Below are positions 1-52,502 of a stretch of 52,502 nucleotides of DNA, one piece after another; position 1 is the stretch's first letter, and every line of letters starts with the position of its first letter. Position numbers and translations under genes: made by a program. Origin of the DNA: a virus; IMG/VR virus record IMGVR_UViG_3300013297_000007, positions 1 to 52,502 of that record. One strand, written 5' to 3'. The notes under the pieces are model-generated. The model ran no database searches. It saw only the letters and a program-made list of their open reading frames with translations, and had not been told where the DNA came from.

Positions 1-1
1 C

Positions 2-760
2 GACGAGACCCAGAAGAAGTTCTACAAGGAAATGCTGGCTCGCCGGCGCTGCTTGTTCAACGCGCTGATCCTCGACGATCCGAACCAGCCGAAGGATGAG
101 CCGGTGTTGGTGGAGATGAGCGAATCCGCGCTCGACGATCTGCTCGCGCACTTCCAGATTTACATGGATCTGGACGAATCGCACGATCTCGCGTCGGCCG
201 ATCGCGGGCACATCTTCATCTGCGAGAAGACGGGATCGGGCCTCGACACCGAATACAAGTTCAACGTCACTCCCAAGCCCGCTCCGATCAAGCAGGCAAT
301 CCTCGACAAGCGCCACGATCTCGATGGTTGGATTTCCTCGACCTTCACGGACAAGGAAACCAAGGCGCTGCAGCTGTTGCGTTCGGTAACGGGCAATACG
401 GTAGCGGGCTCGGCAGCTGAACTGCTCACCGGCGGCACCAAGACGCCGCCGGCAGCGATCACCCATGTGGCCGACGACGCGCTCGACGCCGATCTCGACG
501 CACTGGTCGCCTCGGTCGAAGCTGACAGCAAGCCGAAGCCGGCCGAGGCCGAGGATGTGCCTTTCGATGTGGTGGACGACGACGAAGATGCGGCGCTCGC
601 CGCAGCTGAAGCCGCGGTCGCCGCTGCCAAGGCCAAGAAGGCAGCTGCAGCTGCAGAGAAGGCCGCCGCAGCGAAGGCGGCCACCCCTACCCCCGCAACC
701 ACCCCGGCAGCCGGTGGCGATGAGCTCGACATCGACTCGATCCTGGCCGGTCTCGACTGA
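2..760 (+). CDS. gp32-like single-stranded DNA-binding protein (5' end outside window)
   Basis: The frame is open from base 2, so the start lies upstream; the ATG at 32 is internal. The visible 252 residues have a core with aromatic and basic residues (KKFYKEM, ARRRCLF), then a long Ala/Lys linker and a very acidic tail ending in DIDSILAGLD. This is the layout of T4 gp32: an OB-fold core plus an acidic C-terminus that docks replication and recombination partners. The zinc-binding part of gp32 would lie off the window. The neighbours, a FEN exonuclease and UvsX, fit a replication/recombination role coating single-stranded DNA. The assignment rests on tail layout and context. Confidence 0.7.
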   Translation, partial: DETQKKFYKEMLARRRCLFNALILDDPNQPKDEPVLVEMSESALDDLLAHFQIYMDLDESHDLASADRGHIFICEKTGSGLDTEYKFNVTPKPAPIKQAILDKRHDLDGWISSTFTDKETKALQLLRSVTGNTVAGSAAELLTGGTKTPPAAITHVADDALDADLDALVASVEADSKPKPAEAEDVPFDVVDDDEDAALAAAEAAVAAAKAKKAAAAAEKAAAAKAATPTPATTPAAGGDELDIDSILAGLD

Positions 761-767
761 TCTGATT

Positions 768-788
768 GGGGTCGCCGGTGGCGGCCCC
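768..788 (+). terminator. GC-rich stem-loop after the SSB gene
   Basis: A 9-bp stem (GGGGTCGCC with GGCGGCCCC, one G-T pair) with a GGT loop starts 7 nt after the stop codon. There is no T-tract, so it is a hairpin terminator or 3' stabiliser rather than a classical intrinsic terminator. Confidence 0.5.
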
Positions 789-794
789 GCCTGA

Positions 795-857
795 GCGGAG
801 ATGACCTCCGCAACTACCATGGAGGGCGCTGTTCCGGAATTGACGGACGCGCCCTCC
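795..857 (+). other. Two further stem-loops before the exonuclease gene
   Basis: GCGGAG/CTCCGC (795-811, 5-nt loop) is followed by GGAGGGCGC/GCGCCCTCC (821-829 with 849-857, 19-nt loop). The second ends 14 nt before the next start codon and could affect its translation. No TGCATA-type promoter is seen here. Confidence 0.45.
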
Positions 858-871
858 AATCAGGGGTTTCC

Positions 872-1816
872 ATGACGTACAAGTGCCTCGTTGACGGAAA
901 TAGCATCGGCTATGCGGCCCACCAGCGCGCCGGCATGCGCCTCACCGCGGGCAATCGCGACACAACGGGCATCTTCGGCGCGCTCACCACAATGCGCAAG
1001 CTGTTCGAACAGCATATGAGTTCCGCACCGATCGTCCTCTGGGATGGTCGGTCATGGCGTAAGGATCGCTATCCCGAATATAAGGCTAACCGCGTCGCCG
1101 ACCCGGCCAAGGTCGCTGAGCGCGAAGCGTACAAGGTGCAGCGCCGCGACATTGCGCGCGGCCTTCAATATCTCGGCGTGCCGCAGCTGATCGCTGCGAA
1201 CATGGAGGCCGATGATCTGGCTTCGATCGTGTCGCGCCGGACGATCGCGAAGGGGCAGAACGTCGTTCTCGTGACCGGCGACAAGGATTGGTTGCAGATC
1301 GTCCGGCCCGGCGTGATGTGGGTCGACCACAAGCAGGCGCGCAAATGCGCGCACACTGACTTCGAAGCCTTCACCGGGTGCAAATCACCCAAGACGTTCA
1401 TCCAGATGAAGGCCTTGATGGGCGACGTCGGCGACAATGTGCCGGTCTGCGGCGGCGTCGGTGAGAAGGGCGCGCTCGACCTGTTTCGTCTGTTTGGTGA
1501 CGTAGATTCCTTCCTCGCGCTGAGCGTCGAAGAGGTTCAGGCCGCGTTCCTCGCGGACGGCAAGAAGAAAGTGCCGGTCAAATACCAGCGTCTCTATAGC
1601 GATCAGGCGATCCAGAAACGCTATCGCGCCAACCTTGAGCTGGTCGACCTGGCGCACCCCACGATCCCGGCGCCCGAGCGTCTGCAGCTGATCCGCAAGC
1701 CGCTCGATGAAGCTGGGTTCCGCTCCTTCTGCGGCGAGTTCGCCTTCATCTCCATCCTCAATGACTTCGACCGCTTCATGCGGCCCTTCCGTTACTTCCA
1801 GGAGCAAGCACAATGA
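872..1816 (+). CDS. 5'-3' exonuclease, FEN/PolI N-terminal family (T4 RNase H/T5 D15-like)
   Basis: The 314-residue protein has the PIN/FEN core: VDGNS with D8, LWDG with D58, the arch-type basic stretch RYPEYKANR (66-74), EADD (112-115), GDKDW (136-140) and GDVGDN (184-189) leading into the helix-3-turn-helix region near 190-210. These acidic residues are the two-metal site that removes RNA primers and 5' flaps. Its length matches phage RNase H enzymes. Its stop overlaps the start of the recombinase gene by ATGA, so it belongs to the replication operon. Confidence 0.92.
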   Translation: MTYKCLVDGNSIGYAAHQRAGMRLTAGNRDTTGIFGALTTMRKLFEQHMSSAPIVLWDGRSWRKDRYPEYKANRVADPAKVAEREAYKVQRRDIARGLQYLGVPQLIAANMEADDLASIVSRRTIAKGQNVVLVTGDKDWLQIVRPGVMWVDHKQARKCAHTDFEAFTGCKSPKTFIQMKALMGDVGDNVPVCGGVGEKGALDLFRLFGDVDSFLALSVEEVQAAFLADGKKKVPVKYQRLYSDQAIQKRYRANLELVDLAHPTIPAPERLQLIRKPLDEAGFRSFCGEFAFISILNDFDRFMRPFRYFQEQAQ

Positions 1817-2841
1817 GTCTCGCAGACGCCCTCGCCGGCGCCCTCGCAAAGGGCAAGGTAAAGTCCGATGAAAACAAGGATCTCGGCCTCTTCCTATCGA
1901 CCGGCGTCCCCAACATCGACTACGCGCTGAGCGGATCCTACCGCGGCGGCGGCTACAAGTCGTCACGCGTCCACGAGATTGCAGGGCCACCATCGGCCGG
2001 CAAGACCCAAATCGCCACGTCGGTGATGATCGAAGCGCAGCGCGCGGGCGGGGCCGCAGCCTTCCATGACCATGAGCGCACGTTCGCCGAGAATCTGGCC
2101 GTCAGCTTCGGGCTCAATAACGCAGCCGGCATCTTCACCTACAAGCGTCCGCGCACGTTCGAGGAATCGATCGATCAGGCGGTCGATTGGATGGAGGCGA
2201 TCCGCAAGGCCGACGTCATCCCCTTCGAGGCGCCGCTCGCGCTGGTGTTCGACAGCTTCGCAGCGATGGTGCCGGCCGAGAAGATGGAGCGCGGCTCCGA
2301 CGCAGCCAACATGCGCGAAAAGGTCGCACTCGCCACCGCGGCGTCGCAGGAGCTTCCGGCATTCTGCAACTTCGTGGAAGAGAACAACGCATGCGTTCTG
2401 TTCCTCAACCAGATCCGCACCAAGCCTGGCGTCGTTTACGGCGATCCACGCTACACGCCGGGCGGCGACTCCCTACCCTTCTATTCCTCGACCCGCGCTT
2501 TCCTCTCGCGCTCCATGGTTAAGGATAAGAAGACGAAGGAAGTCGAGGGCCAGAACATCACGATGGAAGTGATCAAGAACAAAACCCATCGCCCCTTCGA
2601 GAAGACTGGCTGGTCATTCCGCTTCAAGCCCGACGGTACTGGTTATATCGATATTGTTGATTCGATGATCGATCACCTCGTCGACATCGGCGGGTTTGAG
2701 AAGCAGGGAGATTATCTCGTATGGGATGGCAAGAAATACTTCCGCACCCAGATCACTCAGGTGGTCAGTCAGCGACCCGACGCGATCGACGTCCTGATCG
2801 CGATGGCCGAGAAGGTCCAGGCGCAGCGGGTGGCGGCATGA
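1813..2841 (+). CDS. uvsX: UvsX/RecA-type recombinase
   Basis: The 342-residue RecA-fold ATPase has Walker A GPPSAGKT (58-65), a catalytic Glu in FHDHERT (E88), Walker B LALVFD (142-147) and a FLNQIR segment like the RecA loop before L2. It forms filaments on single-stranded DNA and drives strand exchange for recombination-dependent replication, working with the adjacent SSB and the SbcC/SbcD pair. Translation is coupled by ATGA overlaps on both sides. Its length and lack of a long C-terminal domain fit phage UvsX rather than host RecA. Confidence 0.9.
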   Translation: MSLADALAGALAKGKVKSDENKDLGLFLSTGVPNIDYALSGSYRGGGYKSSRVHEIAGPPSAGKTQIATSVMIEAQRAGGAAAFHDHERTFAENLAVSFGLNNAAGIFTYKRPRTFEESIDQAVDWMEAIRKADVIPFEAPLALVFDSFAAMVPAEKMERGSDAANMREKVALATAASQELPAFCNFVEENNACVLFLNQIRTKPGVVYGDPRYTPGGDSLPFYSSTRAFLSRSMVKDKKTKEVEGQNITMEVIKNKTHRPFEKTGWSFRFKPDGTGYIDIVDSMIDHLVDIGGFEKQGDYLVWDGKKYFRTQITQVVSQRPDAIDVLIAMAEKVQAQRVAA

Positions 2842-3464
2842 ACTTCGCCGGGGTTGATGGCACTCTGCGCAATGCCCGCGTCGTGCCTTGCGGAAATGGC
2901 AGCCTTGCGATCGGTCGCATCTACGACGATCGCAAGGAACGCTTTCGGGATGGTGAGCAGGTCCGCACCAGCCGAATTCTCGAGGGTCCTGACGCGAACG
3001 GTATCATCCGCACCCGCAACAGCGTCTATCGGATCGAGCTGGCGGTGGGCGAACAAGACCCCGAAGCTGAGGGAAAGATCGCGGCGGCGCCGAGCAGGTC
3101 GAATGATGCGGAATATCCACCCATTTCAACCCCCGTCAGCGAGCTCGGGCTGGTCCGCAAGTGCCCACCGGGATTTGTCGAGCGCGCCGCAGTTGATCGC
3201 CGCGTCACCGAGCTCCTCGAGGCTAACAACCGCGAGGTCGAGCGCCGGCGGGAAGCTGAGCGCCGAGCGCGCATGTGGCAGGAAACCGCCGCACAATTCT
3301 GCACGAACGAGTCCTACTATCGGGATCTGCTCGATCAGATCGGCGCGCACATTGGCGAGGCGGCTTTCACCGCGGATGATGGATCGAAGCCGGGCGGCGT
3401 GGTTCGGGCAAAGCTGCCCGAATTGGTCGCAGATCTTTGGCGGCAGGCTCACCACGTAGAATGA
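2838..3464 (+). CDS. Hypothetical phage protein with charged central helix
   Basis: The ATG at 2838 overlaps the recombinase stop. The 208 residues comprise an N-terminal beta-rich part with a RIYDDRKERF stretch, a low-complexity linker, a highly charged helix (about 125-150, many Arg and Glu) and a C-terminal segment ending AKLPELVADLWRQ. The YYRDLLDQIG and ADDGS segments resemble a recurring module of small phage proteins, but I cannot name a function. Its place in the recombination operon suggests DNA metabolism. Confidence 0.7.
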   Translation: MNFAGVDGTLRNARVVPCGNGSLAIGRIYDDRKERFRDGEQVRTSRILEGPDANGIIRTRNSVYRIELAVGEQDPEAEGKIAAAPSRSNDAEYPPISTPVSELGLVRKCPPGFVERAAVDRRVTELLEANNREVERRREAERRARMWQETAAQFCTNESYYRDLLDQIGAHIGEAAFTADDGSKPGGVVRAKLPELVADLWRQAHHVE

Positions 3465-4027
3465 AAACAGACACTCGCCAGCTACGGCGCCGTGACGGTC
3501 GGTGGAAGGCAGGCGGGCAACCGCTCTGCCTTCTCTGCTCTGCGCAAGACACCTGCACCTGGCGCGCGCAGCATGGCGATGTCGAATCCTGCCACGCGAT
3601 GATCCCGGCGTTCGGCTTCATGAACGAAGTGGGGCTCGATCGCATCTCCAATACAATGCGCGTTGGCAAGGCTTGGTCGGAGCGCCTGGTCACAGGCGAC
3701 CGCGTCGGCCTCTACAACGTTAAGCGCAAGGAGATGTTCGGGTCGGCGACGATCCTGTCCGTCTTCACCGGCCCTATCGTGCCGATGCTTATCAAGCACG
3801 CGCACGCCAACCACACGATGCTCGACACGCCGCGTGCCGAGGCCGCTGAGATGCTACTTCGTTGGATGCGCCAGAATTACGGCCCGCGCCTGATCAATAA
3901 GCAAACCCATCTTACGGCGGTGTATCTCCTCAATGACAACGGCAAGCCTCTCACGACGCCTTTTCAAGCAATACAAACGGCTCGAGACGATCAAGAGCTC
4001 GCCGAGGGCGCAGGGCACGTTGGTTGA
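3461..4027 (+). CDS. Hypothetical protein, possible ASCH/PUA-like fold
   Basis: The start at 3461 overlaps the previous stop by ATGA. The 188 residues include two Cys pairs near the N-terminus (CLLC, and CTW...C) and a central GDRVGLYNV stretch reminiscent of ASCH/PUA-like domains that bind RNA or modified nucleotides. The resemblance is weak. The 3' end is overlapped for about 95 nt by the next frame if that frame starts at its first ATG. Confidence 0.65.
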   Translation: MKTDTRQLRRRDGRWKAGGQPLCLLCSAQDTCTWRAQHGDVESCHAMIPAFGFMNEVGLDRISNTMRVGKAWSERLVTGDRVGLYNVKRKEMFGSATILSVFTGPIVPMLIKHAHANHTMLDTPRAEAAEMLLRWMRQNYGPRLINKQTHLTAVYLLNDNGKPLTTPFQAIQTARDDQELAEGAGHVG

Positions 4028-4379
4028 TACACCCGTCGGCCCGGCGCTGATGGTGTTTCAAAAGGCGTCGCATGTTTGGCGCGGCCGAGCGAAATCTATC
4101 CATGAAGCGATCGACCAAGGCACCGCCGGCATCGGTGTCGATATGCTCTTGGCCAGAACAGCGATGCGTAAAGGGGCGGTCGCTGTGATTGTCGTCAATG
4201 AGGAGTTGGCGGGCATTTGGGCCGGTCGCATCTCCGATCTGTTCGACCCCAGCATATCCCGCACGCGGGAGGGCTTCTCTGGCCGCTCGGTCAAAGTGGT
4301 GGATATAGACAGATTTGCTCACAGAACGCTCGAAATCAGCTTGAAGCCCAAACGTAAGCGCGCTATCGAAGCTGCATAG
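3933..4379 (+). CDS. Hypothetical protein; start uncertain
   Basis: The longest form starts at ATG 3933, deep in the previous gene. TTG 4020, just before the previous stop and after a purine-rich stretch, or ATG 4050, are alternatives. The coherent part is from about residue 30: VFQKASHVWRG, GIGVDMLLART, AVAVIVVNEELAG and a basic tail. No catalytic motif was recognised. The stop codon TAG lies inside a TGCATA promoter element, so the end of this gene doubles as the promoter of the next operon and fixes its last residues as Ala-Ala. Confidence 0.65.
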   Translation: MTTASLSRRLFKQYKRLETIKSSPRAQGTLVDTPVGPALMVFQKASHVWRGRAKSIHEAIDQGTAGIGVDMLLARTAMRKGAVAVIVVNEELAGIWAGRISDLFDPSISRTREGFSGRSVKVVDIDRFAHRTLEISLKPKRKRAIEAA

Positions 4380-4394
4380 CGAACAACACACACA
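4373..4394 (+). promoter_or_regulatory. TGCATA/ACAACACACAC promoter-like element
   Basis: TGCATAGCGAACAACACACA overlaps the stop of the upstream gene and lies 11 nt before a GTG start preceded by AGGGGCGAG. It drives the mini membrane protein, SbcD and SbcC genes. Confidence 0.6.
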
Positions 4395-4404
4395 GGGGCG
4401 AGCG

Positions 4405-4503
4405 GTGACGGTCAAACAAATGGGTATTTGGTCTGTCGTAGGGGTGCTGAACGCGCTTATCTGCGTGTTTGCTATTCTGAACGCGGGGAGTTTTGGATCG
4501 TGA
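4405..4503 (+). CDS. 32-residue membrane miniprotein coupled to sbcD
   Basis: GTG at 4405 follows an AGGGG Shine-Dalgarno and the frame closes with TGA at 4501, overlapping the GTG start of sbcD (GTGA). The product is a short basic N-terminus, a hydrophobic segment of about 20 residues (VVGVLNALICVFAILNAG) and a Ser/Gly end, so a single membrane span. It could be a real membrane peptide or a leader that couples translation to sbcD. Position and coupling are the evidence; function is unknown. Confidence 0.5.
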   Translation: MTVKQMGIWSVVGVLNALICVFAILNAGSFGS

Positions 4504-5573
4504 AATACCCCTCCCCATATCTCAAGGTGGCTGATGTCCACGCCCACGACTGGAGCCAATTCTCAGGCGTCGGCTCTGACGGCGTTAACACAAGGCTTCG
4601 AATCATTCTCGACGAGCTGAAGCGCGCCGCGGGCGAGCTTCAAGCCGCCGGCGGATACATCATGACGATCGACGGGGATCTATTCCACGTCCGTGGCAAG
4701 ATTGCGCCGAGCGTGTTCAACCCGACCTATGACGCGATCCGCGAGATCGCCGAGACTGGCGTTCGCATCGAGATCATCGCCGGCAATCACGACCTGGAGG
4801 GTAAGGACGCGACCAAGCTGGGCAATGCGATGCAGCAGCTTCAGCAGATCCCCGGCGTCACCGTCCACGTCCAGCCAGCGATCGTCCACAACAACCTGCT
4901 TATGGTGCCCTGGATCGAGGATCTCGACCGCCTACGCACGCTTCTGCGGGGCTTTGCGACGAAGCTTGGTGCGAAGGCAGCGCAGATCGATGTTGCCCTT
5001 CACGCCCCGCTCAACGGCGTCATCAAGGGCATTCCGGACGCGTGTCTCGATCCCGCCGAGCTTGCTGCTCTCGGTTTTCGCCGCGTGTTCGCCGGTCACT
5101 TCCACAATCACGTCGACTTCGGCGGTGGGGTCTACTCGGTTGGCGCAACCACGCATCAGACCTGGAACGACCCCGGCACTAAGGCGGGATTCCTCCTCGT
5201 CTACGAGGATCGTGTCGAGCATCACGAGAGCAAGGCGCCCAAGTTCGTCAACTGGGATGGAGACGACATCGTCGATGACGATTATTTCGAGGGCAACTAT
5301 GTCCGGCTGCGCCTGCAGGATGCGGAGGAGTCTATCATTCGCGATATGCGCCAGGCGATCATGGATCGCGGCGCGCTCGGCATCGTCGACCACAGCTCCA
5401 AGAAGCGCACCGTGACGCGCTCCAATGCGACCGCACAGACGGGCTCCACGCTGGAGATGTCAGTCTCGTCTTTCGTGGGCGAGCACCTGCAGACGTCGCT
5501 CGATAAGGCGAAGATCGAACAGGAGGCGCTCGCCGTGCTTGGCGAAGCGAAGATGCGGAGTCTGGCAGCATGA
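4500..5573 (+). CDS. sbcD: SbcD/Mre11/T4 gp47-like nuclease subunit
   Basis: A GTG at 4500 with GGGGAG 9 nt upstream is preferred over an in-frame ATG at 4428, because homology starts immediately after it. The 357-residue calcineurin-like phosphoesterase has DVH (D12, H14), GDLFH (59-63), GNHD (95-98), LHAP (H168) and GHFHNH (199-204), the full set of metal ligands. With SbcC it forms the complex that trims DNA ends and hairpins for recombination-dependent replication. It is coupled to the next small gene by ATGA. Confidence 0.9.
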   Translation: MKYPSPYLKVADVHAHDWSQFSGVGSDGVNTRLRIILDELKRAAGELQAAGGYIMTIDGDLFHVRGKIAPSVFNPTYDAIREIAETGVRIEIIAGNHDLEGKDATKLGNAMQQLQQIPGVTVHVQPAIVHNNLLMVPWIEDLDRLRTLLRGFATKLGAKAAQIDVALHAPLNGVIKGIPDACLDPAELAALGFRRVFAGHFHNHVDFGGGVYSVGATTHQTWNDPGTKAGFLLVYEDRVEHHESKAPKFVNWDGDDIVDDDYFEGNYVRLRLQDAEESIIRDMRQAIMDRGALGIVDHSSKKRTVTRSNATAQTGSTLEMSVSSFVGEHLQTSLDKAKIEQEALAVLGEAKMRSLAA

Positions 5574-5827
5574 CGGATGCAACGCAGGCAGACGTCGTGC
5601 TCATAAGCCAGCCGCCGAATCGTGCGTGGAGTTTTGACCTCCACGGTATCTTTCACAGTTTCGATGATGCGCTCGCTCACGTTCGAAAGGATATCGGCCG
5701 CGATGATATCGAGTGGGGTAAGATCACAGCCGACGCTTGCGAATTCATCGAGCCGCGCCTGCTCGTCCACAATGCCAGGTGGGTCGCAGCCCGCACCCCG
5801 ATACGCGCAAAGGAAGCCGTCGCATGA
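5570..5827 (+). CDS. Small hypothetical protein between sbcD and sbcC
   Basis: The 85-residue protein overlaps sbcD and sbcC by ATGA on each side. It starts with a Val/Leu-rich strand, then FDLHGIFHSFDDAL and an acidic stretch. No known motif was seen. Being inserted between the two nuclease subunits suggests a role linked to that complex, but this is positional inference only. Confidence 0.7.
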   Translation: MTDATQADVVLISQPPNRAWSFDLHGIFHSFDDALAHVRKDIGRDDIEWGKITADACEFIEPRLLVHNARWVAARTPIRAKEAVA

Positions 5828-7755
5828 AGTTCGGCGATCTCTATCTCAGAAATTTCCTCTCGATCGCCGAGGTGAAGGTCAACCTGGCCGACATTGGCCT
5901 GGTCAGCATCGCCGGCGAGAATGTCGATGATCCGTCGGCCGACAGCAATGGCGCCGGCAAGTCCACGATGCCCGACGGCCTCAACTGGATCCTGTGGGGC
6001 AAGACAGCCCGCGGTGTGTCCGGCGATGACGTCATAAACTCAGCAGCGGGCAAGGATTGCTGCGGCTCGATCGACCTGATCGATGGCGCCGACACCTATC
6101 GCATCACGCGCTACCGCAAGGCGCCCAAGCACAAGAACGCGCTCCTCGCGCAGCGCGTTGAGCAGGATGGCACGCTCACTGACCTGACCAAGGGCAAAAC
6201 CGACCTGACCCAAGCGTTGGTCGCGCAGATCCTCGGCTGTTCGGAGGATGTGTTTCTCGCCGCCATCTATTCCGGCCAGGAGCAGATGCCCGACCTCCCC
6301 CGCAAGACCGATCGGGAGCTGAAGCTGATCGTCGAGGAGGCGGCCGGGATCGACGTTCTGAATGCTGCGCATGAAGTCGCGCGCGAACGGTTGCGTGAAG
6401 CGCAGCAACGCTTGTCAGACGCTCAAATCACGCGCGACCGCATCGAAGCGCGACACTCGTCTATCAAAGACGCTGTTCAGCGCAGCAGCGCAGCGCTGAC
6501 GCAATGGGCAACCGACACCCGCGCGCGCGTCACCGAGCTGACCGAGCAAGCCAAGGAGCTCGTCGCAGCCGCCTCAACTGTGAAGGCTGAGATCGACATC
6601 CCCGGCATGGAGGATCTGCGCACGGAGATCACCAAGGTCTCCGGTCAGATCGGCGCCGTGAACATCGAGCGGCAGAAAGAGCAGGAGCTCGCCGTCGTCG
6701 AAGCGACCAAGGCACGCACCCTCGATCAGGTTGATGCCCGGTGCGAAAGTCTTGCCGCCCAGGTGAAGTCTGCGAAGAACGTCCTCGACAATGTGGAGGG
6801 CTCAGTCGGCCAGCCATGCGGTGAGTGCGGCAAGAAAAAGACGCCAGCCGACATCGGCCCGGCCAAGAAGCTCGCCGAGGAAAAGCTGCGCGAGATCGTG
6901 GATATCTACCAAGCGGCCGTCGCCGAGCGATCGCCTGCGCATGCGGCGCATAACGACGCCGCCTACGAGCTCAAGAAATTCCGCGCGGGCATGACGGACG
7001 TATCGGCCGCGCAAGGGCAGATGACCGCCCTGCAGCGCGAGCTTCGCATGATGGAGGCGAAGCAGATCGAATTCGAGCGACTCCGTCAGCAGGCGGTCGA
7101 CAAGGCCAACGCCGCGAAGCAGCTCGCCGCCCAGGTCAATCCGCATAAGGGCCTCCTCGAGCAATACGACCAGGAACTGAAGGAGCTCGCGGCCGTCATC
7201 GCCGAGGAGGACGCGAAGGTCGCGGCAGCACAGTTGGACAGCTCCTACGCCGCCGCGGTGGTCGAGGTGTTTGCACCGAAGGGCGTGCGCGCCCACGTCC
7301 TGGATGATGTCACGCCGTTCCTGAACGACAGGACGGCGCGGTATCTCGGCGCGCTCAGCGACGGCACGATTGAGGCATACTGGACGACGCTGACGCCTTC
7401 GAAAGACGGGAAGGAGCTCAAGGAGCAATTCTCGATCGCGGTGGAGCGCGCCGGCACGGCGCCTTCGTTTAACGCGCTCTCAGGTGGTCAAAAGCGCAAG
7501 GTGCGTCTCGCATGCGCGCTCGCGCTGCAAGACCTTGTAGCGTCGCGCGCAACGAAGCAGATCAGCTTGTTTATTGGTGACGAGATTGACGACGCGCTGG
7601 ACAGTGCGGGGCTGGAGCGGCTGATGGGCATTCTCGAGGAGAAGGCCCGTGACCGCGGATCCGTCCTCGTCATCAGCCACAATGACATCGCGGACTACGC
7701 CCGCACCACATGGACGGCGCGGTATGAAAACGGCGTCACGGAGGTTTTGGTATGA
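5824..7755 (+). CDS. sbcC: SbcC/Rad50/T4 gp46-like ATPase subunit
   Basis: The start is set at 5824 (ATGA overlap), where the MKFGDLYLRNF opening typical of the family appears. The 643 residues contain Walker A NGAGKST (42-48), coiled-coil arms, a zinc hook CGEC (C332, C335), signature SGGQKRK near 553, Walker B FIGDE (583-587) and an H-loop ISHND near 617. The ATPase tethers DNA ends and gates the SbcD nuclease. It is shorter than bacterial SbcC and close to T4 gp46, so the arms are short. Confidence 0.92.
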   Translation: MKFGDLYLRNFLSIAEVKVNLADIGLVSIAGENVDDPSADSNGAGKSTMPDGLNWILWGKTARGVSGDDVINSAAGKDCCGSIDLIDGADTYRITRYRKAPKHKNALLAQRVEQDGTLTDLTKGKTDLTQALVAQILGCSEDVFLAAIYSGQEQMPDLPRKTDRELKLIVEEAAGIDVLNAAHEVARERLREAQQRLSDAQITRDRIEARHSSIKDAVQRSSAALTQWATDTRARVTELTEQAKELVAAASTVKAEIDIPGMEDLRTEITKVSGQIGAVNIERQKEQELAVVEATKARTLDQVDARCESLAAQVKSAKNVLDNVEGSVGQPCGECGKKKTPADIGPAKKLAEEKLREIVDIYQAAVAERSPAHAAHNDAAYELKKFRAGMTDVSAAQGQMTALQRELRMMEAKQIEFERLRQQAVDKANAAKQLAAQVNPHKGLLEQYDQELKELAAVIAEEDAKVAAAQLDSSYAAAVVEVFAPKGVRAHVLDDVTPFLNDRTARYLGALSDGTIEAYWTTLTPSKDGKELKEQFSIAVERAGTAPSFNALSGGQKRKVRLACALALQDLVASRATKQISLFIGDEIDDALDSAGLERLMGILEEKARDRGSVLVISHNDIADYARTTWTARYENGVTEVLV

Positions 7756-8003
7756 AAAGCGAAGAGCTCTTCCACCGCATGGTGGCGGTCGCCCGTCAGT
7801 GGGTGACAATGAATCATTTCGGCGCGCTCCACATCATCATCGCAGATGGAAATGTGGAGGAAGAGCACATCGAATTCTGCATGTCCGAGGAAGGCATTAC
7901 GCAGGAGGAGCATGCGTTTGCCAATATGCTGCTCGAGGAATTCAGCGAGGAAGAGCGGCACGCGATCTATTCCTTCACTCACTGCGAGGATATTTGTCTA
8001 TGA
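7752..8003 (+). CDS. Acidic hypothetical protein
   Basis: The 83-residue, strongly acidic helical protein (EEEHIEF, LLEEFSEEERH) overlaps sbcC and the next gene by ATGA. It has three scattered Cys and no recognised motif. Its charge and size are common for phage proteins that mimic DNA or bind a basic partner, but no specific function can be claimed. Confidence 0.7.
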   Translation: MKSEELFHRMVAVARQWVTMNHFGALHIIIADGNVEEEHIEFCMSEEGITQEEHAFANMLLEEFSEEERHAIYSFTHCEDICL

Positions 8004-8179
8004 ATAGGACTACCGGCCTGCGCGACTGGATTATCGTCGAGCGACACCCCGCTCAATGTTTAGCGGAGTGCGGCGATAAGCTGGTGACGAACGCCCGCAC
8101 CGGCCGCCGCCGCGTCCTGCTCGACTTCTTCAGCCGCGACACCCGTCGCGCGCTGATCCAGTCGCTGAGGGCCGCATAA
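8000..8179 (+). CDS. Small basic hypothetical protein
   Basis: The ATG at 8000 overlaps the previous stop by ATGA and the stop overlaps the next ATG by TAATG. The 59 residues are Arg-rich (TGRRRV, RDTRRAL). It is adjacent to the acidic 83-residue protein. Function unknown. Confidence 0.6.
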   Translation: MNRTTGLRDWIIVERHPAQCLAECGDKLVTNARTGRRRVLLDFFSRDTRRALIQSLRAA

Positions 8180-8391
8180 TGGCTTCGCTCAATAAAAACG
8201 ACCGCGACAACCTGTATAGCGCTGCGGCGCGGCTGGTCGAGCAGGCCTCGCGATTTGACCAGCAGGCAGATGTATTCGCGCAATGTCAGATGCACGACAG
8301 GGCGGAAGGGCACCGAAAGGTTGCAGCCGCGATGCGCGAGGAGGCGTCAGAATGTCGCCGATTGGCTGACGCTTGGAGGGGCGCGCAATGA
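8179..8391 (+). CDS. Small helical hypothetical protein
   Basis: The 70-residue, all-helical, charged protein has heptad-like Ala/Leu spacing (LVEQASRFDQQADVF). It overlaps its neighbours by TAATG and ATGA. No function recognised. Confidence 0.65.
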   Translation: MASLNKNDRDNLYSAAARLVEQASRFDQQADVFAQCQMHDRAEGHRKVAAAMREEASECRRLADAWRGAQ

Positions 8392-8918
8392 CCGCTCCCG
8401 CACACGTTGAGAAGGCCGCGTCGCTCGCCTTCATCCAGCAGCTGATTGAGATCGGCGAAATGTTCTCGCGCATCGGCGTCCAGCTGCGCACCTGCGAGGT
8501 TAAGCTGCCGATCGTAGCGTCAGCCTGGGTGCCGGCGAAAGCTGCGCAAGGCGGCTACCGCAAGTGCCCCGTCCCCGCTGGCGCCAAATTCGAGGCCGAC
8601 AAGGTCACGCTCGGCAAGAAGAATGGCCTGATCTTTCACTTCAAGCCTCTGGTCGCGGCCCAATCTGGCGATGTCTATGACCGGATCGAGCTGCCCTGGG
8701 ATGAGACGCAGGACATCTTCCCCGACATCGCCGACAAGGTGGAAGCCGAGTTGGGTTTCGACGTCGAGGCGGTCAACCAGAAACTGAAGGCGGCCTGCGC
8801 CAAGCGGAAGGAGATCCACAAGATCCTTTCCGAGGGCTTCGACAAGGCTTTCAGCGCACGAAACGACCGGATCCGCAAGGAAGCCGAGCACAGCGAACCG
8901 CTGTTCGGGATTATGTGA
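8388..8918 (+). CDS. Hypothetical protein carrying the PLFGIM C-terminal tag
   Basis: The start at 8388 (ATGA overlap) is preferred over an in-frame ATG at 8373. The 176-residue protein has a helical N-terminus, a central beta region (KKNGLIFHFKPL), and charged helices. It ends in EPLFGIM, one of nine occurrences in the window of the same C-terminal peptide on unrelated proteins. It lies between recombination genes and a 3'-5' exonuclease. Confidence 0.75.
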   Translation: MTAPAHVEKAASLAFIQQLIEIGEMFSRIGVQLRTCEVKLPIVASAWVPAKAAQGGYRKCPVPAGAKFEADKVTLGKKNGLIFHFKPLVAAQSGDVYDRIELPWDETQDIFPDIADKVEAELGFDVEAVNQKLKAACAKRKEIHKILSEGFDKAFSARNDRIRKEAEHSEPLFGIM

Positions 8919-9385
8919 TGCGATACTTCTTGGACACGGAATTCAACGGCTTCGGCGGCGAGCTGCTCAGCCTGGCGTTGGTGCGTGATGACGGCCGCGC
9001 GCTATATCTGACGGACGGCAGTCCTGATTTCGCACTGGATCCCTGGGTTGAAGAAAATGTCATGCCGGTGATGTTCGCCTACATCGCAAGCAGCGATGTG
9101 GAACACTCATCGAATGTCAGGCCGGAGTGGTCTCGCTTCATCGAGGACTTCCTCGCCGGAGATCCACAACCGCATATCGTCACCGACTGGCCGGATGACG
9201 TTCGCTATTTCTGCCAGGAGCTCATCACCGGGCCCGGCAAGATGATATCAACGGCCCGCCAGATCAACTTCACTATCCTGCGCATCGACGCCTACCCGAC
9301 ATCGGTGAAGGACGCGGTCCAACATAATGCCCTGTGGGATGCGCTCGCGCTACGCCAGGCCGTGCACGAATTGGAAATCAAATGA
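8918..9385 (+). CDS. DEDDh 3'-5' exonuclease/exoribonuclease-like protein
   Basis: The ATG at 8918 (TGATG) is chosen over GTG at 8915. The 155 residues show the exonuclease order: DTE (D6, E8), DWPDD (D90 or D94) and HNALWDA with H136 and D141. This is the Exo I/II/III pattern of DEDDh nucleases, in the compact form seen in phage and plasmid 3'-5' exoribonuclease-like proteins. The substrate, RNA or DNA, cannot be told. It overlaps the resolvase gene by ATGA. Confidence 0.75.
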   Translation: MRYFLDTEFNGFGGELLSLALVRDDGRALYLTDGSPDFALDPWVEENVMPVMFAYIASSDVEHSSNVRPEWSRFIEDFLAGDPQPHIVTDWPDDVRYFCQELITGPGKMISTARQINFTILRIDAYPTSVKDAVQHNALWDALALRQAVHELEIK

Positions 9386-9990
9386 CCATCATCACCATGC
9401 TCGGGCTCGATCCCAGCCTCACCAACACCGGCTATGCGATCGCGGACGTCGAGATCGAAACGGCGCGCATCGCTACGGTGCATCGCGTCGGGCTGATCGA
9501 AACCAAGCCGGGCCAGTCGGGCAAGAAAGTCCGCAAGAGCTCCGAAGATATGGAGCGCACCCGCCAGATCGTCACAGGCCTGAAAGATGCGGTCGCGCTG
9601 TTCAAGATCAAAATCGCGTGTGCCGAAATCCCCACGGGCACCCAGTCCGCCCGCGGCGCCTTCTCGAATGGCGTCTGCGTTGGTGTGATGGCATCCCTCC
9701 CCTACCCGCTCTTCGAGGTAAGCCCGACCGAGGTGAAGCTGGCGAGCCACGGCACCAAGCACGCCGATAAGGAGGACATCGTTCGTTGGGCTGTCGAGAT
9801 CGCCGGCGCGGGACAGGCATGGCCGATTCATGGTGCGAAGAATGATTGGGAAATCCCCTACGGGAAGCCGGGTAAATTCATCACAAAGAAGGCCGAGCAC
9901 CCTGCCGACGCACTCGCTGCGATCGCAGCCGGCATCAAAACGCCGCAATTCGCCCAGCTTGCAGGGGTGATACAATCTTTACGCGCGTAA
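9382..9990 (+). CDS. RuvC-like Holliday junction resolvase
   Basis: The 202-residue RNase H-fold protein starts with GLDPSLTNTGYAI (D10), has an acidic CAEIP (E82) and ends with EHPADALAAIAAG (H173, D176), the positions of the RuvC catalytic acids. It would resolve four-way junctions made by UvsX and SbcCD activity before packaging. A longer insert (about 85-150) than host RuvC fits phage RuvC-like enzymes. The ATG at 9382 overlaps the exonuclease stop. Confidence 0.82.
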   Translation: MTIITMLGLDPSLTNTGYAIADVEIETARIATVHRVGLIETKPGQSGKKVRKSSEDMERTRQIVTGLKDAVALFKIKIACAEIPTGTQSARGAFSNGVCVGVMASLPYPLFEVSPTEVKLASHGTKHADKEDIVRWAVEIAGAGQAWPIHGAKNDWEIPYGKPGKFITKKAEHPADALAAIAAGIKTPQFAQLAGVIQSLRA

Positions 9991-9993
9991 GCT

Positions 9994-10014
9994 GTGCATG
10001 CTAGACGACACACA
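9994..10014 (+). promoter_or_regulatory. TGCAT/ACGACACACAC promoter-like element before nrdA
   Basis: TGCATGCTAGACGACACACA just after the resolvase stop. The leader to nrdA is about 55 nt and ends in AAGGAG (10055-10060). Confidence 0.6.
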
Positions 10015-10065
10015 CGCGCTCAAGCTATACTGAAGCTTCAAATTCGTAAAACCCAAGGAGTATCC

Positions 10066-12066
10066 ATGACCGAGGCAACCGTCATTGCCGCGCCCGACGA
10101 GGCGCGCACATTTTACTTTTCTGCCGATGACGATATCGCCAATCGCGTCACCATCACCGTCGATGATGCCCTGGACGGCAAGCTGACCGCCTTCGGGAAG
10201 GCCACACTCTCCGATCGCTACCTCATCCCCGGCGAGCGCTTCCAGGACCTGTTCGCCCGCGTCGCGATCGCCAACTCGGACGATTATCTGTGGGGAGAGA
10301 ATGCCGGCCACGCGCAGCGCGTCTACGAATATATCGCCAAGGGTTGGTTCATGCCGGCGACGCCCGTGCTGTCGAATAGCGGCACCGATCGTGGGCAGCC
10401 GATCAGCTGCTTCCTGAATCTGATCGAGGACAATCTCGCGTCGATCAACGAAGGCCTCCAGGTCGAGAATTTCTGGCTCTCCGCCCGAGGCGGCGGCATC
10501 GGCACTTGCTGGAGCCCAGTGCGCAGCATCGGTGAGCCGGTCGGGCTATCCGGCAAGACGTCCGGTATCATTCCGTTCATTCACATCCAGGACGCGCTCT
10601 CGGCCGGCATCAGCCAGGGCTCCCTGCGCCGCGGTTCAGCAGCAGTCTATCTCGATGCCAGTCACCCCGAGATCATGGAGTTCCTCGACATACGCCGCGC
10701 CGACAAGGGCTCAGACCATTACCGCAAGGCTGAGAACCTGCATCATGGCGTGACCGTCCCGAATGCATTCATGCAGGCGGTGAAGGACGACACCGATTGG
10801 GATTTGATCAGCCCGCACACCGGCGTTGTGAAGGAAACCGTTCGCGCGCGCGACATCTGGCAGAAGATTCTGATCACGCGCCTCGAGACGGGCGAGCCCT
10901 ACATCGTCTTCATCGACACGATGAATAAGGAGTCTGGCCCGACATATCAGAAGCTCGGCTTGAAGATCCGCCAATCCAACCTGTGCAGCGAGATCGCATT
11001 GACCACCGGCATGGACCATTTGGCCAAACCACGCACCGCGGTGTGCTGCCTGTCCTCGCTCAATATGGCGACGTCTGAAGAATGGTTCGGGAACGACCTG
11101 TTCATCGAAGATGTGCTGCGCTTCCTCGACAACGTGATGACCAACTTCATCGAGAAGACTGATGGCGTCGATGGTTTCGAGCGCGCCCGCTACAGCGCAA
11201 TCCGTGAGCGTTCAGTGGGTCTGGGCTTCATGGGGCTCCACACCTTCCTGCAATCGAAGATGATCCCATTTGAGAGCTTCCAGGCGGTCAACATGCAGGC
11301 GAATATGTGGCGCTGGATCCGCGAGACGGCCGACAAGGCGAACATCGAGCTTTCGGTCGAGCGAGGCGCCTGCCCCGACGCGATCGATGCGGGCCTCGAA
11401 ATGCGCTTCAGCCATATGTTCTCGATCGCGCCGACCGCCTCAATCAGCATCATCTGCGGTGGCGTCTCAGCGGCCGGCGAGCCGATCCCGGCGAACGTCT
11501 ATACCCACAAGACGCTGTCGGGGAGCTTCGAGGTGCGCAACCCCCACCTGGACGCGCTGCTGCGGGCAAGGTTCAGCGATCTGCGCACGATGCTCTCCGG
11601 CCTCAACGCAGACATGACCGACTGGATGACCAAGATGCCGGCGTGGCGAGAAGTCGATCAGGGCCTCGAGCATTGGCTAAACTTCCAGTGGAAGTCGATC
11701 ACGGCCAATGGCGGCTCCGTGCAGCACCTGCCCTTCCTGACCGACTGGGAGAAGGGCGTTTTCCGCACCTTCGTCGAGATCGACCAGCGTTGGGTCATCG
11801 AGCATGCCGCCGCGCGCGGCCCGTATATCGACCAGGCCCAATCCACGAACATTGCGTTGCCTGCAGACGTCCATAAGAAGGACCTCCACACGCTGCACAT
11901 GCTTGCTTGGGAAAAGGGCCTCAAGAGCCTCTATTACCTACGCTCGCTGTCGATCCAGCGCGCGCAGGTTGTCGGTCACATGGCGGGTGAAATGCCTCAG
12001 CCCGACCAGCACGTCGCATCGACGCCTTTGTTCGACGAAGCGCTGGAGTGCCTGGCCTGCCAGTAA
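10066..12066 (+). CDS. nrdA: Ribonucleotide reductase large subunit (class Ia type)
   Basis: The 666-residue start at 10066 is fixed by AAGGAG 5 nt upstream. Catalytic signs are C115 in PISCFLN, NLCSE with N305, C307 and E309, CCLSSLN (C327, C328), the APTASISIICG loop and the C-terminal ECLACQ with C662 and C665 for redox relay. No N-terminal ATP-cone is visible, so overall activity control by dATP may be missing, as in other phage enzymes. It works with NrdB downstream to make dNTPs. Confidence 0.95.
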   Translation: MTEATVIAAPDEARTFYFSADDDIANRVTITVDDALDGKLTAFGKATLSDRYLIPGERFQDLFARVAIANSDDYLWGENAGHAQRVYEYIAKGWFMPATPVLSNSGTDRGQPISCFLNLIEDNLASINEGLQVENFWLSARGGGIGTCWSPVRSIGEPVGLSGKTSGIIPFIHIQDALSAGISQGSLRRGSAAVYLDASHPEIMEFLDIRRADKGSDHYRKAENLHHGVTVPNAFMQAVKDDTDWDLISPHTGVVKETVRARDIWQKILITRLETGEPYIVFIDTMNKESGPTYQKLGLKIRQSNLCSEIALTTGMDHLAKPRTAVCCLSSLNMATSEEWFGNDLFIEDVLRFLDNVMTNFIEKTDGVDGFERARYSAIRERSVGLGFMGLHTFLQSKMIPFESFQAVNMQANMWRWIRETADKANIELSVERGACPDAIDAGLEMRFSHMFSIAPTASISIICGGVSAAGEPIPANVYTHKTLSGSFEVRNPHLDALLRARFSDLRTMLSGLNADMTDWMTKMPAWREVDQGLEHWLNFQWKSITANGGSVQHLPFLTDWEKGVFRTFVEIDQRWVIEHAAARGPYIDQAQSTNIALPADVHKKDLHTLHMLAWEKGLKSLYYLRSLSIQRAQVVGHMAGEMPQPDQHVASTPLFDEALECLACQ

Positions 12067-12076
12067 TTTGAGCCAC

Positions 12077-12110
12077 AGCATGCACCTTGCGCTCGCGTGA
12101 GGTGCATGCT
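12077..12110 (+). terminator. nrdA 3' stem-loop overlapping the next promoter element
   Basis: The perfect 10-bp inverted repeat AGCATGCACC (12077-12086) and GGTGCATGCT (12101-12110) has a 14-nt loop. Its right arm contains the TGCAT of the following promoter-like element, so terminator and promoter share bases. Confidence 0.5.
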
Positions 12111-12125
12111 AACAAACACACACAT
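12103..12125 (+). promoter_or_regulatory. TGCAT/ACAAACACACACA promoter-like element
   Basis: TGCATGCTAACAAACACACA lies 20 nt before the start of the 76-residue gene. Confidence 0.55.
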
Positions 12126-12144
12126 AACGGAATTGAGTAGAGCG

Positions 12145-12375
12145 ATGAATATCGATGTGATCGTGCCTGTGATTGGTCGCGTGCAGATGAAGGCTATGCT
12201 GCCAATCCATGTCGAGGAGGTCGCGCGCAATCGCTACCGCCTGGCCGATAAGGGGAGTCGTCTCACGCCGACGATTGGAGGCGTCCAGGTTAAGGACACG
12301 TCGCAAAAGGCGCTGTTCTCCACGATCGCCGCGCATATCAACGCGACGGTGAAGCCGGTGAAGTGGGACGCGTGA
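12145..12375 (+). CDS. Small hypothetical protein
   Basis: The ATG at 12145 lies downstream of the promoter element, so an in-frame start at 12097 is rejected. The 76 residues are beta-rich (IDVIVPVIGRVQMKAML, RYRLADKGSRL). No motif recognised. The stop overlaps a GTG start (GTGA) of a tiny basic gene. Confidence 0.6.
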   Translation: MNIDVIVPVIGRVQMKAMLPIHVEEVARNRYRLADKGSRLTPTIGGVQVKDTSQKALFSTIAAHINATVKPVKWDA

Positions 12376-12512
12376 GGGGGGCCCGCAAAGACCGCACGGT
12401 GAAACGGCACCGCATCCGCCGGCGTGAGGATAATGCCGTTGTCACATACCCCATCTGGGAGCCCACAGATCCGTCTGAGGGCAGCTTCAGCTGGCGGCAG
12501 GATTTCGTATGA
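12372..12512 (+). CDS. 46-residue basic miniprotein
   Basis: GTG at 12372 overlaps the previous stop (GTGA) and its TGA at 12510 overlaps the methyltransferase ATG (ATGA). The N-terminal half is very basic (VKRHRIRRRE) and the C-terminal half has Trp and Pro (YPIWEPTDP). The double coupling and filled gap support a real gene. A nucleic-acid contact is plausible from charge only. Confidence 0.5.
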   Translation: MRGARKDRTVKRHRIRRREDNAVVTYPIWEPTDPSEGSFSWRQDFV

Positions 12513-13129
12513 GTGACGTTGCGATGCTCGGCGACAGTGGCTTCGAGCTGGTCGAGGGGCAATTCTACCCGACGCCGCCCGAATATGTGGACTGCCTGGT
12601 CGCATTCTTCCGCGTCGCCGAGCCCGGTGGCATCTGGGAGCCGGCGTGCGGCGAAGGCCATATCTCCATCCGCTTGACCGAACATGGCGCCCTTGTCGTT
12701 TCCACGGATCTATACGATCGCGGCTTCGGGGTCTCCGGCGTCGATTTCCTCGCGTCAAATCCCAAGTCGATCGCGCCTGGCTACCGGGGCCCAAAGACGA
12801 TCGTCACCAATCCACCCTACGGCGATCTGGCCGCGCAATTCATCCGTAAAGCGCTCGAGCTCATGGAGCGCTGCAGCGGTCGCGTAGCCCTGTTCCTGCG
12901 CAACGAATTCGATTGCCGCAAGAACCAGGCACTGTTCAGCAAACACCCCGCCTACGCGGGGAAGGTCGTCGTCACCAAGCGGCCACGCTGGATCGCCGGC
13001 AGCAAAGGCTCCCCACGGCATAACTACGCTTGGTATATCTGGGATTTCGGCCGCGATCCCCAGAGCGACCAGTTCATCAAATACATTCATCCGAGCGAAG
13101 CGCCCTCGCCGCGCGCGCTTGCTGCATAG
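12509..13129 (+). CDS. DNA N6-adenine methyltransferase-like protein
   Basis: The 206-residue SAM-dependent fold has EPACGEGH (44-51) for cofactor binding and NPPY (101-104) as the catalytic motif of amino-methyltransferases. No separate target-recognition domain is visible, so it is compact like other phage orphan methyltransferases, which may protect DNA from host restriction. It has no restriction partner here. Its stop TAG sits inside the promoter element of nrdB, giving an Ala-Ala end. Confidence 0.85.
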   Translation: MSDVAMLGDSGFELVEGQFYPTPPEYVDCLVAFFRVAEPGGIWEPACGEGHISIRLTEHGALVVSTDLYDRGFGVSGVDFLASNPKSIAPGYRGPKTIVTNPPYGDLAAQFIRKALELMERCSGRVALFLRNEFDCRKNQALFSKHPAYAGKVVVTKRPRWIAGSKGSPRHNYAWYIWDFGRDPQSDQFIKYIHPSEAPSPRALAA

Positions 13130-13141
13130 GAGACGACACAT
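13123..13141 (+). promoter_or_regulatory. TGCATA/ACGACACAT element abutting nrdB
   Basis: TGCATAGGAGACGACACAT runs straight into the nrdB ATG. Its GGAG lies 9 nt before that ATG and may also serve as Shine-Dalgarno. Confidence 0.55.
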
Positions 13142-14092
13142 ATGCCGCTCGACAACGCACCCCTGATCTATCGCCCGATGAATTATCCCTGGGCATTCGA
13201 ATTCTGGAAGCGCCAGCACCAGATGCATTGGCTGCCCTGGGAGGTGCCGCTCACGGCCGACGTGAAGGACTACAACAAGCTCGACGCCAAGTCGCGCGCC
13301 GTGATCGACAACATCTTCCGCTTCTTCGTGCAGAGCGATGTTGAGGTGCAGGACTGCTATCACCAAAAATATCAGCCGATCTTCAAGCCTGTCGAGGTCA
13401 AGATGATGCTCTCGGCGTTCGCCGACATGGAGACGGTCCACATCGCCGCGTATGCCCACCTGCTCGACACGCTGGGCATCCCCGAGAGCGAATATAGCGC
13501 CTTCACCAAATACAAGGAGATGCGCGACAAGTCGGACTTCTTCCATAGCTTCAACCCGACGGACGCATTCTCGGTCGCTGAGACCCTCGCCGGCGTGTCT
13601 GGCCTGGGCGAAGGCTTATACCTGTTCGCGAGCTTCGCGATCCTGCTCAACTACCCGCGGCAGAATCTGCTCAAGGGCATGGGTCAGATCGTGTCGTGGT
13701 CGGTGCGCGACGAGAGCCTTCATTGCGAAGGCGTCATGAAGCTCTTTCACACCTGGCTCGCCGAGCACCCCGAGATAGACCGCGCTCTCCTGCGCTCGAG
13801 GGTCGAGGCGATGACGCGCGATGCCGTTCGCATCGAGGACGCGTTCATCGATCTTGTGTTCGAGGCGGGCGATATCCCTGGCCTTACCCGGGAAGAGATT
13901 AAGAGCCACGTCCGCGCGATCGCCAACATGAGGCTGCGCCAGCTCGGCTATTGGGACATTTTCGATATGGCAGAAGAGCTGCCATGGTTTAACGCCATGG
14001 TTGCGAGCCCTGAACATGCCAATTTCTTCGAGACTCGCTCGACCGAATACAGCAAGGCTGCGACCAAGGGGGATTGGGGCGACGCGTACTGA
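13142..14092 (+). CDS. nrdB: Ribonucleotide reductase small subunit
   Basis: The 316-residue ferritin-like protein has MEXXHXXXY at E97, H100 and Y104, the metal ligands and radical tyrosine in the E. coli NrdB arrangement. A second pair, ESLHCEG (E191, H194), completes the di-iron site. It supplies the tyrosyl radical to NrdA. It is separated from nrdA by three small genes and has its own promoter-like element. Confidence 0.94.
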   Translation: MPLDNAPLIYRPMNYPWAFEFWKRQHQMHWLPWEVPLTADVKDYNKLDAKSRAVIDNIFRFFVQSDVEVQDCYHQKYQPIFKPVEVKMMLSAFADMETVHIAAYAHLLDTLGIPESEYSAFTKYKEMRDKSDFFHSFNPTDAFSVAETLAGVSGLGEGLYLFASFAILLNYPRQNLLKGMGQIVSWSVRDESLHCEGVMKLFHTWLAEHPEIDRALLRSRVEAMTRDAVRIEDAFIDLVFEAGDIPGLTREEIKSHVRAIANMRLRQLGYWDIFDMAEELPWFNAMVASPEHANFFETRSTEYSKAATKGDWGDAY

Positions 14093-14159
14093 TCGCCCTG
14101 TTAACCTATACAATCGCACGGGAATTTGATTATTAACCATTTAAGCTATTGCGCGTGTT

Positions 14160-14204
14160 TGTGTTGTTCTTTATGCGCTCTTTATCGCAGCAAACAACAC
14201 ACAT
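14160..14204 (+). promoter_or_regulatory. Promoter-like element with inverted upstream copy, before thyX
   Basis: The 152-nt gap after nrdB is AT-richer than its surroundings. AACAACACACA (14193-14203) is preceded by its mirror TGTGTTGTT at 14160-14168 on the opposite strand. The forward TGCATA half is degenerate (TTATCGCAG). The two arms could form a hairpin or mark divergent starts. Confidence 0.5.
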
Positions 14205-14244
14205 GCGAGCGCGTAACGTCACTTAGGATGCGGGGAAAATAACG

Positions 14245-15180
14245 GTGGTATCTACTAGCTCAATCTCTCTCGACCGCTTCGTTTTTGGGCCGACCGTAGC
14301 GGTCACAGCCAAGACCGTGATGCATTTCAATGATCTCGAATCGAGCGTCGATGCAATCGGTGTTGCCGATGCCGCCGAAGTTGATGGCTCTCCCCTCTCC
14401 GAGCTGTTCGCTCGCATCATGACAGAAGACGGCAACGCCGACGATATCACGGAATTCGCCGGGCGTCAGTGCTACAAGTCATGGAAGCACGGCCGCCCGA
14501 ACGATGAATATATCGCGAACATCATTCGCGACGCGCACGGTTCGGTAATGGAGCACGCGAACATCGTGTTCCAAGTCACCGGCGTGTCACGCTCATTGAC
14601 GCACGAGCTTATCCGGCACCGCGTCGGCACGGCTTACAGCCAGGAGAGCCAGCGCTACGTCGATATGGCAGACATGAAGTTCATCGTCCCGCCGATCATT
14701 CTGACCAAATATGTCACCTTCCCTGACCGCCCAACAGACGAAGAGCTCCTCGCCGATGATGAATTCGTCGAGTTCGCCGAGGCCTGCATGGAGGCGCTGG
14801 GTCGCTACAGCAATTTCCAGGCAAAGCTCAGAACACGGCTCAACCGCGAGCTTGAAGCGGCCAAGATCGAGCTGGGCGAAGACTCGGTCGAATTCATCAA
14901 GCGTAAAACTTCGGTGAAGAAGCGCGCTAACGAAGCCGCTCGAGCAGTGCTCCCGAACGCGAGCCAGACGCAGCTGATCTTCACCACCAACATCCGCGCG
15001 CTGCGCCATATCGTCGAGCTCCGCGGCAGCGTTCATGCCGATCTCGAGATCCGCCGCTTCGCGAAGTGCCTCTTGGTAGCGGCACGCCCCCACGCACCCC
15101 ATTCGCTCGATGACCTGGAGATCTCCGCGGACGCCGGCGACGAACACCTGCGCGGCATCCTGCGGCGCATCAAGGAGTAG
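14245..15180 (+). CDS. thyX: Flavin-dependent thymidylate synthase
   Basis: The 311-residue protein has the ThyX signature RHRVGTAYSQESQRY (124-138), a variant of RHRxxSxxxxSxR, with upstream HELI and downstream helices. It converts dUMP to dTMP with FAD and NADPH. GTG at 14245, with a GGGGA upstream, keeps the first beta strand (VAVTAKTV); an ATG at 14320 would cut it. Placed beside dUTPase, it completes a dTMP supply route. Confidence 0.9.
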   Translation: MVSTSSISLDRFVFGPTVAVTAKTVMHFNDLESSVDAIGVADAAEVDGSPLSELFARIMTEDGNADDITEFAGRQCYKSWKHGRPNDEYIANIIRDAHGSVMEHANIVFQVTGVSRSLTHELIRHRVGTAYSQESQRYVDMADMKFIVPPIILTKYVTFPDRPTDEELLADDEFVEFAEACMEALGRYSNFQAKLRTRLNRELEAAKIELGEDSVEFIKRKTSVKKRANEAARAVLPNASQTQLIFTTNIRALRHIVELRGSVHADLEIRRFAKCLLVAARPHAPHSLDDLEISADAGDEHLRGILRRIKE

Positions 15181-15188
15181 GATATATC

Positions 15189-15707
15189 ATGGCACGTTCA
15201 TCAACAGCACGCGTCTCGGACGACGCTTTCTTTGCCGAAGTCGAGCCCGCCCCGGCGCCAACCGGTCCCGAGATTGTGTTTCTCGACAAGCGCGTCGTCG
15301 AATGGGGCGGCTTCGTCCAGGCGACACCGGGCTCGGCCGCTTACGATCTGTTCGCGGCAATCGACCAGCCGATGCATATCGGGCCCGGCGCGCAGGCCAT
15401 CATCGGCACCGGCATCAAGCTTTGGATCAAGGATCCGAGTCTGGTCGCCCTGGTGTTCCCGCGCAGTGGTCTCGGGACGAAGGGCATCGTGCTCGGCAAC
15501 CTGACGGGCGTCATCGACAGCGACTATCAGGGCCAGTGGATGCTCACGATCTGGAACCGCTCCAACCAGACCAAGACGATCAACCCGGGTGATCGTGTCG
15601 CTCAGGTCGTCTTCACCAACGTCAGCCACATCGTTCCCGCCGAAGTCGAGGAGCTTTCGAGCGTCACGACCCGCGGCGAGGGCGGGCTCGGCTCGACCGG
15701 CCAGTAA
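15189..15707 (+). CDS. dut: dUTP pyrophosphatase (trimeric type)
   Basis: The 172 residues hold all five dUTPase motifs in order: GSAAYDLFA, PRSGLG, GVIDSDYQG, GDRVAQVVF and the C-terminal RGEGGLGSTG. It hydrolyses dUTP to dUMP, keeping uracil out of DNA and feeding ThyX. The N-terminal 25 residues are a disordered Pro/Ala extension. Confidence 0.94.
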   Translation: MARSSTARVSDDAFFAEVEPAPAPTGPEIVFLDKRVVEWGGFVQATPGSAAYDLFAAIDQPMHIGPGAQAIIGTGIKLWIKDPSLVALVFPRSGLGTKGIVLGNLTGVIDSDYQGQWMLTIWNRSNQTKTINPGDRVAQVVFTNVSHIVPAEVEELSSVTTRGEGGLGSTGQ

Positions 15708-15718
15708 ACCTTCAGATA

Positions 15719-15751
15719 GGCTCCCGCCGTCGGACATTCCCGGCGGGAGCC
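15719..15751 (+). terminator. Stem-loop after dut
   Basis: An 11-bp stem, GGCTCCCGCCG with CGGCGGGAGCC, and an 11-nt loop, 11 nt after the stop. No T-run follows. Confidence 0.6.
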
Positions 15752-15769
15752 ATCCAGGGCGGGGTAATC

Positions 15770-16057
15770 ATGAACAACATCGATCGAGCAATGCTCGACC
15801 CGAAGAGCCACAGAAACGCGAACTGCTGGAACGTGTTCATGTGGCTCCGGTCGACGCCTGCGCTTTATTCGCGCGCTGTAGAGCTCTGCACGGCGCTCGG
15901 CATCGTATGGGGCTCCAGAACGCTCGCACAGGAGCTCCAGGGCCAGCAAACGCCTGATGGGGTGCCGTTCACCCGCTCCGCACTGCGAGACGCCTGCAAG
16001 GGCATCTTGGGGCCAGACTACAGGCCTGGGCTGACTCGTTTTAGCTCGCATGCATAG
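15770..16057 (+). CDS. Hypothetical protein
   Basis: The 95-residue protein starts at ATG 15770 after a GGGCGGGG stretch. It is Arg/Ala-rich with NCWNVFMWLR near the N-terminus. No motif recognised. Its stop TAG lies inside the next promoter element. Confidence 0.6.
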   Translation: MNNIDRAMLDPKSHRNANCWNVFMWLRSTPALYSRAVELCTALGIVWGSRTLAQELQGQQTPDGVPFTRSALRDACKGILGPDYRPGLTRFSSHA

Positions 16058-16070
16058 GAGACAACACACA
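16051..16070 (+). promoter_or_regulatory. TGCATA/ACAACACACA element abutting a start codon
   Basis: TGCATAGGAGACAACACACA; the next ATG begins on the last base. GGAG 9 nt before the ATG may be its Shine-Dalgarno. Confidence 0.55.
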
Positions 16071-16177
16071 TGACCATCAGCCCTGCCAATGCGCCCTTCG
16101 TGGGGCTCGCCCTGGGTATCGCCATTTATGTGAGCGCCTATCTCTCCCTAAGACTCTTGAAATGGAGCCGCCGCTGA
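16070..16177 (+). CDS. 35-residue membrane miniprotein
   Basis: ATG 16070 to TGA 16175, overlapping the kinase start by TGATG. One hydrophobic segment (VGLALGIAIYVSAYLSL) is followed by KWSRR, giving a single span with a basic cytoplasmic end. Function unknown. Confidence 0.5.
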   Translation: MTISPANAPFVGLALGIAIYVSAYLSLRLLKWSRR

Positions 16178-16794
16178 TGACTCGCATTCTATTCACTGGC
16201 GCACACCGCGCCGGTAAGACCACCCTCGCCCGCCGCGTCGCGAGCGAATACAATCTCCCCTACATCGCCTCGGACGCCGGCCGTATCGCGACCGAGATGG
16301 GCGTGGACCTGAAGGGGCTTGTCCCGCTCGATCTGCGCATCGACTACCAGACTGCGGTCATGGCGGACCTATTTTCGAAGATGTCGGCTCCGGAGGCCGC
16401 GAACGGTTTTGTAAGCGATCGCGCCCCGCTCGATTTGGCCGCATATCTCTTGGCGGATATCACCGCGGCTGTCGGCACGCCTGATATCCACGAGCGGATC
16501 ATGCAATATGTCGATCAGTGCATTCGCGCGACCCGCAACATGGCCGACGTCGTATTCCTGATCCCGCCAGGCATTCCGGTCGAGGACCATCCGCACAAGC
16601 CGAAGGTCAATCCCGCGTATCAATGGCATCACCATTTTCTTGTCAGCGGCTTCGCCCACGAAGACGACCTGAACGGGAAGATCGCGCGGATGCCGCTCGA
16701 AGTGCTTTCGCGCAATCAGCGCTGGCTATTCGTCGCCGGCACTATCGAGCAACGTCTGGGCATTAAGCCGCTTGCGCACACGCTCGCTGCATAA
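16177..16794 (+). CDS. P-loop kinase-like ATPase (NadR/AAA_28-like)
   Basis: ATG 16177 has GGAG 9 nt upstream. The 205 residues have Walker A GAHRAGKT (8-15), an internal SDRAPLDLAAY lid-like stretch and VVFLIPPG, resembling the NadR/AAA_28 nucleotide or nucleoside kinase group. Placement with nrd, thyX and dut suggests a deoxynucleotide kinase; NAD precursor phosphorylation is an alternative. Its stop lies in the next promoter element, giving an Ala-Ala end. Confidence 0.72.
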   Translation: MTRILFTGAHRAGKTTLARRVASEYNLPYIASDAGRIATEMGVDLKGLVPLDLRIDYQTAVMADLFSKMSAPEAANGFVSDRAPLDLAAYLLADITAAVGTPDIHERIMQYVDQCIRATRNMADVVFLIPPGIPVEDHPHKPKVNPAYQWHHHFLVSGFAHEDDLNGKIARMPLEVLSRNQRWLFVAGTIEQRLGIKPLAHTLAA

Positions 16795-16807
16795 TAAACC
16801 ACACACA
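16788..16807 (+). promoter_or_regulatory. TGCATAAT/CCACACACA promoter-like element
   Basis: TGCATAATAAACCACACACA, overlapping the kinase stop; 17 nt before the next ATG. Confidence 0.6.
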
Positions 16808-16823
16808 TGAAAGCGAATCACTC

Positions 16824-17108
16824 ATGAGCGTTACGAAGATCGAGATCGGTAAGGATCTGCTGAAGCTGCTGATCCACCGTGGCCTGATCGAAATAACGCA
16901 AGGGCAGCTCGCCGACGCTCAGATAACGAGCGTCATGGCGACGGTGTCATCGGGCGCCTGGATCTCGGTCCACGGACTCGAGATCACGCTTGTTCATGAG
17001 AACGTTGCGGCAGTGGCTGGTGCGAAAGCGCCCTCCCCTGCCCCGACCGAAGTGATCGCTCCCGTCTCGCCACCGCGGGGTAGGCCGATGCTTCGTATTG
17101 TCGATTAG
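16824..17108 (+). CDS. Hypothetical protein
   Basis: The 94-residue protein has an N-terminal helix-rich half (KDLLKLLIHRGLIEI) and a beta segment, then a Pro-rich tail ending in RGRPMLRIVD. No motif recognised. Confidence 0.6.
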   Translation: MSVTKIEIGKDLLKLLIHRGLIEITQGQLADAQITSVMATVSSGAWISVHGLEITLVHENVAAVAGAKAPSPAPTEVIAPVSPPRGRPMLRIVD

Positions 17109-17123
17109 AAGGGGAAACAGGGG

Positions 17124-17396
17124 ATGGGCTTCTTCAATAAAAAGGGCGTGCAGCGCCTGCACGCTCTGACGACGCCGCTGGCGGTCAACAGCATGTCGGA
17201 CGCCGCAGAAGCTATCAGCAAGCGGCTTGAGCAGGCCCTCATTGCTGACAGCCCCCGTCACGTCGATATGGCCGATCCGGTCGAGCGGCTGAAGTTCGCC
17301 CAGAACCTGGCATGGCTGATCGGTTTCGATCGCCTGATCGAGGACCGAAACGAGATCCACGAGATCACGTCACTGATCGTGGAGCCGGGCAAGTGA
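17124..17396 (+). CDS. Hypothetical protein
   Basis: The 90 residues form a helical protein beginning MGFFNKKG, preceded by AAGGGGAAACAGGGG. Its stop overlaps the next GTG start. No recognised domain. Confidence 0.6.
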   Translation: MGFFNKKGVQRLHALTTPLAVNSMSDAAEAISKRLEQALIADSPRHVDMADPVERLKFAQNLAWLIGFDRLIEDRNEIHEITSLIVEPGK

Positions 17397-17668
17397 CGAT
17401 GCGGACGCTCCACGCCGGCTTCAACCTGGCCCGGCGCAACGCTTTGAGGATGGTCAAGCGCGAGCTCCGCGCGAAGCTCCCGAAGGGCTGGCAAGTCTCC
17501 TTGATGGTCGGCTGGGGCTTCTGTGTCCACGACGCGGACGGGAACGCGGTCGTCGGCAATGAAGGCACGGACAAAAAGCGGCTCACCAAGCAGCAGGCCA
17601 AGGTGCTCGAGCTCGCCGCGGAGTTTTGCGACCTGTTCGGATACGACAATGAAAGGATCAAAATATGA
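17393..17668 (+). CDS. Hypothetical protein
   Basis: GTG 17393 overlaps the previous stop (GTGA); an in-frame ATG at 17399 is possible. About 91 residues, basic N-terminus (RRNALRMVKRELRAKL), then a WQVSLMVGWGFCVHDADGN beta segment and a helical end. Coupled to the exonuclease by ATGA. Confidence 0.6.
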   Translation: MTMRTLHAGFNLARRNALRMVKRELRAKLPKGWQVSLMVGWGFCVHDADGNAVVGNEGTDKKRLTKQQAKVLELAAEFCDLFGYDNERIKI

Positions 17669-18258
17669 CCCGCCTCATTGCGAACGTCCTGGATCTCGAG
17701 ACCACCGGCAAAAACGAGCCAGAACATCGTATCATCGAATACTCGAATCGATTGTATGATTGGGTGACGGGCGATTTCCTCAAGGAGATCACCTGGCGGA
17801 TCAACCCGCTCCGTCGCATCGACCCCGGCGCCTTCAAGGTTCACGGTATCAGCGCCGAGATGGTCAAGGATTGCATGACGTTCGACGTCGTGGCGCCGGC
17901 GATCGTCAGCCTGATCCGAGCCAGCGCGATCGTCATCGCCCACAACGGCGGCGGGCCCAAATATCCCGGCGACAAGGGCTTCGATTACCCCTTCCTCAAG
18001 CGCGAGCTTGAGCGCGTCGGCGAGAAGATGCCCGACGTGCCGTGGTTCGACACCATGGCTGAGGGCCGCTTCGCGACCCACAACGGCAAGATCCCCACCT
18101 TGGGCGAGCTTTGCCGCACCTTCGACGTCGAATACGACCCGGCGAAGGCACACAGCGGCTCGTACGACACCACGAAGACAGCCGAGAGCTACTTCGAGGG
18201 ATTAAGGATCGGCGCCTGGCCCGATCACGGCGCACCTCTGCTTGCCCAGGCTGCATAG
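17665..18258 (+). CDS. DnaQ-like DEDDh 3'-5' exonuclease
   Basis: The 197 residues carry DLETTG (D10, E12), an internal HNGGG followed by FDYPFLKREL (D107) and HSGSYD (H163, D168), the complete DEDDh set. It resembles DnaQ or ExoX proofreading-type enzymes. No DNA polymerase is in this window, so it may proofread one encoded elsewhere or recycle DNA. The stop overlaps the next promoter element. Confidence 0.85.
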   Translation: MTRLIANVLDLETTGKNEPEHRIIEYSNRLYDWVTGDFLKEITWRINPLRRIDPGAFKVHGISAEMVKDCMTFDVVAPAIVSLIRASAIVIAHNGGGPKYPGDKGFDYPFLKRELERVGEKMPDVPWFDTMAEGRFATHNGKIPTLGELCRTFDVEYDPAKAHSGSYDTTKTAESYFEGLRIGAWPDHGAPLLAQAA

Positions 18259-18270
18259 CAGACAACACAA
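18252..18270 (+). promoter_or_regulatory. TGCATA/ACAACAC promoter-like element
   Basis: TGCATAGCAGACAACACAA followed at once by GAGGAG (18271-18276), the Shine-Dalgarno of the next gene. Confidence 0.6.
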
Positions 18271-18282
18271 GAGGAGAATTAC

Positions 18283-18678
18283 GTGAAGAATTGGCAATGG
18301 GGCCTGGTCGCTGCGGCGGTCCTGGTTTCCCCAATCCCCCTCACCTACCTCGGCGTCTTCAACAGCGTCGCCACCGCGCCCGGTCGCGTCGTCAATCGCA
18401 CGATGACGACGGACAACATCATCACGTCCTACGAATGGTTTTACGACGCCGATGGTTCTTTCAAGGCCCGTGCCGCCCAGGTTGCGGCGACCAAGGCTCT
18501 GCTTGCCGGCGAAACCGATGCGGATGAGATTCGGCGCCTGAAGGTCGAATTGGCGGGTCAGCAGCAGAGCTGCCGCGAGATTGCCACCGATTACAACGCT
18601 CGATCGGCCGAAACCAACCACGCGATCTTCAAGGGTCGCGAGGCGCCGATCTCCCTGTCCATCTCCGACTGCGAATAA
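18283..18678 (+). CDS. Membrane-anchored periplasmic protein
   Basis: GTG 18283 has GAGGAG 6 nt upstream. A short N-tail (KNWQW) leads into one hydrophobic segment (GLVAAAVLVSPIPLTYLGVF), then a mostly helical soluble domain with TDNIITSYEWFYDADG and two Cys. The YEWF stretch recurs in small envelope proteins of phages and proteobacteria, whose role is not known. It is followed by a lipoprotein, so the pair probably acts at the host envelope. Confidence 0.65.
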   Translation: MKNWQWGLVAAAVLVSPIPLTYLGVFNSVATAPGRVVNRTMTTDNIITSYEWFYDADGSFKARAAQVAATKALLAGETDADEIRRLKVELAGQQQSCREIATDYNARSAETNHAIFKGREAPISLSISDCE

Positions 18679-18687
18679 GGATTCACG

Positions 18688-19206
18688 ATGCGCAAGATCA
18701 TCATTCTCGCGACCCTGGCGGCCGCCCTACCCTTCCTGTCCGGCTGCGACGTCGCCTCGTCGGCTCAACCCGACGCGAAGGAGACACAATCGGAGAAGGC
18801 CGCGAAGGCAGCCAATTCGATCAATTTCACCGAAAACGCCGAGATCGACAATATCAAGCGGCGCCTCGAGCTCACCTCCAAGCCTGGTCAGATCGGCTAC
18901 ATCCTCCTGCTCAACCAGGCAGGCCAGCCGATCGAATATGACACGGTGAAGGGCAAGATCACCTCCAGCGGTAAGCGCCTCACCGCGCCAGTGCAGACCT
19001 GGAACGTCGATAAGGGCGAATACAGCGGCACGGAGATGAATGCCGCGCCGAGTGATGAGGGCACATGGGGCAGCTCGGACGGCTACGTCTACTATTGGGA
19101 TGAGAACGGCGGTTACCACCAGTGGTCGGGCACCTATCTCTATTCCGATCGGCCGATCCGCACCCGCGTGACGCCACTCGTGATCAACATCGCCGATCAC
19201 AGCTGA
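18688..19206 (+). CDS. Putative lipoprotein
   Basis: The 172 residues start with a basic n-region, a hydrophobic h-region and lipobox LSGC (Cys about 20). The mature part has a linker and a beta-rich domain with Tyr/Trp/Gly (GYVYYWDENGGY). Targeting to the outer or inner membrane is likely. Possible roles include superinfection exclusion or envelope modification; neither is shown by sequence. Confidence 0.75.
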   Translation: MRKIIILATLAAALPFLSGCDVASSAQPDAKETQSEKAAKAANSINFTENAEIDNIKRRLELTSKPGQIGYILLLNQAGQPIEYDTVKGKITSSGKRLTAPVQTWNVDKGEYSGTEMNAAPSDEGTWGSSDGYVYYWDENGGYHQWSGTYLYSDRPIRTRVTPLVINIADHS

Positions 19207-19215
19207 GCCAAATCC

Positions 19216-19255
19216 GTCGGGTGGCTTCCTACAATAGGATCACGAGCCACCCGAC
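19216..19255 (+). terminator. Stem-loop terminator after the lipoprotein gene
   Basis: An 11-bp stem, GTCGGGTGGCT with AGCCACCCGAC, and an 18-nt loop; no T-run. It shares the AGCCACCC arm with the terminator at 39584. Confidence 0.6.
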
Positions 19256-19262
19256 AGGACCA

Positions 19263-19301
19263 GCGAATCATCATATCACGTCATTGTCGCATCGATGCGA
19301 T
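19263..19301 (+). promoter_or_regulatory. AATCATCA leader word and GCATCGATGC palindrome
   Basis: GCGAATCATCATATCACG is followed by TCGCATCGATGCGA, a self-complementary site, 28 nt before the next start. The same AATCATCA word precedes genes at 20836, 21519 and 22358. Confidence 0.35.
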
Positions 19302-19328
19302 GATAGAAACGCGAATGAGGAGACAGAA

Positions 19329-20069
19329 ATGACGAAGCGTAACAGCAAGCGCAACGACCCGGCCGCAGAGGGCAGCGACAGCAACGTCGTCGTGATGGAA
19401 CGCCCCGAGACCGAGGTGGTCGAAAACACGGCCGGAGGCGCGATCGAGCTGGATGACCTGGCGTTGATCGAAAAGATTGCCGGCGAAATTGCACCTGACG
19501 CGCCCGCCGCTGATCTGATCACCAGCGACGACGACATCCAGCAGATGCTCGAGGAGATCGGCTCGGGCGCGTCGGCAAGCAATGACGCGCCCGAGACCGC
19601 CGAAGCGACGACCGAGACCCCCGTCCCGGAGGCGACCGAGAAGAAGGGCCGCACTCGCAAGGTCAAGGTCCCGACCGCCGCCACAGCGGTTGTGACCACG
19701 CCGATCAGCACGCTCGTGTCGAAAGCGATCGCGAACGATCTGGATGCGATCCGCAAGGGCACGAACACGACGATCGCCAAGAAGGTCGCCGAGAAGATCG
19801 AGAACCTGTGCGACGCCGTCGAGACCGGCAAGCGCCTATCGGGCTTCACCAAGCTCGCGGTCAAGGAATTGGTCGGCCGCGGTGAGCTCACCGCGAAGGA
19901 TCTGGTTTCGGCTTACGTCAGCGACGGCAAGACCGAAGGCACAGCGCGGGCGCAGGCCCAGCAGATGACGGCGCTGTTCCGCCAGCTCGGGCTCACCACG
20001 GTCGACGGCCGCGTCTACCGCCTGAGCAACAAGCCGCTCGCCGACGCCCTGATGAAGGCCGCGGCGTAA
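19329..20069 (+). CDS. Hypothetical protein with acidic disordered N-terminus
   Basis: The 246 residues begin with about 100 acidic, Ala/Thr/Pro-rich residues, then a basic joint (KKGRTRKVKV) and a folded C-terminal domain of about 120 residues with helices (TIAKKVAEKIENLCDAVE) and a winged-helix-like end (FRQLGLTTVDGRVYRLSN). A DNA-binding role is possible. GAGGAG lies 8 nt before the ATG. It ends before a strong hairpin, so it is monocistronic. Confidence 0.7.
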   Translation: MTKRNSKRNDPAAEGSDSNVVVMERPETEVVENTAGGAIELDDLALIEKIAGEIAPDAPAADLITSDDDIQQMLEEIGSGASASNDAPETAEATTETPVPEATEKKGRTRKVKVPTAATAVVTTPISTLVSKAIANDLDAIRKGTNTTIAKKVAEKIENLCDAVETGKRLSGFTKLAVKELVGRGELTAKDLVSAYVSDGKTEGTARAQAQQMTALFRQLGLTTVDGRVYRLSNKPLADALMKAAA

Positions 20070-20078
20070 TCAACACCT

Positions 20079-20110
20079 GGGGAGGGCGCCGCTTCCTCGG
20101 CGCCCTCCCC
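20079..20110 (+). terminator. Strong hairpin terminator
   Basis: A perfect 12-bp GC stem, GGGGAGGGCGCC with GGCGCCCTCCCC, and an 8-nt loop, followed by TCCCCTTCT. Confidence 0.75.
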
Positions 20111-20132
20111 TCCCCTTCTGAGGAATTTAGCA

Positions 20133-20618
20133 ATGTCGAAAGCGTCGGATCGCCTGGGTATAACGCCCACCCAAGAAAAGAACCTGCGCACCATCGCGGC
20201 GCATTTGCTGGCCCTGCCGAGCAGCTATGCTCATTTCGATATGGAGTCATATGCGCGCGTCGGTCACAATGGGCCTGCGACGCCTTGGGCGCCGGCTGTC
20301 AAAATCGATACGAATGTGTGTGGCAGCGTTGCTTGCGTTGTTGGTCACGGGCCACTCGCGGGTATTGCGCCGAAGCGCGGGGAAGATTGGTCCGACTACG
20401 CCTTTCGCGCTTTCGGTGCCGACTCGGACGAACATTCCGACGATGACGATTTGAGCCTGTTCGACTGGCTCTTTGGTTCGGAGTGGGCGCGCACCGACAA
20501 CTCCGCCCGAGGAGCGGCCCATCGCATCCTCTGGACACTGGACAACGGCCGCCCCCGAAACACTGGCGCTCAGCGGTCGGGTGACGCGAACCTTTGCTAC
20601 CTGCCGCAGGAGGCCTGA
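20133..20618 (+). CDS. Conserved phage protein of unknown function (CGSVACxxGH type)
   Basis: The 161 residues have a helical N-terminus and the segment VCGSVACVVGHGPLAG near 62-77, a pattern I associate with widespread small phage proteins that have a Cys/His site. An acidic run and WLFGSEW follow. The role is unknown; the Cys-His arrangement suggests metal binding. TGAGGAATTT precedes the ATG. Confidence 0.65.
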   Translation: MSKASDRLGITPTQEKNLRTIAAHLLALPSSYAHFDMESYARVGHNGPATPWAPAVKIDTNVCGSVACVVGHGPLAGIAPKRGEDWSDYAFRAFGADSDEHSDDDDLSLFDWLFGSEWARTDNSARGAAHRILWTLDNGRPRNTGAQRSGDANLCYLPQEA

Positions 20619-20621
20619 CCG

Positions 20622-20774
20622 ATGGGTCGCACGATTAAGGCAGCCGCCCTCTTGTTCATGAGTGTCGTCGGCTATTGGCAGTTCGACATGCATCAGCGCG
20701 TGGTCCGCGCGAGCGACGAGAGTCATGCGCTCTACCTGCGCGCTACCCAACCGCAGCATCAGATTATCCATTAG
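20622..20774 (+). CDS. 50-residue membrane or secreted miniprotein
   Basis: ATG 20622 has a perfect AGGAGG at 20608-20613. The product has MGRTIK, a hydrophobic stretch (AAALLFMSVVGYWQF) and a polar tail, so a signal anchor. Confidence 0.55.
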   Translation: MGRTIKAAALLFMSVVGYWQFDMHQRVVRASDESHALYLRATQPQHQIIH

Positions 20775-20835
20775 AGCGCCGATCGATCTGCGCGCAAATC
20801 ATCAAACAACGAAATCGACCAGGAGATACATCGAT

Positions 20836-21372
20836 ATGACGATCATCACGAACGATATGCGCGGGAAGATCAACTTTGCCGTCATGCAGCACGCCTACAA
20901 GTCCAAGGTCGCCGAGCTGACAGCCGAGGCAAACGATCTCAAGCGCCAGGTCTACGAGCGCTTCTACGACGCCGAGACGCGCGCAGCGATCGGCCTGATC
21001 CGTGACAAATTCCCCACCGCGCTCTTTTCGCGCAGCATCTTCCGCGTGAACGTCGGCGGTGCGACGCTGATGCTCGGCTTCCGCGGCCAGAGCCATGTCT
21101 ACTCGATTAGTCTCGTCTCCCAGCACGCCGTTCGCGAAGATCAGGCCATCTTCCGAATGCTGGATCTCCATCGCGACGACAATCAGCGGATGCTGGACCT
21201 TGAGGCTGACGACGAGCTGGGCAAGGCGATCATGGACTTCTGCACACGGGTCGATGCGCTCGACGCGGAAATGAGCGCGCGCCGCCAGGAGATCGCCGGC
21301 GTGATGTCGGGCTTCCGCACTGACGGGCAGATTGAAGCTGGTTGGCCCGACGTTATGCCGATCGCACGCTAG
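20836..21372 (+). CDS. Hypothetical phage protein ending at an in-frame amber codon
   Basis: ATG 20836 follows AGGAGA. The 178 residues include a long helix (VAELTAEANDLKRQVYERF), a beta domain with VNVGGATLMLGFRG and a helical C-terminal part ending TDGQIEAGWPDVMPIAR. TAG follows at 21370, but the same frame stays open for 38 more codons in protein-like sequence to TAA at 21487. The true product may be 217 residues, with the amber a CAG-to-TAG change, a sequence error or readthrough. Function unknown. Confidence 0.7.
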   Translation: MTIITNDMRGKINFAVMQHAYKSKVAELTAEANDLKRQVYERFYDAETRAAIGLIRDKFPTALFSRSIFRVNVGGATLMLGFRGQSHVYSISLVSQHAVREDQAIFRMLDLHRDDNQRMLDLEADDELGKAIMDFCTRVDALDAEMSARRQEIAGVMSGFRTDGQIEAGWPDVMPIAR

Positions 21373-21489
21373 TTCATCAAGGCGAAGGAGAAGAATACTC
21401 TCCCGAGCGTGCCCGTCGAGGGTCTAAACGCTGCGCTGGGGCTTCCGCCCGAGGTGGCTGAACCGGCAGCCGAGCTTGAAGCCGCCTAA
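21373..21489 (+). other. In-frame coding extension beyond the amber codon
   Basis: It reads FIKAKEKNTLPSVPVE then GLNAALGLPPEV and an acidic Ala-rich end before TAA. The composition matches the upstream protein, and there is no start codon or Shine-Dalgarno of its own, so it is the C-terminus of the 20836 gene. Confidence 0.6.
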
Positions 21490-21499
21490 TCATCAAATC
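21490..21499 (+). promoter_or_regulatory. TCATCAAATC leader word (copy 1)
   Basis: TAATCATCAAATCGACAGGAGGG: directly after a stop codon and before the AGGAGG of the next gene. Exact copies are at 22337 and 23287. Confidence 0.4.
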
Positions 21500-21518
21500 G
21501 ACAGGAGGGCAAATCACT

Positions 21519-21773
21519 ATGATGAACATGGCCGCCGAGCGCTTGTTTCAAGCGCGGGCTTATCGTCACAGGCTCAAGCATGAGCAGTATCTTCCCGATC
21601 TTCGAGAGGCGAATCGAATCCGGCGAGAGTGGACCGATCTGCGCCGTAAGGTGGAGGCACACCGCGCCGCGGTTCGGTCGGTTCGAGCCCAACCGAAGCA
21701 GACAGCTCCACGCGGGATTGAGATCGCTGCGGCGGGCCCGCGCGATTTGGTCACAAGGGGCGCCGAAGCATGA
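21519..21773 (+). CDS. Basic hypothetical protein
   Basis: The start at 21519 (or the adjacent ATG 21522) has AGGAGGG upstream. The 84 residues are Arg-rich and helical (RAYRHRLKHEQYL). The stop overlaps the AlkB-like start by ATGA. Confidence 0.65.
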   Translation: MMNMAAERLFQARAYRHRLKHEQYLPDLREANRIRREWTDLRRKVEAHRAAVRSVRAQPKQTAPRGIEIAAAGPRDLVTRGAEA

Positions 21774-22336
21774 GCGCTCCCGTCACATATCGGCCGGGCA
21801 TCTTCGGCCATATCACCAGCGTCGATGATCTCTGGGACACCATCCCCTGGGAAAATCGCGAGGGTGCACCGCGCTATGAGGCGTGGATGAACGATTACTG
21901 CCTGCCCTACACCTACGGTCGCGGTGAGAATGCTCGCACCTATGAGGCGATGAGCGACTGGCCCATGGTCGCGGATGGCGTGCGCGGTGTCTTGAACAGC
22001 TCGTTCGGGCTCAGCTTCGATTGCTGTTTCATCAACGGCTACGCCCACCAGCGTCAGCACCTGGGCTGGCATGCCGATGACAGCCCCGAGATGGACCACG
22101 AACACCCGATCGCGGTGGTCAGCTTCGGCGCCGAGCGCGAGATATGGTTCCGCAAGACGAGCCTAATTCACGTTCCTGGATCGATCAGCGGTGGGATACA
22201 CCAACAGCTTCTCGGCAACGGCAGCCTCTTGCTGATGCACGCCGGGATGCAGCGCGAGTGGCAGCACCGCATACCGAAGGCCGATCGCGAGGTCGGCAAG
22301 CGGGTCAGCCTGACGTTTCGGCGTCTTGTGCGCTAA
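21770..22336 (+). CDS. AlkB-like 2-oxoglutarate/Fe(II) dioxygenase
   Basis: The 188 residues carry HADD (H101, D103) and WQHRIPK (H166), the iron triad, plus RVSLTFR (R178, R184) for 2-oxoglutarate and substrate. FINGYAHQRQHLGWHAD is the classic AlkB nucleotide-binding stretch. It would demethylate alkylated bases. In phages such enzymes may repair host-inflicted damage; a base-modification role is an alternative. Confidence 0.9.
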   Translation: MSAPVTYRPGIFGHITSVDDLWDTIPWENREGAPRYEAWMNDYCLPYTYGRGENARTYEAMSDWPMVADGVRGVLNSSFGLSFDCCFINGYAHQRQHLGWHADDSPEMDHEHPIAVVSFGAEREIWFRKTSLIHVPGSISGGIHQQLLGNGSLLLMHAGMQREWQHRIPKADREVGKRVSLTFRRLVR

Positions 22337-22346
22337 TCATCAAATC
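22337..22346 (+). promoter_or_regulatory. TCATCAAATC leader word (copy 2)
   Basis: It overlaps the end of the stop codon of the dioxygenase gene and lies 11 nt before the next ATG. Confidence 0.4.
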
Positions 22347-22357
22347 AGGGAATTGCC

Positions 22358-22723
22358 ATGCAGATAGTCTATTTAGCTTTGCTGCTCGACGTTGAGAGCG
22401 CCGAAGAAGCGGCCGATGGCATGAATGAAATTCTGCGAGAGCAGCAGCGTTCGTATGCACCGCGCAGTTGTTTGATCGATTACGCCTTTTGTGGCCCGAT
22501 TCAGGACATCGTGCTCGACACGGCCGGGTATGACGAGGGCGATTTCGTTCAGTTCGCGGCGATCGCGGTTGATGCCACCACCGTCTGCCACCTTCGCAAT
22601 GCTGCCCACAGCTATGCCGAGAATCTATCCACCGGTCTGGATGATGGCACTTACGACGATCGCGCCAACCTGGACGCGGTCGAAGCGGCGATCGAGGTAG
22701 CTGATAGGCTGCTCGGCGCGTGA
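22358..22723 (+). CDS. Conserved hypothetical phage protein
   Basis: The 121-residue acidic protein starts QIVYLALLLDVESAEEAADGMNEIL, a form recurring in small phage proteins. It has four Cys and a central beta segment (FVQFAAIAVDA). It overlaps the next gene by GTGA. Confidence 0.65.
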   Translation: MQIVYLALLLDVESAEEAADGMNEILREQQRSYAPRSCLIDYAFCGPIQDIVLDTAGYDEGDFVQFAAIAVDATTVCHLRNAAHSYAENLSTGLDDGTYDDRANLDAVEAAIEVADRLLGA

Positions 22724-22959
22724 CCGTTACACCCGAGATCATCGCTCAGACCCGCGAACATTTCGCCGAGATCTACCGCCGCTGCATTGCGGCCGCCAAA
22801 TCGGGCGAGGACCGCGTCAATGATCTGGGCGCATATATCGCCTTTCACGAGGCGGCGATCGATAGCAGCCTGGCAGGGGAGGGGGACAGCAGCTTCGCTT
22901 TCCGCCAATACGCGCACTATCTCGCTACCGGAGTTTGCGTGCCGTTCATGGCGCCATAA
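22720..22959 (+). CDS. Hypothetical protein
   Basis: GTG 22720 overlaps the previous stop. 79 residues, helical N-terminus (EIIAQTREHFAEIYRRCIAA) and an aromatic C-terminus. No motif recognised. Confidence 0.6.
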   Translation: MTVTPEIIAQTREHFAEIYRRCIAAAKSGEDRVNDLGAYIAFHEAAIDSSLAGEGDSSFAFRQYAHYLATGVCVPFMAP

Positions 22960-22961
22960 CG

Positions 22962-23234
22962 ATGTGCGCTCAAATCGATTCGCTGACGGATAGCCAAATC
23001 GACGCGGTGCTTGCTGATATGAGGGCCGCGCCGCCGGCGCCTGTCTTCCATGTGGAGTGCCAGCGCTGTGACACGCTGACATGGTGTAAGCTCGAGAACA
23101 GCCGCACCGCTTACCATTGGGAAGGGGAGGGTGAGGATCCAAACGCACCCGTCATGCTGTGTAGCCCCTGCGCGGCCGAGCATCGCGAATATTGGGATAG
23201 CATGTGGGCCGAGTATAACAGTGGTCGTCTTTGA
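22962..23234 (+). CDS. Zinc-ribbon-like small protein
   Basis: ATG 22962 is two bases after the previous stop. The 90 residues have a CQRC pair and a CSPC pair about 30 residues apart, the spacing of a zinc ribbon, with an aromatic acidic tail. Confidence 0.6.
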   Translation: MCAQIDSLTDSQIDAVLADMRAAPPAPVFHVECQRCDTLTWCKLENSRTAYHWEGEGEDPNAPVMLCSPCAAEHREYWDSMWAEYNSGRL

Positions 23235-23245
23235 TTTGCGCTCAC

Positions 23246-23271
23246 GCGTTCAAATCGATCGATTTGAACGC
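23246..23271. repeat. 26-bp perfect palindrome
   Basis: A perfectly self-complementary site centred on ATCGAT with arms GCGTTCAA and TTGAACGC. It begins 11 nt after the stop of the zinc-ribbon gene. Too symmetric and AT-rich to be coding; candidate operator or hairpin. Confidence 0.75.
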
Positions 23272-23286
23272 TCACCAGACGTCATG

Positions 23287-23296
23287 TCATCAAATC
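23287..23296 (+). promoter_or_regulatory. TCATCAAATC leader word (copy 3)
   Basis: Downstream of the 26-bp palindrome, in the 226-nt gap before the 87-residue gene. ATCGATTTGATG follows at 23319. Confidence 0.35.
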
Positions 23297-23387
23297 AGCG
23301 AGTTGGTAAGCTTGCATATCGATTTGATGCTGTGCGCGCGTTTCTGACCGATCCCCAGCACATCGAAAGCCGCTTGTATCGGGACGC

Positions 23388-23413
23388 ATGTGTGTTGTAA
23401 CCCACGCACCGAA
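23388..23413 (-). promoter_or_regulatory. Possible leftward ACAACACACA element
   Basis: On the minus strand it reads GTGCGTGGGTTACAACACACA then TGCG, like the rightward elements but facing away from the nearest downstream gene. If active it gives an antisense or short RNA over the palindrome. Confidence 0.3.
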
Positions 23414-23460
23414 TCGTGCGAGCGTGCTAAGGTCGTTCGACAACGAGAGAAAGGACACGC

Positions 23461-23724
23461 ATGACGATTTTCGCGCAAGAAGGCATCAGGGAAGGGGACG
23501 TCGCGTTGTTCCTGCGCAAGGACGGCCGCTTCGAGATCGCCAGCGCCATATCGCCGGCACTCGCGATGTCCGAGGAAGCGCGCCGGCTGGAGCAGCACAT
23601 GGCGATCATCGTCGGCCTGTTCATGGCAACCCAGGACGATGCGACATACAAGCGCTTCGCCGAGCTGGGACAGACAGACGAGGCGCAGCGCTTGCTCGCC
23701 GCCAACCTGCCACCGATGCACTAG
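23461..23724 (+). CDS. Hypothetical protein
   Basis: ATG 23461 after GAGAAAGGA. The 87-residue helical protein has a hydrophobic AIIVGLFMATQDDA stretch. It abuts the next gene without a gap. Confidence 0.6.
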   Translation: MTIFAQEGIREGDVALFLRKDGRFEIASAISPALAMSEEARRLEQHMAIIVGLFMATQDDATYKRFAELGQTDEAQRLLAANLPPMH

Positions 23725-24381
23725 GTGGCGGCGGTGGCAGGGTTTATCAGAGAGGAAGACCTTCATCCGGAATGGCATGACGCGGTAGCGGCACGTCAGA
23801 TAAGGGTGCCGATCGTAAATATATCGACGTTGTGGGCGGCGCCGCTGTATCAGATCCCGACGGTTGAGGCGCGGCATAATATCCTGCTTGGCCACGCCCA
23901 CTATAACGGACATCCCGCTACCTTGCTGCGCCTCGCGGACGGTCGCGTCGCAATCTTCAAGGGTGTCCGATCGCCGGAAGGAATTCTGTCTGAGTATCCC
24001 GTAAGCTACGCTGGTGGGTGGCTCGATGCGCTTGGCGCTATCACCCGCGGCGCTCAGGCGCACGCCTTCTACTGGCCCGCCAAACGCATACCACTGTCCG
24101 CGACCGGTGACGGTCGGACGCATCATTATATCGTCTGGCGCGACGAGTTCATCCCGATCCGGATGTTCAGCGGCGGCTTCAAATTTAACCGCGGCGATCG
24201 GACGCATACATTTGACAAGTCGCCTTGGACAGTCGGGCGCGAATTATCCATTTTGCTCGAAGCAAGCGGGGTAGGGAGGGGCGGTGTCGACATGGATGAG
24301 CTCATGCACTGCGAGGATAGCCCGTTCGAGGCCCCACCGCCGCCTGCCGAGGCAGTTCATCCGCTATTCGGGTTGATGTGA
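23725..24381 (+). CDS. Hypothetical protein with PLFGLM C-terminal tag
   Basis: GTG 23725 directly follows the previous TAG. The 218-residue soluble protein is rich in aromatic residues (YIVWRDEFIPIRMFSGGFKFN) and has a Pro/Ala linker before the final HPLFGLM. The linker isolates the tag, as expected for an exposed docking or targeting peptide. No enzyme motif was seen. Confidence 0.7.
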   Translation: MAAVAGFIREEDLHPEWHDAVAARQIRVPIVNISTLWAAPLYQIPTVEARHNILLGHAHYNGHPATLLRLADGRVAIFKGVRSPEGILSEYPVSYAGGWLDALGAITRGAQAHAFYWPAKRIPLSATGDGRTHHYIVWRDEFIPIRMFSGGFKFNRGDRTHTFDKSPWTVGRELSILLEASGVGRGGVDMDELMHCEDSPFEAPPPPAEAVHPLFGLM

Positions 24382-24386
24382 CAAAG

Positions 24387-24406
24387 CCGCTCGACTTTTC
24401 GAGCGG
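24387..24406 (+). terminator. Hairpin terminator
   Basis: The 8-bp stem CCGCTCGA/TCGAGCGG with a CTTT loop starts 6 nt after the stop and is followed by a promoter-like element. Confidence 0.6.
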
Positions 24407-24410
24407 TGAG

Positions 24411-24428
24411 TGTACGACAACACGCACA
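24411..24428 (+). promoter_or_regulatory. TGTACG/ACAACACGCAC promoter-like element
   Basis: TGTACGACAACACGCAC, a degenerate copy, 23 nt before the GTG start that follows. Confidence 0.45.
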
Positions 24429-24450
24429 AGATTAACAAGCGAGGTGTGAC

Positions 24451-24735
24451 GTGTCGAAATACAGGGTTCGCTTCTGGAAGAATGTGACGACGTGCGATCA
24501 GCATTCGATCGTGGTCGAGGCGGCAGATGAAGAGGCCGCAAAGCAGCGGGTCATCGACAGCTTCTACGCCGATGAAAATGGAGTCGAGCTGACCGACGAG
24601 GAGATCACTTCAGAGACCCTCGAGAAGGAAGGCGAGGTCGTCGAATCCGAGTTCGTGGAGATCTTGGAGGACTCAATTTGGTCGCCGGCCGTCGAGCTGG
24701 TGGTGGAGACTGATGCCGCGCCAGGGGCGCAGTAG
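24451..24735 (+). CDS. Small acidic DpnD/PcfM-like protein
   Basis: GTG 24451 has GAGG upstream. The 94 residues begin with a beta strand and IVVEAADEEAAKQRV, the pattern of the small DpnD/PcfM-like domain in phages and plasmids, then an acidic tail. The role is unknown. The domain call is from pattern recall and moderate. Confidence 0.6.
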   Translation: MSKYRVRFWKNVTTCDQHSIVVEAADEEAAKQRVIDSFYADENGVELTDEEITSETLEKEGEVVESEFVEILEDSIWSPAVELVVETDAAPGAQ

Positions 24736-24744
24736 GGAGATCAC

Positions 24745-25251
24745 ATGAAGTTTTATTTCACAAAGGACCGGCGTTACGTCGCGACGCAAAAGGACGCCGG
24801 TAAGGACTACACGCAGATCGAAGTCCCGACCGACAAGGACGGCCTCATGTCCTATCTCAATGAGCAGGAGCAGAAGCTCCAGCGCGCCATCGTCGCCACT
24901 GCGCAGCGTTATGGGGCCGGTAAGCCTGCCGCGGACGTTCCCGAACGGGAAAAAAGCGATGCTGAGCCGCCCCTGCAGACCCCGAAACTTCCCGTTCGGG
25001 AAACGACGGTCGCAACACCCCATGTGTCGCCCATGACCGACGTCGTCGAGGCAATCATGGACAGCGAGGGTGCCTTGTTCGGAAACATTCTGTCCGCGAC
25101 GATCGAGCGCCTGGGTGAGCTGCGAGCAAAGGGCTGGGATGAGCTGCGCAAGATCGCCGCCCGTCACAAGTCGCGCAGCTCCCTCGAACGCGGGCTCGGC
25201 TTCCGGGTGCTCGGCGCCGGTGAAGTCAGGGAGGAGAAGACCGATGGATGA
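24745..25251 (+). CDS. Hypothetical protein
   Basis: The 168 residues have an N-terminal domain (KFYFTKDRRYVATQKDAG), a Pro-rich linker and a helical C-terminus. The linker region contains TTCCCGAACGGGAA at 24938 and its exact reverse complement at 24989. Overlaps the next gene by 8 nt. Confidence 0.65.
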   Translation: MKFYFTKDRRYVATQKDAGKDYTQIEVPTDKDGLMSYLNEQEQKLQRAIVATAQRYGAGKPAADVPEREKSDAEPPLQTPKLPVRETTVATPHVSPMTDVVEAIMDSEGALFGNILSATIERLGELRAKGWDELRKIAARHKSRSSLERGLGFRVLGAGEVREEKTDG

Positions 25252-25819
25252 GCGGATGAAGACGTACGCGCAGGAGCTCCTGTGGTTCGGCGAGGATGAG
25301 CAGGGCACCTTTTTCGCCGTGGTGATCGCGCCCGACGACGAGACGGCTGAGAAGCTGATCGCGCTGGAGATGCTCCAACACCATGAGGCGGGACTTGAGG
25401 GCTGCGAGTCCTTGAAGGAATTTTACGACGAGCATACCGAGCTTGGCGGCTGGGGCGATCTGAAGGGCACCGCCTGTCCCAACTGCACCGCACATTGCGG
25501 TCGTGAGGCATCGCTTGGTTTGCCCGCCGGCGAGGTGGTTCTCAAGGTCTTGGAATGTTCGACGTGCGGCTACACCTGGGCGCCACTCGGCTTCGGCAAG
25601 CGGCGAGACGCTCTTGAAGAGTCCGTCCGCGTGACGATCGCCAATATGGATGAGATCGAGCGCAAGCTGGTCGCGGGCGAGGAAGATGAGCCGCCGGCTC
25701 CCACACCCGAGGAGGCCTTGGTCGGCCATCCCGACGAGCCTGAAGTCGAAGTCCGCGGCGTCGGTAGGGCCTCGATCCCCAAATCATGGGGCGCGGAGGG
25801 CAAAAACTTCATCGACTAA
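25244..25819 (+). CDS. Zinc-ribbon protein
   Basis: ATG 25244 has GGAGGAG upstream and replaces an in-frame ATG at 25070. The 191 residues have an acidic N-terminal domain, CPNCTAHC and CSTC pairs about 30 residues apart (zinc ribbon) and an acidic Pro-rich tail. Could bind nucleic acid or protein. Confidence 0.65.
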   Translation: MDERMKTYAQELLWFGEDEQGTFFAVVIAPDDETAEKLIALEMLQHHEAGLEGCESLKEFYDEHTELGGWGDLKGTACPNCTAHCGREASLGLPAGEVVLKVLECSTCGYTWAPLGFGKRRDALEESVRVTIANMDEIERKLVAGEEDEPPAPTPEEALVGHPDEPEVEVRGVGRASIPKSWGAEGKNFID

Positions 25820-25852
25820 TCCACCCGCACCCCAGGACAGCTGTGTCTAGCG

Positions 25853-25873
25853 TGCATTGGTGACAACACACAC
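25853..25873 (+). promoter_or_regulatory. TGCATT/ACAACACACAC promoter-like element
   Basis: TGCATTGGTGACAACACACA, followed by the GAGGAG Shine-Dalgarno and ATG 25889. Confidence 0.6.
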
Positions 25874-25888
25874 GAGGAGATTCTAACG

Positions 25889-26305
25889 ATGTCCACCCGT
25901 TCCCGCATCGGCATTTTGCATGCCGACGGCTCGATTGATGCCCATTATTGTCACAGCGATGGTTATTTCGATCACAACGGTCGCATCCTGCACGAGCATT
26001 ACCAGGATGTGGCCAAGATCCAGGAGCTGATCGACCTAGGCGATATGTCCGTACTTGGGCCGGAGATCGGCGAAAAGCACGACTTCGAATGGATGAGCCA
26101 GGAATACTTCAGTAAGGGCGACCACAGCGGCTATGCGAACGACCCACGCGGCAAGATGTGTCTCTTCTACAACCGCGACCGCGGCGAAAATGTCGGACCA
26201 CCGGCGCATTATTCGGGCCTTCTGGCGTTCGGCGCTGACTTCGAGGAATATGCCTATCTCTGGGTCGAGGCAGGGGGGCTTCTGGATCGGCGCGCAGACC
26301 TATAA
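25889..26305 (+). CDS. Conserved phage protein, 5' part of a frameshifted gene
   Basis: Strong Shine-Dalgarno GAGGAG. The N-terminus MSTRSRIGILHADGS and YCHSDGYFDHNGRIL match a common family of phage proteins of unknown function. After residue 129 the frame passes a GGGGGG run and soon stops (LLDRRADL). Skipping one G restores a frame coding 71 more residues typical of the family. The gene is broken, misread or frameshifted at 26273-26278. Confidence 0.7.
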   Translation: MSTRSRIGILHADGSIDAHYCHSDGYFDHNGRILHEHYQDVAKIQELIDLGDMSVLGPEIGEKHDFEWMSQEYFSKGDHSGYANDPRGKMCLFYNRDRGENVGPPAHYSGLLAFGADFEEYAYLWVEAGGLLDRRADL

Positions 26306-26492
26306 CGAGCCCTCCAAGCTGACCTGGCACAAGCTTAGCGACCTGGCGGCCAATGACTGGGAAGACGGTCGCGATGACGAGGGCGAAAACCCGACAGTGC
26401 CGGCGATCGACTATGCGAGCCTCATCACCGAGGCGCCCGATCTGGGCCTGACAGACGTGGGCGCGGCGCTGCTCGAAGCGTCCGGCTTCTAG
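26277..26492 (+). other. 3' part of the frameshifted gene (+1 frame)
   Basis: Read from GGC at 26277, it continues GFWIGAQTYNEPSKLTW then an acidic helical C-terminus ending ALLEASGF. It lacks its own start signal. Joined to the upstream part, the product would be 200 residues. Confidence 0.6.
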
Positions 26493-26504
26493 CCAGGCGG
26501 GGCA

Positions 26505-26526
26505 GGGGAGGGCGCAAGCTCTCCCC
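26505..26526 (+). terminator. Hairpin terminator with GCAA tetraloop
   Basis: GGGGAGGGC and GCTCTCCCC (one G-T pair) enclose a GCAA tetraloop, a stable GNRA fold. It starts 12 nt after the frameshifted gene. Confidence 0.7.
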
Positions 26527-26542
26527 AAAGTCCTCTCTTGCA

Positions 26543-26575
26543 TGCGCCATGGCATGCGCGTTACCCATGGCGCAT
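26543..26575. repeat. CCATGG-containing inverted repeats
   Basis: TGCGCCATGG (26543-26552) pairs with CCATGGCGCA (26566-26575). The arm overlaps the ATG of the next small gene, so folding would hide its start. Confidence 0.5.
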
Positions 26576-26762
26576 GAACAATGACATGACAGAGCGGCAG
26601 ATCGAGCGCCGGCATCTTCTCGCGGAGGTTGCCGAAACCCTTGCCGCGCAGCTCGGTGATGGAGCCGAAGCATTCCGCCAGGACGTCACGTCCATAATCG
26701 ACACCCACTGCCCGGCGCCATCGCGCGCGCAGATGCGGTCGTTTCTCCGGCCCGTCAGTTAG
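26574..26762 (+). CDS. Small helical hypothetical protein
   Basis: ATG 26574 gives 62 residues: charged helices (ERRHLLAEVAETLAAQL) and a Pro-rich end. No clear Shine-Dalgarno; the start lies in an inverted repeat, so it may be folded away or the start misplaced. Confidence 0.45.
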   Translation: MNNDMTERQIERRHLLAEVAETLAAQLGDGAEAFRQDVTSIIDTHCPAPSRAQMRSFLRPVS

Positions 26763-26796
26763 CCGCTTGCGACGTTAGCCGCTTGCGCTGCGCGCT

Positions 26797-26818
26797 ACGC
26801 ATAGGTAACGACACACAT
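26797..26818 (+). promoter_or_regulatory. ACGCATAG/ACGACACACA promoter-like element
   Basis: Preceded by two direct repeats of TTAGCCGCTTGCG-like sequence (26760-26788), followed by a leader of about 40 nt and AGGAGG (26847-26852). Confidence 0.6.
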
Positions 26819-26858
26819 CAACAAGCGCGAAACGGTCGCGCTAATCAGGAGGTAGTTG

Positions 26859-27170
26859 ATGCGCGCGATCCTTATCAATCCAGCCGATCGAACCGTCACG
26901 GAGATCCAGGTCGGTAAGACGTACGCGGAGCTCAAGCACGCGATCGGCGATCGCTGGCTCGAAGTGGCGAGCCCTGCGTCGATCGAGCCTCACTTCCTCT
27001 ATTGCGACGAGGAGGGGCGGTTGAGGCCGAATCATCTTTTCCAGATTGCAGGCTGGCCCCATCCGATCGCCGGTAAGGCGCTGGTTCTGGGTGGCATCGA
27101 TAAAGCTGGCGATGAGGTGCCCGCGTCCCTCTCTGTGGATCAAATCATGGCGCAAATTACGTGGCTTTGA
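26859..27170 (+). CDS. DUF3846-like small protein
   Basis: ATG 26859 has AGGAGG 6 nt upstream. The 103 residues begin MRAILINPADRTVTEIQV, the opening of the DUF3846-type family of phage and plasmid proteins, and continue with the HFLYCDEEGRLRPN stretch. Function unknown. Confidence 0.7.
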   Translation: MRAILINPADRTVTEIQVGKTYAELKHAIGDRWLEVASPASIEPHFLYCDEEGRLRPNHLFQIAGWPHPIAGKALVLGGIDKAGDEVPASLSVDQIMAQITWL

Positions 27171-27526
27171 TCCGAATCAGCTCGACCTCCGCCTTGACCT
27201 TTGCCCCTAATAACTTATCACTCGAAGTGGGTGATGGCGGGGGTTTTAAGAGCGTGGCTGGTTTACGGTTGTTTGCGATTTACAACCAAGCATATCGACT
27301 ACGATTTTTTGTAGCCGATGGTATTGAGCAAGCTGTCGACTTGGCATTTGCGGCCGGTCATATGCGGAAAAGACATGTATTCCGCCGTGCTGTCGATTGC
27401 ACTGGAGAAGTGGTCAAGTTGGCTGACGTCACCATCCCGGTGTCGGAGCACAAGAAGGTGATCGCCGAGGGTATCCCCAGCCTGGTTGACTATCAACCAG
27501 GCGTTGGTTGGGTCCGGGTCAACTAA
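27161..27526 (+). CDS. Hypothetical protein in AT-richer DNA
   Basis: GTG 27161 overlaps the previous gene by 10 nt. The 121 residues contain KSVAGLRLFAIYNQAYRL and FVADGIEQAVDLAFAAGH, and end in GVGWVRVN. Base composition is visibly more AT-rich than neighbours, suggesting recent acquisition. No motif recognised. Confidence 0.55.
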   Translation: MALIRISSTSALTFAPNNLSLEVGDGGGFKSVAGLRLFAIYNQAYRLRFFVADGIEQAVDLAFAAGHMRKRHVFRRAVDCTGEVVKLADVTIPVSEHKKVIAEGIPSLVDYQPGVGWVRVN

Positions 27527-27581
27527 TATAAATTAGGAAAGGATAATTGCACAGCGCAATTTCCATATTGCGCGCCTCAGG

Positions 27582-27606
27582 TGCGTATGCGACTACACAA
27601 TCACAC
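27582..27606 (+). promoter_or_regulatory. TGCGTATG/ACTACACAATCACAC promoter-like element
   Basis: A degenerate copy immediately 5' of hairpin leader 1. Confidence 0.5.
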
Positions 27607-27623
27607 GCAGCAGCGGTGCTGCG
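27606..27623 (+). promoter_or_regulatory. GCGG-loop leader hairpin 1
   Basis: Stem CGCAGCA/TGCTGCG, loop GCGG. The GAGGAG Shine-Dalgarno begins 8 nt later. Confidence 0.7.
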
Positions 27624-27642
27624 ATGACAAGAGGAGAAAGAT

Positions 27643-28065
27643 ATGACGATCACGACTTTCACCCGCCACAGCGCGCGCGAGTTTGGTCAGCAGTTCGAGG
27701 CGCACCTGAAAGAGTTCGCGCAGCAGCATGGCGTCCGCATCCGCTACGCCGGCGGCAAGTTCGACCCGATGAAGTTCGAGATGAAGGTGAATGTTTCCGT
27801 CATCGACGGGCGCTCGGCCGAGGATGTCTTGAAGGAGAAATTCGCGCGAGACGCCGCGCTGTTCGGCTTCCAACCTGAGGTTTACGGCACGATCTTCCAT
27901 TATGGGAGCTCAGCCTGGCGCCTGGTCGGCTTCGAGACCAACCGGCCGAAGTATTGCGTCCTGGCGAAGCGCGTAAGCGACGGCGCCACCAAGCTCCTGC
28001 CGCGCATCGCGCTGGGAACAATCCGAACCGCGATCGCGCCGTCACAACTGTCGAGGGTCGGGTGA
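27643..28065 (+). CDS. Hypothetical protein
   Basis: The 140-residue first gene of a hairpin-led operon. The N-terminal helix (SAREFGQQFEAHLKEFAQQ) is followed by a beta domain (YGTIFHYGSSAWRLVGFE) and a basic end. Conserved-looking; function unknown. GTGA overlap with the next gene. Confidence 0.7.
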   Translation: MTITTFTRHSAREFGQQFEAHLKEFAQQHGVRIRYAGGKFDPMKFEMKVNVSVIDGRSAEDVLKEKFARDAALFGFQPEVYGTIFHYGSSAWRLVGFETNRPKYCVLAKRVSDGATKLLPRIALGTIRTAIAPSQLSRVG

Positions 28066-28244
28066 TATCGCCGGCACAGCAGGGTCTGGAGGACGCGGTC
28101 GAAGCGGCCGTCGTCCGCCTGGGCGACTGGCTTTGCGACAACACGAACCTCGTGTTCGAGGAGCAGCCTGAGATCGACGGCATCCGTGCGGATCTGTCCA
28201 ACGCTTACGACGCCTATCGGATCGCGACAGGGAGGAAATTATGA
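28062..28244 (+). CDS. Small helical hypothetical protein
   Basis: GTG 28062 overlaps the previous stop. 60 residues, two amphipathic helices (LEDAVEAAVVRLGDWL; IRADLSNAYDAYRIA). Confidence 0.6.
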   Translation: MISPAQQGLEDAVEAAVVRLGDWLCDNTNLVFEEQPEIDGIRADLSNAYDAYRIATGRKL

Positions 28245-28513
28245 CCGAACGCATCGAGCGCGCAGCCATCAATTACGACGACGTGGGCGTCGTGTCGCTG
28301 CCGAAACCAGCGCGGCATCACCACATCATCGGCGCGCGCTACGGTGTTGATAAAACCGTCACCGGTGGTCCCGATCGCGCCGTCCAGGGCTTCATCACAT
28401 CCGAGGGGCGCTTTGTTGATCGCGTCGAGGGGCTGCGCATAGCGCGCGCGGCGAAACAGGTCGTCCGGAAGCAGGGCAACCCCCACATGCTGTTCTCCGA
28501 GGATATGTGGTGA
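28241..28513 (+). CDS. Conserved hypothetical phage protein
   Basis: 90 residues, ATGA start. The HHHIIGARYG, VQGFITSEGRFVDR and ARAAKQVV segments match a family common in phage accessory regions (a GF-T--GRF-R-EA pattern). Function unknown. Confidence 0.7.
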   Translation: MTERIERAAINYDDVGVVSLPKPARHHHIIGARYGVDKTVTGGPDRAVQGFITSEGRFVDRVEGLRIARAAKQVVRKQGNPHMLFSEDMW

Positions 28514-28854
28514 CAAACGTCTGCTTCACGGGGCGCGGGGTTCACCCTGGCTCCAGCAAGGTCATTGCGCGCGAGCGATGGGAATTATGGGCGCGAGCGA
28601 TGGATTGGAGCGTTGATGCGCGCGTAACGGCTTGGACACATGTTCTAGTCGCGTCGCGCGCAGACACCGTGAAGGCAAAACAGGCCATCGCCAACGGCGT
28701 GCGCGTCATCACGTATGATGAATTCTACCGGCGATATCAGGCGCACATAGCGGGTGGAGACCTGGGGTCGCAGCAAGATGATCAGCCCTGTGCTGCCGCT
28801 CCAACGCCCACGATAGACGAGGCGGTCTCCAGCCCGCTTTGGGGATTGATGTGA
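28510..28854 (+). CDS. BRCT-like miniprotein with PLWGLM C-terminal tag
   Basis: GTG 28510 (GTGA overlap; GTG 28507 is an alternative). The first 80 residues resemble a BRCT domain: NVCFTGRG, a helix with RERWELWARAM, a THVLVAS strand, a KAKQAIANGVRVI helix-strand and YDEFYRRY. BRCT domains bind phosphoproteins or DNA ends, as in NAD-dependent ligase. A disordered Pro/Ala linker then leads to SSPLWGLM. No ligase domain is attached. Confidence 0.65.
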   Translation: MTNVCFTGRGVHPGSSKVIARERWELWARAMDWSVDARVTAWTHVLVASRADTVKAKQAIANGVRVITYDEFYRRYQAHIAGGDLGSQQDDQPCAAAPTPTIDEAVSSPLWGLM

Positions 28855-29462
28855 TCGATTACAACGACGCCGATCCAGGCTATTTGCTGACGGGCATCTA
28901 CGCGCTCGTCAAGGATATCAGGGTTGTGATCCCATCGGGGATGGCGCGCGGTGATGTCGTCATCGTGCCGGGCGACAACGTCTACGTTTCGAACGGCACC
29001 TCTGGCCCGAGGAGCCTACGCAAGCACAATGGCGTGAAAGAGTTTATTGAGGGGCGACACCCTGATGTGATGACAAAGGGCGCCGCGGACCATTCAGCAC
29101 TCGCGGAGGATCTCAAGCACATCGTCGTGCGGGCGAATCCGTCGGGCTTTGCTTACAACGTTCGCGACGCGCGTGAGCCGGTCTATATCGAGGACGAAGG
29201 ATGGTTCATTCTCGTTCCTGGTAAGCCCAAGGTGCCAAGCGAAAGCCCGCTTAGGGTGAGGCAACGCGAGCAAATGGAGGCGCTGGAGCGGGCGGAAGCC
29301 GGTAAGCGTTGGGCGGCTGATGCCAAGAAATTGGCCGCCGAAGCGGCAGTGCGGTTGGAGCAGGATATGCAGCGCAAAGCTGCCGCCGCCCGGGCAAAGG
29401 CTGAGGCGCAGGCTGCGGAGCGCCGCGAGCTTGAGAGCAGCCCTCTTTACGGTCTGGTTTGA
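28851..29462 (+). CDS. Hypothetical protein with coiled coil and PLYGLV tag
   Basis: GTG 28851 overlaps the previous stop (GTGA). The 203 residues have an N-terminal beta domain (IRVVIPSGMARGDVVIVPGD), a middle domain, a charged Ala/Lys/Glu coiled coil (about 140-195) and the end SSPLYGLV. Two consecutive genes here carry the same tag. Function unknown. Confidence 0.7.
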   Translation: MIDYNDADPGYLLTGIYALVKDIRVVIPSGMARGDVVIVPGDNVYVSNGTSGPRSLRKHNGVKEFIEGRHPDVMTKGAADHSALAEDLKHIVVRANPSGFAYNVRDAREPVYIEDEGWFILVPGKPKVPSESPLRVRQREQMEALERAEAGKRWAADAKKLAAEAAVRLEQDMQRKAAAARAKAEAQAAERRELESSPLYGLV

Positions 29463-29794
29463 TGACCGCTTATGCAATCGAAACACCGGCGACAGAGTGG
29501 TTCTGCGGTGCGTCTCAGACGCGTTTTGCGCGCGTTGGTTTGGTCGGTCGCAACCTCTCGCAGCACGCTGAAAAGCGCTTAAAATCGATCAATTTTAGCG
29601 ATATTTGGAATATCGTTATGTATCAGTGGCTTAGCTTTCTGTACCGAACGGTTGTAGTACGGTTGTTGACAGGAATACGGGATATTTTTGTCAACTTAGG
29701 AGGCATTGAACCCATGCTTTCTACCCTGTCGAACCGCCACCGCGATGTGTCGTTTATGCGTTTGAGCGCGATGACCGCGCTAAGGGAGTTTTGA
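29462..29794 (+). CDS. Doubtful 110-residue reading frame over an AT-rich control region
   Basis: ATG 29462 is coupled to the previous stop (TGATG). The first 40 residues look protein-like, but from about 29567 the DNA carries inverted repeats and a repeat shared with non-coding DNA at 34227, and an internal ATG at 29714 has its own AGGAGG. Either the gene runs through, or only the last 26 codons (from 29714) are translated as a leader peptide. Confidence 0.35.
   Translation: MTAYAIETPATEWFCGASQTRFARVGLVGRNLSQHAEKRLKSINFSDIWNIVMYQWLSFLYRTVVVRLLTGIRDIFVNLGGIEPMLSTLSNRHRDVSFMRLSAMTALREF
29567..29631. promoter_or_regulatory. AT-rich operator-like region with nested inverted repeats
   Basis: Contains TAAAAT/ATTTTA around GATC and CGATATT/AATATCG with a TGG centre. 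The block GAAAAGCGCTTAAAATCG recurs with one change at 34227. Confidence 0.45.
29665..29695 (+). promoter_or_regulatory. GTTGACA/TGTCAAC inverted repeat before a leader peptide
   Basis: Arms at 29665-29671 and 29689-29695; the left arm reads as a TTGACA -35-like hexamer, preceded by two ACGGTTGT repeats. AGGAGG (29697-29702) follows at once. Confidence 0.45.
29714..29794 (+). CDS. 26-residue leader-like peptide
   Basis: ATG 29714 has AGGAGG 11 nt upstream; the peptide is basic/Ser-rich and ends REF. Its TGA overlaps the ATG of a membrane miniprotein (TGATG). It is in frame with the longer doubtful frame from 29462. Confidence 0.35.
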   Translation: MLSTLSNRHRDVSFMRLSAMTALREF

Positions 29795-29922
29795 TGGGTC
29801 ACATTCTTCTCGGCTTGCTGTTCATTCTGATCATGCCGATGATTCTGGGTTGGCATCTCACTGGTCTGATCTTCCTCTTGGGCTGCATCTTTGCTTGGGC
29901 GCCGCGGCGGTTTTCGCGGTGA
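29794..29922 (+). CDS. 42-residue membrane miniprotein, probably two spans
   Basis: ATG 29794 has AGGGAG 6 nt upstream. Two hydrophobic stretches (ILLGLLFILIMPMILGW; LTGLIFLLGCIFAWA) are followed by a basic PRRFSR end. The layout suits a small holin-like or envelope-active peptide; no functional proof. Confidence 0.55.
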   Translation: MGHILLGLLFILIMPMILGWHLTGLIFLLGCIFAWAPRRFSR

Positions 29923-29969
29923 TCGAACCCACCCGCATCCCACAAACGACCACGATAGACGACAATCAG

Positions 29970-29985
29970 CGAGCAGCGGTGCTCG
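29970..29985 (+). promoter_or_regulatory. GCGG-loop leader hairpin 2
   Basis: Stem CGAGCA/TGCTCG. AGGAGG begins 6 nt later. The preceding CGATAGACGACAATC is a weak promoter-like element. Confidence 0.7.
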
Positions 29986-30006
29986 ACGGACAGGAGGATG
30001 AATTTC

Positions 30007-30288
30007 ATGGCTAAACTGTTCGCCCCGAACGGCGCGGAGATTGTTGCGACGAGGGACATGATCCCCGCCTGTCCTGTGCCAATCGTCAATAGCGGCGTGA
30101 CCAAGCTGATCAACGGCACCTATGAGTTCCATTACGCCGGCAGGACGGAGGTGAATTGGGACGGTCAGGTCACTGAAGTCGATATGGCAGGACACAGGCT
30201 CTTCTTCGACGAAAACGGCGACACCTGGTCCGAGAACCAGCTGGAACTCCGCGCCGACGACGACGACGAAGAAGGGGAGGGCGAGTAA
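30007..30288 (+). CDS. Hypothetical acidic protein
   Basis: ATG 30007 has AGGAGG 9 nt upstream; ATG 29998 is too close to the Shine-Dalgarno. 93 residues: a beta domain with a Cys, and an acidic run at the end (DDDDEEGEGE). Function unknown. Confidence 0.65.
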   Translation: MAKLFAPNGAEIVATRDMIPACPVPIVNSGVTKLINGTYEFHYAGRTEVNWDGQVTEVDMAGHRLFFDENGDTWSENQLELRADDDDEEGEGE

Positions 30289-30554
30289 TGCCTGCATCGC
30301 CGATCGAACCTATGCTGGTTCTTTCCACGGCTCACCTGACCGAGGATACCTGCAATTCCTTTCTCCCGTTCTGGTCCGGCCCGTGCTGGGTGAAGGGTGA
30401 ATACGGCTGGTTCGTCTATGTGACCGAGGACGTCGAAAGCGAGCCAAGCGATCTGATTCAGTGCTTCGCAGAGGCCCGTCGCCGCGAGTGCTGCTGGATT
30501 ATGTTCGAGCGCGACGCGCCGGAGATCGAGGAGCTCCCTACGTATGAGTGGTGA
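30288..30554 (+). CDS. DUF5983-like small protein
   Basis: TAATG start. The 88 residues contain LVLSTAHLTEDT and WFVYVTEDVE, characteristic of the DUF5983 group in phages and plasmids, and an ERDAPEIE end encoded by the first copy of a 25-bp direct repeat. Function unknown. Confidence 0.65.
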   Translation: MPASPIEPMLVLSTAHLTEDTCNSFLPFWSGPCWVKGEYGWFVYVTEDVESEPSDLIQCFAEARRRECCWIMFERDAPEIEELPTYEW

Positions 30555-30584
30555 CGCAATCGAGCGCGACGCGCCGGAGATCGA
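30505..30584 (+). repeat. 25-bp direct repeat across a gene junction
   Basis: Copies at 30505-30529 and 30560-30584 (begins TCGAGCGCGACG) are identical. They encode ERDAPEI in both genes although the genes are in different frames. Confidence 0.8.
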
Positions 30585-30855
30585 CTGGGGCGAGCCGATC
30601 GAATTCGAGGATGGCCGTCGTGCTTATGTGACGGAATTTGACCTAGTGCTCGATGACAGCACACGCGGTGTAGGGATCAGCGACGATCCCAGCGACGCCA
30701 GCTTTTGGAATTATCGCCGAGATGGCACGCATTTTTACAGCGATCAACCCGCCGTCCGCAACGTCCGCCAGTCTCAACCCGAAGCCAAATCGACACCGGC
30801 ACCCGCTCCAGCTAAATCTCCAGACAGCGACCACCCGCTGTTTGGGATGATATGA
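30544..30855 (+). CDS. IDW-domain protein with PLFGMI tag
   Basis: The 103 residues start with a segment duplicated from the end of the previous gene, followed by EIDWGEPIEFEDGRRAYV, the recurring IDW domain of this region, with a YRRDGTHFYSD end. A Pro/Ala linker precedes HPLFGMI. The 5' part may have arisen by a 55-bp tandem duplication. Confidence 0.7.
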   Translation: MSGDAIERDAPEIDWGEPIEFEDGRRAYVTEFDLVLDDSTRGVGISDDPSDASFWNYRRDGTHFYSDQPAVRNVRQSQPEAKSTPAPAPAKSPDSDHPLFGMI

Positions 30856-31079
30856 TGGACCCTGCCTGGCAAACGATGCTCGACGGTGAGCTGCGCGACT
30901 TCAAGCCAGGTGAGGAGCCGCCGAGTTTCTATCTGTGGGGATCGCCGGGGCAGGGGGTTTTCGTATATGGCGAATGGCGGGACGGCGAGCGCTGGATCGT
31001 AGCTGAACGGCATCGGCCTGGCGATAATGAGGACTCGATCGACATTATCATGGAGTTCCGCGTCGAGGAGGGTTCATAA
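30852..31079 (+). CDS. Hypothetical protein
   Basis: ATGA start. 75 acidic residues with FYLWGSPGQGVFVYGEW, a compact beta protein. Last gene of its unit. Confidence 0.6.
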   Translation: MMDPAWQTMLDGELRDFKPGEEPPSFYLWGSPGQGVFVYGEWRDGERWIVAERHRPGDNEDSIDIIMEFRVEEGS

Positions 31080-31100
31080 GCCATTCGCGTCCCTCTGTCG

Positions 31101-31118
31101 CGTGTGTGACAACACACT
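31101..31118 (+). promoter_or_regulatory. TGTG/ACAACACACTT promoter-like element
   Basis: CGTGTGTGACAACACACTT directly before hairpin 3. Confidence 0.55.
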
Positions 31119-31138
31119 TGCAAGCAGCGGTGCTTGTA
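31119..31138 (+). promoter_or_regulatory. GCGG-loop leader hairpin 3
   Basis: Stem TGCAAGCA/TGCTTGTA (one G-T pair). The GGGAG Shine-Dalgarno lies 7 nt downstream. Confidence 0.7.
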
Positions 31139-31154
31139 TGCAAAGGGAGCCTTT

Positions 31155-31550
31155 ATGGCGGACGATGAAATTCAGAAATACCTGGAAGGGGTGATCGGAG
31201 CGGTGGTGGCCGACTCGTACGCGCAGCACATGTTGTGGCGCGAATATCACCACGATCGCGGCCAGACGCGCTTCACCTGGGTAAGCACCGGACATGGCTT
31301 CCTCGAGGTCGTCGGCTATGACAATCGCCGGCCGGTGTGCATAAGCCTTATGACCGCGACCGTCGCGGGGCATAAGATCCTTTTCTATCACGCCACGAGC
31401 CGCATCGTGAACCACGACAAGGTGCGGGCCTGGCTCGATGCCAACATGCCGACGTCGGCGCGCGAGGAAGACGGGCGGATCAATCACACCGACGCCACGA
31501 ATTTCTGCAACATCTTTCACGGCCGCGAACGGCAGTTGGAGGCGGCGTGA
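31155..31550 (+). CDS. Hypothetical protein
   Basis: ATG 31155 follows GGGAG. The 131 residues have an acidic N-terminus, VVGYDNRRPVCISLMTAT and KVRAWLDANMP. Function unknown. Coupled to the next by GTGA. Confidence 0.65.
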   Translation: MADDEIQKYLEGVIGAVVADSYAQHMLWREYHHDRGQTRFTWVSTGHGFLEVVGYDNRRPVCISLMTATVAGHKILFYHATSRIVNHDKVRAWLDANMPTSAREEDGRINHTDATNFCNIFHGRERQLEAA

Positions 31551-31672
31551 ACTCGTTCGCCGAACATATGAGCCGTCCGTCGACCCGTCTTTGGATGGCG
31601 ATGCTTCGCAACGGTAAGTGGGACCGCCGGCGCATCAAGCGCGTCATGCGGCTTGTAGAGGAGGGACGCTGA
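31547..31672 (+). CDS. 41-residue basic miniprotein
   Basis: GTG 31547 overlaps the previous stop and its TGA overlaps the next ATG (TGATG). Helical and basic (RLWMAMLRNGKWDRRRIKR). It fills the gap exactly. Confidence 0.5.
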   Translation: MNSFAEHMSRPSTRLWMAMLRNGKWDRRRIKRVMRLVEEGR

Positions 31673-31974
31673 TGTCCGACGACAACCAGATCGCCCGCAC
31701 GATCCTCGATCAGCTCGGCGGCAACCGCTTCGTGGCCATGACCGGCGCCTCCGGGTTCGTGGGGCATGGGAGAGTGCTGACGATGCGTCTGCCGCGGAAC
31801 AAGTGCGGCGCCAATCGTCTCGCCATCGCGCTCGATCCCGACGACACCTATCGCATGGTGTTCAGCAGCCTCCGCAGCCTCGACTTGAAGCCTGTCAAGG
31901 AGGTTGAGGGGTTGTTCGCCGAGGATCTGCAGCGGATCTTCACCGAAGTCACCGGCATGGACACGCACTTGTGA
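31672..31974 (+). CDS. Conserved hypothetical phage protein
   Basis: 100 residues beginning with an acidic helix and LGGNRFVAMTGASGF, then LTMRLPRNK, NRLAIAL and DTYRMVF; this order recurs in small phage proteins. Function unknown. The start at 31672 replaces an upstream in-frame ATG at 31618. Confidence 0.65.
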   Translation: MSDDNQIARTILDQLGGNRFVAMTGASGFVGHGRVLTMRLPRNKCGANRLAIALDPDDTYRMVFSSLRSLDLKPVKEVEGLFAEDLQRIFTEVTGMDTHL

Positions 31975-32486
31975 CCATCGACTGGACAAAGCCGATCGAA
32001 GCCGTGCGGGAGGGCACGGGGGAGACTGTGCGACTGACGGTGAAAGGGCGGGCGACCGAATCCCCAGGACGCGAGGGATACGAGACGATCGAGTGCCCGA
32101 ACCCTGATGAGGCGAATAGGTGCTGGAATCCAGACGGCACGAATTGGTGTCATGTCGGGCTTTGGAAGGTTCGCAACGTCGCCGAGCCTGAAGATGTGCC
32201 TTTGCCGAGCACAATCGACTGGGATCGGCAACTGGAGTTTGAAGACACGGGCGGGCGCGCTTGGTTGAACGGCTTTCATGTAGATGGCGGCGATTTGCAG
32301 TGGGCTTCAGTCGTCGATCGTAACGGCGAGGTCTATGAATTCTACATGGATGGTGCGCCAAAGCCGACGCACAACAGGCGAATAAGGAACCGTGTCAGTC
32401 AGGCTGAGGAAGCCCGCAAGCGCGTGGAAGCGAAACGTGCAGAACGCGCGGCCGAGACGTCGCACCATCTCTTCGGACTGGTGTGA
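31971..32486 (+). CDS. Double IDW-domain protein with HLFGLV tag
   Basis: GTG 31971 (GTGA). The 171 residues hold two IDW modules: TIDWTKPIEAV at the N-terminus and TIDWDRQLEFEDTGGRA near 80, then a charged helix and the end SHHLFGLV, a variant with His for Pro. The repeated module suggests internal duplication. Function unknown. Confidence 0.7.
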   Translation: MTIDWTKPIEAVREGTGETVRLTVKGRATESPGREGYETIECPNPDEANRCWNPDGTNWCHVGLWKVRNVAEPEDVPLPSTIDWDRQLEFEDTGGRAWLNGFHVDGGDLQWASVVDRNGEVYEFYMDGAPKPTHNRRIRNRVSQAEEARKRVEAKRAERAAETSHHLFGLV

Positions 32487-33067
32487 TGATCGACTGGAGC
32501 AAGCCTCTCTGCTTCGCTGACACAACCGGCGAGCGCGTGCGTATCCACGCCCGCACGGGCTCCTATCATCTGCCGAGCACCTGCGTGATCGTGAGAGACC
32601 GGATGGGTAAGCTATACGCCTACTCGAACACCGGGATCGCGCAGCCGCCGAACAACGACACCTGGCGGGGTGAGCCGCTTCATGGCCCGCGGCCGATCAT
32701 GAATATGGGCCCGGCCGAGCAGGCGTTGGCAGATAAGAAAATGGTCGAACTGCCGCGCGGCCCCATCGATTTCAAGATCGACGGCTTGAGCCAGCACGCC
32801 AGGCGGCTGCTGGTGGATGATTTGCCGCCGGATGAGCGCCCCAGATTTTCCATCAGCCCATGCGATGCCGTTAGCGAACTGTTGAAGTTGGAATTCATCG
32901 CGGTCAACGCCGCCCCAGGACTGCACAGCCACCATGTCACCTGGCAGGGCATGGCGGCGCGGACGAGGATCCTCACCGGCGCCTACGACCACCACAAGGA
33001 GATTTACGCCAAGCGCGCCATGCGCTTTACCGCGGAGCAGACGCACCCGCTCTATGGTCTAGTGTAA
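32486..33067 (+). CDS. IDW-domain protein with PLYGLV tag
   Basis: ATG 32486 (TGATG) is preferred over GTG 32483. The 193 residues start MIDWSKPLCFADTTGERVRI, continue with a second domain rich in charged residues (LLVDDLPPDERPRF) and end THPLYGLV. Paralogous at the N-terminus to the previous gene. Confidence 0.7.
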   Translation: MIDWSKPLCFADTTGERVRIHARTGSYHLPSTCVIVRDRMGKLYAYSNTGIAQPPNNDTWRGEPLHGPRPIMNMGPAEQALADKKMVELPRGPIDFKIDGLSQHARRLLVDDLPPDERPRFSISPCDAVSELLKLEFIAVNAAPGLHSHHVTWQGMAARTRILTGAYDHHKEIYAKRAMRFTAEQTHPLYGLV

Positions 33068-33106
33068 CCCGCTCGCATGCCAGCAAGGCAGCGCGCATGA
33101 CAGAAA

Positions 33107-33124
33107 CGTCGCAGCGGTGCGACG
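33107..33124 (+). promoter_or_regulatory. GCGG-loop leader hairpin 4
   Basis: Stem CGTCGCA/TGCGACG; the lower stem differs from all other copies but still pairs. AGGAGG begins 4 nt later. Confidence 0.75.
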
Positions 33125-33138
33125 CACAGGAGGTCTGT

Positions 33139-33600
33139 ATGAGGGAATTGGACGCGCTTAATGTCTATGAGGCGGAGGGCGAGCGGATCAACATAGTGAT
33201 CGCCGATCTTGCCGAAGAGATCGCGGAGTTTCGCGGCGACAGCCTGACCGATACATGGGATCCGCGTTATGGTGGCGGTGGCTCGCGAACGCGCACCTAT
33301 GACAAATACGAACGCTGCACGATGGGCGAGTACTATCGGAATCACCGGCGCCTTCGCTACGACGATGGCACAAAGCTGATCGGCGCGCAGTTCGGCGCAT
33401 ATTGTGGCGATCAATATGAGACGCAGACCGTCTATTTCCCGGAGAGCTATCTGGACGATGCCGATTGGGCCGCGAAGGAGCAGGTGTTCGTGGATATGCT
33501 GAAGGGCGAGGACGCAAGGAAAGCGGCCGCGGCGGCGGCGAGGGATCGCGCGGAAGACGAGCGTCAGTTCGCCGAGCTGGCGAAAAGGCTGGGCAAGTGA
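33139..33600 (+). CDS. Hypothetical protein
   Basis: ATG 33139 has AGGAGG 5 nt upstream; an ATG at 33097 would place the hairpin inside the gene. 153 residues: an acidic N-terminal helix, a Gly/Arg-rich middle (GGGGSRTRTYDKYER), FGAYCGD and an Ala/Arg coiled-coil end. Function unknown. Confidence 0.65.
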   Translation: MRELDALNVYEAEGERINIVIADLAEEIAEFRGDSLTDTWDPRYGGGGSRTRTYDKYERCTMGEYYRNHRRLRYDDGTKLIGAQFGAYCGDQYETQTVYFPESYLDDADWAAKEQVFVDMLKGEDARKAAAAAARDRAEDERQFAELAKRLGK

Positions 33601-33662
33601 TGCGTCTTGCCGACTTCCTCACACCGCCCGGTCTCTCGCTCGTCGGGCGGCTGAAGGCGTGA
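33600..33662 (+). CDS. 20-residue mini-ORF
   Basis: It starts by TGATG overlap and ends by GTGA overlap, filling the gap exactly. The peptide is RLADFLTPPGLSLVGRL-like. Could be only a coupling device. Confidence 0.3.
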   Translation: MRLADFLTPPGLSLVGRLKA

Positions 33663-33910
33663 GTCAAATCTTCATCTGCCCCGACTGCGGCTGGGAAGCG
33701 CCAATGCCGGAGATGGACGCCCACATGAACGAACATGCCGAGCAGCAACGGTTGGGCCGCAAGATCGCAAGCCTTGGAAACTTCCGCTGGGGCGACACGC
33801 TCACACCCGCGGCGCGAGAGATCATCCTGAAGGAGCTGGCGGCCGCGGGCGAGGAAGTTCCGGCCGAGATCAACGACAGTGACCTGTATCTCAAATGGCT
33901 GCGCGCCTGA
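33659..33910 (+). CDS. C2H2-type zinc-finger miniprotein
   Basis: GTG 33659 (GTGA). The 83 residues begin IFICPDCGWEAPMPEM then HMNEH: a CxxC and HxxxH pair fitting one C2H2 zinc finger, then a helical domain. Probably binds nucleic acid or protein. Confidence 0.65.
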   Translation: MSQIFICPDCGWEAPMPEMDAHMNEHAEQQRLGRKIASLGNFRWGDTLTPAAREIILKELAAAGEEVPAEINDSDLYLKWLRA

Positions 33911-34119
33911 TGCGGGGCGCCGCGAAGTCTGAGTTCCAATGGTATCGGGACGGCAAGCCTATTCCGGGCGCCACCGGACCAACGTACACCGTGAAACCAG
34001 CGGACATGGGTCGGACTTTCAGCTTCGGCCGCAAGCGGTCATGGTTGGGAAATATCGCCTATTACCTGCGCTGGCGCGCTGAAGAGATCTTTTGGCGCTG
34101 GCGAGACCGCTTCTACTGA
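33910..34119 (+). CDS. Ig-like fragment fused to Trp/Arg-rich helix
   Basis: ATG 33910 (TGATG). The first 35 residues, FQWYRDGKPIPGATGPTY then TVKPADMG, match the end of Ig-like repeats found in phage tail or head decoration proteins. The rest (YYLRWRAEEIFWRWRDRFY) is an amphipathic aromatic/basic helix. It is too short for a whole Ig fold and may be a transferred fragment. Confidence 0.55.
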   Translation: MRGAAKSEFQWYRDGKPIPGATGPTYTVKPADMGRTFSFGRKRSWLGNIAYYLRWRAEEIFWRWRDRFY

Positions 34120-34146
34120 CCGCACCTCGCGATCGTGCGCGGCATG

Positions 34147-34191
34147 TGTCAGATTTGAAGCGCAACCGGGCGCACAATCGCAAATCTGACA
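34147..34191. repeat. 11-bp inverted repeat in a gene-free gap
   Basis: TGTCAGATTTG (34147-34157) and CAAATCTGACA (34181-34191), 23-nt spacer, 27 nt after the previous stop. Terminator stem without T-run, or operator. Confidence 0.6.
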
Positions 34192-34226
34192 TATACGCAG
34201 CTTTTCACGGTCGCGATATAACGACG

Positions 34227-34250
34227 CTGAGAAGCGCTTAAAATCGGTCG
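34227..34250. repeat. Second copy of the AAGCGCTTAAAATCG element
   Basis: GCTGAGAAGCGCTTAAAATCG, matching 29569 onward with one substitution. Non-coding here; AAGCGCTT is self-complementary. Confidence 0.6.
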
Positions 34251-34287
34251 CGCCAAGAAGCTTTATCCAGGTGCAAGCCGCCCGCGG

Positions 34288-34308
34288 TGCGTATATGACG
34301 ACACACAT
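34288..34308 (+). promoter_or_regulatory. TGCGTATA/ACGACACACA promoter-like element
   Basis: TGCGTATATGACGACACACA, directly joined to hairpin 5. Confidence 0.6.
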
Positions 34309-34324
34309 CAGCAGCGGTGCTGAT
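34307..34324 (+). promoter_or_regulatory. GCGG-loop leader hairpin 5
   Basis: Stem ATCAGCA/TGCTGAT. AGGAAGG begins 6 nt later. Confidence 0.7.
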
Positions 34325-34345
34325 TCGAACAGGAAGGTTGGTTCA

Positions 34346-34531
34346 ATGTATCGGCAGCTCATCGAGCAGGCGACCGGCGTCACAGACACACATGATCTCG
34401 CAGAGATTGAGGAAATCCTGCGCGGCATGAACGGCGGCGTTCTCGATCATCTGACGGCTGAGGAATTCGCCGACCAGGCCAAACTCGCCAACAAAGTGCG
34501 CGCTGAGATGTCGTCGAAGGGCAGTTGGTGA
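34346..34531 (+). CDS. Small acidic hypothetical protein
   Basis: ATG 34346; 61 residues, helical, ending SSKGSW. The start upstream at 34271 would include promoter and hairpin and is rejected. Function unknown. Confidence 0.6.
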   Translation: MYRQLIEQATGVTDTHDLAEIEEILRGMNGGVLDHLTAEEFADQAKLANKVRAEMSSKGSW

Positions 34532-34656
34532 TGACGTCCAAATACAATCGCGAGGCCGTCGACCAGGCGATCAAGTCCAGCCGCCAGCCGATCGGTAAGC
34601 GAGAGGCGAAGCTGATCCATGCGCTGCTCAAGGGCAGGCAAAAGGAGGATTCGTAA
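34531..34656 (+). CDS. 41-residue basic miniprotein
   Basis: TGATG start and TAATG end overlaps. KYNREAVDQAIKSSRQPIGK then KREAKLIHALL: a single basic helix-turn-helix-like unit. Function unknown. Confidence 0.55.
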   Translation: MTSKYNREAVDQAIKSSRQPIGKREAKLIHALLKGRQKEDS

Positions 34657-34853
34657 TGGCTCAAAACTGGAAAGAGCTGCACGATTTAGCCGTCGACGAG
34701 CGCCGGATGCTCAACGACCGCATCGCCAACGTGTCGCAGTATGATGGCGCCCTGAATCAGCTAAACATTCCGCCAAATGGTGACGACTACAACGCCGTCA
34801 TCGAAATGCTGCGAGGCGCCCCCTACCGAGCGCCGCGTGAGACAGGTCGATGA
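34656..34853 (+). CDS. Small hypothetical protein
   Basis: 65 residues preceded by AGGAGG-like AAAAGGAGG in the previous gene. Helical N-terminus, Asn/Pro-rich middle. Function unknown. Confidence 0.6.
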   Translation: MAQNWKELHDLAVDERRMLNDRIANVSQYDGALNQLNIPPNGDDYNAVIEMLRGAPYRAPRETGR

Positions 34854-35116
34854 CATCCCTCCGCCTCTGCGCCAGGCAATGTGACCAATGCCTCACGACG
34901 CGCAATCGCATCGTCACCGGCGATCGCGCGGCCGAGATAGTCGCCGAATGCCGGCGCACGGGCAATCACTTCTTCTGCCACAAGGACAACCAGACCCACT
35001 GCCGCGGCGTGCATGACGTGCTGCTCAGGGATGGTGGCTCAAACGCCTTTCAGTTCGCAACCAGGCTCGGCATCCCAATCGAGGAAGTCGACCCGGTGGA
35101 GCTAGCACATCGATGA
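34850..35116 (+). CDS. Cys/His-rich small phage protein
   Basis: The 88 residues have CARQCDQC, CRRTGNHFFCHKD and CRGVH, a pattern I recognise from small phage proteins with a cysteine cluster (NRIV, FxCH, CRGF-like). Metal binding is likely. Function unknown. ATGA at both ends. Confidence 0.65.
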   Translation: MTSLRLCARQCDQCLTTRNRIVTGDRAAEIVAECRRTGNHFFCHKDNQTHCRGVHDVLLRDGGSNAFQFATRLGIPIEEVDPVELAHR

Positions 35117-35283
35117 TGCAAGGCGATGAATCCTTCAACCTGGCGCGCTCTCTCCAGAAGGCACTGAGCCGGCGCAAGACGCTTTATGCCCACCCGCCGA
35201 TCGTGGACGAAAACGTCGCCTGGTTCGCCGTCACTAAGAGTGGGCGGCGTTACAGCGTGCGCGTCATGGAGATCGAGGACTGA
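35113..35283 (+). CDS. 56-residue hypothetical protein
   Basis: ATG 35113 (ATGA); stop overlaps the next ATG (TGATG). Basic helix (ARSLQKALSRRKTL) then a beta strand (WFAVTKSGRRYSVRVMEI). Confidence 0.55.
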   Translation: MMQGDESFNLARSLQKALSRRKTLYAHPPIVDENVAWFAVTKSGRRYSVRVMEIED

Positions 35284-35645
35284 TGGCCGACCGCGAACAA
35301 GAACGTCGCTGGCGCTTCGAGGAACAGCTGGAGGCGATGCAGGCTCTCGCTGCCGCCGGTCGCCACCGTGACGATTGCCTGTGCCTGGCGGTCAGCTATG
35401 CCTGGCGGGAGGGTATGCCCAATTGCGGCCAACAGCTGCAGAAGCCCGCCCTGCATTTCGTAGGCTTTCGCGGCGAGGAATATTGGAGCGCCGTCAAGAT
35501 CTGGGGCAAGCCAGGCTTTATCCACCGCGGATGGGATCGGCGCGCATTCCGCGACATAGCGCCGTGGGACATCGTAATCTTCGCCAAGGGCACGGCTGAC
35601 GATCCGCCGGCCGAGCGCAATTACAACGACTGGGATGGCGCGTGA
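35283..35645 (+). CDS. Hypothetical protein
   Basis: 120 residues: charged helix (REQERRWRFEEQLEAMQAL), a CLCLAVSYAWREGMPNC segment and an aromatic domain (FIHRGWDRRAFRDIAPWDIVIF). Function unknown; GTGA link to the next gene. Confidence 0.65.
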   Translation: MADREQERRWRFEEQLEAMQALAAAGRHRDDCLCLAVSYAWREGMPNCGQQLQKPALHFVGFRGEEYWSAVKIWGKPGFIHRGWDRRAFRDIAPWDIVIFAKGTADDPPAERNYNDWDGA

Positions 35646-35932
35646 CGGCCGACATCAACGCCAGCTTCGATCTCCCGGACGTCGATTGGGATCAGTCGGT
35701 CCAATGGAATGACGGCACGCCGGCGATTGTCGAGAAGGGAGGCTACGGCTATATGCTGGCCTGGCTCGACAAAGACCAGCTCCCGGCCGGCTTGCCCGAT
35801 CGCAGCCACATGCACTTCCAAGACAGCGTCGCCCTCTACAACGACGGCACGATCGTGGGGTTAGACAGCGAGGCGCGGGTGGAAAACACCGAGCAGCCCA
35901 TGGACGGCAGGGCGCTATGGGGCTTGATGTGA
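35642..35932 (+). CDS. IDW-domain protein with ALWGLM tag
   Basis: GTG 35642. The 96 residues include VDWDQSVQWNDGTPAIVEKG, a diverged IDW domain with YNDGTIVGL, and end GRALWGLM (Ala for Pro in the tag). Confidence 0.65.
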   Translation: MTADINASFDLPDVDWDQSVQWNDGTPAIVEKGGYGYMLAWLDKDQLPAGLPDRSHMHFQDSVALYNDGTIVGLDSEARVENTEQPMDGRALWGLM

Positions 35933-35980
35933 AGCGCACAAGCCACCCGCATGCCAGCAGGCGTCATGCGAGAAAGAATC

Positions 35981-35998
35981 ATCAGCAGCGGTGCTGAT
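35981..35998 (+). promoter_or_regulatory. GCGG-loop leader hairpin 6
   Basis: Stem ATCAGCA/TGCTGAT. AGAAGGA Shine-Dalgarno 4 nt later. No ACAACAC element upstream; GCATGCCAGCA at 35949 also occurs before hairpin 4. Confidence 0.7.
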
Positions 35999-36016
35999 CG
36001 ACAGAAGGACGAATAG

Positions 36017-36247
36017 ATGGGCGAAGGACCCGAAACGAACGTGGAGCTCGTCACGAGGCTGATGGAGTTCAGCCCTACCGGCGCCATGATGCAGGCGTTC
36101 GTCATAACGGCGATCGAGAAATACAGCCAGATGGTGCTGGCGATGCCGCAGGAACAGCGCAACAGAATGGATCGCGGCTTAATCTCCTACGCGGTGTGGG
36201 AGAAATGTGCCAGCCAGGCTCTGGTCGCTGTGACGGAAAGGCGTTGA
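36017..36247 (+). CDS. Conserved hypothetical phage protein
   Basis: 76 helical residues, NVELVTRLMEFSPTGAMMQAFVI then AIEKYSQMV, a family I recognise as common in phage accessory regions. Function unknown. Confidence 0.7.
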   Translation: MGEGPETNVELVTRLMEFSPTGAMMQAFVITAIEKYSQMVLAMPQEQRNRMDRGLISYAVWEKCASQALVAVTERR

Positions 36248-36250
36248 TCA

Positions 36251-36409
36251 ATGACCACCAACGACATCCTCAACCTGATCGATATGGCGTGTGTGCTGGT
36301 CAGCGGCTTCGTCATCGGCAGCACCTGGACCAATCGAGTCCACAAGAAAGCCGCGCGAGAAGAGAGCATAAAAGAATCGCAGAGCAGCGGTGCTCGACAC
36401 AAAAGGTGA
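36251..36409 (+). CDS. 52-residue single-span membrane protein
   Basis: ATG 36251. Hydrophobic NLIDMACVLVSGFVIGSTW then a basic tail. Hairpin 7 lies inside its last codons and encodes SSGAR, so the leader of the next gene is also coding. Confidence 0.5.
   Translation: MTTNDILNLIDMACVLVSGFVIGSTWTNRVHKKAAREESIKESQSSGARHKR
36382..36395 (+). promoter_or_regulatory. GCGG-loop leader hairpin 7 (inside a coding region)
   Basis: Stem GAGCA/TGCTC; AAAAGG Shine-Dalgarno 5 nt later for ATG 36414. Confidence 0.65.
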
Positions 36410-36413
36410 CGGA

Positions 36414-36656
36414 ATGACCCTCTTCGACCAGCTTAAGGCGAGCATTCAGGCTGATACCCTGGATGAAGCCGTTGCCCCGATCCAAGCGATCCTCGGTCAG
36501 AAAGATGGCGGGTTCGCCGGCATATTCTTCTCCCATCTCCGCGATAAGGATTGGGTGCCCCTTAGCCCGAAAGAGCGGCACACGCTGCTCAGCAACTATG
36601 TGACATACGAAATCGAACAAGAGCGCACCTGGGGCGGCGATGAGGATCAGCCATGA
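36414..36656 (+). CDS. Hypothetical protein
   Basis: 80 residues: LFDQLKASIQADTLDEAV helix, GGFAGIFFSHLRDKDW and an acidic end. Function unknown. ATGA coupling downstream. Confidence 0.65.
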   Translation: MTLFDQLKASIQADTLDEAVAPIQAILGQKDGGFAGIFFSHLRDKDWVPLSPKERHTLLSNYVTYEIEQERTWGGDEDQP

Positions 36657-36853
36657 CCAAAGCACGCACCCTCGAAGTAACCGTGAAGGCCCGCGTCCCG
36701 AAAGACATGACGCCCAGGCATTTCCGCCAGCTCATCAAGGATCAGCTCGACGGCGGCAGTGGCATCTATCTGTCGCTCCAGGATCAGGTCGAGGCGAACA
36801 CAAACGCCGGCAAGATAAACCCAACCGTATCCGCGGCGAGGAGGAGCGCATGA
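36653..36853 (+). CDS. Hypothetical protein
   Basis: 66 residues: TLEVTVKARVPKDMTPRHFRQLIKD-type start with a beta strand and helix, then a polar basic end. Confidence 0.6.
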   Translation: MTKARTLEVTVKARVPKDMTPRHFRQLIKDQLDGGSGIYLSLQDQVEANTNAGKINPTVSAARRSA

Positions 36854-37026
36854 CCTTCGACCCCGTACAACCCAAGCTGATCCCCGGCGAGCCCGATAAG
36901 ATCAGCGTGTGGTTCCTCGGCCGCCGAGAGACCATCGACCGCGCCTGGTATGATATGGTGCGCGCCGTCGCCGCAGCTCCCAACCACGCCTCCGCAAGAG
37001 CGATTATGAAGGGATATAATTCATGA
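36850..37026 (+). CDS. 58-residue hypothetical protein
   Basis: ATG 36850 and TGA 37024 overlap neighbours by ATGA. FDPVQPKLIPGEPDKISVWF then a helix; function unknown. Confidence 0.6.
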   Translation: MTFDPVQPKLIPGEPDKISVWFLGRRETIDRAWYDMVRAVAAAPNHASARAIMKGYNS

Positions 37027-37259
37027 CCGGCGAGAAACGCATCACGATCCGAACCACCGGCGGGGACGTCCACATCGAAGGCGAGCTGGAATCCCGCGAT
37101 CCCATCAAATTCGGCAAGGCGATACTCACCATGCCGAAGGGCGGCGTCTACACGGTAACATCGGTGACAATCGAGCAGACGAACGAGCCCAAATTCGTAT
37201 GGGAGCACAACCCCGAGGATCGCAACGGCATCACGGGCAGAGGCACAATCCTGCAATGA
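37023..37259 (+). CDS. Small beta-rich hypothetical protein
   Basis: 78 residues of alternating strands (ITIRTTGGDVHIEGEL; TVTSVTIEQTN). Function unknown. Confidence 0.65.
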   Translation: MTGEKRITIRTTGGDVHIEGELESRDPIKFGKAILTMPKGGVYTVTSVTIEQTNEPKFVWEHNPEDRNGITGRGTILQ

Positions 37260-37573
37260 AACTCGCCGACATCACAATCGCGATGAAAAAGCTGAGGCTC
37301 AGGAAAGCCCCACTCCGATTCCGACCAGCACTCAAATACGTCGTAGAGGTCGGCGGCGTCGGATACGTGCATCCCAGCAGGGTAGGCATCACCGGCGGTG
37401 AAACAGCATGGGCAGACAGCTCGCTATGGTTCTCATGCCATAAGGATGCAGCAGACTATGCCAGGACACGCGCACCATATGAAAAGGCGAGAGTGGTGAA
37501 GCTGAACGTGTGTGCCTTCGAGGAGCCCGTGAACGCTAGTAAGGCAGCAACAGGCATACCCCATAGGGCATAA
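37256..37573 (+). CDS. Basic hypothetical protein
   Basis: ATG 37256 (ATGA). 105 residues, Lys/Arg-rich N-terminus (MKKLRLRKAPLRFRPAL), then KYVVEVGGVGYVHPS and a CHKDAADYARTRAPYEKA segment. It closes this run of coupled genes. Confidence 0.6.
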   Translation: MKLADITIAMKKLRLRKAPLRFRPALKYVVEVGGVGYVHPSRVGITGGETAWADSSLWFSCHKDAADYARTRAPYEKARVVKLNVCAFEEPVNASKAATGIPHRA

Positions 37574-37927
37574 ACGCTCGATATACCCTGTAAGGCATAA
37601 AGCCATACACGAAGGCTAGGCATGCTCAGGTTGGTTGGTTGACAGCCTCTCGAAACATGCAAGGCGAACATGAAAGAGCCTAGAGCCGATGGAAGGGAAA
37701 GCCGGCGGCGCCGAGGCTTCGTCCACCAGGCTCTCCCACTCCCGCGCCAGGCACCGCGCGCCATGGCTATCAGGCTCTCTGCTGCTCAGCCAACCATGCC
37801 CATGGCTGTCCGCGGATAGTCTGTCCGCTCCCTCGGCACGTCCAAGAAGCGGCTTTTGGCTCAAAATGCTATTCCATCCATAAGAGCCGACTATGACGCC
37901 AACACCGCGGTGTTAGAACGATCAGGT

Positions 37928-37971
37928 CAGTAGCGAGTTGTTTAGCTCTCTGGTCGGAGTGCTCGCTACTG
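37928..37971 (+). ncRNA. Candidate stem-loop RNA core
   Basis: Arms 37928-37937 and 37962-37971 pair perfectly over 10 bp; the 24-nt loop holds further short complementarity. About 115 nt later comes a terminator on the same strand. No promoter could be assigned. Confidence 0.3.
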
Positions 37972-38084
37972 GCAACAGATTTAGGGAGGCTCACAGGCTG
38001 CTATGGACGTGACACGACCGGCGTAATATAACCCTCGCACCGAACTGCCGGCGGCTTCACCTTTTGGGCCGTGTCGGTGGGGAC

Positions 38085-38119
38085 AAAGGCGCTGTGAGCT
38101 CTAAGGCTCCGGCGCCTTT
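38085..38119 (+). terminator. Hairpin terminator closing the non-coding region
   Basis: AAAGGCGC/GCGCCTTT with an inner GAGC/GCTC stem, followed by CGTTTG. Confidence 0.6.
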
Positions 38120-38282
38120 CGTTTGCGCGCCTGCTTTGGCGTGCCATGGCTTTCCAAGACTCCCCACACACGCCCACACCAGGCGCTTGGCGTTTGCGCA
38201 ACAAATGGAAAGTGTGTTTCGGGATCAGGTGAAATATTATTGCCCACTAGGACGCCGCGATCGGACCGCGCATACCTTTCTC

Positions 38283-38300
38283 GTGAGCAGCGGTGCTCAC
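38283..38300 (+). promoter_or_regulatory. GCGG-loop leader hairpin 8
   Basis: Stem GTGAGCA/TGCTCAC; AAAAGG 6 nt later. Confidence 0.7.
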
Positions 38301-38321
38301 CACGCAAAAGGTATCACGCAT

Positions 38322-38510
38322 ATGAGCAAGCGTCATTCTCGCGGTCGCATCCTTCTCTCCGCCCATCTCGCATCGCAGATCGCCTGGGGAGAGCCGGGGA
38401 TCGCCGACCAGAACAAAGCCAAGCGCCAGGCGCGGCTCGAGGCCAATGAGGCTCACCGGGCCAGCCCCACACGACGCATCGCCGGCACCTTGAAGCCGAG
38501 GTATGCGTGA
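38322..38510 (+). CDS. Small basic hypothetical protein
   Basis: ATG 38322, 62 residues, Arg/Ala-rich (KRHSRGRILLSAHLASQI). Longer in-frame starts would include the hairpin and are rejected. Confidence 0.6.
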   Translation: MSKRHSRGRILLSAHLASQIAWGEPGIADQNKAKRQARLEANEAHRASPTRRIAGTLKPRYA

Positions 38511-38704
38511 TGTTGCAATTCCTGAAAGAAATGCTCGAGGCTGACGAGGCATTCACGCTCGGCATCGCGTTCGCGGACGGCTACAGCCACGCTGCCTGTC
38601 AGGTCAAGCGGGTCGACGAAATCGGCATCGCCTACATCACCAACTCTGATCGTTGCTGCCTGACGCCATGGTCGGCCATTCAGTTCGTGGAGGTCGAGAG
38701 CTGA
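38510..38704 (+). CDS. Small hypothetical protein
   Basis: ATG 38510 (TGATG). 64 residues, acidic helix then GIAFADGYSHAACQV and a CCLTPWSAI end; function unknown. Confidence 0.6.
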   Translation: MLQFLKEMLEADEAFTLGIAFADGYSHAACQVKRVDEIGIAYITNSDRCCLTPWSAIQFVEVES

Positions 38705-38775
38705 TGGGCGAGATCCTGACAGCCATCGCCGGCATGTTCGCACTCTGGGCGGCGTTCGAGGAGATGAACCGATGA
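38704..38775 (+). CDS. 23-residue membrane micropeptide
   Basis: TGATG start, ATGA end. EILTAIAGMFALWAAF is one short hydrophobic helix with acidic ends. Confidence 0.4.
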   Translation: MGEILTAIAGMFALWAAFEEMNR

Positions 38776-38933
38776 ACCCCTTCCAGCCAGGCAACGCCGT
38801 CAGATTCAACGCACCAGGCGGTAAGCAGGGCGAGATAATCGCCGTCTATGGCGTCTGGTGCTGGGTTCTCTTCGAGCGCAATGGCGGTGAGCCATCACAT
38901 GTCCACGCACGCAAGCTGATCGCGCTTCACTAG
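38772..38933 (+). CDS. 53-residue KOW/SH3-like small protein
   Basis: ATG 38772. FQPGNAVRFNAPGGKQGEII then VYGVWCWVLFE and a RKLIALH end: a small barrel-like pattern as in KOW domains. Function unknown. Confidence 0.55.
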   Translation: MNPFQPGNAVRFNAPGGKQGEIIAVYGVWCWVLFERNGGEPSHVHARKLIALH

Positions 38934-38937
38934 GGCA

Positions 38938-38960
38938 GGGGAGGTCGATCAGGCCTCCCC
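38938..38960 (+). terminator. Hairpin terminator
   Basis: GGGGAGGTC/GGCCTCCCC (one T-G pair), 5-nt loop, 4 nt after the stop. Confidence 0.65.
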
Positions 38961-39037
38961 ATCTCCCGCCACCAGGAAACGCCTAGGTTTCCCATGGCGC
39001 TCCACGGCACACAGGCGTTTCCAGGCTTTAGGCTTTG

Positions 39038-39054
39038 TGCATAACAACACACTT
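39038..39054 (+). promoter_or_regulatory. TGCATA/ACAACACACTT promoter-like element (first of tandem)
   Basis: TGCATAACAACACACTT. Confidence 0.6.
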
Positions 39055-39075
39055 GCCAATTGCGCGGCCCCTGCT

Positions 39076-39094
39076 TATGCGCAACAACACACAT
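39076..39094 (+). promoter_or_regulatory. TATGCGC/ACAACACACAT promoter-like element (second of tandem)
   Basis: 38 nt after the first copy and directly before hairpin 9. Confidence 0.6.
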
Positions 39095-39110
39095 GCAGCA
39101 GCGGTGCTGC
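39095..39110 (+). promoter_or_regulatory. GCGG-loop leader hairpin 9
   Basis: Stem GCAGCA/TGCTGC; ATAAGG 5 nt later. Confidence 0.7.
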
Positions 39111-39130
39111 GACACATAAGGTTTCAGATC

Positions 39131-39493
39131 ATGCAGACCCTTCATTTCGAAGCCAATCCCGACATGCTCGCCACCGAGCTTGAGCATTATGTTTGCGCCG
39201 AGATTCCCCTGGCGCTCGCCGGGCTCATCTGCAGCCGTCTGGGCGAGCCTGCGATCGACAACGGGCATTTCAGCGCCTGGTATGCGACCGTCACGCTCAA
39301 GGAGGATGCGACGTCCTATGAGGCCTGTCTGCCGTTCGCCATGCGGATCACGCACACCGGCCGCTCGCAGATACAGATCCGGTTCGCCGACCAATATCTG
39401 TTTGGCGATGTCGCCAAGGCCCTCGTGCCGGAGCTCACGCTCTTCCCGATCGATCGCCGGCGTTCGCAGACCGACGTCAAGCGCGCCGCCTGA
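39131..39493 (+). CDS. Hypothetical protein with tandem-promoter leader
   Basis: ATG 39131. 120 residues: LHFEANPDMLATELEHYVC, SAWYATVTLKED and RSQIQIRFADQYLF, an alpha/beta protein. Two promoter-like elements and a strong terminator make it a single-gene, probably well-expressed unit. Function unknown. Confidence 0.7.
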   Translation: MQTLHFEANPDMLATELEHYVCAEIPLALAGLICSRLGEPAIDNGHFSAWYATVTLKEDATSYEACLPFAMRITHTGRSQIQIRFADQYLFGDVAKALVPELTLFPIDRRRSQTDVKRAA

Positions 39494-39583
39494 ACACGCA
39501 ATTCCTGGTGGAGTGGAAGGGAGGAGGCGAGATGAAGTAGCCGATGCGGGACACGGCTGGGAGTAGCCGTCAGTGAATAGATC

Positions 39584-39618
39584 AGGAGCCACCCGAGGGT
39601 AACGCGTGGGTGGCTCCT
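39584..39618 (+). terminator. Intrinsic terminator with T-run
   Basis: AGGAGCCACCC/GGGTGGCTCCT, 13-nt loop, followed by TTCTTTTG. Confidence 0.85.
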
Positions 39619-39860
39619 TTCTTTTGCCTCATGCGCCTTGCCATGGATCTCCATGGCTTGCCTCGGAATAGCCTGGAATTCCCAAATCGGGGGTCGGCTG
39701 GGGATCCGTTTATGGGGATCGATGGCTTTGTCGATACCAAGCATTGGCGTCTGCCGCGACCCATGACGAGCCGGATCTGCGTCCCATGGGTCGCCATGGG
39801 CGCCTTTGGCGCCGGTGCCGCTTGCGGTTGATGAGCGCTCTGCTAATCTGAGACACATCA
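39619..39860. other. Gene-poor stretch with CCATGG repeats
   Basis: No supported gene. CCATGG occurs at 39642, 39651, 39783 and 39793. GGCGCC-TTT-GGCGCC near 39801 can fold. The stretch ends at the GGGGAGG before ATG 39873. Confidence 0.45.
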
Positions 39861-39872
39861 GGGGAGGAACTC

Positions 39873-40019
39873 ATGCGTTATCTGATCTCTGTCGCGCGCT
39901 CGCCGCGTATCTCTGTCGCTTTGCTTATGATTGCCGTGCTCGCGGTCGTCGTAATCGCTAATGGTCTCAAGCAGCCAATCGACGCCGAGCAAGGCGATCG
40001 CGCCTATTTGGTGCGCTGA
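39873..40019 (+). CDS. 48-residue membrane miniprotein
   Basis: ATG 39873 follows GGGGAGGA. Basic start, hydrophobic ISVALLMIAVLAVVVIANGL, polar tail. Confidence 0.6.
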   Translation: MRYLISVARSPRISVALLMIAVLAVVVIANGLKQPIDAEQGDRAYLVR

Positions 40020-40020
40020 T

Positions 40021-40143
40021 ATGGGCCGAGCCTTGCTCGCGTGCATGTGGACGTTCGCGGCCGCGTTCGCGTTGCTGACATGCGTAAACCTGGGGCGAGC
40101 CTGGACCGTCGAAGCCGGCTCGGGCTATATCTCCCTTAAGTAA
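40021..40143 (+). CDS. 40-residue membrane miniprotein
   Basis: ATG 40021, one base after the previous stop. Hydrophobic LLACMWTFAAAFALLTCV with two Cys, polar end. Confidence 0.55.
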   Translation: MGRALLACMWTFAAAFALLTCVNLGRAWTVEAGSGYISLK

Positions 40144-40154
40144 GCGCATGAGTC

Positions 40155-40176
40155 GCGAATCATCATGATGATTCGC
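40155..40176. repeat. 22-bp perfect palindrome
   Basis: Centred on CATG with arms GCGAATCAT and ATGATTCGC, 11 nt after the previous stop; contains the AATCATCA word. Confidence 0.75.
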
Positions 40177-40251
40177 TGATTCGGTTTTCTGATCGCAAAT
40201 TCCCAACATCGTCGGACCAGAAACCGCGAAAATCTGCGGAAAATTAGTCCT

Positions 40252-40270
40252 TGTGTCTAACCACACACGG
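40252..40270 (+). promoter_or_regulatory. TGTGTCTAA/CCACACACGG promoter-like element
   Basis: A degenerate copy before hairpin 10. Confidence 0.5.
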
Positions 40271-40286
40271 TCCTAGAAAATGGTCA

Positions 40287-40304
40287 CACCGAAGCGGTTC
40301 GGTG
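40287..40304 (+). promoter_or_regulatory. GCGG-loop leader hairpin 10 (covariant)
   Basis: Stem CACCGAA/TTCGGTG: the upper pair C-G seen in other copies is A-T here, with loop GCGG kept. AAAGG 7 nt later. Confidence 0.75.
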
Positions 40305-40323
40305 CAAACGAAAGGTAACTCTC

Positions 40324-41010
40324 ATGACGAACGAAACTCTCTCCCTGCGTGACCGTGCGAACGCTTTCGATCAGGTCGCGGTTGACGCAATGGTCGCTGA
40401 CATTACCGCGTCGCTCGCACGTCGCGACGTATTCGAAGCAGCGAACGGTCTCGCGCTCGACCAGAAGAACAGCTATACCGACGGTCGCGCTGTGATCGTC
40501 AAGTATGGCAATCAGGTCGCACGAACCTTTCTCGCGCTCAGCCTGACACCGGCGAACGTATTCGAACGCAAGGTGCAATCTACCAAGATGTTCAACGCGA
40601 AGGCGCTGAAGAAAGTCGCCGAGGTCGCAGCGTATATCTGCGGTGATCGCACTAAGATTGAACTCGTAGTGCGCGCTTTCTTGTGCTGCTCGATCATCGC
40701 GACCGAACGCGGTGTCGATGTCATCACGAACGACATCAATAAGCGCTTTCTCAATAACGCGTCGTTCGGTGCGCTGATCAAAGACAAAAAGCTTCAGAGC
40801 GAGATTGCAGCGCTGCGCCACAAGTTCATGAGCGGTGGGGCAGAGACGCAATCGTCTCAAGCGCGCAACGTGCTCGACGTGCTCGGTGTCGGTTCGATCA
40901 TGACCACGCACCACGCGCGCGACAGCATCAAGCTCAACCGCGATCATGACTTCGTCAAGCTGTTCAGCGCTGACTACCTGACCAGCGTCGCAGACAAAGC
41001 GACCGCCTGA
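40324..41010 (+). CDS. Hypothetical protein, last rightward gene
   Basis: 228 residues, mostly helical: an N-terminal LRDRANAFDQVAVDAMV, a central KALKKVAEVAAYICGDRTK and LVVRAFLCCSIIATERGVDV, then a polar C-terminal part. Codon use is strongly biased to a few codons (GCG, GTC, CGC, GAC), suggesting high expression. It is a single-gene unit with its own hairpin leader and terminator. Function unknown. Confidence 0.75.
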   Translation: MTNETLSLRDRANAFDQVAVDAMVADITASLARRDVFEAANGLALDQKNSYTDGRAVIVKYGNQVARTFLALSLTPANVFERKVQSTKMFNAKALKKVAEVAAYICGDRTKIELVVRAFLCCSIIATERGVDVITNDINKRFLNNASFGALIKDKKLQSEIAALRHKFMSGGAETQSSQARNVLDVLGVGSIMTTHHARDSIKLNRDHDFVKLFSADYLTSVADKATA

Positions 41011-41018
41011 TACGTGAG

Positions 41019-41050
41019 ACTGCTAGCGCGCATCACACCGCGCTAGCAGT
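41019..41050. terminator. Hairpin at the convergent end
   Basis: A perfect 12-bp stem ACTGCTAGCGCG/CGCGCTAGCAGT, 8-nt loop, 8 nt after the stop. Confidence 0.7.
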
Positions 41051-41497
41051 CACCTGCAACACGCGGTGAGCCTGACCTGACCAACCTGGGTCGCACTGAC
41101 ATCGACAGCCTTATCAGCCGGTGAGAAGTCCTAGAATTATGCCGTGGGCGCCGAGGGGGATGCCGCCTCTCAGGCAGCTCCCGAAAGCACGACGCCATCC
41201 ACCGGCGATCAGGCGCCCCGAAAAGTCGCCAGATGTGGCGAGAAGTCTGCGCCATCCATCGCCAACTCGCCAATTTCGACGAGATATCGCGATGGTCAGA
41301 CTGTTAGAAAGAACGGCGGGAATATCTAACGGCGTGTCGGCCTATCGGTGCGGAGATTGAAGCGGCTATTCTCCGCGTCGGGCTTGCGAGCACGCAGGCG
41401 ATTATGCGATCAGGCTATGCGCTGCGGCGGGCGCACACTTCCCCGGCTGTGCGGGGATGAAGGGGTCTGGAGACAGCCTTTCCTGCCGCAGCGCGCC
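41051..41497. other. Convergent intergenic region, no supported gene
   Basis: About 450 nt between converging units. Frames here lack start signals and coupling. GTTAGA/TCTAAC (41301-41329) is the only other clear repeat. It may be a gene remnant. Confidence 0.5.
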
Positions 41498-41872
41498 TCA
41501 CTTGTCCGAAATATGCAGCTTATTTCGGACAGACTCCCTGGCTCGGGAACTGGACGCTGAAGCCATCCACCGATGGTCAGCGATAACCACAGGCCGCTTG
41601 CGCCAGTAGCCCCATTCGGCGCGCCGCTCGTCAATGGCGCGCCACTCGTCAATATAGCGAGAATGATCAAAACAGGCGAACGTCAGGTAGCCATGATACC
41701 AGGCCATCGCCATTCCCCAGGCTGCCTTCGGTGTCGTGAAGCCATACAGCGACACCAGCAACGCCAGGCCATCCGGCCGAAACATTTCGAATGCGTATAT
41801 CTGACCCGTGCCGAGACGATGGGTCCGGACGCGTGGCTTTATGCTCGCGTCCTTCACATTACACAATGTCAT
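41498..41872 (-). CDS. Hypothetical protein
   Basis: Start at 41872 (GAAAGG 6 nt upstream on the minus strand); 41917 is a longer alternative. 124 residues: TLCNVKDASIKPRVRTHRLG, LALLVSLYGFTTPKAAWG and an aromatic basic C-terminus. Its final codons lie in a 10-bp hairpin. Function unknown. Confidence 0.55.
   Translation of the reverse strand: MTLCNVKDASIKPRVRTHRLGTGQIYAFEMFRPDGLALLVSLYGFTTPKAAWGMAMAWYHGYLTFACFDHSRYIDEWRAIDERRAEWGYWRKRPVVIADHRWMASASSSRARESVRNKLHISDK
41504..41530. terminator. Hairpin at the 3' end of the minus-strand gene
   Basis: GTCCGAAATA/TATTTCGGAC, 7-nt loop, inside the last codons of the leftward gene. Confidence 0.5.
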
Positions 41873-42002
41873 GGCCATCCTTTCGTAAGCCAGTGCTCGA
41901 GCGAGCATCTGACGCATCGCCTGCGCTCATAAAAGAACCAGGTCGGCCGGACCTCGATCGTCATATAGAGACAACCCAAGATCCGGCAGAGGAGGGTGCG
42001 TT

Positions 42003-43652
42003 TCACGCCGCGGCCAGATAGGTCTGCATGCGTGTGGTCAACACTGCCATCTCGGCCTGAATAGCGGCGAACTCCTTGGCGCGCGCTTCAGCCTTGGCGA
42101 TCGCCGCGAGACGGTTTGCCTCGGCCGCGGCAGCTGCATCAGCAGCGGCTTTGTCTTCGGCGGCTTTTCTGGCTGCCGCGGCTGCAGCCGCCGCTTCGGC
42201 GGCAAGCTTATCCTTGGTCGCCTGGTTCTGCGCGGTCAGTAGATAATAGATCGGGTAGGCGGGCAGGGTGATGTGAGGCATCTCGCCCCAGACCCCATAC
42301 TGGCTTCCTGGGCCCGACAGTTCAAAGAAGCAGACTTCGGTCGCGCCGGCATCCCATGCGGTTTGCAGGCTCGACATGATGATTCCCGCGACCGGTTCGG
42401 AATGTGCGATTGGGAGGATCCAGTTGAGCAGCGCGTTTCGCACATTCGCGTCTGTCACCCAGGGCGCCTGCAGGTAGAGCGACATGTCGCCCTCATAGAC
42501 CTTGTATGCGATGCCGGCCGCTGCGCACGCGGCTGCGGCCTTCTGGTGGCGGAGCGCAAGCGGGGCGACCTTCGACTGCAGAAGCGCGATGAAGCCGGCT
42601 TTGTCGTCCGCGTTCATCATCGGCACGTATTTCGCGACGAAATCCTCGATCTTGGCGAAGTCGTTCATGTTGAGGTAGGAGGCGTTCGCGTAGCCTGCGA
42701 TCAGCGACCTTGGGGCGCCGGATTCATCCCAGCCCTTCAGGATCGCCGGCAGGTTCGAGGCGCCGTCGCTGGCTTGGCTCGCGAGGTTGATCTTGAACTT
42801 GGGCGAGACGGACGACACGAGCTTCGCGACCTGGCCCGCGCGCCAGCCATAATAGCTGAGCACATCGGAATAGGCGGCCTTGGTCAGATTATAATGGGCG
42901 GCCGCGGCGGCGTAGGCATAGGTGCGATGGTAGGTCCAACCATATTCGTTGCTCCACTCGAAGTCGACCTCGGCGCCGTAGCTGGCGAGCGCCATCGCGG
43001 TGGCCATGATGTCGGAATCGGGCATGAGATGGTGGATTGGATACCAGAGCTTCACGCCGAGCTTCTGCGCGAGCGCACCGGCGATTTCAGCCGCCATACC
43101 GCCCGTGGCGTCATTGAAGTTGGCGTCGGTCGGGAGCGGTCTACGCGCGGGCCAGTAATCGGCGTTGGTCGCGTTCCAGTCCAGCAGACGAAGCGGGCCG
43201 AACGGGCTGACGCGTGTTAGAAAATCAGGGTTGAATATCTCACCGGAAAGATAGAGCTGCTCATGCTCGAGGCGCATGAAAGCCATCTTGGTGACGGGGC
43301 CGGTGGCGGTGATCACCAGGCCAACGCCGGTGGATGCTGATTTGATGGTGAAGGTCGCCCGGCCGTTGACTGGCTTCACGGTGCCCCAGGGCGTGCTGAC
43401 CGATGCGACGTTGGCATCGCAGAGGAAAACATAATCGTGCGAGGTCGGATTGGTGACGATGGACGTGTCGATCGGATCGAGCGGCACCTGGCGCGAGACG
43501 GAGCCGGCCTTGGTGGGCAGAAGCGTCACCGGGTCGCAGGCGGCCGTATCATTGAACGGGGCGCTCGACATGCTGAGACGATTAATGAACGGGCATTCGT
43601 TAGTGTAATAATTGTCGGCGCCGAGGTTGGCGCCATAGAACGGATACGTCAC
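42003..43652 (-). CDS. Glycoside-hydrolase-like protein with Ala-rich C-terminal helix
   Basis: 549 residues. A beta-rich N-terminal part (1-150) is followed by an alpha/beta domain with EWSNEYGW (E236), the Asn-Glu acid/base motif of clan A hydrolases, YKVYEGDM (E388) and CFFELSG (E444) as nucleophile candidates. Residues 478-549 form an Ala/Lys/Glu coiled coil. The layout suits a virion- or cell-surface polysaccharide enzyme, e.g. a depolymerase. No signal peptide was seen. The family call is by motif only. Confidence 0.6.
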   Translation of the reverse strand: MTYPFYGANLGADNYYTNECPFINRLSMSSAPFNDTAACDPVTLLPTKAGSVSRQVPLDPIDTSIVTNPTSHDYVFLCDANVASVSTPWGTVKPVNGRATFTIKSASTGVGLVITATGPVTKMAFMRLEHEQLYLSGEIFNPDFLTRVSPFGPLRLLDWNATNADYWPARRPLPTDANFNDATGGMAAEIAGALAQKLGVKLWYPIHHLMPDSDIMATAMALASYGAEVDFEWSNEYGWTYHRTYAYAAAAAHYNLTKAAYSDVLSYYGWRAGQVAKLVSSVSPKFKINLASQASDGASNLPAILKGWDESGAPRSLIAGYANASYLNMNDFAKIEDFVAKYVPMMNADDKAGFIALLQSKVAPLALRHQKAAAACAAAGIAYKVYEGDMSLYLQAPWVTDANVRNALLNWILPIAHSEPVAGIIMSSLQTAWDAGATEVCFFELSGPGSQYGVWGEMPHITLPAYPIYYLLTAQNQATKDKLAAEAAAAAAAARKAAEDKAAADAAAAAEANRLAAIAKAEARAKEFAAIQAEMAVLTTRMQTYLAAA

Positions 43653-43662
43653 AGCAAGTCCT

Positions 43663-44043
43663 TCAAACTAGGCCATAAAGCGGATTGTCGAGCGCCGGGT
43701 CGGCGGGCTCTGGGGTCTCGTCTATCGAGGGCGAATTGCCGAAAAAGGCGTCGAGAATCTTGCGCTCGTGCTTTTCAGCTATGCGCTTGAGGACGGCATC
43801 ATCGAGGTCGGGCCATTCGTCGAGCGTGACGCTCGTGACATTCCGGCCGGTAAATTTCTGCTTCCTTTGCTTGACGGCGGGGGTGGGCGTGTAGTCCGCC
43901 TGATCGAAGATCTTCGTCGCGCCCTGCCGCGAGATCGTCGTGCCGACATTCCAGCTAAACCAATGAGATGCCGCGTCCTCAAACGGGTTGATCCCGCGTG
44001 TCTTGTCGTACAGGTCCATCGGATAATACTCGTCGCTACCCAT
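43663..44043 (-). CDS. Hypothetical protein with PLYGLV C-terminal tag
   Basis: 126 residues, start GTG-independent ATG at 44043. SHWFSWNVGTTISRQGATK, a basic middle and helices, then an acidic Pro-rich linker and DNPLYGLV. This is the only tagged protein on the minus strand, which rules out a rightward-operon artefact. Confidence 0.7.
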   Translation of the reverse strand: MGSDEYYPMDLYDKTRGINPFEDAASHWFSWNVGTTISRQGATKIFDQADYTPTPAVKQRKQKFTGRNVTSVTLDEWPDLDDAVLKRIAEKHERKILDAFFGNSPSIDETPEPADPALDNPLYGLV

Positions 44044-44045
44044 GG

Positions 44046-44132
44046 TCAGGACCGGATTGCCGCGAGCAGGAACAATATCAGCGAACCGACCCAGAGGGAC
44101 GCGCGAAGCCTCGCGCGCTCGAGATCGGTCAC
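44046..44132 (-). CDS. 28-residue membrane micropeptide
   Basis: GTG at 44132 overlaps the previous stop (GTGA). TDLERARLRA then a hydrophobic SLWVGSLILFLLAAI: one span with a basic N-side. Confidence 0.45.
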   Translation of the reverse strand: MTDLERARLRASLWVGSLILFLLAAIRS

Positions 44133-44359
44133 GCGAATTTCCAATATTGGCGGCCCGAATTGCCCGGCCTGGCCTCGGGGAAGGTCGAGGTGATGAGACT
44201 GTCGCGCAGCAGCAGGTTGAACGCGCGGTCGATGTCTGTGGCCGACGCCGACGTGACGGCCGTCAGATTGTTCTCCATTTCGCTGTAGAGCACCGGCGCG
44301 TTTGCCGAGCTCATATAGCGGATGATGTCGAGCTGGGTTTGGTGCAGGCAGCGGCTCAT
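44129..44359 (-). CDS. Winged-helix-like small protein
   Basis: Start at 44359 (ATGA). 76 residues: QTQLDIIRYMSSANAPVLYS, AFNLLLRDSLI and GRQYWKFA, matching a small winged helix (three helices and a wing). Possible DNA-binding regulator. Confidence 0.6.
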   Translation of the reverse strand: MSRCLHQTQLDIIRYMSSANAPVLYSEMENNLTAVTSASATDIDRAFNLLLRDSLITSTFPEARPGNSGRQYWKFA

Positions 44360-44748
44360 TTCGCGAACGCGAGAACCATGTTCTCGCCCTCCTGGCGGAC
44401 CTTGAGCACCGGAACGAATGCGGTGCGCGCGGCTTGGATCGTGGTGAGCGTCTCGCGATCGCCCGGGAAGGCAATGGCGAGGTGAACGGCGCTGAGCGGG
44501 CATGTCTGATCAAAGGTCAGCTCGGGGATGCCAATCGACAGCGCCCACTCACCCGCCAGAATACCGACCGCGTCGCCGCGCTGGTGGATGATCTCGCCGA
44601 TCGTGATGATCTCATGAACGCCGTCGAGGACGTGTGTCAGGCCGTCGCGATCGGTAAATTCGGAACCACCGAACACCAGAACGCTCCAGGGCGCGGTGCC
44701 CATGACAGGATGCTGAAGCAGCTCGTCGGTTCGAATAATCATATTCAT
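44356..44748 (-). CDS. SLOG-fold protein (DUF2493-like)
   Basis: Start at 44748, just after the upstream stop. 130 residues: VLVFGGSEFTDRDGL, IITIGEIIHQRGDAVGILA, EWALSIGI and HLAIAFPGDRET, the arrangement of DUF2493/YspA-like Rossmannoid SLOG domains that bind nucleotides. No effector domain is attached. A nucleotide-sensing or counter-defence role is possible. Confidence 0.65.
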   Translation of the reverse strand: MNMIIRTDELLQHPVMGTAPWSVLVFGGSEFTDRDGLTHVLDGVHEIITIGEIIHQRGDAVGILAGEWALSIGIPELTFDQTCPLSAVHLAIAFPGDRETLTTIQAARTAFVPVLKVRQEGENMVLAFAK

Positions 44749-44749
44749 G

Positions 44750-45043
44750 TTATTGTTCTGTCCCAGGCATATTGAGATTGGAGCGAGGCCACACGGGCCC
44801 GGTATCGATGACGACGCCGCGCGTGGTGGATTCCGAGCCGACATAAGCCGGCCAGAGAACATCGCCGGAGAAGCTGGCGAAGAAGATGCGCCCGGTGCGG
44901 ATGACCTCCATCAGCTCGTCTTCATCGAGCTGCCAGCAGCTGACGAGGCAGCTGCCGTTCCGGAAGACGGGGAGATCGCCCGTATTCTCGTTTTCCGAGG
45001 TGTAGACCACATTGTGGCCGGGAAAGGCGACGGGCTGAGCCAC
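44750..45043 (-). CDS. Hypothetical protein
   Basis: GTG start at 45043. 97 residues: HNVVYTSENENTGDLPVF, SCWQLDEDELMEVIRTG and a C-terminal Pro/Asn-rich end. A compact alpha/beta protein of phage type; function unknown. Confidence 0.65.
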   Translation of the reverse strand: MAQPVAFPGHNVVYTSENENTGDLPVFRNGSCLVSCWQLDEDELMEVIRTGRIFFASFSGDVLWPAYVGSESTTRGVVIDTGPVWPRSNLNMPGTEQ

Positions 45044-45046
45044 AGG

Positions 45047-45472
45047 TCAGAACTTGCGAAACCGTACACCATGCTGCTCCATCGCCGCGACGCCCATCGT
45101 CACGACCTTGCGCAGCGTATGCAAAGCGAGATCACTTGCTGCAGGGTCGGCGCCGCGGGAGATCTGCGATCGCGCCTCCTGAAGGTAATCCTCCATGAAG
45201 AGGATCCAGGCGCCGAGATCATGCTTGCCGCCCGACGATGTCGTCTCGGGGTTCCAGCGCGAATCCTGATAGAGGCGCTCGCCCTCGATCGCCGCGAAGA
45301 TTTCGGTGCGGCCGGCGCCACGAACTCCAGCATAGTCGCTCACCGACTGTGGCTTGTTGGCGCGAATCTCCGCCTGGTAGGCGGGATCTGCGGTGCAGAA
45401 ACCAATAGCGTGACCACAGATGCCGATCGGGCCCATGCAGCGAACACGCGGGCGTTCAATATGACTATTCAT
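45047..45472 (-). CDS. Conserved phage protein, MazG-like helical type
   Basis: Start at 45472 with GAGG upstream; much longer in-frame starts are rejected. 141 residues: a Cys-rich N-terminus, then IEGERLYQDSRW, HDLGAWILFMEDYLQEA and LRKVVTMGVAAMEQHG, a pattern I recognise from phage nucleotide-metabolism loci. MazG-like activity is a guess. Confidence 0.6.
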   Translation of the reverse strand: MNSHIERPRVRCMGPIGICGHAIGFCTADPAYQAEIRANKPQSVSDYAGVRGAGRTEIFAAIEGERLYQDSRWNPETTSSGGKHDLGAWILFMEDYLQEARSQISRGADPAASDLALHTLRKVVTMGVAAMEQHGVRFRKF

Positions 45473-45474
45473 GA

Positions 45475-45567
45475 TTACCTCGCAAAGAGTGCGCAGGCGG
45501 GCAGCAGGGTGAATGCAATGCTGACCACAGCAACGATGAAATAGGGGTGCCCCAACAGACGCGTCAT
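45475..45567 (-). CDS. 30-residue membrane micropeptide
   Basis: ATG 45567 overlaps the upstream stop (ATGA). TRLLGHPYFIVAVVSIAFTL then a Cys-containing short tail. Confidence 0.45.
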   Translation of the reverse strand: MTRLLGHPYFIVAVVSIAFTLLPACALFAR

Positions 45568-45803
45568 CCGAGCCGCACCTCAGAGCCCCACGATGTGATA
45601 CCGAGCGCTGTGCGGACCTCGGCGCGCTGCGCGCGACGGCCGACCTCGGCGGCACGGTTGAGGTGATGGGCGACGCGGTGAGCAATCGATGCTGCACCAC
45701 CAAGTTCGTGGCCGTAGACCACCTGGTAGCCCGCATCATCCCCACGGCTACGGCACCAGATCGATGCATCTTCCTCTTTGACGAAGAATTCGGGGTATCT
45801 CAT
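45564..45803 (-). CDS. Small hypothetical protein
   Basis: 79 residues, ATGA at both ends. SIWCRSRGDDAGYQVVYG then an Ala/Arg helix. Function unknown. Confidence 0.6.
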   Translation of the reverse strand: MRYPEFFVKEEDASIWCRSRGDDAGYQVVYGHELGGAASIAHRVAHHLNRAAEVGRRAQRAEVRTALGITSWGSEVRLG

Positions 45804-46006
45804 TCGCCATATTCCCCGCGCATGGCGCTCACGACCTTTTGGATTGCGTCGGTGACGTCATCGACCGGCACGTCATGCGCCAGAAGTCGCATCGCTACAT
45901 CGATCAGCGTTCCTTCCGTATCGCTCTTCCACCAACCCTCGGCCGGCGTGACTTCGTCGACAATCTCTGTCGCCATCACTTCGAAATTTGATGCTACGAT
46001 GCTCAT
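45800..46006 (-). CDS. Small acidic hypothetical protein
   Basis: Start at 46006, 13 nt after the leftward promoter element. 68 residues: SNFEVMATEIVDEV, then a helix with DDVTDAIQKVVSAM. Function unknown. Confidence 0.6.
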   Translation of the reverse strand: MSIVASNFEVMATEIVDEVTPAEGWWKSDTEGTLIDVAMRLLAHDVPVDDVTDAIQKVVSAMRGEYGE

Positions 46007-46018
46007 AAACAACTCTTA

Positions 46019-46040
46019 GATGTGTGTGGTTTACTATGCA
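46019..46040 (-). promoter_or_regulatory. Leftward TGCATA/CCACACACA promoter-like element
   Basis: The minus strand reads TGCATAGTAAACCACACACA; drives 46006 leftwards to 42003. Confidence 0.6.
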
Positions 46041-46046
46041 AGGTGC

Positions 46047-46214
46047 TTAAAGCGGGATCCACCGAAAATTTACGCGGCCGCGCCAACGCTTATAGATCGC
46101 CGGGATCCACCAGGCGAATGCCAGGACCGCCGCGAAGCTGGCGACAGCGACCGCCGGAATGATCGTCAATATGACGATCCACGCGAACCATGCGGGAACA
46201 ATGATAGTGGTCAT
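46047..46214 (-). CDS. 55-residue membrane miniprotein next to the spanin genes
   Basis: ATG 46214 overlaps the o-spanin stop. Two hydrophobic stretches (FAWIVILTIIPAVAV; SFAAVLAFAWWIPA) then a basic end (KRWRGR). A small holin-like protein is a fair guess, given the lysis neighbours and charge layout. Confidence 0.5.
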   Translation of the reverse strand: MTTIIVPAWFAWIVILTIIPAVAVASFAAVLAFAWWIPAIYKRWRGRVNFRWIPL

Positions 46215-46531
46215 CGGCCAACCTTTTTTAGGCAGTCTTCCGGCGCCTTATGATCGCGGAGCTGCTGCGCGCTGCAGGTGTATAGGAAGCGCAAGCCGTT
46301 GAAGCGGATCGCAAGGTGCCCGTATTCGCGGACGATGTCGAAGTCTCCGGTAGCGAGCGTGCCCATCTGACCGTCGGGCAGCTGACCGACCAGCGCCGGA
46401 TCGACGTCAATTTCGCGGGGGAGCGCTGGCAGTGATGCTGGCGTCGACGGCGGCACGTCCAGTCTGGAGCTGTGCGAGCACGCCGTCAGTGAGGCGACAA
46501 TCGCGATAGACAGGATTCGAAGCGATTTCAT
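46211..46531 (-). CDS. Rz1-like outer-membrane spanin lipoprotein
   Basis: Start at 46531, inside the Rz-like gene in another frame. 106 residues, signal peptide and lipobox LTAC (C18), then a Pro-rich mature part. The embedded start in the i-spanin gene is the classical Rz/Rz1 layout. It would join with the inner-membrane partner to fuse the membranes at lysis. Longer than lambda Rz1. Confidence 0.75.
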   Translation of the reverse strand: MKSLRILSIAIVASLTACSHSSRLDVPPSTPASLPALPREIDVDPALVGQLPDGQMGTLATGDFDIVREYGHLAIRFNGLRFLYTCSAQQLRDHKAPEDCLKKVGR

Positions 46532-46859
46532 TCTGCATGCCCTTGCTGAGGCCATCGAGCTTGATGTCGAGGGATTGGGTGCGCTGCGCGGTGAGAATGC
46601 CGATCTGGTCGCTCATGCGGCCCATCTGCTTCTCATCGTTGGCTGCGCGCGCGTTGGCGGCGTCTACGGCCACCTTGTATTGAGCCTGGGCCTGACCGAA
46701 GCCGGCGTCGTGGTTCGCCTTGGCGAAGTCCGACTTCCAGCTCTCGAATTTCCACCAGGCGAAGCCCGCGATCGCGACGATAGCGATCAGCTTCCAGTTC
46801 TTCTTGAACCAGGCGCCGAATTCGCTGGCGGCCAACTTGACGAAGAAGCCCTCGATCAT
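46407..46859 (-). CDS. Rz-like inner-membrane spanin
   Basis: 150 residues: a basic N-terminus (FKKNWK), one transmembrane segment (LIAIVAIAGFAWW), and a periplasmic coiled coil, with the Rz1-like gene starting inside its 3' half. ATGA overlap with the upstream gene. No endolysin is in the window. Confidence 0.75.
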   Translation of the reverse strand: MIEGFFVKLAASEFGAWFKKNWKLIAIVAIAGFAWWKFESWKSDFAKANHDAGFGQAQAQYKVAVDAANARAANDEKQMGRMSDQIGILTAQRTQSLDIKLDGLSKGMQNEIASNPVYRDCRLTDGVLAQLQTGRAAVDASITASAPPRN

Positions 46860-47203
46860 GCGGTCAAGCCTTCGCTCGCGCCCGGCTCACCGAGCCATCG
46901 ATCTTCAATCGGCCGTCCGGCCTTGATGGCGTTCTGGATCCCGTAGAGCATACCCTTGGACATGCCGCGATCGCGATAGACCACAGTCGCTTCGGCGGCC
47001 GAGGCCCACAGGAGTCCGGCATCGATCCCGAGCTGACGCTCCTCGGGAATATCATCGTCGAGAATGCCAGGCTGGGTGAACAGCAGGTGCGATGCATAGG
47101 GCGCCTCGCCGCGCGCCAGGCAATCCCTCATGCAGGCGCGAGCATAGGCGATGTTCGCCTCGACATCGCCGGCGAACGGGCTCTCGATGATTACGCGGCG
47201 CAT
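46856..47203 (-). CDS. SLOG/DUF4406-like nucleotide-binding protein
   Basis: 115 residues: VIIESPFAGDVEANIAYAR, RGEAPYASHLLFTQ, ILDDDIPEERQLGI, VVYRDRGMSKGM. This is the deoxyribosyltransferase/SLOG-like phage family. It overlaps the deaminase gene by 13 nt. A nucleotide-cleaving or -binding role fits the neighbours. Confidence 0.7.
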   Translation of the reverse strand: MRRVIIESPFAGDVEANIAYARACMRDCLARGEAPYASHLLFTQPGILDDDIPEERQLGIDAGLLWASAAEATVVYRDRGMSKGMLYGIQNAIKAGRPIEDRWLGEPGASEGLTA

Positions 47204-47658
47204 GTATGCTCCTTTCGGACGGGAGCCTGACCCTCGACGTAGCGGACCTGCACGCCGGCCTCGGTCAGCATCGCCAAGGATATCTTGAAATCGAAGCTGG
47301 GGTCGTTCCAGTCAGGCTCGATACAGACGACCTCAGCAAGCCCCGTCTGAATAATACCGCGCGCGCAATCCACGCACGGGAACCAGGACAGATGGATTGT
47401 AGCACCGCGGAGCCGAATGCCTTCGCTTGCGGCGTTGTAGATCGCGTTGCGCTCGGCATGCTCGGTCCAGGCATATTTCGCTGGCCGCTGGTGGCGATCG
47501 TCGACGTCATCGCTCACACCGCGCGGGAATCCGTTCCAACCTTGAGCGAGCGCGACATTACGGTCGTTGACGATCACACAACCAACCTGTCGCGAGCGAT
47601 CCTTGGATTTACTGGCGTTCAGCGCGATCTGCGCCTGCCAGTGCTGGTCCCAGCTCAT
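47191..47658 (-). CDS. Deoxycytidylate deaminase
   Basis: 155 residues with HAERNAIYNAA (H67, E69) and FPCVDC (C95, C98), the zinc site of CMP/dCMP deaminases. It converts dCMP to dUMP, feeding ThyX. TGATG overlap with the upstream gene sets the start at 47658. Confidence 0.92.
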   Translation of the reverse strand: MSWDQHWQAQIALNASKSKDRSRQVGCVIVNDRNVALAQGWNGFPRGVSDDVDDRHQRPAKYAWTEHAERNAIYNAASEGIRLRGATIHLSWFPCVDCARGIIQTGLAEVVCIEPDWNDPSFDFKISLAMLTEAGVQVRYVEGQAPVRKEHTCAA

Positions 47659-47768
47659 CAGAAGCGCTCCTGACAGCGAGCACAGCGGAGCCAACCCGCG
47701 GTCGCCGGCGGGCGCGCCATCTCACGATGCCAGGTGTGCCCGATAATCTTGCAGAGAAGCCGCGCCAT
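47658..47768 (-). CDS. 36-residue Cys-rich miniprotein
   Basis: ATG 47768 and TGA 47658 overlap the neighbours (TGATG each). LLCKIIGHTWHREM then RCARCQERF: CxxC plus a further Cys/His, a mini zinc knuckle. Confidence 0.55.
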   Translation of the reverse strand: MARLLCKIIGHTWHREMARPPATAGWLRCARCQERF

Positions 47769-48421
47769 CAGCCGGCGACCGAATATTGTTTGAACATGCG
47801 AACCCAGGACTTCTTGCCCTCGATCGCCATCGCCGCGGTGTCGAAAACCTCGTCGATATCCATATCGGTCGTGTCGATGATGAGCGCATCCGGCGCCGGC
47901 CGGATTGGCGCGACGGGGCGATTGATCTCGCGGAAGTCACGATCGCGCAACGATGCAAAGACGTCGCTTGGGTCCGCGCCGAGCGCCGCCGCGCGGCGCT
48001 GCGCGCGTTCGTCCGCGTGGGCGATCAGGAAGAATTTGTGTTCTGCCTGCGGCGCGATCGAAATCCCAGTCTCGCGGCCCTCGATAATGCCGCCACCGGG
48101 TCTCGCCGCCCACTGCCGCTGCATCTCATCCATCTCATTGCGCAGATCAAGGAACCCGGAGATGATCGACGCATATCGGCCGACTTCTTCCGTCACCAGG
48201 CGAGTATCGTCGAGCATGGTCAGGTTCATGCGGTCGAGCTGCTCGAGGCCGTGCATCTCCACGTCGACATCGGTCGCCTTGACGCCGGCGGTCTCGAGCT
48301 CGAACGCCAGCAATCGCCAGAGCGATCCTGTGCCCAACACCGGGAGCGTGTATTGGTCGCTCAGCATGCGCGCGAGCGAGCCCTTACCGGACGCGGAGAC
48401 GCCATCGATCGTGATAATCAT
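47768..48421 (-). CDS. cmk: Cytidylate kinase
   Basis: 217 residues: Walker A GVSASGKGS (7-15), EGRETG, and the C-terminal RDRDFREINRPVAP then DALIIDTTDMD, typical of CMP kinases. It phosphorylates CMP/dCMP and pairs with the deaminase downstream for nucleotide balance. Confidence 0.9.
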   Translation of the reverse strand: MIITIDGVSASGKGSLARMLSDQYTLPVLGTGSLWRLLAFELETAGVKATDVDVEMHGLEQLDRMNLTMLDDTRLVTEEVGRYASIISGFLDLRNEMDEMQRQWAARPGGGIIEGRETGISIAPQAEHKFFLIAHADERAQRRAAALGADPSDVFASLRDRDFREINRPVAPIRPAPDALIIDTTDMDIDEVFDTAAMAIEGKKSWVRMFKQYSVAG

Positions 48422-48582
48422 TTATTAGCTGCCTTCCACTGGCGGTCGGCTTCACGACCCGCCCTGGTGATTGTCATCCTTCGGATGCGGCGGGTCAGGG
48501 GAATACCTTCCCCAGCGACGCCGTCGAGCGCACCTTTGATGAAGGTTTCACGGAAAGATTGATGGGTGATCTCGGAGCTCAT
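48418..48582 (-). CDS. 54-residue basic hypothetical protein
   Basis: ATG 48582, overlaps at both ends. TFIKGALDGVAGEGIPLTRRI then a basic helix (RAGREADRQWKAANK). Confidence 0.55.
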   Translation of the reverse strand: MSSEITHQSFRETFIKGALDGVAGEGIPLTRRIRRMTITRAGREADRQWKAANK

Positions 48583-48818
48583 CAGAGCCTCACCTTCGCT
48601 TGGTCGCAGATTGCCTGGAACATGCGACCCATAATGAGCGCCAGGGAGTAGCTCATGACCGGATCCGGCATTTCGCGGACGACCCTGGCAGCAATCGCGC
48701 CATGAAACGCAGCGACCCTCGCAGGCTCGAAGCCCTCCAACAGTGCTTCCGGGTCGGGATTGCCAAGCCTGGCCTGAACATATTCCGACTTGAACACTGG
48801 GAGGACCTCGTCAGCCAT
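48582..48818 (-). CDS. Small hypothetical protein
   Basis: Start at 48818. 78 helical residues (VLPVFKSEYVQARLGN; VMSYSLALIMGRMFQAICDQ). Function unknown. Confidence 0.6.
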   Translation of the reverse strand: MADEVLPVFKSEYVQARLGNPDPEALLEGFEPARVAAFHGAIAARVVREMPDPVMSYSLALIMGRMFQAICDQAKVRL

Positions 48819-48822
48819 GTAA

Positions 48823-49098
48823 TTAGCCGACCAGCGCCGAGATCTTGGCGCGAACGCCTCGTGCGCGCTCGACCTCTGCAAGCTGCGCCGCAGCTTTCGC
48901 TTCGAGCGCGACGATCTCGCTCTTGAAGACACCAGCCTTGAACGCAGCGCGCTCCTCGGCACGATTGAGGAGATCCACGACATTATGGAAGTCCTTGAGG
49001 ACGGCTGCGACGTCCTTGTGGAAGACTGCCCGAAGACGATCGACCACGTTACCGACCAGGGCTTCGAAAACCCCGACCTTCTTACCAAAACCACCCAT
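48823..49098 (-). CDS. Small coiled-coil protein, first gene of the operon
   Basis: Start at 49098 with GGGAGA upstream. 91 residues: MGGFGKKVGVFEALVG, helices, and a charged Ala/Glu coiled coil. Preceded by a leader with two strong hairpins. Function unknown. Confidence 0.65.
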   Translation of the reverse strand: MGGFGKKVGVFEALVGNVVDRLRAVFHKDVAAVLKDFHNVVDLLNRAEERAAFKAGVFKSEIVALEAKAAAQLAEVERARGVRAKISALVG

Positions 49099-49117
49099 GT
49101 TGATCTCCCAAATTGGG

Positions 49118-49195
49118 GCGCCAGGCGGGGAACAGGGGAAAACCCCGCCTGGCGCGGGGCCTAGCAGCAAGGAGACGGGGAACTGCTGCTAGGCC
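49118..49195 (-). promoter_or_regulatory. Two strong hairpins in the leader of the leftward operon
   Basis: A 13-bp stem (49118-49130 with 49143-49155) and a 12-bp stem GGCCTAGCAGCA/TGCTGCTAGGCC (49158-49169 with 49184-49195), between the promoter element and the first gene. Possible attenuator or 5' stabiliser. Confidence 0.6.
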
Positions 49196-49210
49196 TAACT
49201 GACCCGTCTA

Positions 49211-49234
49211 AGTGTGTGTGTTATTACACATGCA
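49211..49234 (-). promoter_or_regulatory. Leftward TGCATG/AACACACACAC promoter-like element
   Basis: The minus strand reads TGCATGTGTAATAACACACA. It drives 49098 leftwards through the kinase, deaminase and spanin genes. Confidence 0.6.
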
Positions 49235-49246
49235 CTCAGCGTGCAA

Positions 49247-49273
49247 CAGAAAAGTGATGGCTCATGTCACTTT
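49247..49273 (-). terminator. Leftward intrinsic terminator after the parA operon
   Basis: On the minus strand AAAGTGA/TCACTTT, 9-nt loop, then TCTG; 4 nt past the stop at 49277. Confidence 0.65.
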
Positions 49274-49276
49274 ATG

Positions 49277-49507
49277 TTAGGCTTTGGTTTTCTTGTAATG
49301 GTCCCAGATGGTCATGAAGTGCCGCCATATTTGCTTTTCACCGTGTGCGGCGGCCGACATACGAAATTCACGAGCAGCTACTGCTGGGATGCGGAAAGCG
49401 ATATATTCCTTGTCCCCCGAATCGACCGCATCGGCCATCGCAGGCGATGCTTCGGCCGGCGCCTCGGGAAGGCGTGATCGACGAGGTGGTTTGGGCATTT
49501 CCGTCAT
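49277..49507 (-). CDS. Small ParA-partner-like protein (possible RHH)
   Basis: 76 residues: a Pro/Ala disordered N-terminus, then EYIAFRIPAVAAREFRMSAA and a helix (EKQIWRHFMTIWDHY), like a ribbon-helix-helix centromere-binding adaptor. It follows parA by one base. By analogy with ParG/Omega it may bind a partition site; inference from position. Confidence 0.55.
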   Translation of the reverse strand: MTEMPKPPRRSRLPEAPAEASPAMADAVDSGDKEYIAFRIPAVAAREFRMSAAAHGEKQIWRHFMTIWDHYKKTKA

Positions 49508-49508
49508 A

Positions 49509-50141
49509 TCAGTTCTCCGTCAATTTCTGAGCAATCGCCGTCGCGATCCCCTTGGCGCGATCTTGCAGCGCCGCCTGACCTCGCACCTCCGCGGGAGAGA
49601 GTCCGCTATTCATGGCGCTGCGGTAGCTGGTGTAGCCCTGCAGACTGCCGGCGATCACGGCAACGCCGCGACCTTCAAGGAAGCTGCGTGCATCGGCCTC
49701 TTCTGCATTCGACATCGATCCGTTGAGCACCGCCACGATCTTGGCGCGCGGTATGCCTTTGCCGATCAGGAGTTTGGCGAGCTGCAGGGTAGGGGAGAGG
49801 TCATCATAGCTGGCGCCGGTCGGCATCACGACCAGGTTCGCCGCGCGGCCGATATCGAGCACCTGAGTGTCAGCCGACGGCTTGCCATCGAATATCAGGA
49901 GCTCAGCTGTGCCGGCGGACTTCAGCGCGTCGGCGACCTTCGCGAACGGTTCAACGGCGACGCTGGGTTTGATCGCATTGTTCATGCGCAGCGCACCCCA
50001 TTGCGTGCTTGTCGTCTGCGCAAGATCCATGTCTGCTATCTTGGTGCGCCACCCCGCCCGCGTGAATTCTGTCGCCAGGAGCCTGGTTAGGGTCGATTTG
50101 CCGACGCCACCCTTTTGCGAGACGCATCCGATGATGTGCAT
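49509..50141 (-). CDS. parA: ParA-type partition ATPase
   Basis: 210 residues: deviant Walker A KGGVGKST (10-17), ADMDLAQTTST, and an FDGKPS stretch where ParA proteins have D-x-P. Small ParA without an N-terminal HTH. It would segregate a low-copy extrachromosomal genome or position phage DNA. Its ribosome site GGGG is within a hairpin. No integrase is in the window. Confidence 0.85.
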   Translation of the reverse strand: MHIIGCVSQKGGVGKSTLTRLLATEFTRAGWRTKIADMDLAQTTSTQWGALRMNNAIKPSVAVEPFAKVADALKSAGTAELLIFDGKPSADTQVLDIGRAANLVVMPTGASYDDLSPTLQLAKLLIGKGIPRAKIVAVLNGSMSNAEEADARSFLEGRGVAVIAGSLQGYTSYRSAMNSGLSPAEVRGQAALQDRAKGIATAIAQKLTEN

Positions 50142-50144
50142 TCA

Positions 50145-50168
50145 AATCCCCGTATCGATTCGGGGATT
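50145..50168 (-). promoter_or_regulatory. Hairpin hiding the parA ribosome site
   Basis: AATCCCCG/CGGGGATT, 8-nt loop TATCGATT. On the minus strand its 3' arm holds GGGGATT just before the parA ATG at 50141. Confidence 0.5.
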
Positions 50169-50192
50169 AGTTAACCGATCGATATGAGACGA

Positions 50193-50468
50193 TCAACCGC
50201 GCAACTTATCGATCAAGGCTGCTCTTTCCTCGGGTGACATCTTGGACGCCATACGAAGCGCGGTGCGCAGCGCCTTCTCGCCATTGCCACCAAGCCGCGT
50301 CGCGACCTTGCCGATCGCCGCATCGCTGATCTCCAGCAATGCGATCGAAAGCACATCCGAACGACGTATGCCGTATTTCTCGGCGACTTCGGCGGCGCGC
50401 TCCCAGGCCGCATGCGAAACCTTGGTGGTGACGACCTTCTGGTCCAGGACGTCCTCGATCTTAATCAT
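50193..50468 (-). CDS. Small helical DNA-binding-like protein
   Basis: 91 residues: VVTTKVSHAAWERAAEVAEK, YGIRRSDVLSIALLEI (a helix-turn-helix or RHH-like unit) and a C-terminal charged helix. ATGA overlap with the helicase. Between helicase and parA; possible regulator of the partition genes. Confidence 0.6.
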   Translation of the reverse strand: MIKIEDVLDQKVVTTKVSHAAWERAAEVAEKYGIRRSDVLSIALLEISDAAIGKVATRLGGNGEKALRTALRMASKMSPEERAALIDKLRG

Positions 50469-52021
50469 GCCGCAATCGCCTGCTGCACGCGGGAGAAACC
50501 CAGCGCGCTGAATGGGAAGTCATCGTTCGTCGCAAGAATACCTTCCTTGAAGCCAGCTGTGCCCTCGACGATCGATCGCCGGGCATGCGAGTGCTTCGAT
50601 AGATGGGTGTTCCATAGATCGGAGAAGTCCACAACGAAGGACACGTTGGGGCCAGATTTCTTGCGGCGCAGCACGCGGCCGATGCGCTGACGAATGCCAA
50701 CCTCAGCCTTACCGCCGCCGGCGAGAACCAGGAGCCCGATCGCCGGCACGTCAACGCCTACATCGAGGATCGTCGAGCCGATCAGGCAATCGAGCTTGCC
50801 TTCCTGGAGCATGCGTAGACACTTTTCGCGCTTCTCCTTGCTCGAGTCCCCGAAGATGTATTGAACGCGAATGCCCGCCCGGCGCAGGGTCGATGCGATC
50901 AGTTCGCCATGCTCCTTGCGCTTGACCAGAACCATCGACGTCATGCCGAGCATATTGGCGCGGATCACCTCTGCAGCGACAAGTCGATTGCGGTGGACGT
51001 TGCGCACGATGCCTTCCACCTCAGCTTTCTGCCAGGCGGTGCCGCGCCGCACATTCGGCGGCGCCATCGATTTTACATATTTGAAATAGGGCTTCGCCAG
51101 GATGCCGCGATCGATCAGCTCCTTCTCAGATATCTCGAGCCGAATTGGCCCGAACATGCCGATCAGGCGCATATTGCTTTCGCCGTCGCGCATCAGCGGC
51201 GTCGCGGTAAGCGCCAGGCGATAGAGTGCAGATCGACATGCCTTGAGCACATCGTAGAAACTGTTCGAGCCGGACTCGTGCGCTTCCTCACCTATGACGA
51301 ACTCGATCTCACCGAGCAGTTCCAGCGCCGTCTGGCGGCGTTCCCTATGGCGATCGAGTGCCGCATGATATTCGACATCGCTCAGGCCGCCCGGATCCTT
51401 GAAATCCTGCAGTCGCTGGGAGAGCGTCGGCACCATTGCCAGAACGACGTCACCTGACGTGTCCCATTCGCTGTCACCCACGTAGCTGACCTTCAGCCCG
51501 GCAGCCTCGCAATCCTTGCCGAACTGGTAGAGCAGCACGGTGCGCGTGGTCAGGAAGAGGGTTTTGCGGCCGATGCGCTTGATGCACAGGCGGGCGAGGC
51601 GGGATTTACCACCGCCGGTGGCGACGCGCGCTGTGAAGAACCCGTGTCGCTCCAGCAGCTTCGGTGCTCTGAACTGATAATCATAATCTGGGTTGGGCGG
51701 GAAATTGTCGACCAGTGGGTTTTCCTGTGTCGGCATCGGGCCAAGCGGGCCGGGCAGTGGCTTGCGCGCCACATGCACGGTGTAGCCGCGCGATTTCAGT
51801 ATCGTCTCCGCGGTGACAGAGAAGCCTATCGGAAACTTGGACTCAGCCCAGCTGAACAGGGTTGAGCGACCATCCCAGCCGCGCGACTTAAATGCGTCGG
51901 AATGTTCGTATCCCTCGACCAGGTAGCTCATGGCGTCCGACAGCGCGAGCTTGGTCTCTTCGTCGACCCCGCGCACCTGCGCAACCACCGCGCCCATCAG
52001 AAGCTGTGCTACCTTACTCAT
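50465..52021 (-). CDS. uvsW: SF2 helicase, UvsW-like
   Basis: 518 residues from ATG 52021; ATG 52045 (8 codons longer) overlaps an operator half-site. An N-terminal domain, then Walker A ATGGGKS (134-140), a DEAH-like EEAH box near 240, TATP and motif VI RIGRVLRRK. T4 UvsW remodels branched DNA and R-loops, with UvsX and Holliday resolvases. The pair with parA and the divergent ParB-domain gene is notable. Confidence 0.82.
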   Translation of the reverse strand: MSKVAQLLMGAVVAQVRGVDEETKLALSDAMSYLVEGYEHSDAFKSRGWDGRSTLFSWAESKFPIGFSVTAETILKSRGYTVHVARKPLPGPLGPMPTQENPLVDNFPPNPDYDYQFRAPKLLERHGFFTARVATGGGKSRLARLCIKRIGRKTLFLTTRTVLLYQFGKDCEAAGLKVSYVGDSEWDTSGDVVLAMVPTLSQRLQDFKDPGGLSDVEYHAALDRHRERRQTALELLGEIEFVIGEEAHESGSNSFYDVLKACRSALYRLALTATPLMRDGESNMRLIGMFGPIRLEISEKELIDRGILAKPYFKYVKSMAPPNVRRGTAWQKAEVEGIVRNVHRNRLVAAEVIRANMLGMTSMVLVKRKEHGELIASTLRRAGIRVQYIFGDSSKEKREKCLRMLQEGKLDCLIGSTILDVGVDVPAIGLLVLAGGGKAEVGIRQRIGRVLRRKKSGPNVSFVVDFSDLWNTHLSKHSHARRSIVEGTAGFKEGILATNDDFPFSALGFSRVQQAIAA

Positions 52022-52044
52022 CGCACTAGTATGTACGAAAATCA

Positions 52045-52092
52045 TAAAGGTGTAAATGGTAAAGGTGCGCCACCTTTACACATGAACCTTTA
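52045..52092. promoter_or_regulatory. Operator with four TAAAGGTG half-sites
   Basis: TAAAGGTG at 52045 and 52060, CACCTTTA at 52071, ACCTTTA at 52086. The middle two form GTAAAGGTG-CGC-CACCTTTAC. It lies between the divergent helicase and ParB-domain genes. Confidence 0.6.
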
Positions 52093-52167
52093 CGATTTTG
52101 ATAAATGTTTCGCTGGACGAAACGTCGGACTTCGCCTACAATGGCACCCGTAAATTCGTGTCCAACG

Positions 52168-52184
52168 TGCATAGTAGACAACAC
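52168..52184 (+). promoter_or_regulatory. TGCATA/ACAACACA element abutting a start codon
   Basis: TGCATAGTAGACAACAC; the ATG at 52185 follows directly with no Shine-Dalgarno, so translation could be leaderless. Confidence 0.6.
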
Positions 52185-52502
52185 ATGCGATTGATCAACG
52201 TAGACCCTCGCGAGCTTCAACCAAACCCGTGGAACACCAACCACGTAAGCCACGAGAATGACATCAAGCTGCGCGCGTCGCTGCGCAAGCATGGAATGTT
52301 CAAACCCCTGGTGGTGCGCGAGCTCGAAGACGGGACGCTGCAGCTGTTGGGCGGCGCGCATCGCGCTGGTGCCGCGATCGATGAGGGTATTACCCCCGTG
52401 CCCGCCTTCAATCTTGGTCGTGTCGATGACGCGCGCGCCAAGGAAATTGGCCTGATCGACAATGCCCGATACGGCTCGGACGACACGCTCAAGCTGGCAG
52501 AA
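52185..52502 (+). CDS. ParB/Srx-domain protein (3' end outside window)
   Basis: 106 residues visible: NVDPRELQPNPWNTNHV, a LRKHGMFKPLVVREL segment, LGGAHRAGAA and VPAFNLGRVDDARA. These are the ParB-N/sulfiredoxin fold motifs (the GxHR box is GAHR). Such proteins can be CTP-dependent partition factors or phage nucleases. The part beyond 52502 is needed to tell. Divergent from helicase and parA. Confidence 0.75.
   Translation, partial: MRLINVDPRELQPNPWNTNHVSHENDIKLRASLRKHGMFKPLVVRELEDGTLQLLGGAHRAGAAIDEGITPVPAFNLGRVDDARAKEIGLIDNARYGSDDTLKLAE

Follow-up and report, generated by a model that had tools for sequence, protein, structure and literature searches.

Nine proteins encoded in a 52,502-nucleotide stretch of phage DNA (IMG/VR virus record IMGVR_UViG_3300013297_000007, positions 1 to 52,502; hereafter the window) end in closely similar peptides of the form PL[FWY]G[LIM][MVI], and this form is the window phage's dialect of a wider C-terminal [FWY]-G-x-[F/W] tag. 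The tag is a real, peptide-selected feature of two conserved, non-homologous families (gpX and gpY) and of dozens of lineage-specific ones; it is kept out of the virion module, varies in concert within genomes and drifts between lineages. We consider it reasonably probable that the tag is a docking motif on unrelated early non-structural proteins, co-evolving with one phage-encoded partner that would belong to the replication or recombination apparatus. No earlier description of the tag was found in the literature searched (open-licence papers).

Nine tagged C-termini in the window

All nine endings named in the original prediction are present exactly in the window sequence, eight of them directly at plus-strand stop codons (Table 1). 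The ninth is on the minus strand, where position 44043, previously given as the end of the protein, is the start of the gene and the stop lies at 43663-43665. The pattern L[FWY]G[LIM][MVI] precedes 9 of the 2,469 six-frame stop codons in the window, these being the nine endings and no others, and has no internal occurrence in 14,540 residues. Composition predicts 0.0012 tagged ends among the 104 called genes against the nine seen, bearing out the claimed excess and rejecting a chance origin. A simple coding-potential caller left ORFs 28507-28854 and 31971-32486 uncalled and scored 23725-24381 and 30544-30855 low; the first of these is supported as a real gene by its BRCT/ligase-type match (E 2e-4).

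Table 1. Tagged proteins and context genes of the window
Feature	Position	Strand	C-terminus	Remarks
gp32-type single-strand DNA-binding protein, 5' end outside the window	32..760	+		phrog_1192 E 2.5e-14; PF08804 gp32 E 6e-5
SbcC/gp46-like exonuclease subunit	5824..7755	+		phrog_77 E 1e-110; gpX context marker
gpX orthologue, 176 aa	8388..8918	+	EPLFGIM	tag codons 8895-8915; follows SbcC-like gene as in relatives
Universally conserved uncharacterised protein adjoining DnaQ	19329..20069	+		present in all 25 genome sets compared; no Pfam match
Tagged protein, 218 aa, start uncertain (possibly 23830)	23725..24381	+	HPLFGLM	weak coding score; no overlapping downstream gene
Tagged BRCT-like protein, 115 aa	28507..28854	+	SPLWGLM	NAD-dependent ligase PHROG E 2.3e-4; BRCT E 0.005 (below curated cut-off)
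Tagged protein, 203 aa, Ala/Glu/Arg-rich helical C-terminal region	28851..29462	+	SPLYGLV	
Tagged IDW-domain protein, 103 aa, Pro/Ala linker	30544..30855	+	HPLFGMI	
Tagged protein, two IDW segments, 171 aa	31971..32486	+	HHLFGLV	residues 2-33 and 81-135 both match 32486-33067
Tagged IDW-domain protein, 193 aa	32486..33067	+	HPLYGLV	no overlapping downstream gene
Tagged IDW-like protein, 96 aa	35642..35932	+	RALWGLM	next gene 84 nt off
Tagged protein, 126 aa	43663..44043	-	NPLYGLV	

The description of the carriers as unrelated proteins was slightly overstated: four of the nine (30544, 31971, 32486 and 35642) share a short, weak IDW domain (BLASTP E 0.003-1.4), leaving about six independent groups. 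Likewise, the P-L pair stands in seven of the nine endings, with HHL and RAL departing from it, and a Pro/Ala linker precedes the tag in some proteins only, the gpX tag following a long helix. The reported codon variation holds: of the 129 codon pairs that can be compared, 38 are identical, where genome codon usage would predict 48.9. Part of it is a Shine-Dalgarno effect, the tag Gly being GGA or GGG where the stop is overlapped by the start of the following gene. That selection acts on the peptide, as had been proposed, is supported by the survival of the tag through synonymous change, without a downstream gene and over very deep divergence in relatives. Inheritance at the DNA level is rejected by the codon variation and by tags that are intact where no downstream gene overlaps.

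The tag and its dialects in related phage-plasmids

The window phage belongs, as a deeply diverged lineage, to the phage-plasmids of the DnaE/CobST/gp32 type, which are ~110 kb long and include SSU5, nickie and Rhizobium phages. It forms a deep separate branch in the core-gene tree and has the group's early-gene order, SSB-FEN-RecA-SbcD-SbcC-gpX-RNaseH/RuvC-Nrd-Thy-dUTPase-DnaQ. DnaE, DnaB, DnaG, CobS/CobT and the structural module would lie outside the window; contig L001, whose overlap is 100% identical, extends it ~2 kb upstream, and an ORF there ends like the relatives' DnaE. The exonuclease at 5824..7755 served as bait for relatives, found at ~40% identity, and has relatives in 905 plasmid records, including Klebsiella, Escherichia, Salmonella, Acinetobacter and Aeromonas. 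Gene calls in the relatives were made with a home-made caller.

Relatives of gpX were recognised solely by synteny and profile. With the tag removed, the window protein matches the 15-member gpX family at an hhalign probability of 97% (E 1.4e-10). The ending is kept by the relatives of gpX, as the original prediction implied: gpX is tagged in 15/15 genomes. A second conserved family, gpY, is tagged in 13/13. The two families show no homology when their tags are removed (hhalign 0.2%); clustering joined them with the tails present and separated them without, and in a 25-sequence alignment of gpX and gpY the single invariant column is that of the tag Gly. One gpX carries tandem tags, ANPIFGAF-LIPNFGAF.

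AlphaFold2 predicts for the window gpX an N-terminal helix, a beta-rich domain to about residue 125, a long helix (126-168) and an exposed tail (mean pLDDT 85.6; last block 59). In two gpX models the tail lies beyond the last helix, at pLDDT 59-68 versus 85-90. A fold search with gpX gave no confident PDB match, and the best viral structural-model match (E 3e-7) was an uncharacterised protein of an uncultured phage; a relationship to the ribosomal P2 stalk was rejected (E 0.12), the likeness being confined to the ending. Peptide-pattern scans of IMG/VR found no close relatives of the 8388, 23725 or 32486 proteins. The 23725..24381 protein had no family match, and neither it nor the 32486..33067 protein had a relative among viral contigs.

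Most relatives examined encode 2-10 tagged proteins ending [FWY]-G-x-[F/W] (with or without a further A, S or G), often with NP ahead; NPLYGLV is the window form nearest to their NPxYGxF. Each phage places its own flavour on unrelated proteins, such as FGRF, FGAF, WGMF, WGSW or GGWA, with FGLM/YGLV in the window. Many proteins of nickie end GGWA, GGWS or GTWA, and three proteins of another relative (G013) have an extra Gly in the tag. Enteric members have one or two tagged proteins only, some in relaxed forms (WATW in SSU5). Four further named plasmids, not used before, yielded FGSW/YGSW, WGMF (twice), WGAFA (once) and FGAF (three times). Regions of the comparison phages T5, P1, T4 and StAshley, compared as had been suggested, hold no tagged proteins.

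On non-homologous proteins, tag agreement within versus between genomes was 0.67 versus 0.38 at position -4, 0.36 versus 0.11 at -2, 0.79 versus 0.41 at -1 and 0.88 versus 0.67 for the extension. None of 1,000 shuffles reached the within-genome agreement, in a test where the shuffles ignore phylogeny and the tags were preselected by pattern. Mapped on the phage tree, tag flavour follows phage phylogeny. Such concerted variation within each genome is expected if one partner reads the tag. When all IMG/VR contigs were scanned for NPxWGMF-stop, 7 matches appeared in 6 contigs, at least 3 of these contigs being from this clade; the match on a terminase-like ORF (contig L223) is probably due to chance.

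Genomic placement and the putative reader

Tagged genes are absent from structural blocks (0/438 versus 90/2,698 outside, p 1.6e-6), and all 93 of 93 tagged proteins belong to non-core families. This absence from the structural module, and the confinement of tags to non-core proteins of the early region, speak against a simple role in virion assembly. The absence also makes it unlikely that the tail is a cargo label by which unrelated proteins enter the head and are later ejected into the next host, even though the carriers are small, accessory, variable and unrelated, resembling internal head proteins, and C-terminal cargo peptides are recognised by the HK97-fold shells of encapsulins. Furthermore, the two most conserved carriers are located among replication and recombination genes.

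A degradation signal, through which ClpXP, Lon, Tsp or a phage adaptor would limit early proteins in time, is also improbable. Hydrophobic C-terminal degrons exist, and the same genomes are also strongly enriched, separately from the tag, in -AA ends that look like ClpX signals. However, the tags end in F, W, M, V or I and not in LAA, no core enzyme is tagged, and the flavour differs between phages of close hosts (FGSF in Xenorhabdus, WATW in Salmonella/Kluyvera) whereas ClpXP is highly conserved.

Docking to a hub of the host, for instance its DnaN clamp or its RNA polymerase, would be attractive insofar as these phages encode DnaE and DnaQ with no recognisable clamp, and so probably use the host clamp, whose ligands are short and often C-terminal. 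We nonetheless regard this reading as doubtful: the QxxLF/QLxLF form occurs in 0/9 window tails, the Leu at -5 is not kept in relatives, and the flavour varies within Rhizobiales (WGxF in Faunimonas, FGRF in Phyllobacterium) and Enterobacterales while following the phage tree.

It is very improbable that all tagged proteins descend from one family whose members diverged fast and retained just the tail. The IDW proteins of the window are indeed interrelated, and neighbouring tagged genes look duplicated in some genomes, but the profile comparison of gpX, gpY and the others rejects a single family: most other tagged proteins match neither gpX nor gpY, and predicted content differs (BRCT-like, IDW, beta-domain plus helix). 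A side effect of the Shine-Dalgarno sequence and overlapping start of the following gene (GGA/GGG then TGATG) is refuted as the cause, accounting for Gly codon choice only (GGA/GGG in 46/51 overlapping cases), because tags without overlap are intact with GGC/GGT (29/42), 27 tagged genes have their next start more than 30 nt away, and the flanking aromatic residues are left unaccounted for.

We favour docking to a phage-encoded partner, and infer that one reader protein exists. It is likely to be encoded by the phage, since the tags of any one genome change as a set that tracks the phage tree, and since flavours differ between phages of closely related hosts; the locations of gpX (between SbcCD and RNase H/RuvC genes) and gpY (between primase and ligase) place it, by inference, in the replication or recombination apparatus. 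The tail, [FWY]-G-x-[hydrophobic/aromatic]-COOH, would be exposed at the end of a helix or flexible linker, in most cases behind N/D/S/H-P-x, and would plug unrelated early non-structural proteins into this putative partner, and in the window phage the reader pocket would have moved from terminal Phe/Trp to Met/Val/Ile. A search of 22 records found neither a gp45-like (PF02916) nor a DnaN-like (PF00712) clamp, though the window is a fragment and a very divergent clamp could escape such a search. The hub may be another phage replisome component in place of the clamp, candidates being DnaE, the gp32-like SSB and the universal uncharacterised proteins adjoining DnaQ or DnaB. The DnaE of relatives is itself never tagged, its ends being mostly of ...VFxxVxxLL types. 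A partner search for columns that switch with terminal Phe/Trp across 26 core families gave no convincing signal; DnaQ column 60 separates the two terminal-residue groups, as one hit among more than 8,000 columns.

More tentatively, the tag may amount to a recruitment code, in which any early protein could join the complex of one phage-encoded reader of the [FWY]-G-x-[F/W] tail by gaining that tail, and tail-reader co-evolution would give rise to private lineage dialects (FGRF, FGAF, WGMF, WGSW, GGWA, PLYGLV) common to all recruits. If so, the tail would serve as a handle on early proteins, so far uncharacterised, in a widespread group of phage-plasmids, predicting which hypothetical proteins act in one complex and providing a simple peptide bait for finding the hub, and the dialects would form a natural series of tail-reader pairs with jointly changed specificity.

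Comparison with known terminal signals

Like ssrA/LAA-type ClpX degrons, the tag is a C-terminal hydrophobic signal on many proteins, but the (L)AA end of ssrA or the ClpX C-motif is seen in 0/9 window tails, all of which end in M, V or I. Encapsulin cargo-loading peptides and the T4 capsid-targeting sequence are likewise terminal peptides found on unrelated cargo proteins, and differ from the tag in sequence and in that no tagged gene lies in the structural block. The DnaN-binding motif (QLxLF) is also short, hydrophobic and often C-terminal, and the L-G-L end of DinB (QLVLGL) superficially resembles x-G-x. However, 0/9 window tails have the Gln of the beta-clamp signature (Q-x-x-L/M-F or QLxLxL), its conserved Leu is missing in most relatives, and it has no counterpart to the tag's -4 and terminal aromatics.

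The C-terminal tails of SSB and of T7 gp2.5 and gp4 end in Phe and recruit replication partners, sharing with the tag an exposed tail with a terminal aromatic. In those systems the tails are strongly acidic, and either a single protein's tail engages many partners or one polymerase is bound by two tails; here the tail sits on many proteins and is not strongly acidic. The general function of SSB tails is treated in PMC9917605. In T4, gp43, gp55 and gp33 bind the gp45 clamp through C-terminal tails that are interchangeable (PMC2988020); the T4 tail sequences we inspected were SLDFLFG and SLDFLYEAND. The tag appears to lie outside this family, since the clamp search was negative and the polymerase lacks the tag, and it differs further in its motif, aromatic-G-x-aromatic at the very end, in its presence on dozens of families and in its lineage-specific flavour. 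Yet both are short hydrophobic C-terminal epitopes common to unrelated proteins of one phage, and by this analogy the T4 clamp-binding tails are the closest working model for the tag.

The C-terminal tag of the window phage

All nine C-termini of the original prediction were found at the predicted stops, with one correction: the minus-strand gene has the ending, but it starts at 44043 and stops at 43663. The pattern L[FWY]G[LIM][MVI] precedes 9 of 2,469 stop codons in the six frames of the window and never occurs internally in 14,540 predicted residues, and its chance expectation at the ends of 104 genes is 0.0012. Synonymous codons do vary among the copies: 38 of 129 comparable pairs are identical, where codon usage predicts 48.9. 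Hence no ending is a recent DNA-level copy of another. The carriers had also been called unrelated; because four of them share a weak IDW segment, this stands for about six independent carriers. These four contain a small IDW...PLxF domain, present twice in the 31971-32486 protein. A simple coding-potential caller missed the small ORFs 28507 and 31971.

In order, the window encodes gp32-like SSB, FEN-type exonuclease, UvsX/RecA, SbcD, SbcC, gpX, RNase H, RuvC, NrdA, methyltransferase, NrdB, thymidylate synthase, dUTPase, kinase and DnaQ, an early-gene order close to that of Rhizobium phage RHph_N1_10, Salmonella SSU5 and Pseudomonas nickie. SbcC is about 40% identical to that of relatives, which are present also in 905 plasmid records, and the window phage forms a separate deep branch in a 16-protein tree. 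SSU5-type elements have been described as phage-plasmids. A second metagenome contig (L001; SbcC 100% identical) overlaps the window start, adds about 2 kb and has an ORF whose end resembles the relatives' DnaE.

Features with coordinates (window unless a contig handle is given)
Feature	Position	Strand
SSB, tail ELDIDSILAGLD	32-760	
gpX	8388-8918	
Universal protein adjoining DnaQ	19329-20069	
Nmad5-type nucleotide-modification protein	20836-21372	
IDW-domain protein, tagged	30544-30855	
IDW-domain protein, tagged	31971-32486	
IDW-domain protein, tagged	32486-33067	
IDW-domain protein, tagged	35642-35932	
Cytidylate kinase	47768-48421	minus
ParA/MipZ-type ATPase	49509-50141	minus
UvsW-like helicase	50465-51997	minus
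-AA end	1813-2841	
-AA end	4500-5573	
-AA end	12509-13129	
-AA end	16162-16794	
-AA end	17665-18258	
-AA end	42003-43652	minus
gpX with tandem tags ANPIFGAFLIPNFGAF	L011:12733-13227	
469-aa ORF ending NNNPTWGMF	L223:2616-4025	
AAxxGD[LM]xAA[IL]N carrier	L226:4369-4905	minus

Tagged families and flavours among relatives

Relatives of window protein 8388-8918 keep the ending. The gpX family, encoded after SbcC, is tagged in 15 of 15 cases (NPLFGIF, NPNFGRF, NELFGAF, NPVWGSW, NRSWGMF, NPNFGMF, HPQWGTW and others), and gpY, whose gene lies between those for primase and ligase, is tagged in 13 of 13. Once the last ten residues are cut, the window member still matches gpX (hhalign 97%, E 1.4e-10), and gpX and gpY show no similarity (0.2%); the tag Gly is the sole invariant column of their 25-sequence alignment. 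Two AlphaFold2 models of gpX (mean pLDDT 87 and 86) place the tag beyond a long terminal helix, with tag confidence of 68 and 59; fold searches with gpX matched no known fold.

In the complete or large partial sequences surveyed, each phage has several tagged proteins, SSU5 only two. When one uniform pattern is applied throughout, 95 tagged proteins group into 50 clusters, the largest joining gpX and gpY. The check set, about 40 kb of four named plasmids not used earlier, was fetched after the pattern was fixed. The comparison with other phages also bore out the prediction, the tag being absent from the regions of T5, P1, T4 and Brevundimonas phage StAshley compared. One ORF of an apparently unrelated 46 kb contig (L223), terminase-like by size and position, has a similar ending, probably by chance.

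Tag flavours (G handles, relatives' genomes)
Element	Tagged ends
G029 (Faunimonas pinastri element)	seven WG[ILMV]F
G039	five, mostly WGMF
G016	four FG[IM]F or YGMF
G002, G004, G014	FGRF
G005, G011	FGAF/FGRF
G012	WGSW
G013	WG[AT]WG, additional Gly
G028	[WF]GxW[AS]
nickie	nine G[AGST][WF]-type, e.g. DFGGWA, DAGGWS
G031	seven to eight xGxW
SSU5	two WATW
Cupriavidus plasmid (check)	FGSW, YGSW
Methylobacterium AMS5 plasmid (check)	two WGMF
Aeromonas caviae plasmid (check)	one WGAFA
Sinorhizobium pLM21S1 (check)	three FGAF

Other C-terminal signals

An -AA end, in several cases LAA, is carried by 13 of 104 window proteins against an expectation of 1.4; the genes listed for it in the first table are examples. 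Overlap with the next start alone does not account for this excess, which most alphaproteobacterial relatives show as well (up to 27 of 147) and which extends to core enzymes; such ends are possibly ClpX-type signals. Another common peptide, approximately AAxxGD[LM]xAA[IL]N, lies within a few residues of the stop and is found on two or three distinct proteins in each of the genomes G016, G005, G002, G004, G007, G009, G012, G013 and G014; it is absent from the window. The SSB tails (DILADLDSI in relatives) are similar to an acidic LDDLL-type stretch that the universal protein adjoining DnaQ has in its N-terminal region.

A putative reader of the tag

Across 22 genomes, tagged genes number 0 of 438 inside the structural block versus 90 of 2,698 outside it (p 1.6e-6). 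None of about 1,050 core-family members is tagged, and all 93 tagged proteins scored belong to non-core families. Unrelated tagged proteins shift in concert along the phage tree: agreement between non-homologous tagged proteins is higher within than between genomes at position -4 (0.67 vs 0.38), -2 (0.36 vs 0.11) and -1 (0.79 vs 0.41), and for presence of the extra residue (0.88 vs 0.67). None of 1,000 label shuffles, which ignore phylogeny and use tags preselected by pattern, reached these values.

The evidence best supports the view that the tag is a docking motif at the C-terminus, recognised by a single putative phage-encoded partner in the early apparatus, probably in replication/recombination. 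DnaE, the gp32-like SSB and universal proteins of unknown function remain candidates; a scan of the core proteins for residues that change along with the terminal Phe/Trp gave no information on the partner. Of lower probability are a cargo label, a degron or a host hub as reader. As to the last, phages whose hosts are closely related carry different flavours (Xenorhabdus FGSF, Salmonella/Kluyvera WATW; Faunimonas WGxF, Phyllobacterium FGRF), which speaks for a reader encoded by the phage rather than a conserved protein of the host. The tag might instead be a by-product of the next gene's Shine-Dalgarno sequence or overlapping start, and its Gly is indeed GGA/GGG, as Shine-Dalgarno requires, in 46 of 51 cases where that start overlaps or abuts the stop; however, without such overlap the peptide is the same and 29 of 42 Gly codons are GGC/GGT, and for 27 tagged genes the next start is more than 30 nt away, so overlap shapes codon choice only.

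The tag is real and unusual and apparently undescribed, no description being found in the open literature searched. Our working analogue for a docking motif of this sort is T4, in which the C-termini of gp43, gp55 and gp33 are similar and interchangeable and bind gp45 (PMC2988020). Unlike T4, these phages have no detectable gp45-like or DnaN-like clamp, their DnaE lacks the tag and the motif is a different one, and for these reasons we do not assign the tag to the T4 clamp-tail family. Shared C-terminal docking motifs are already known as a kind; remarkable here are the many carriers and the dialects private to each lineage.
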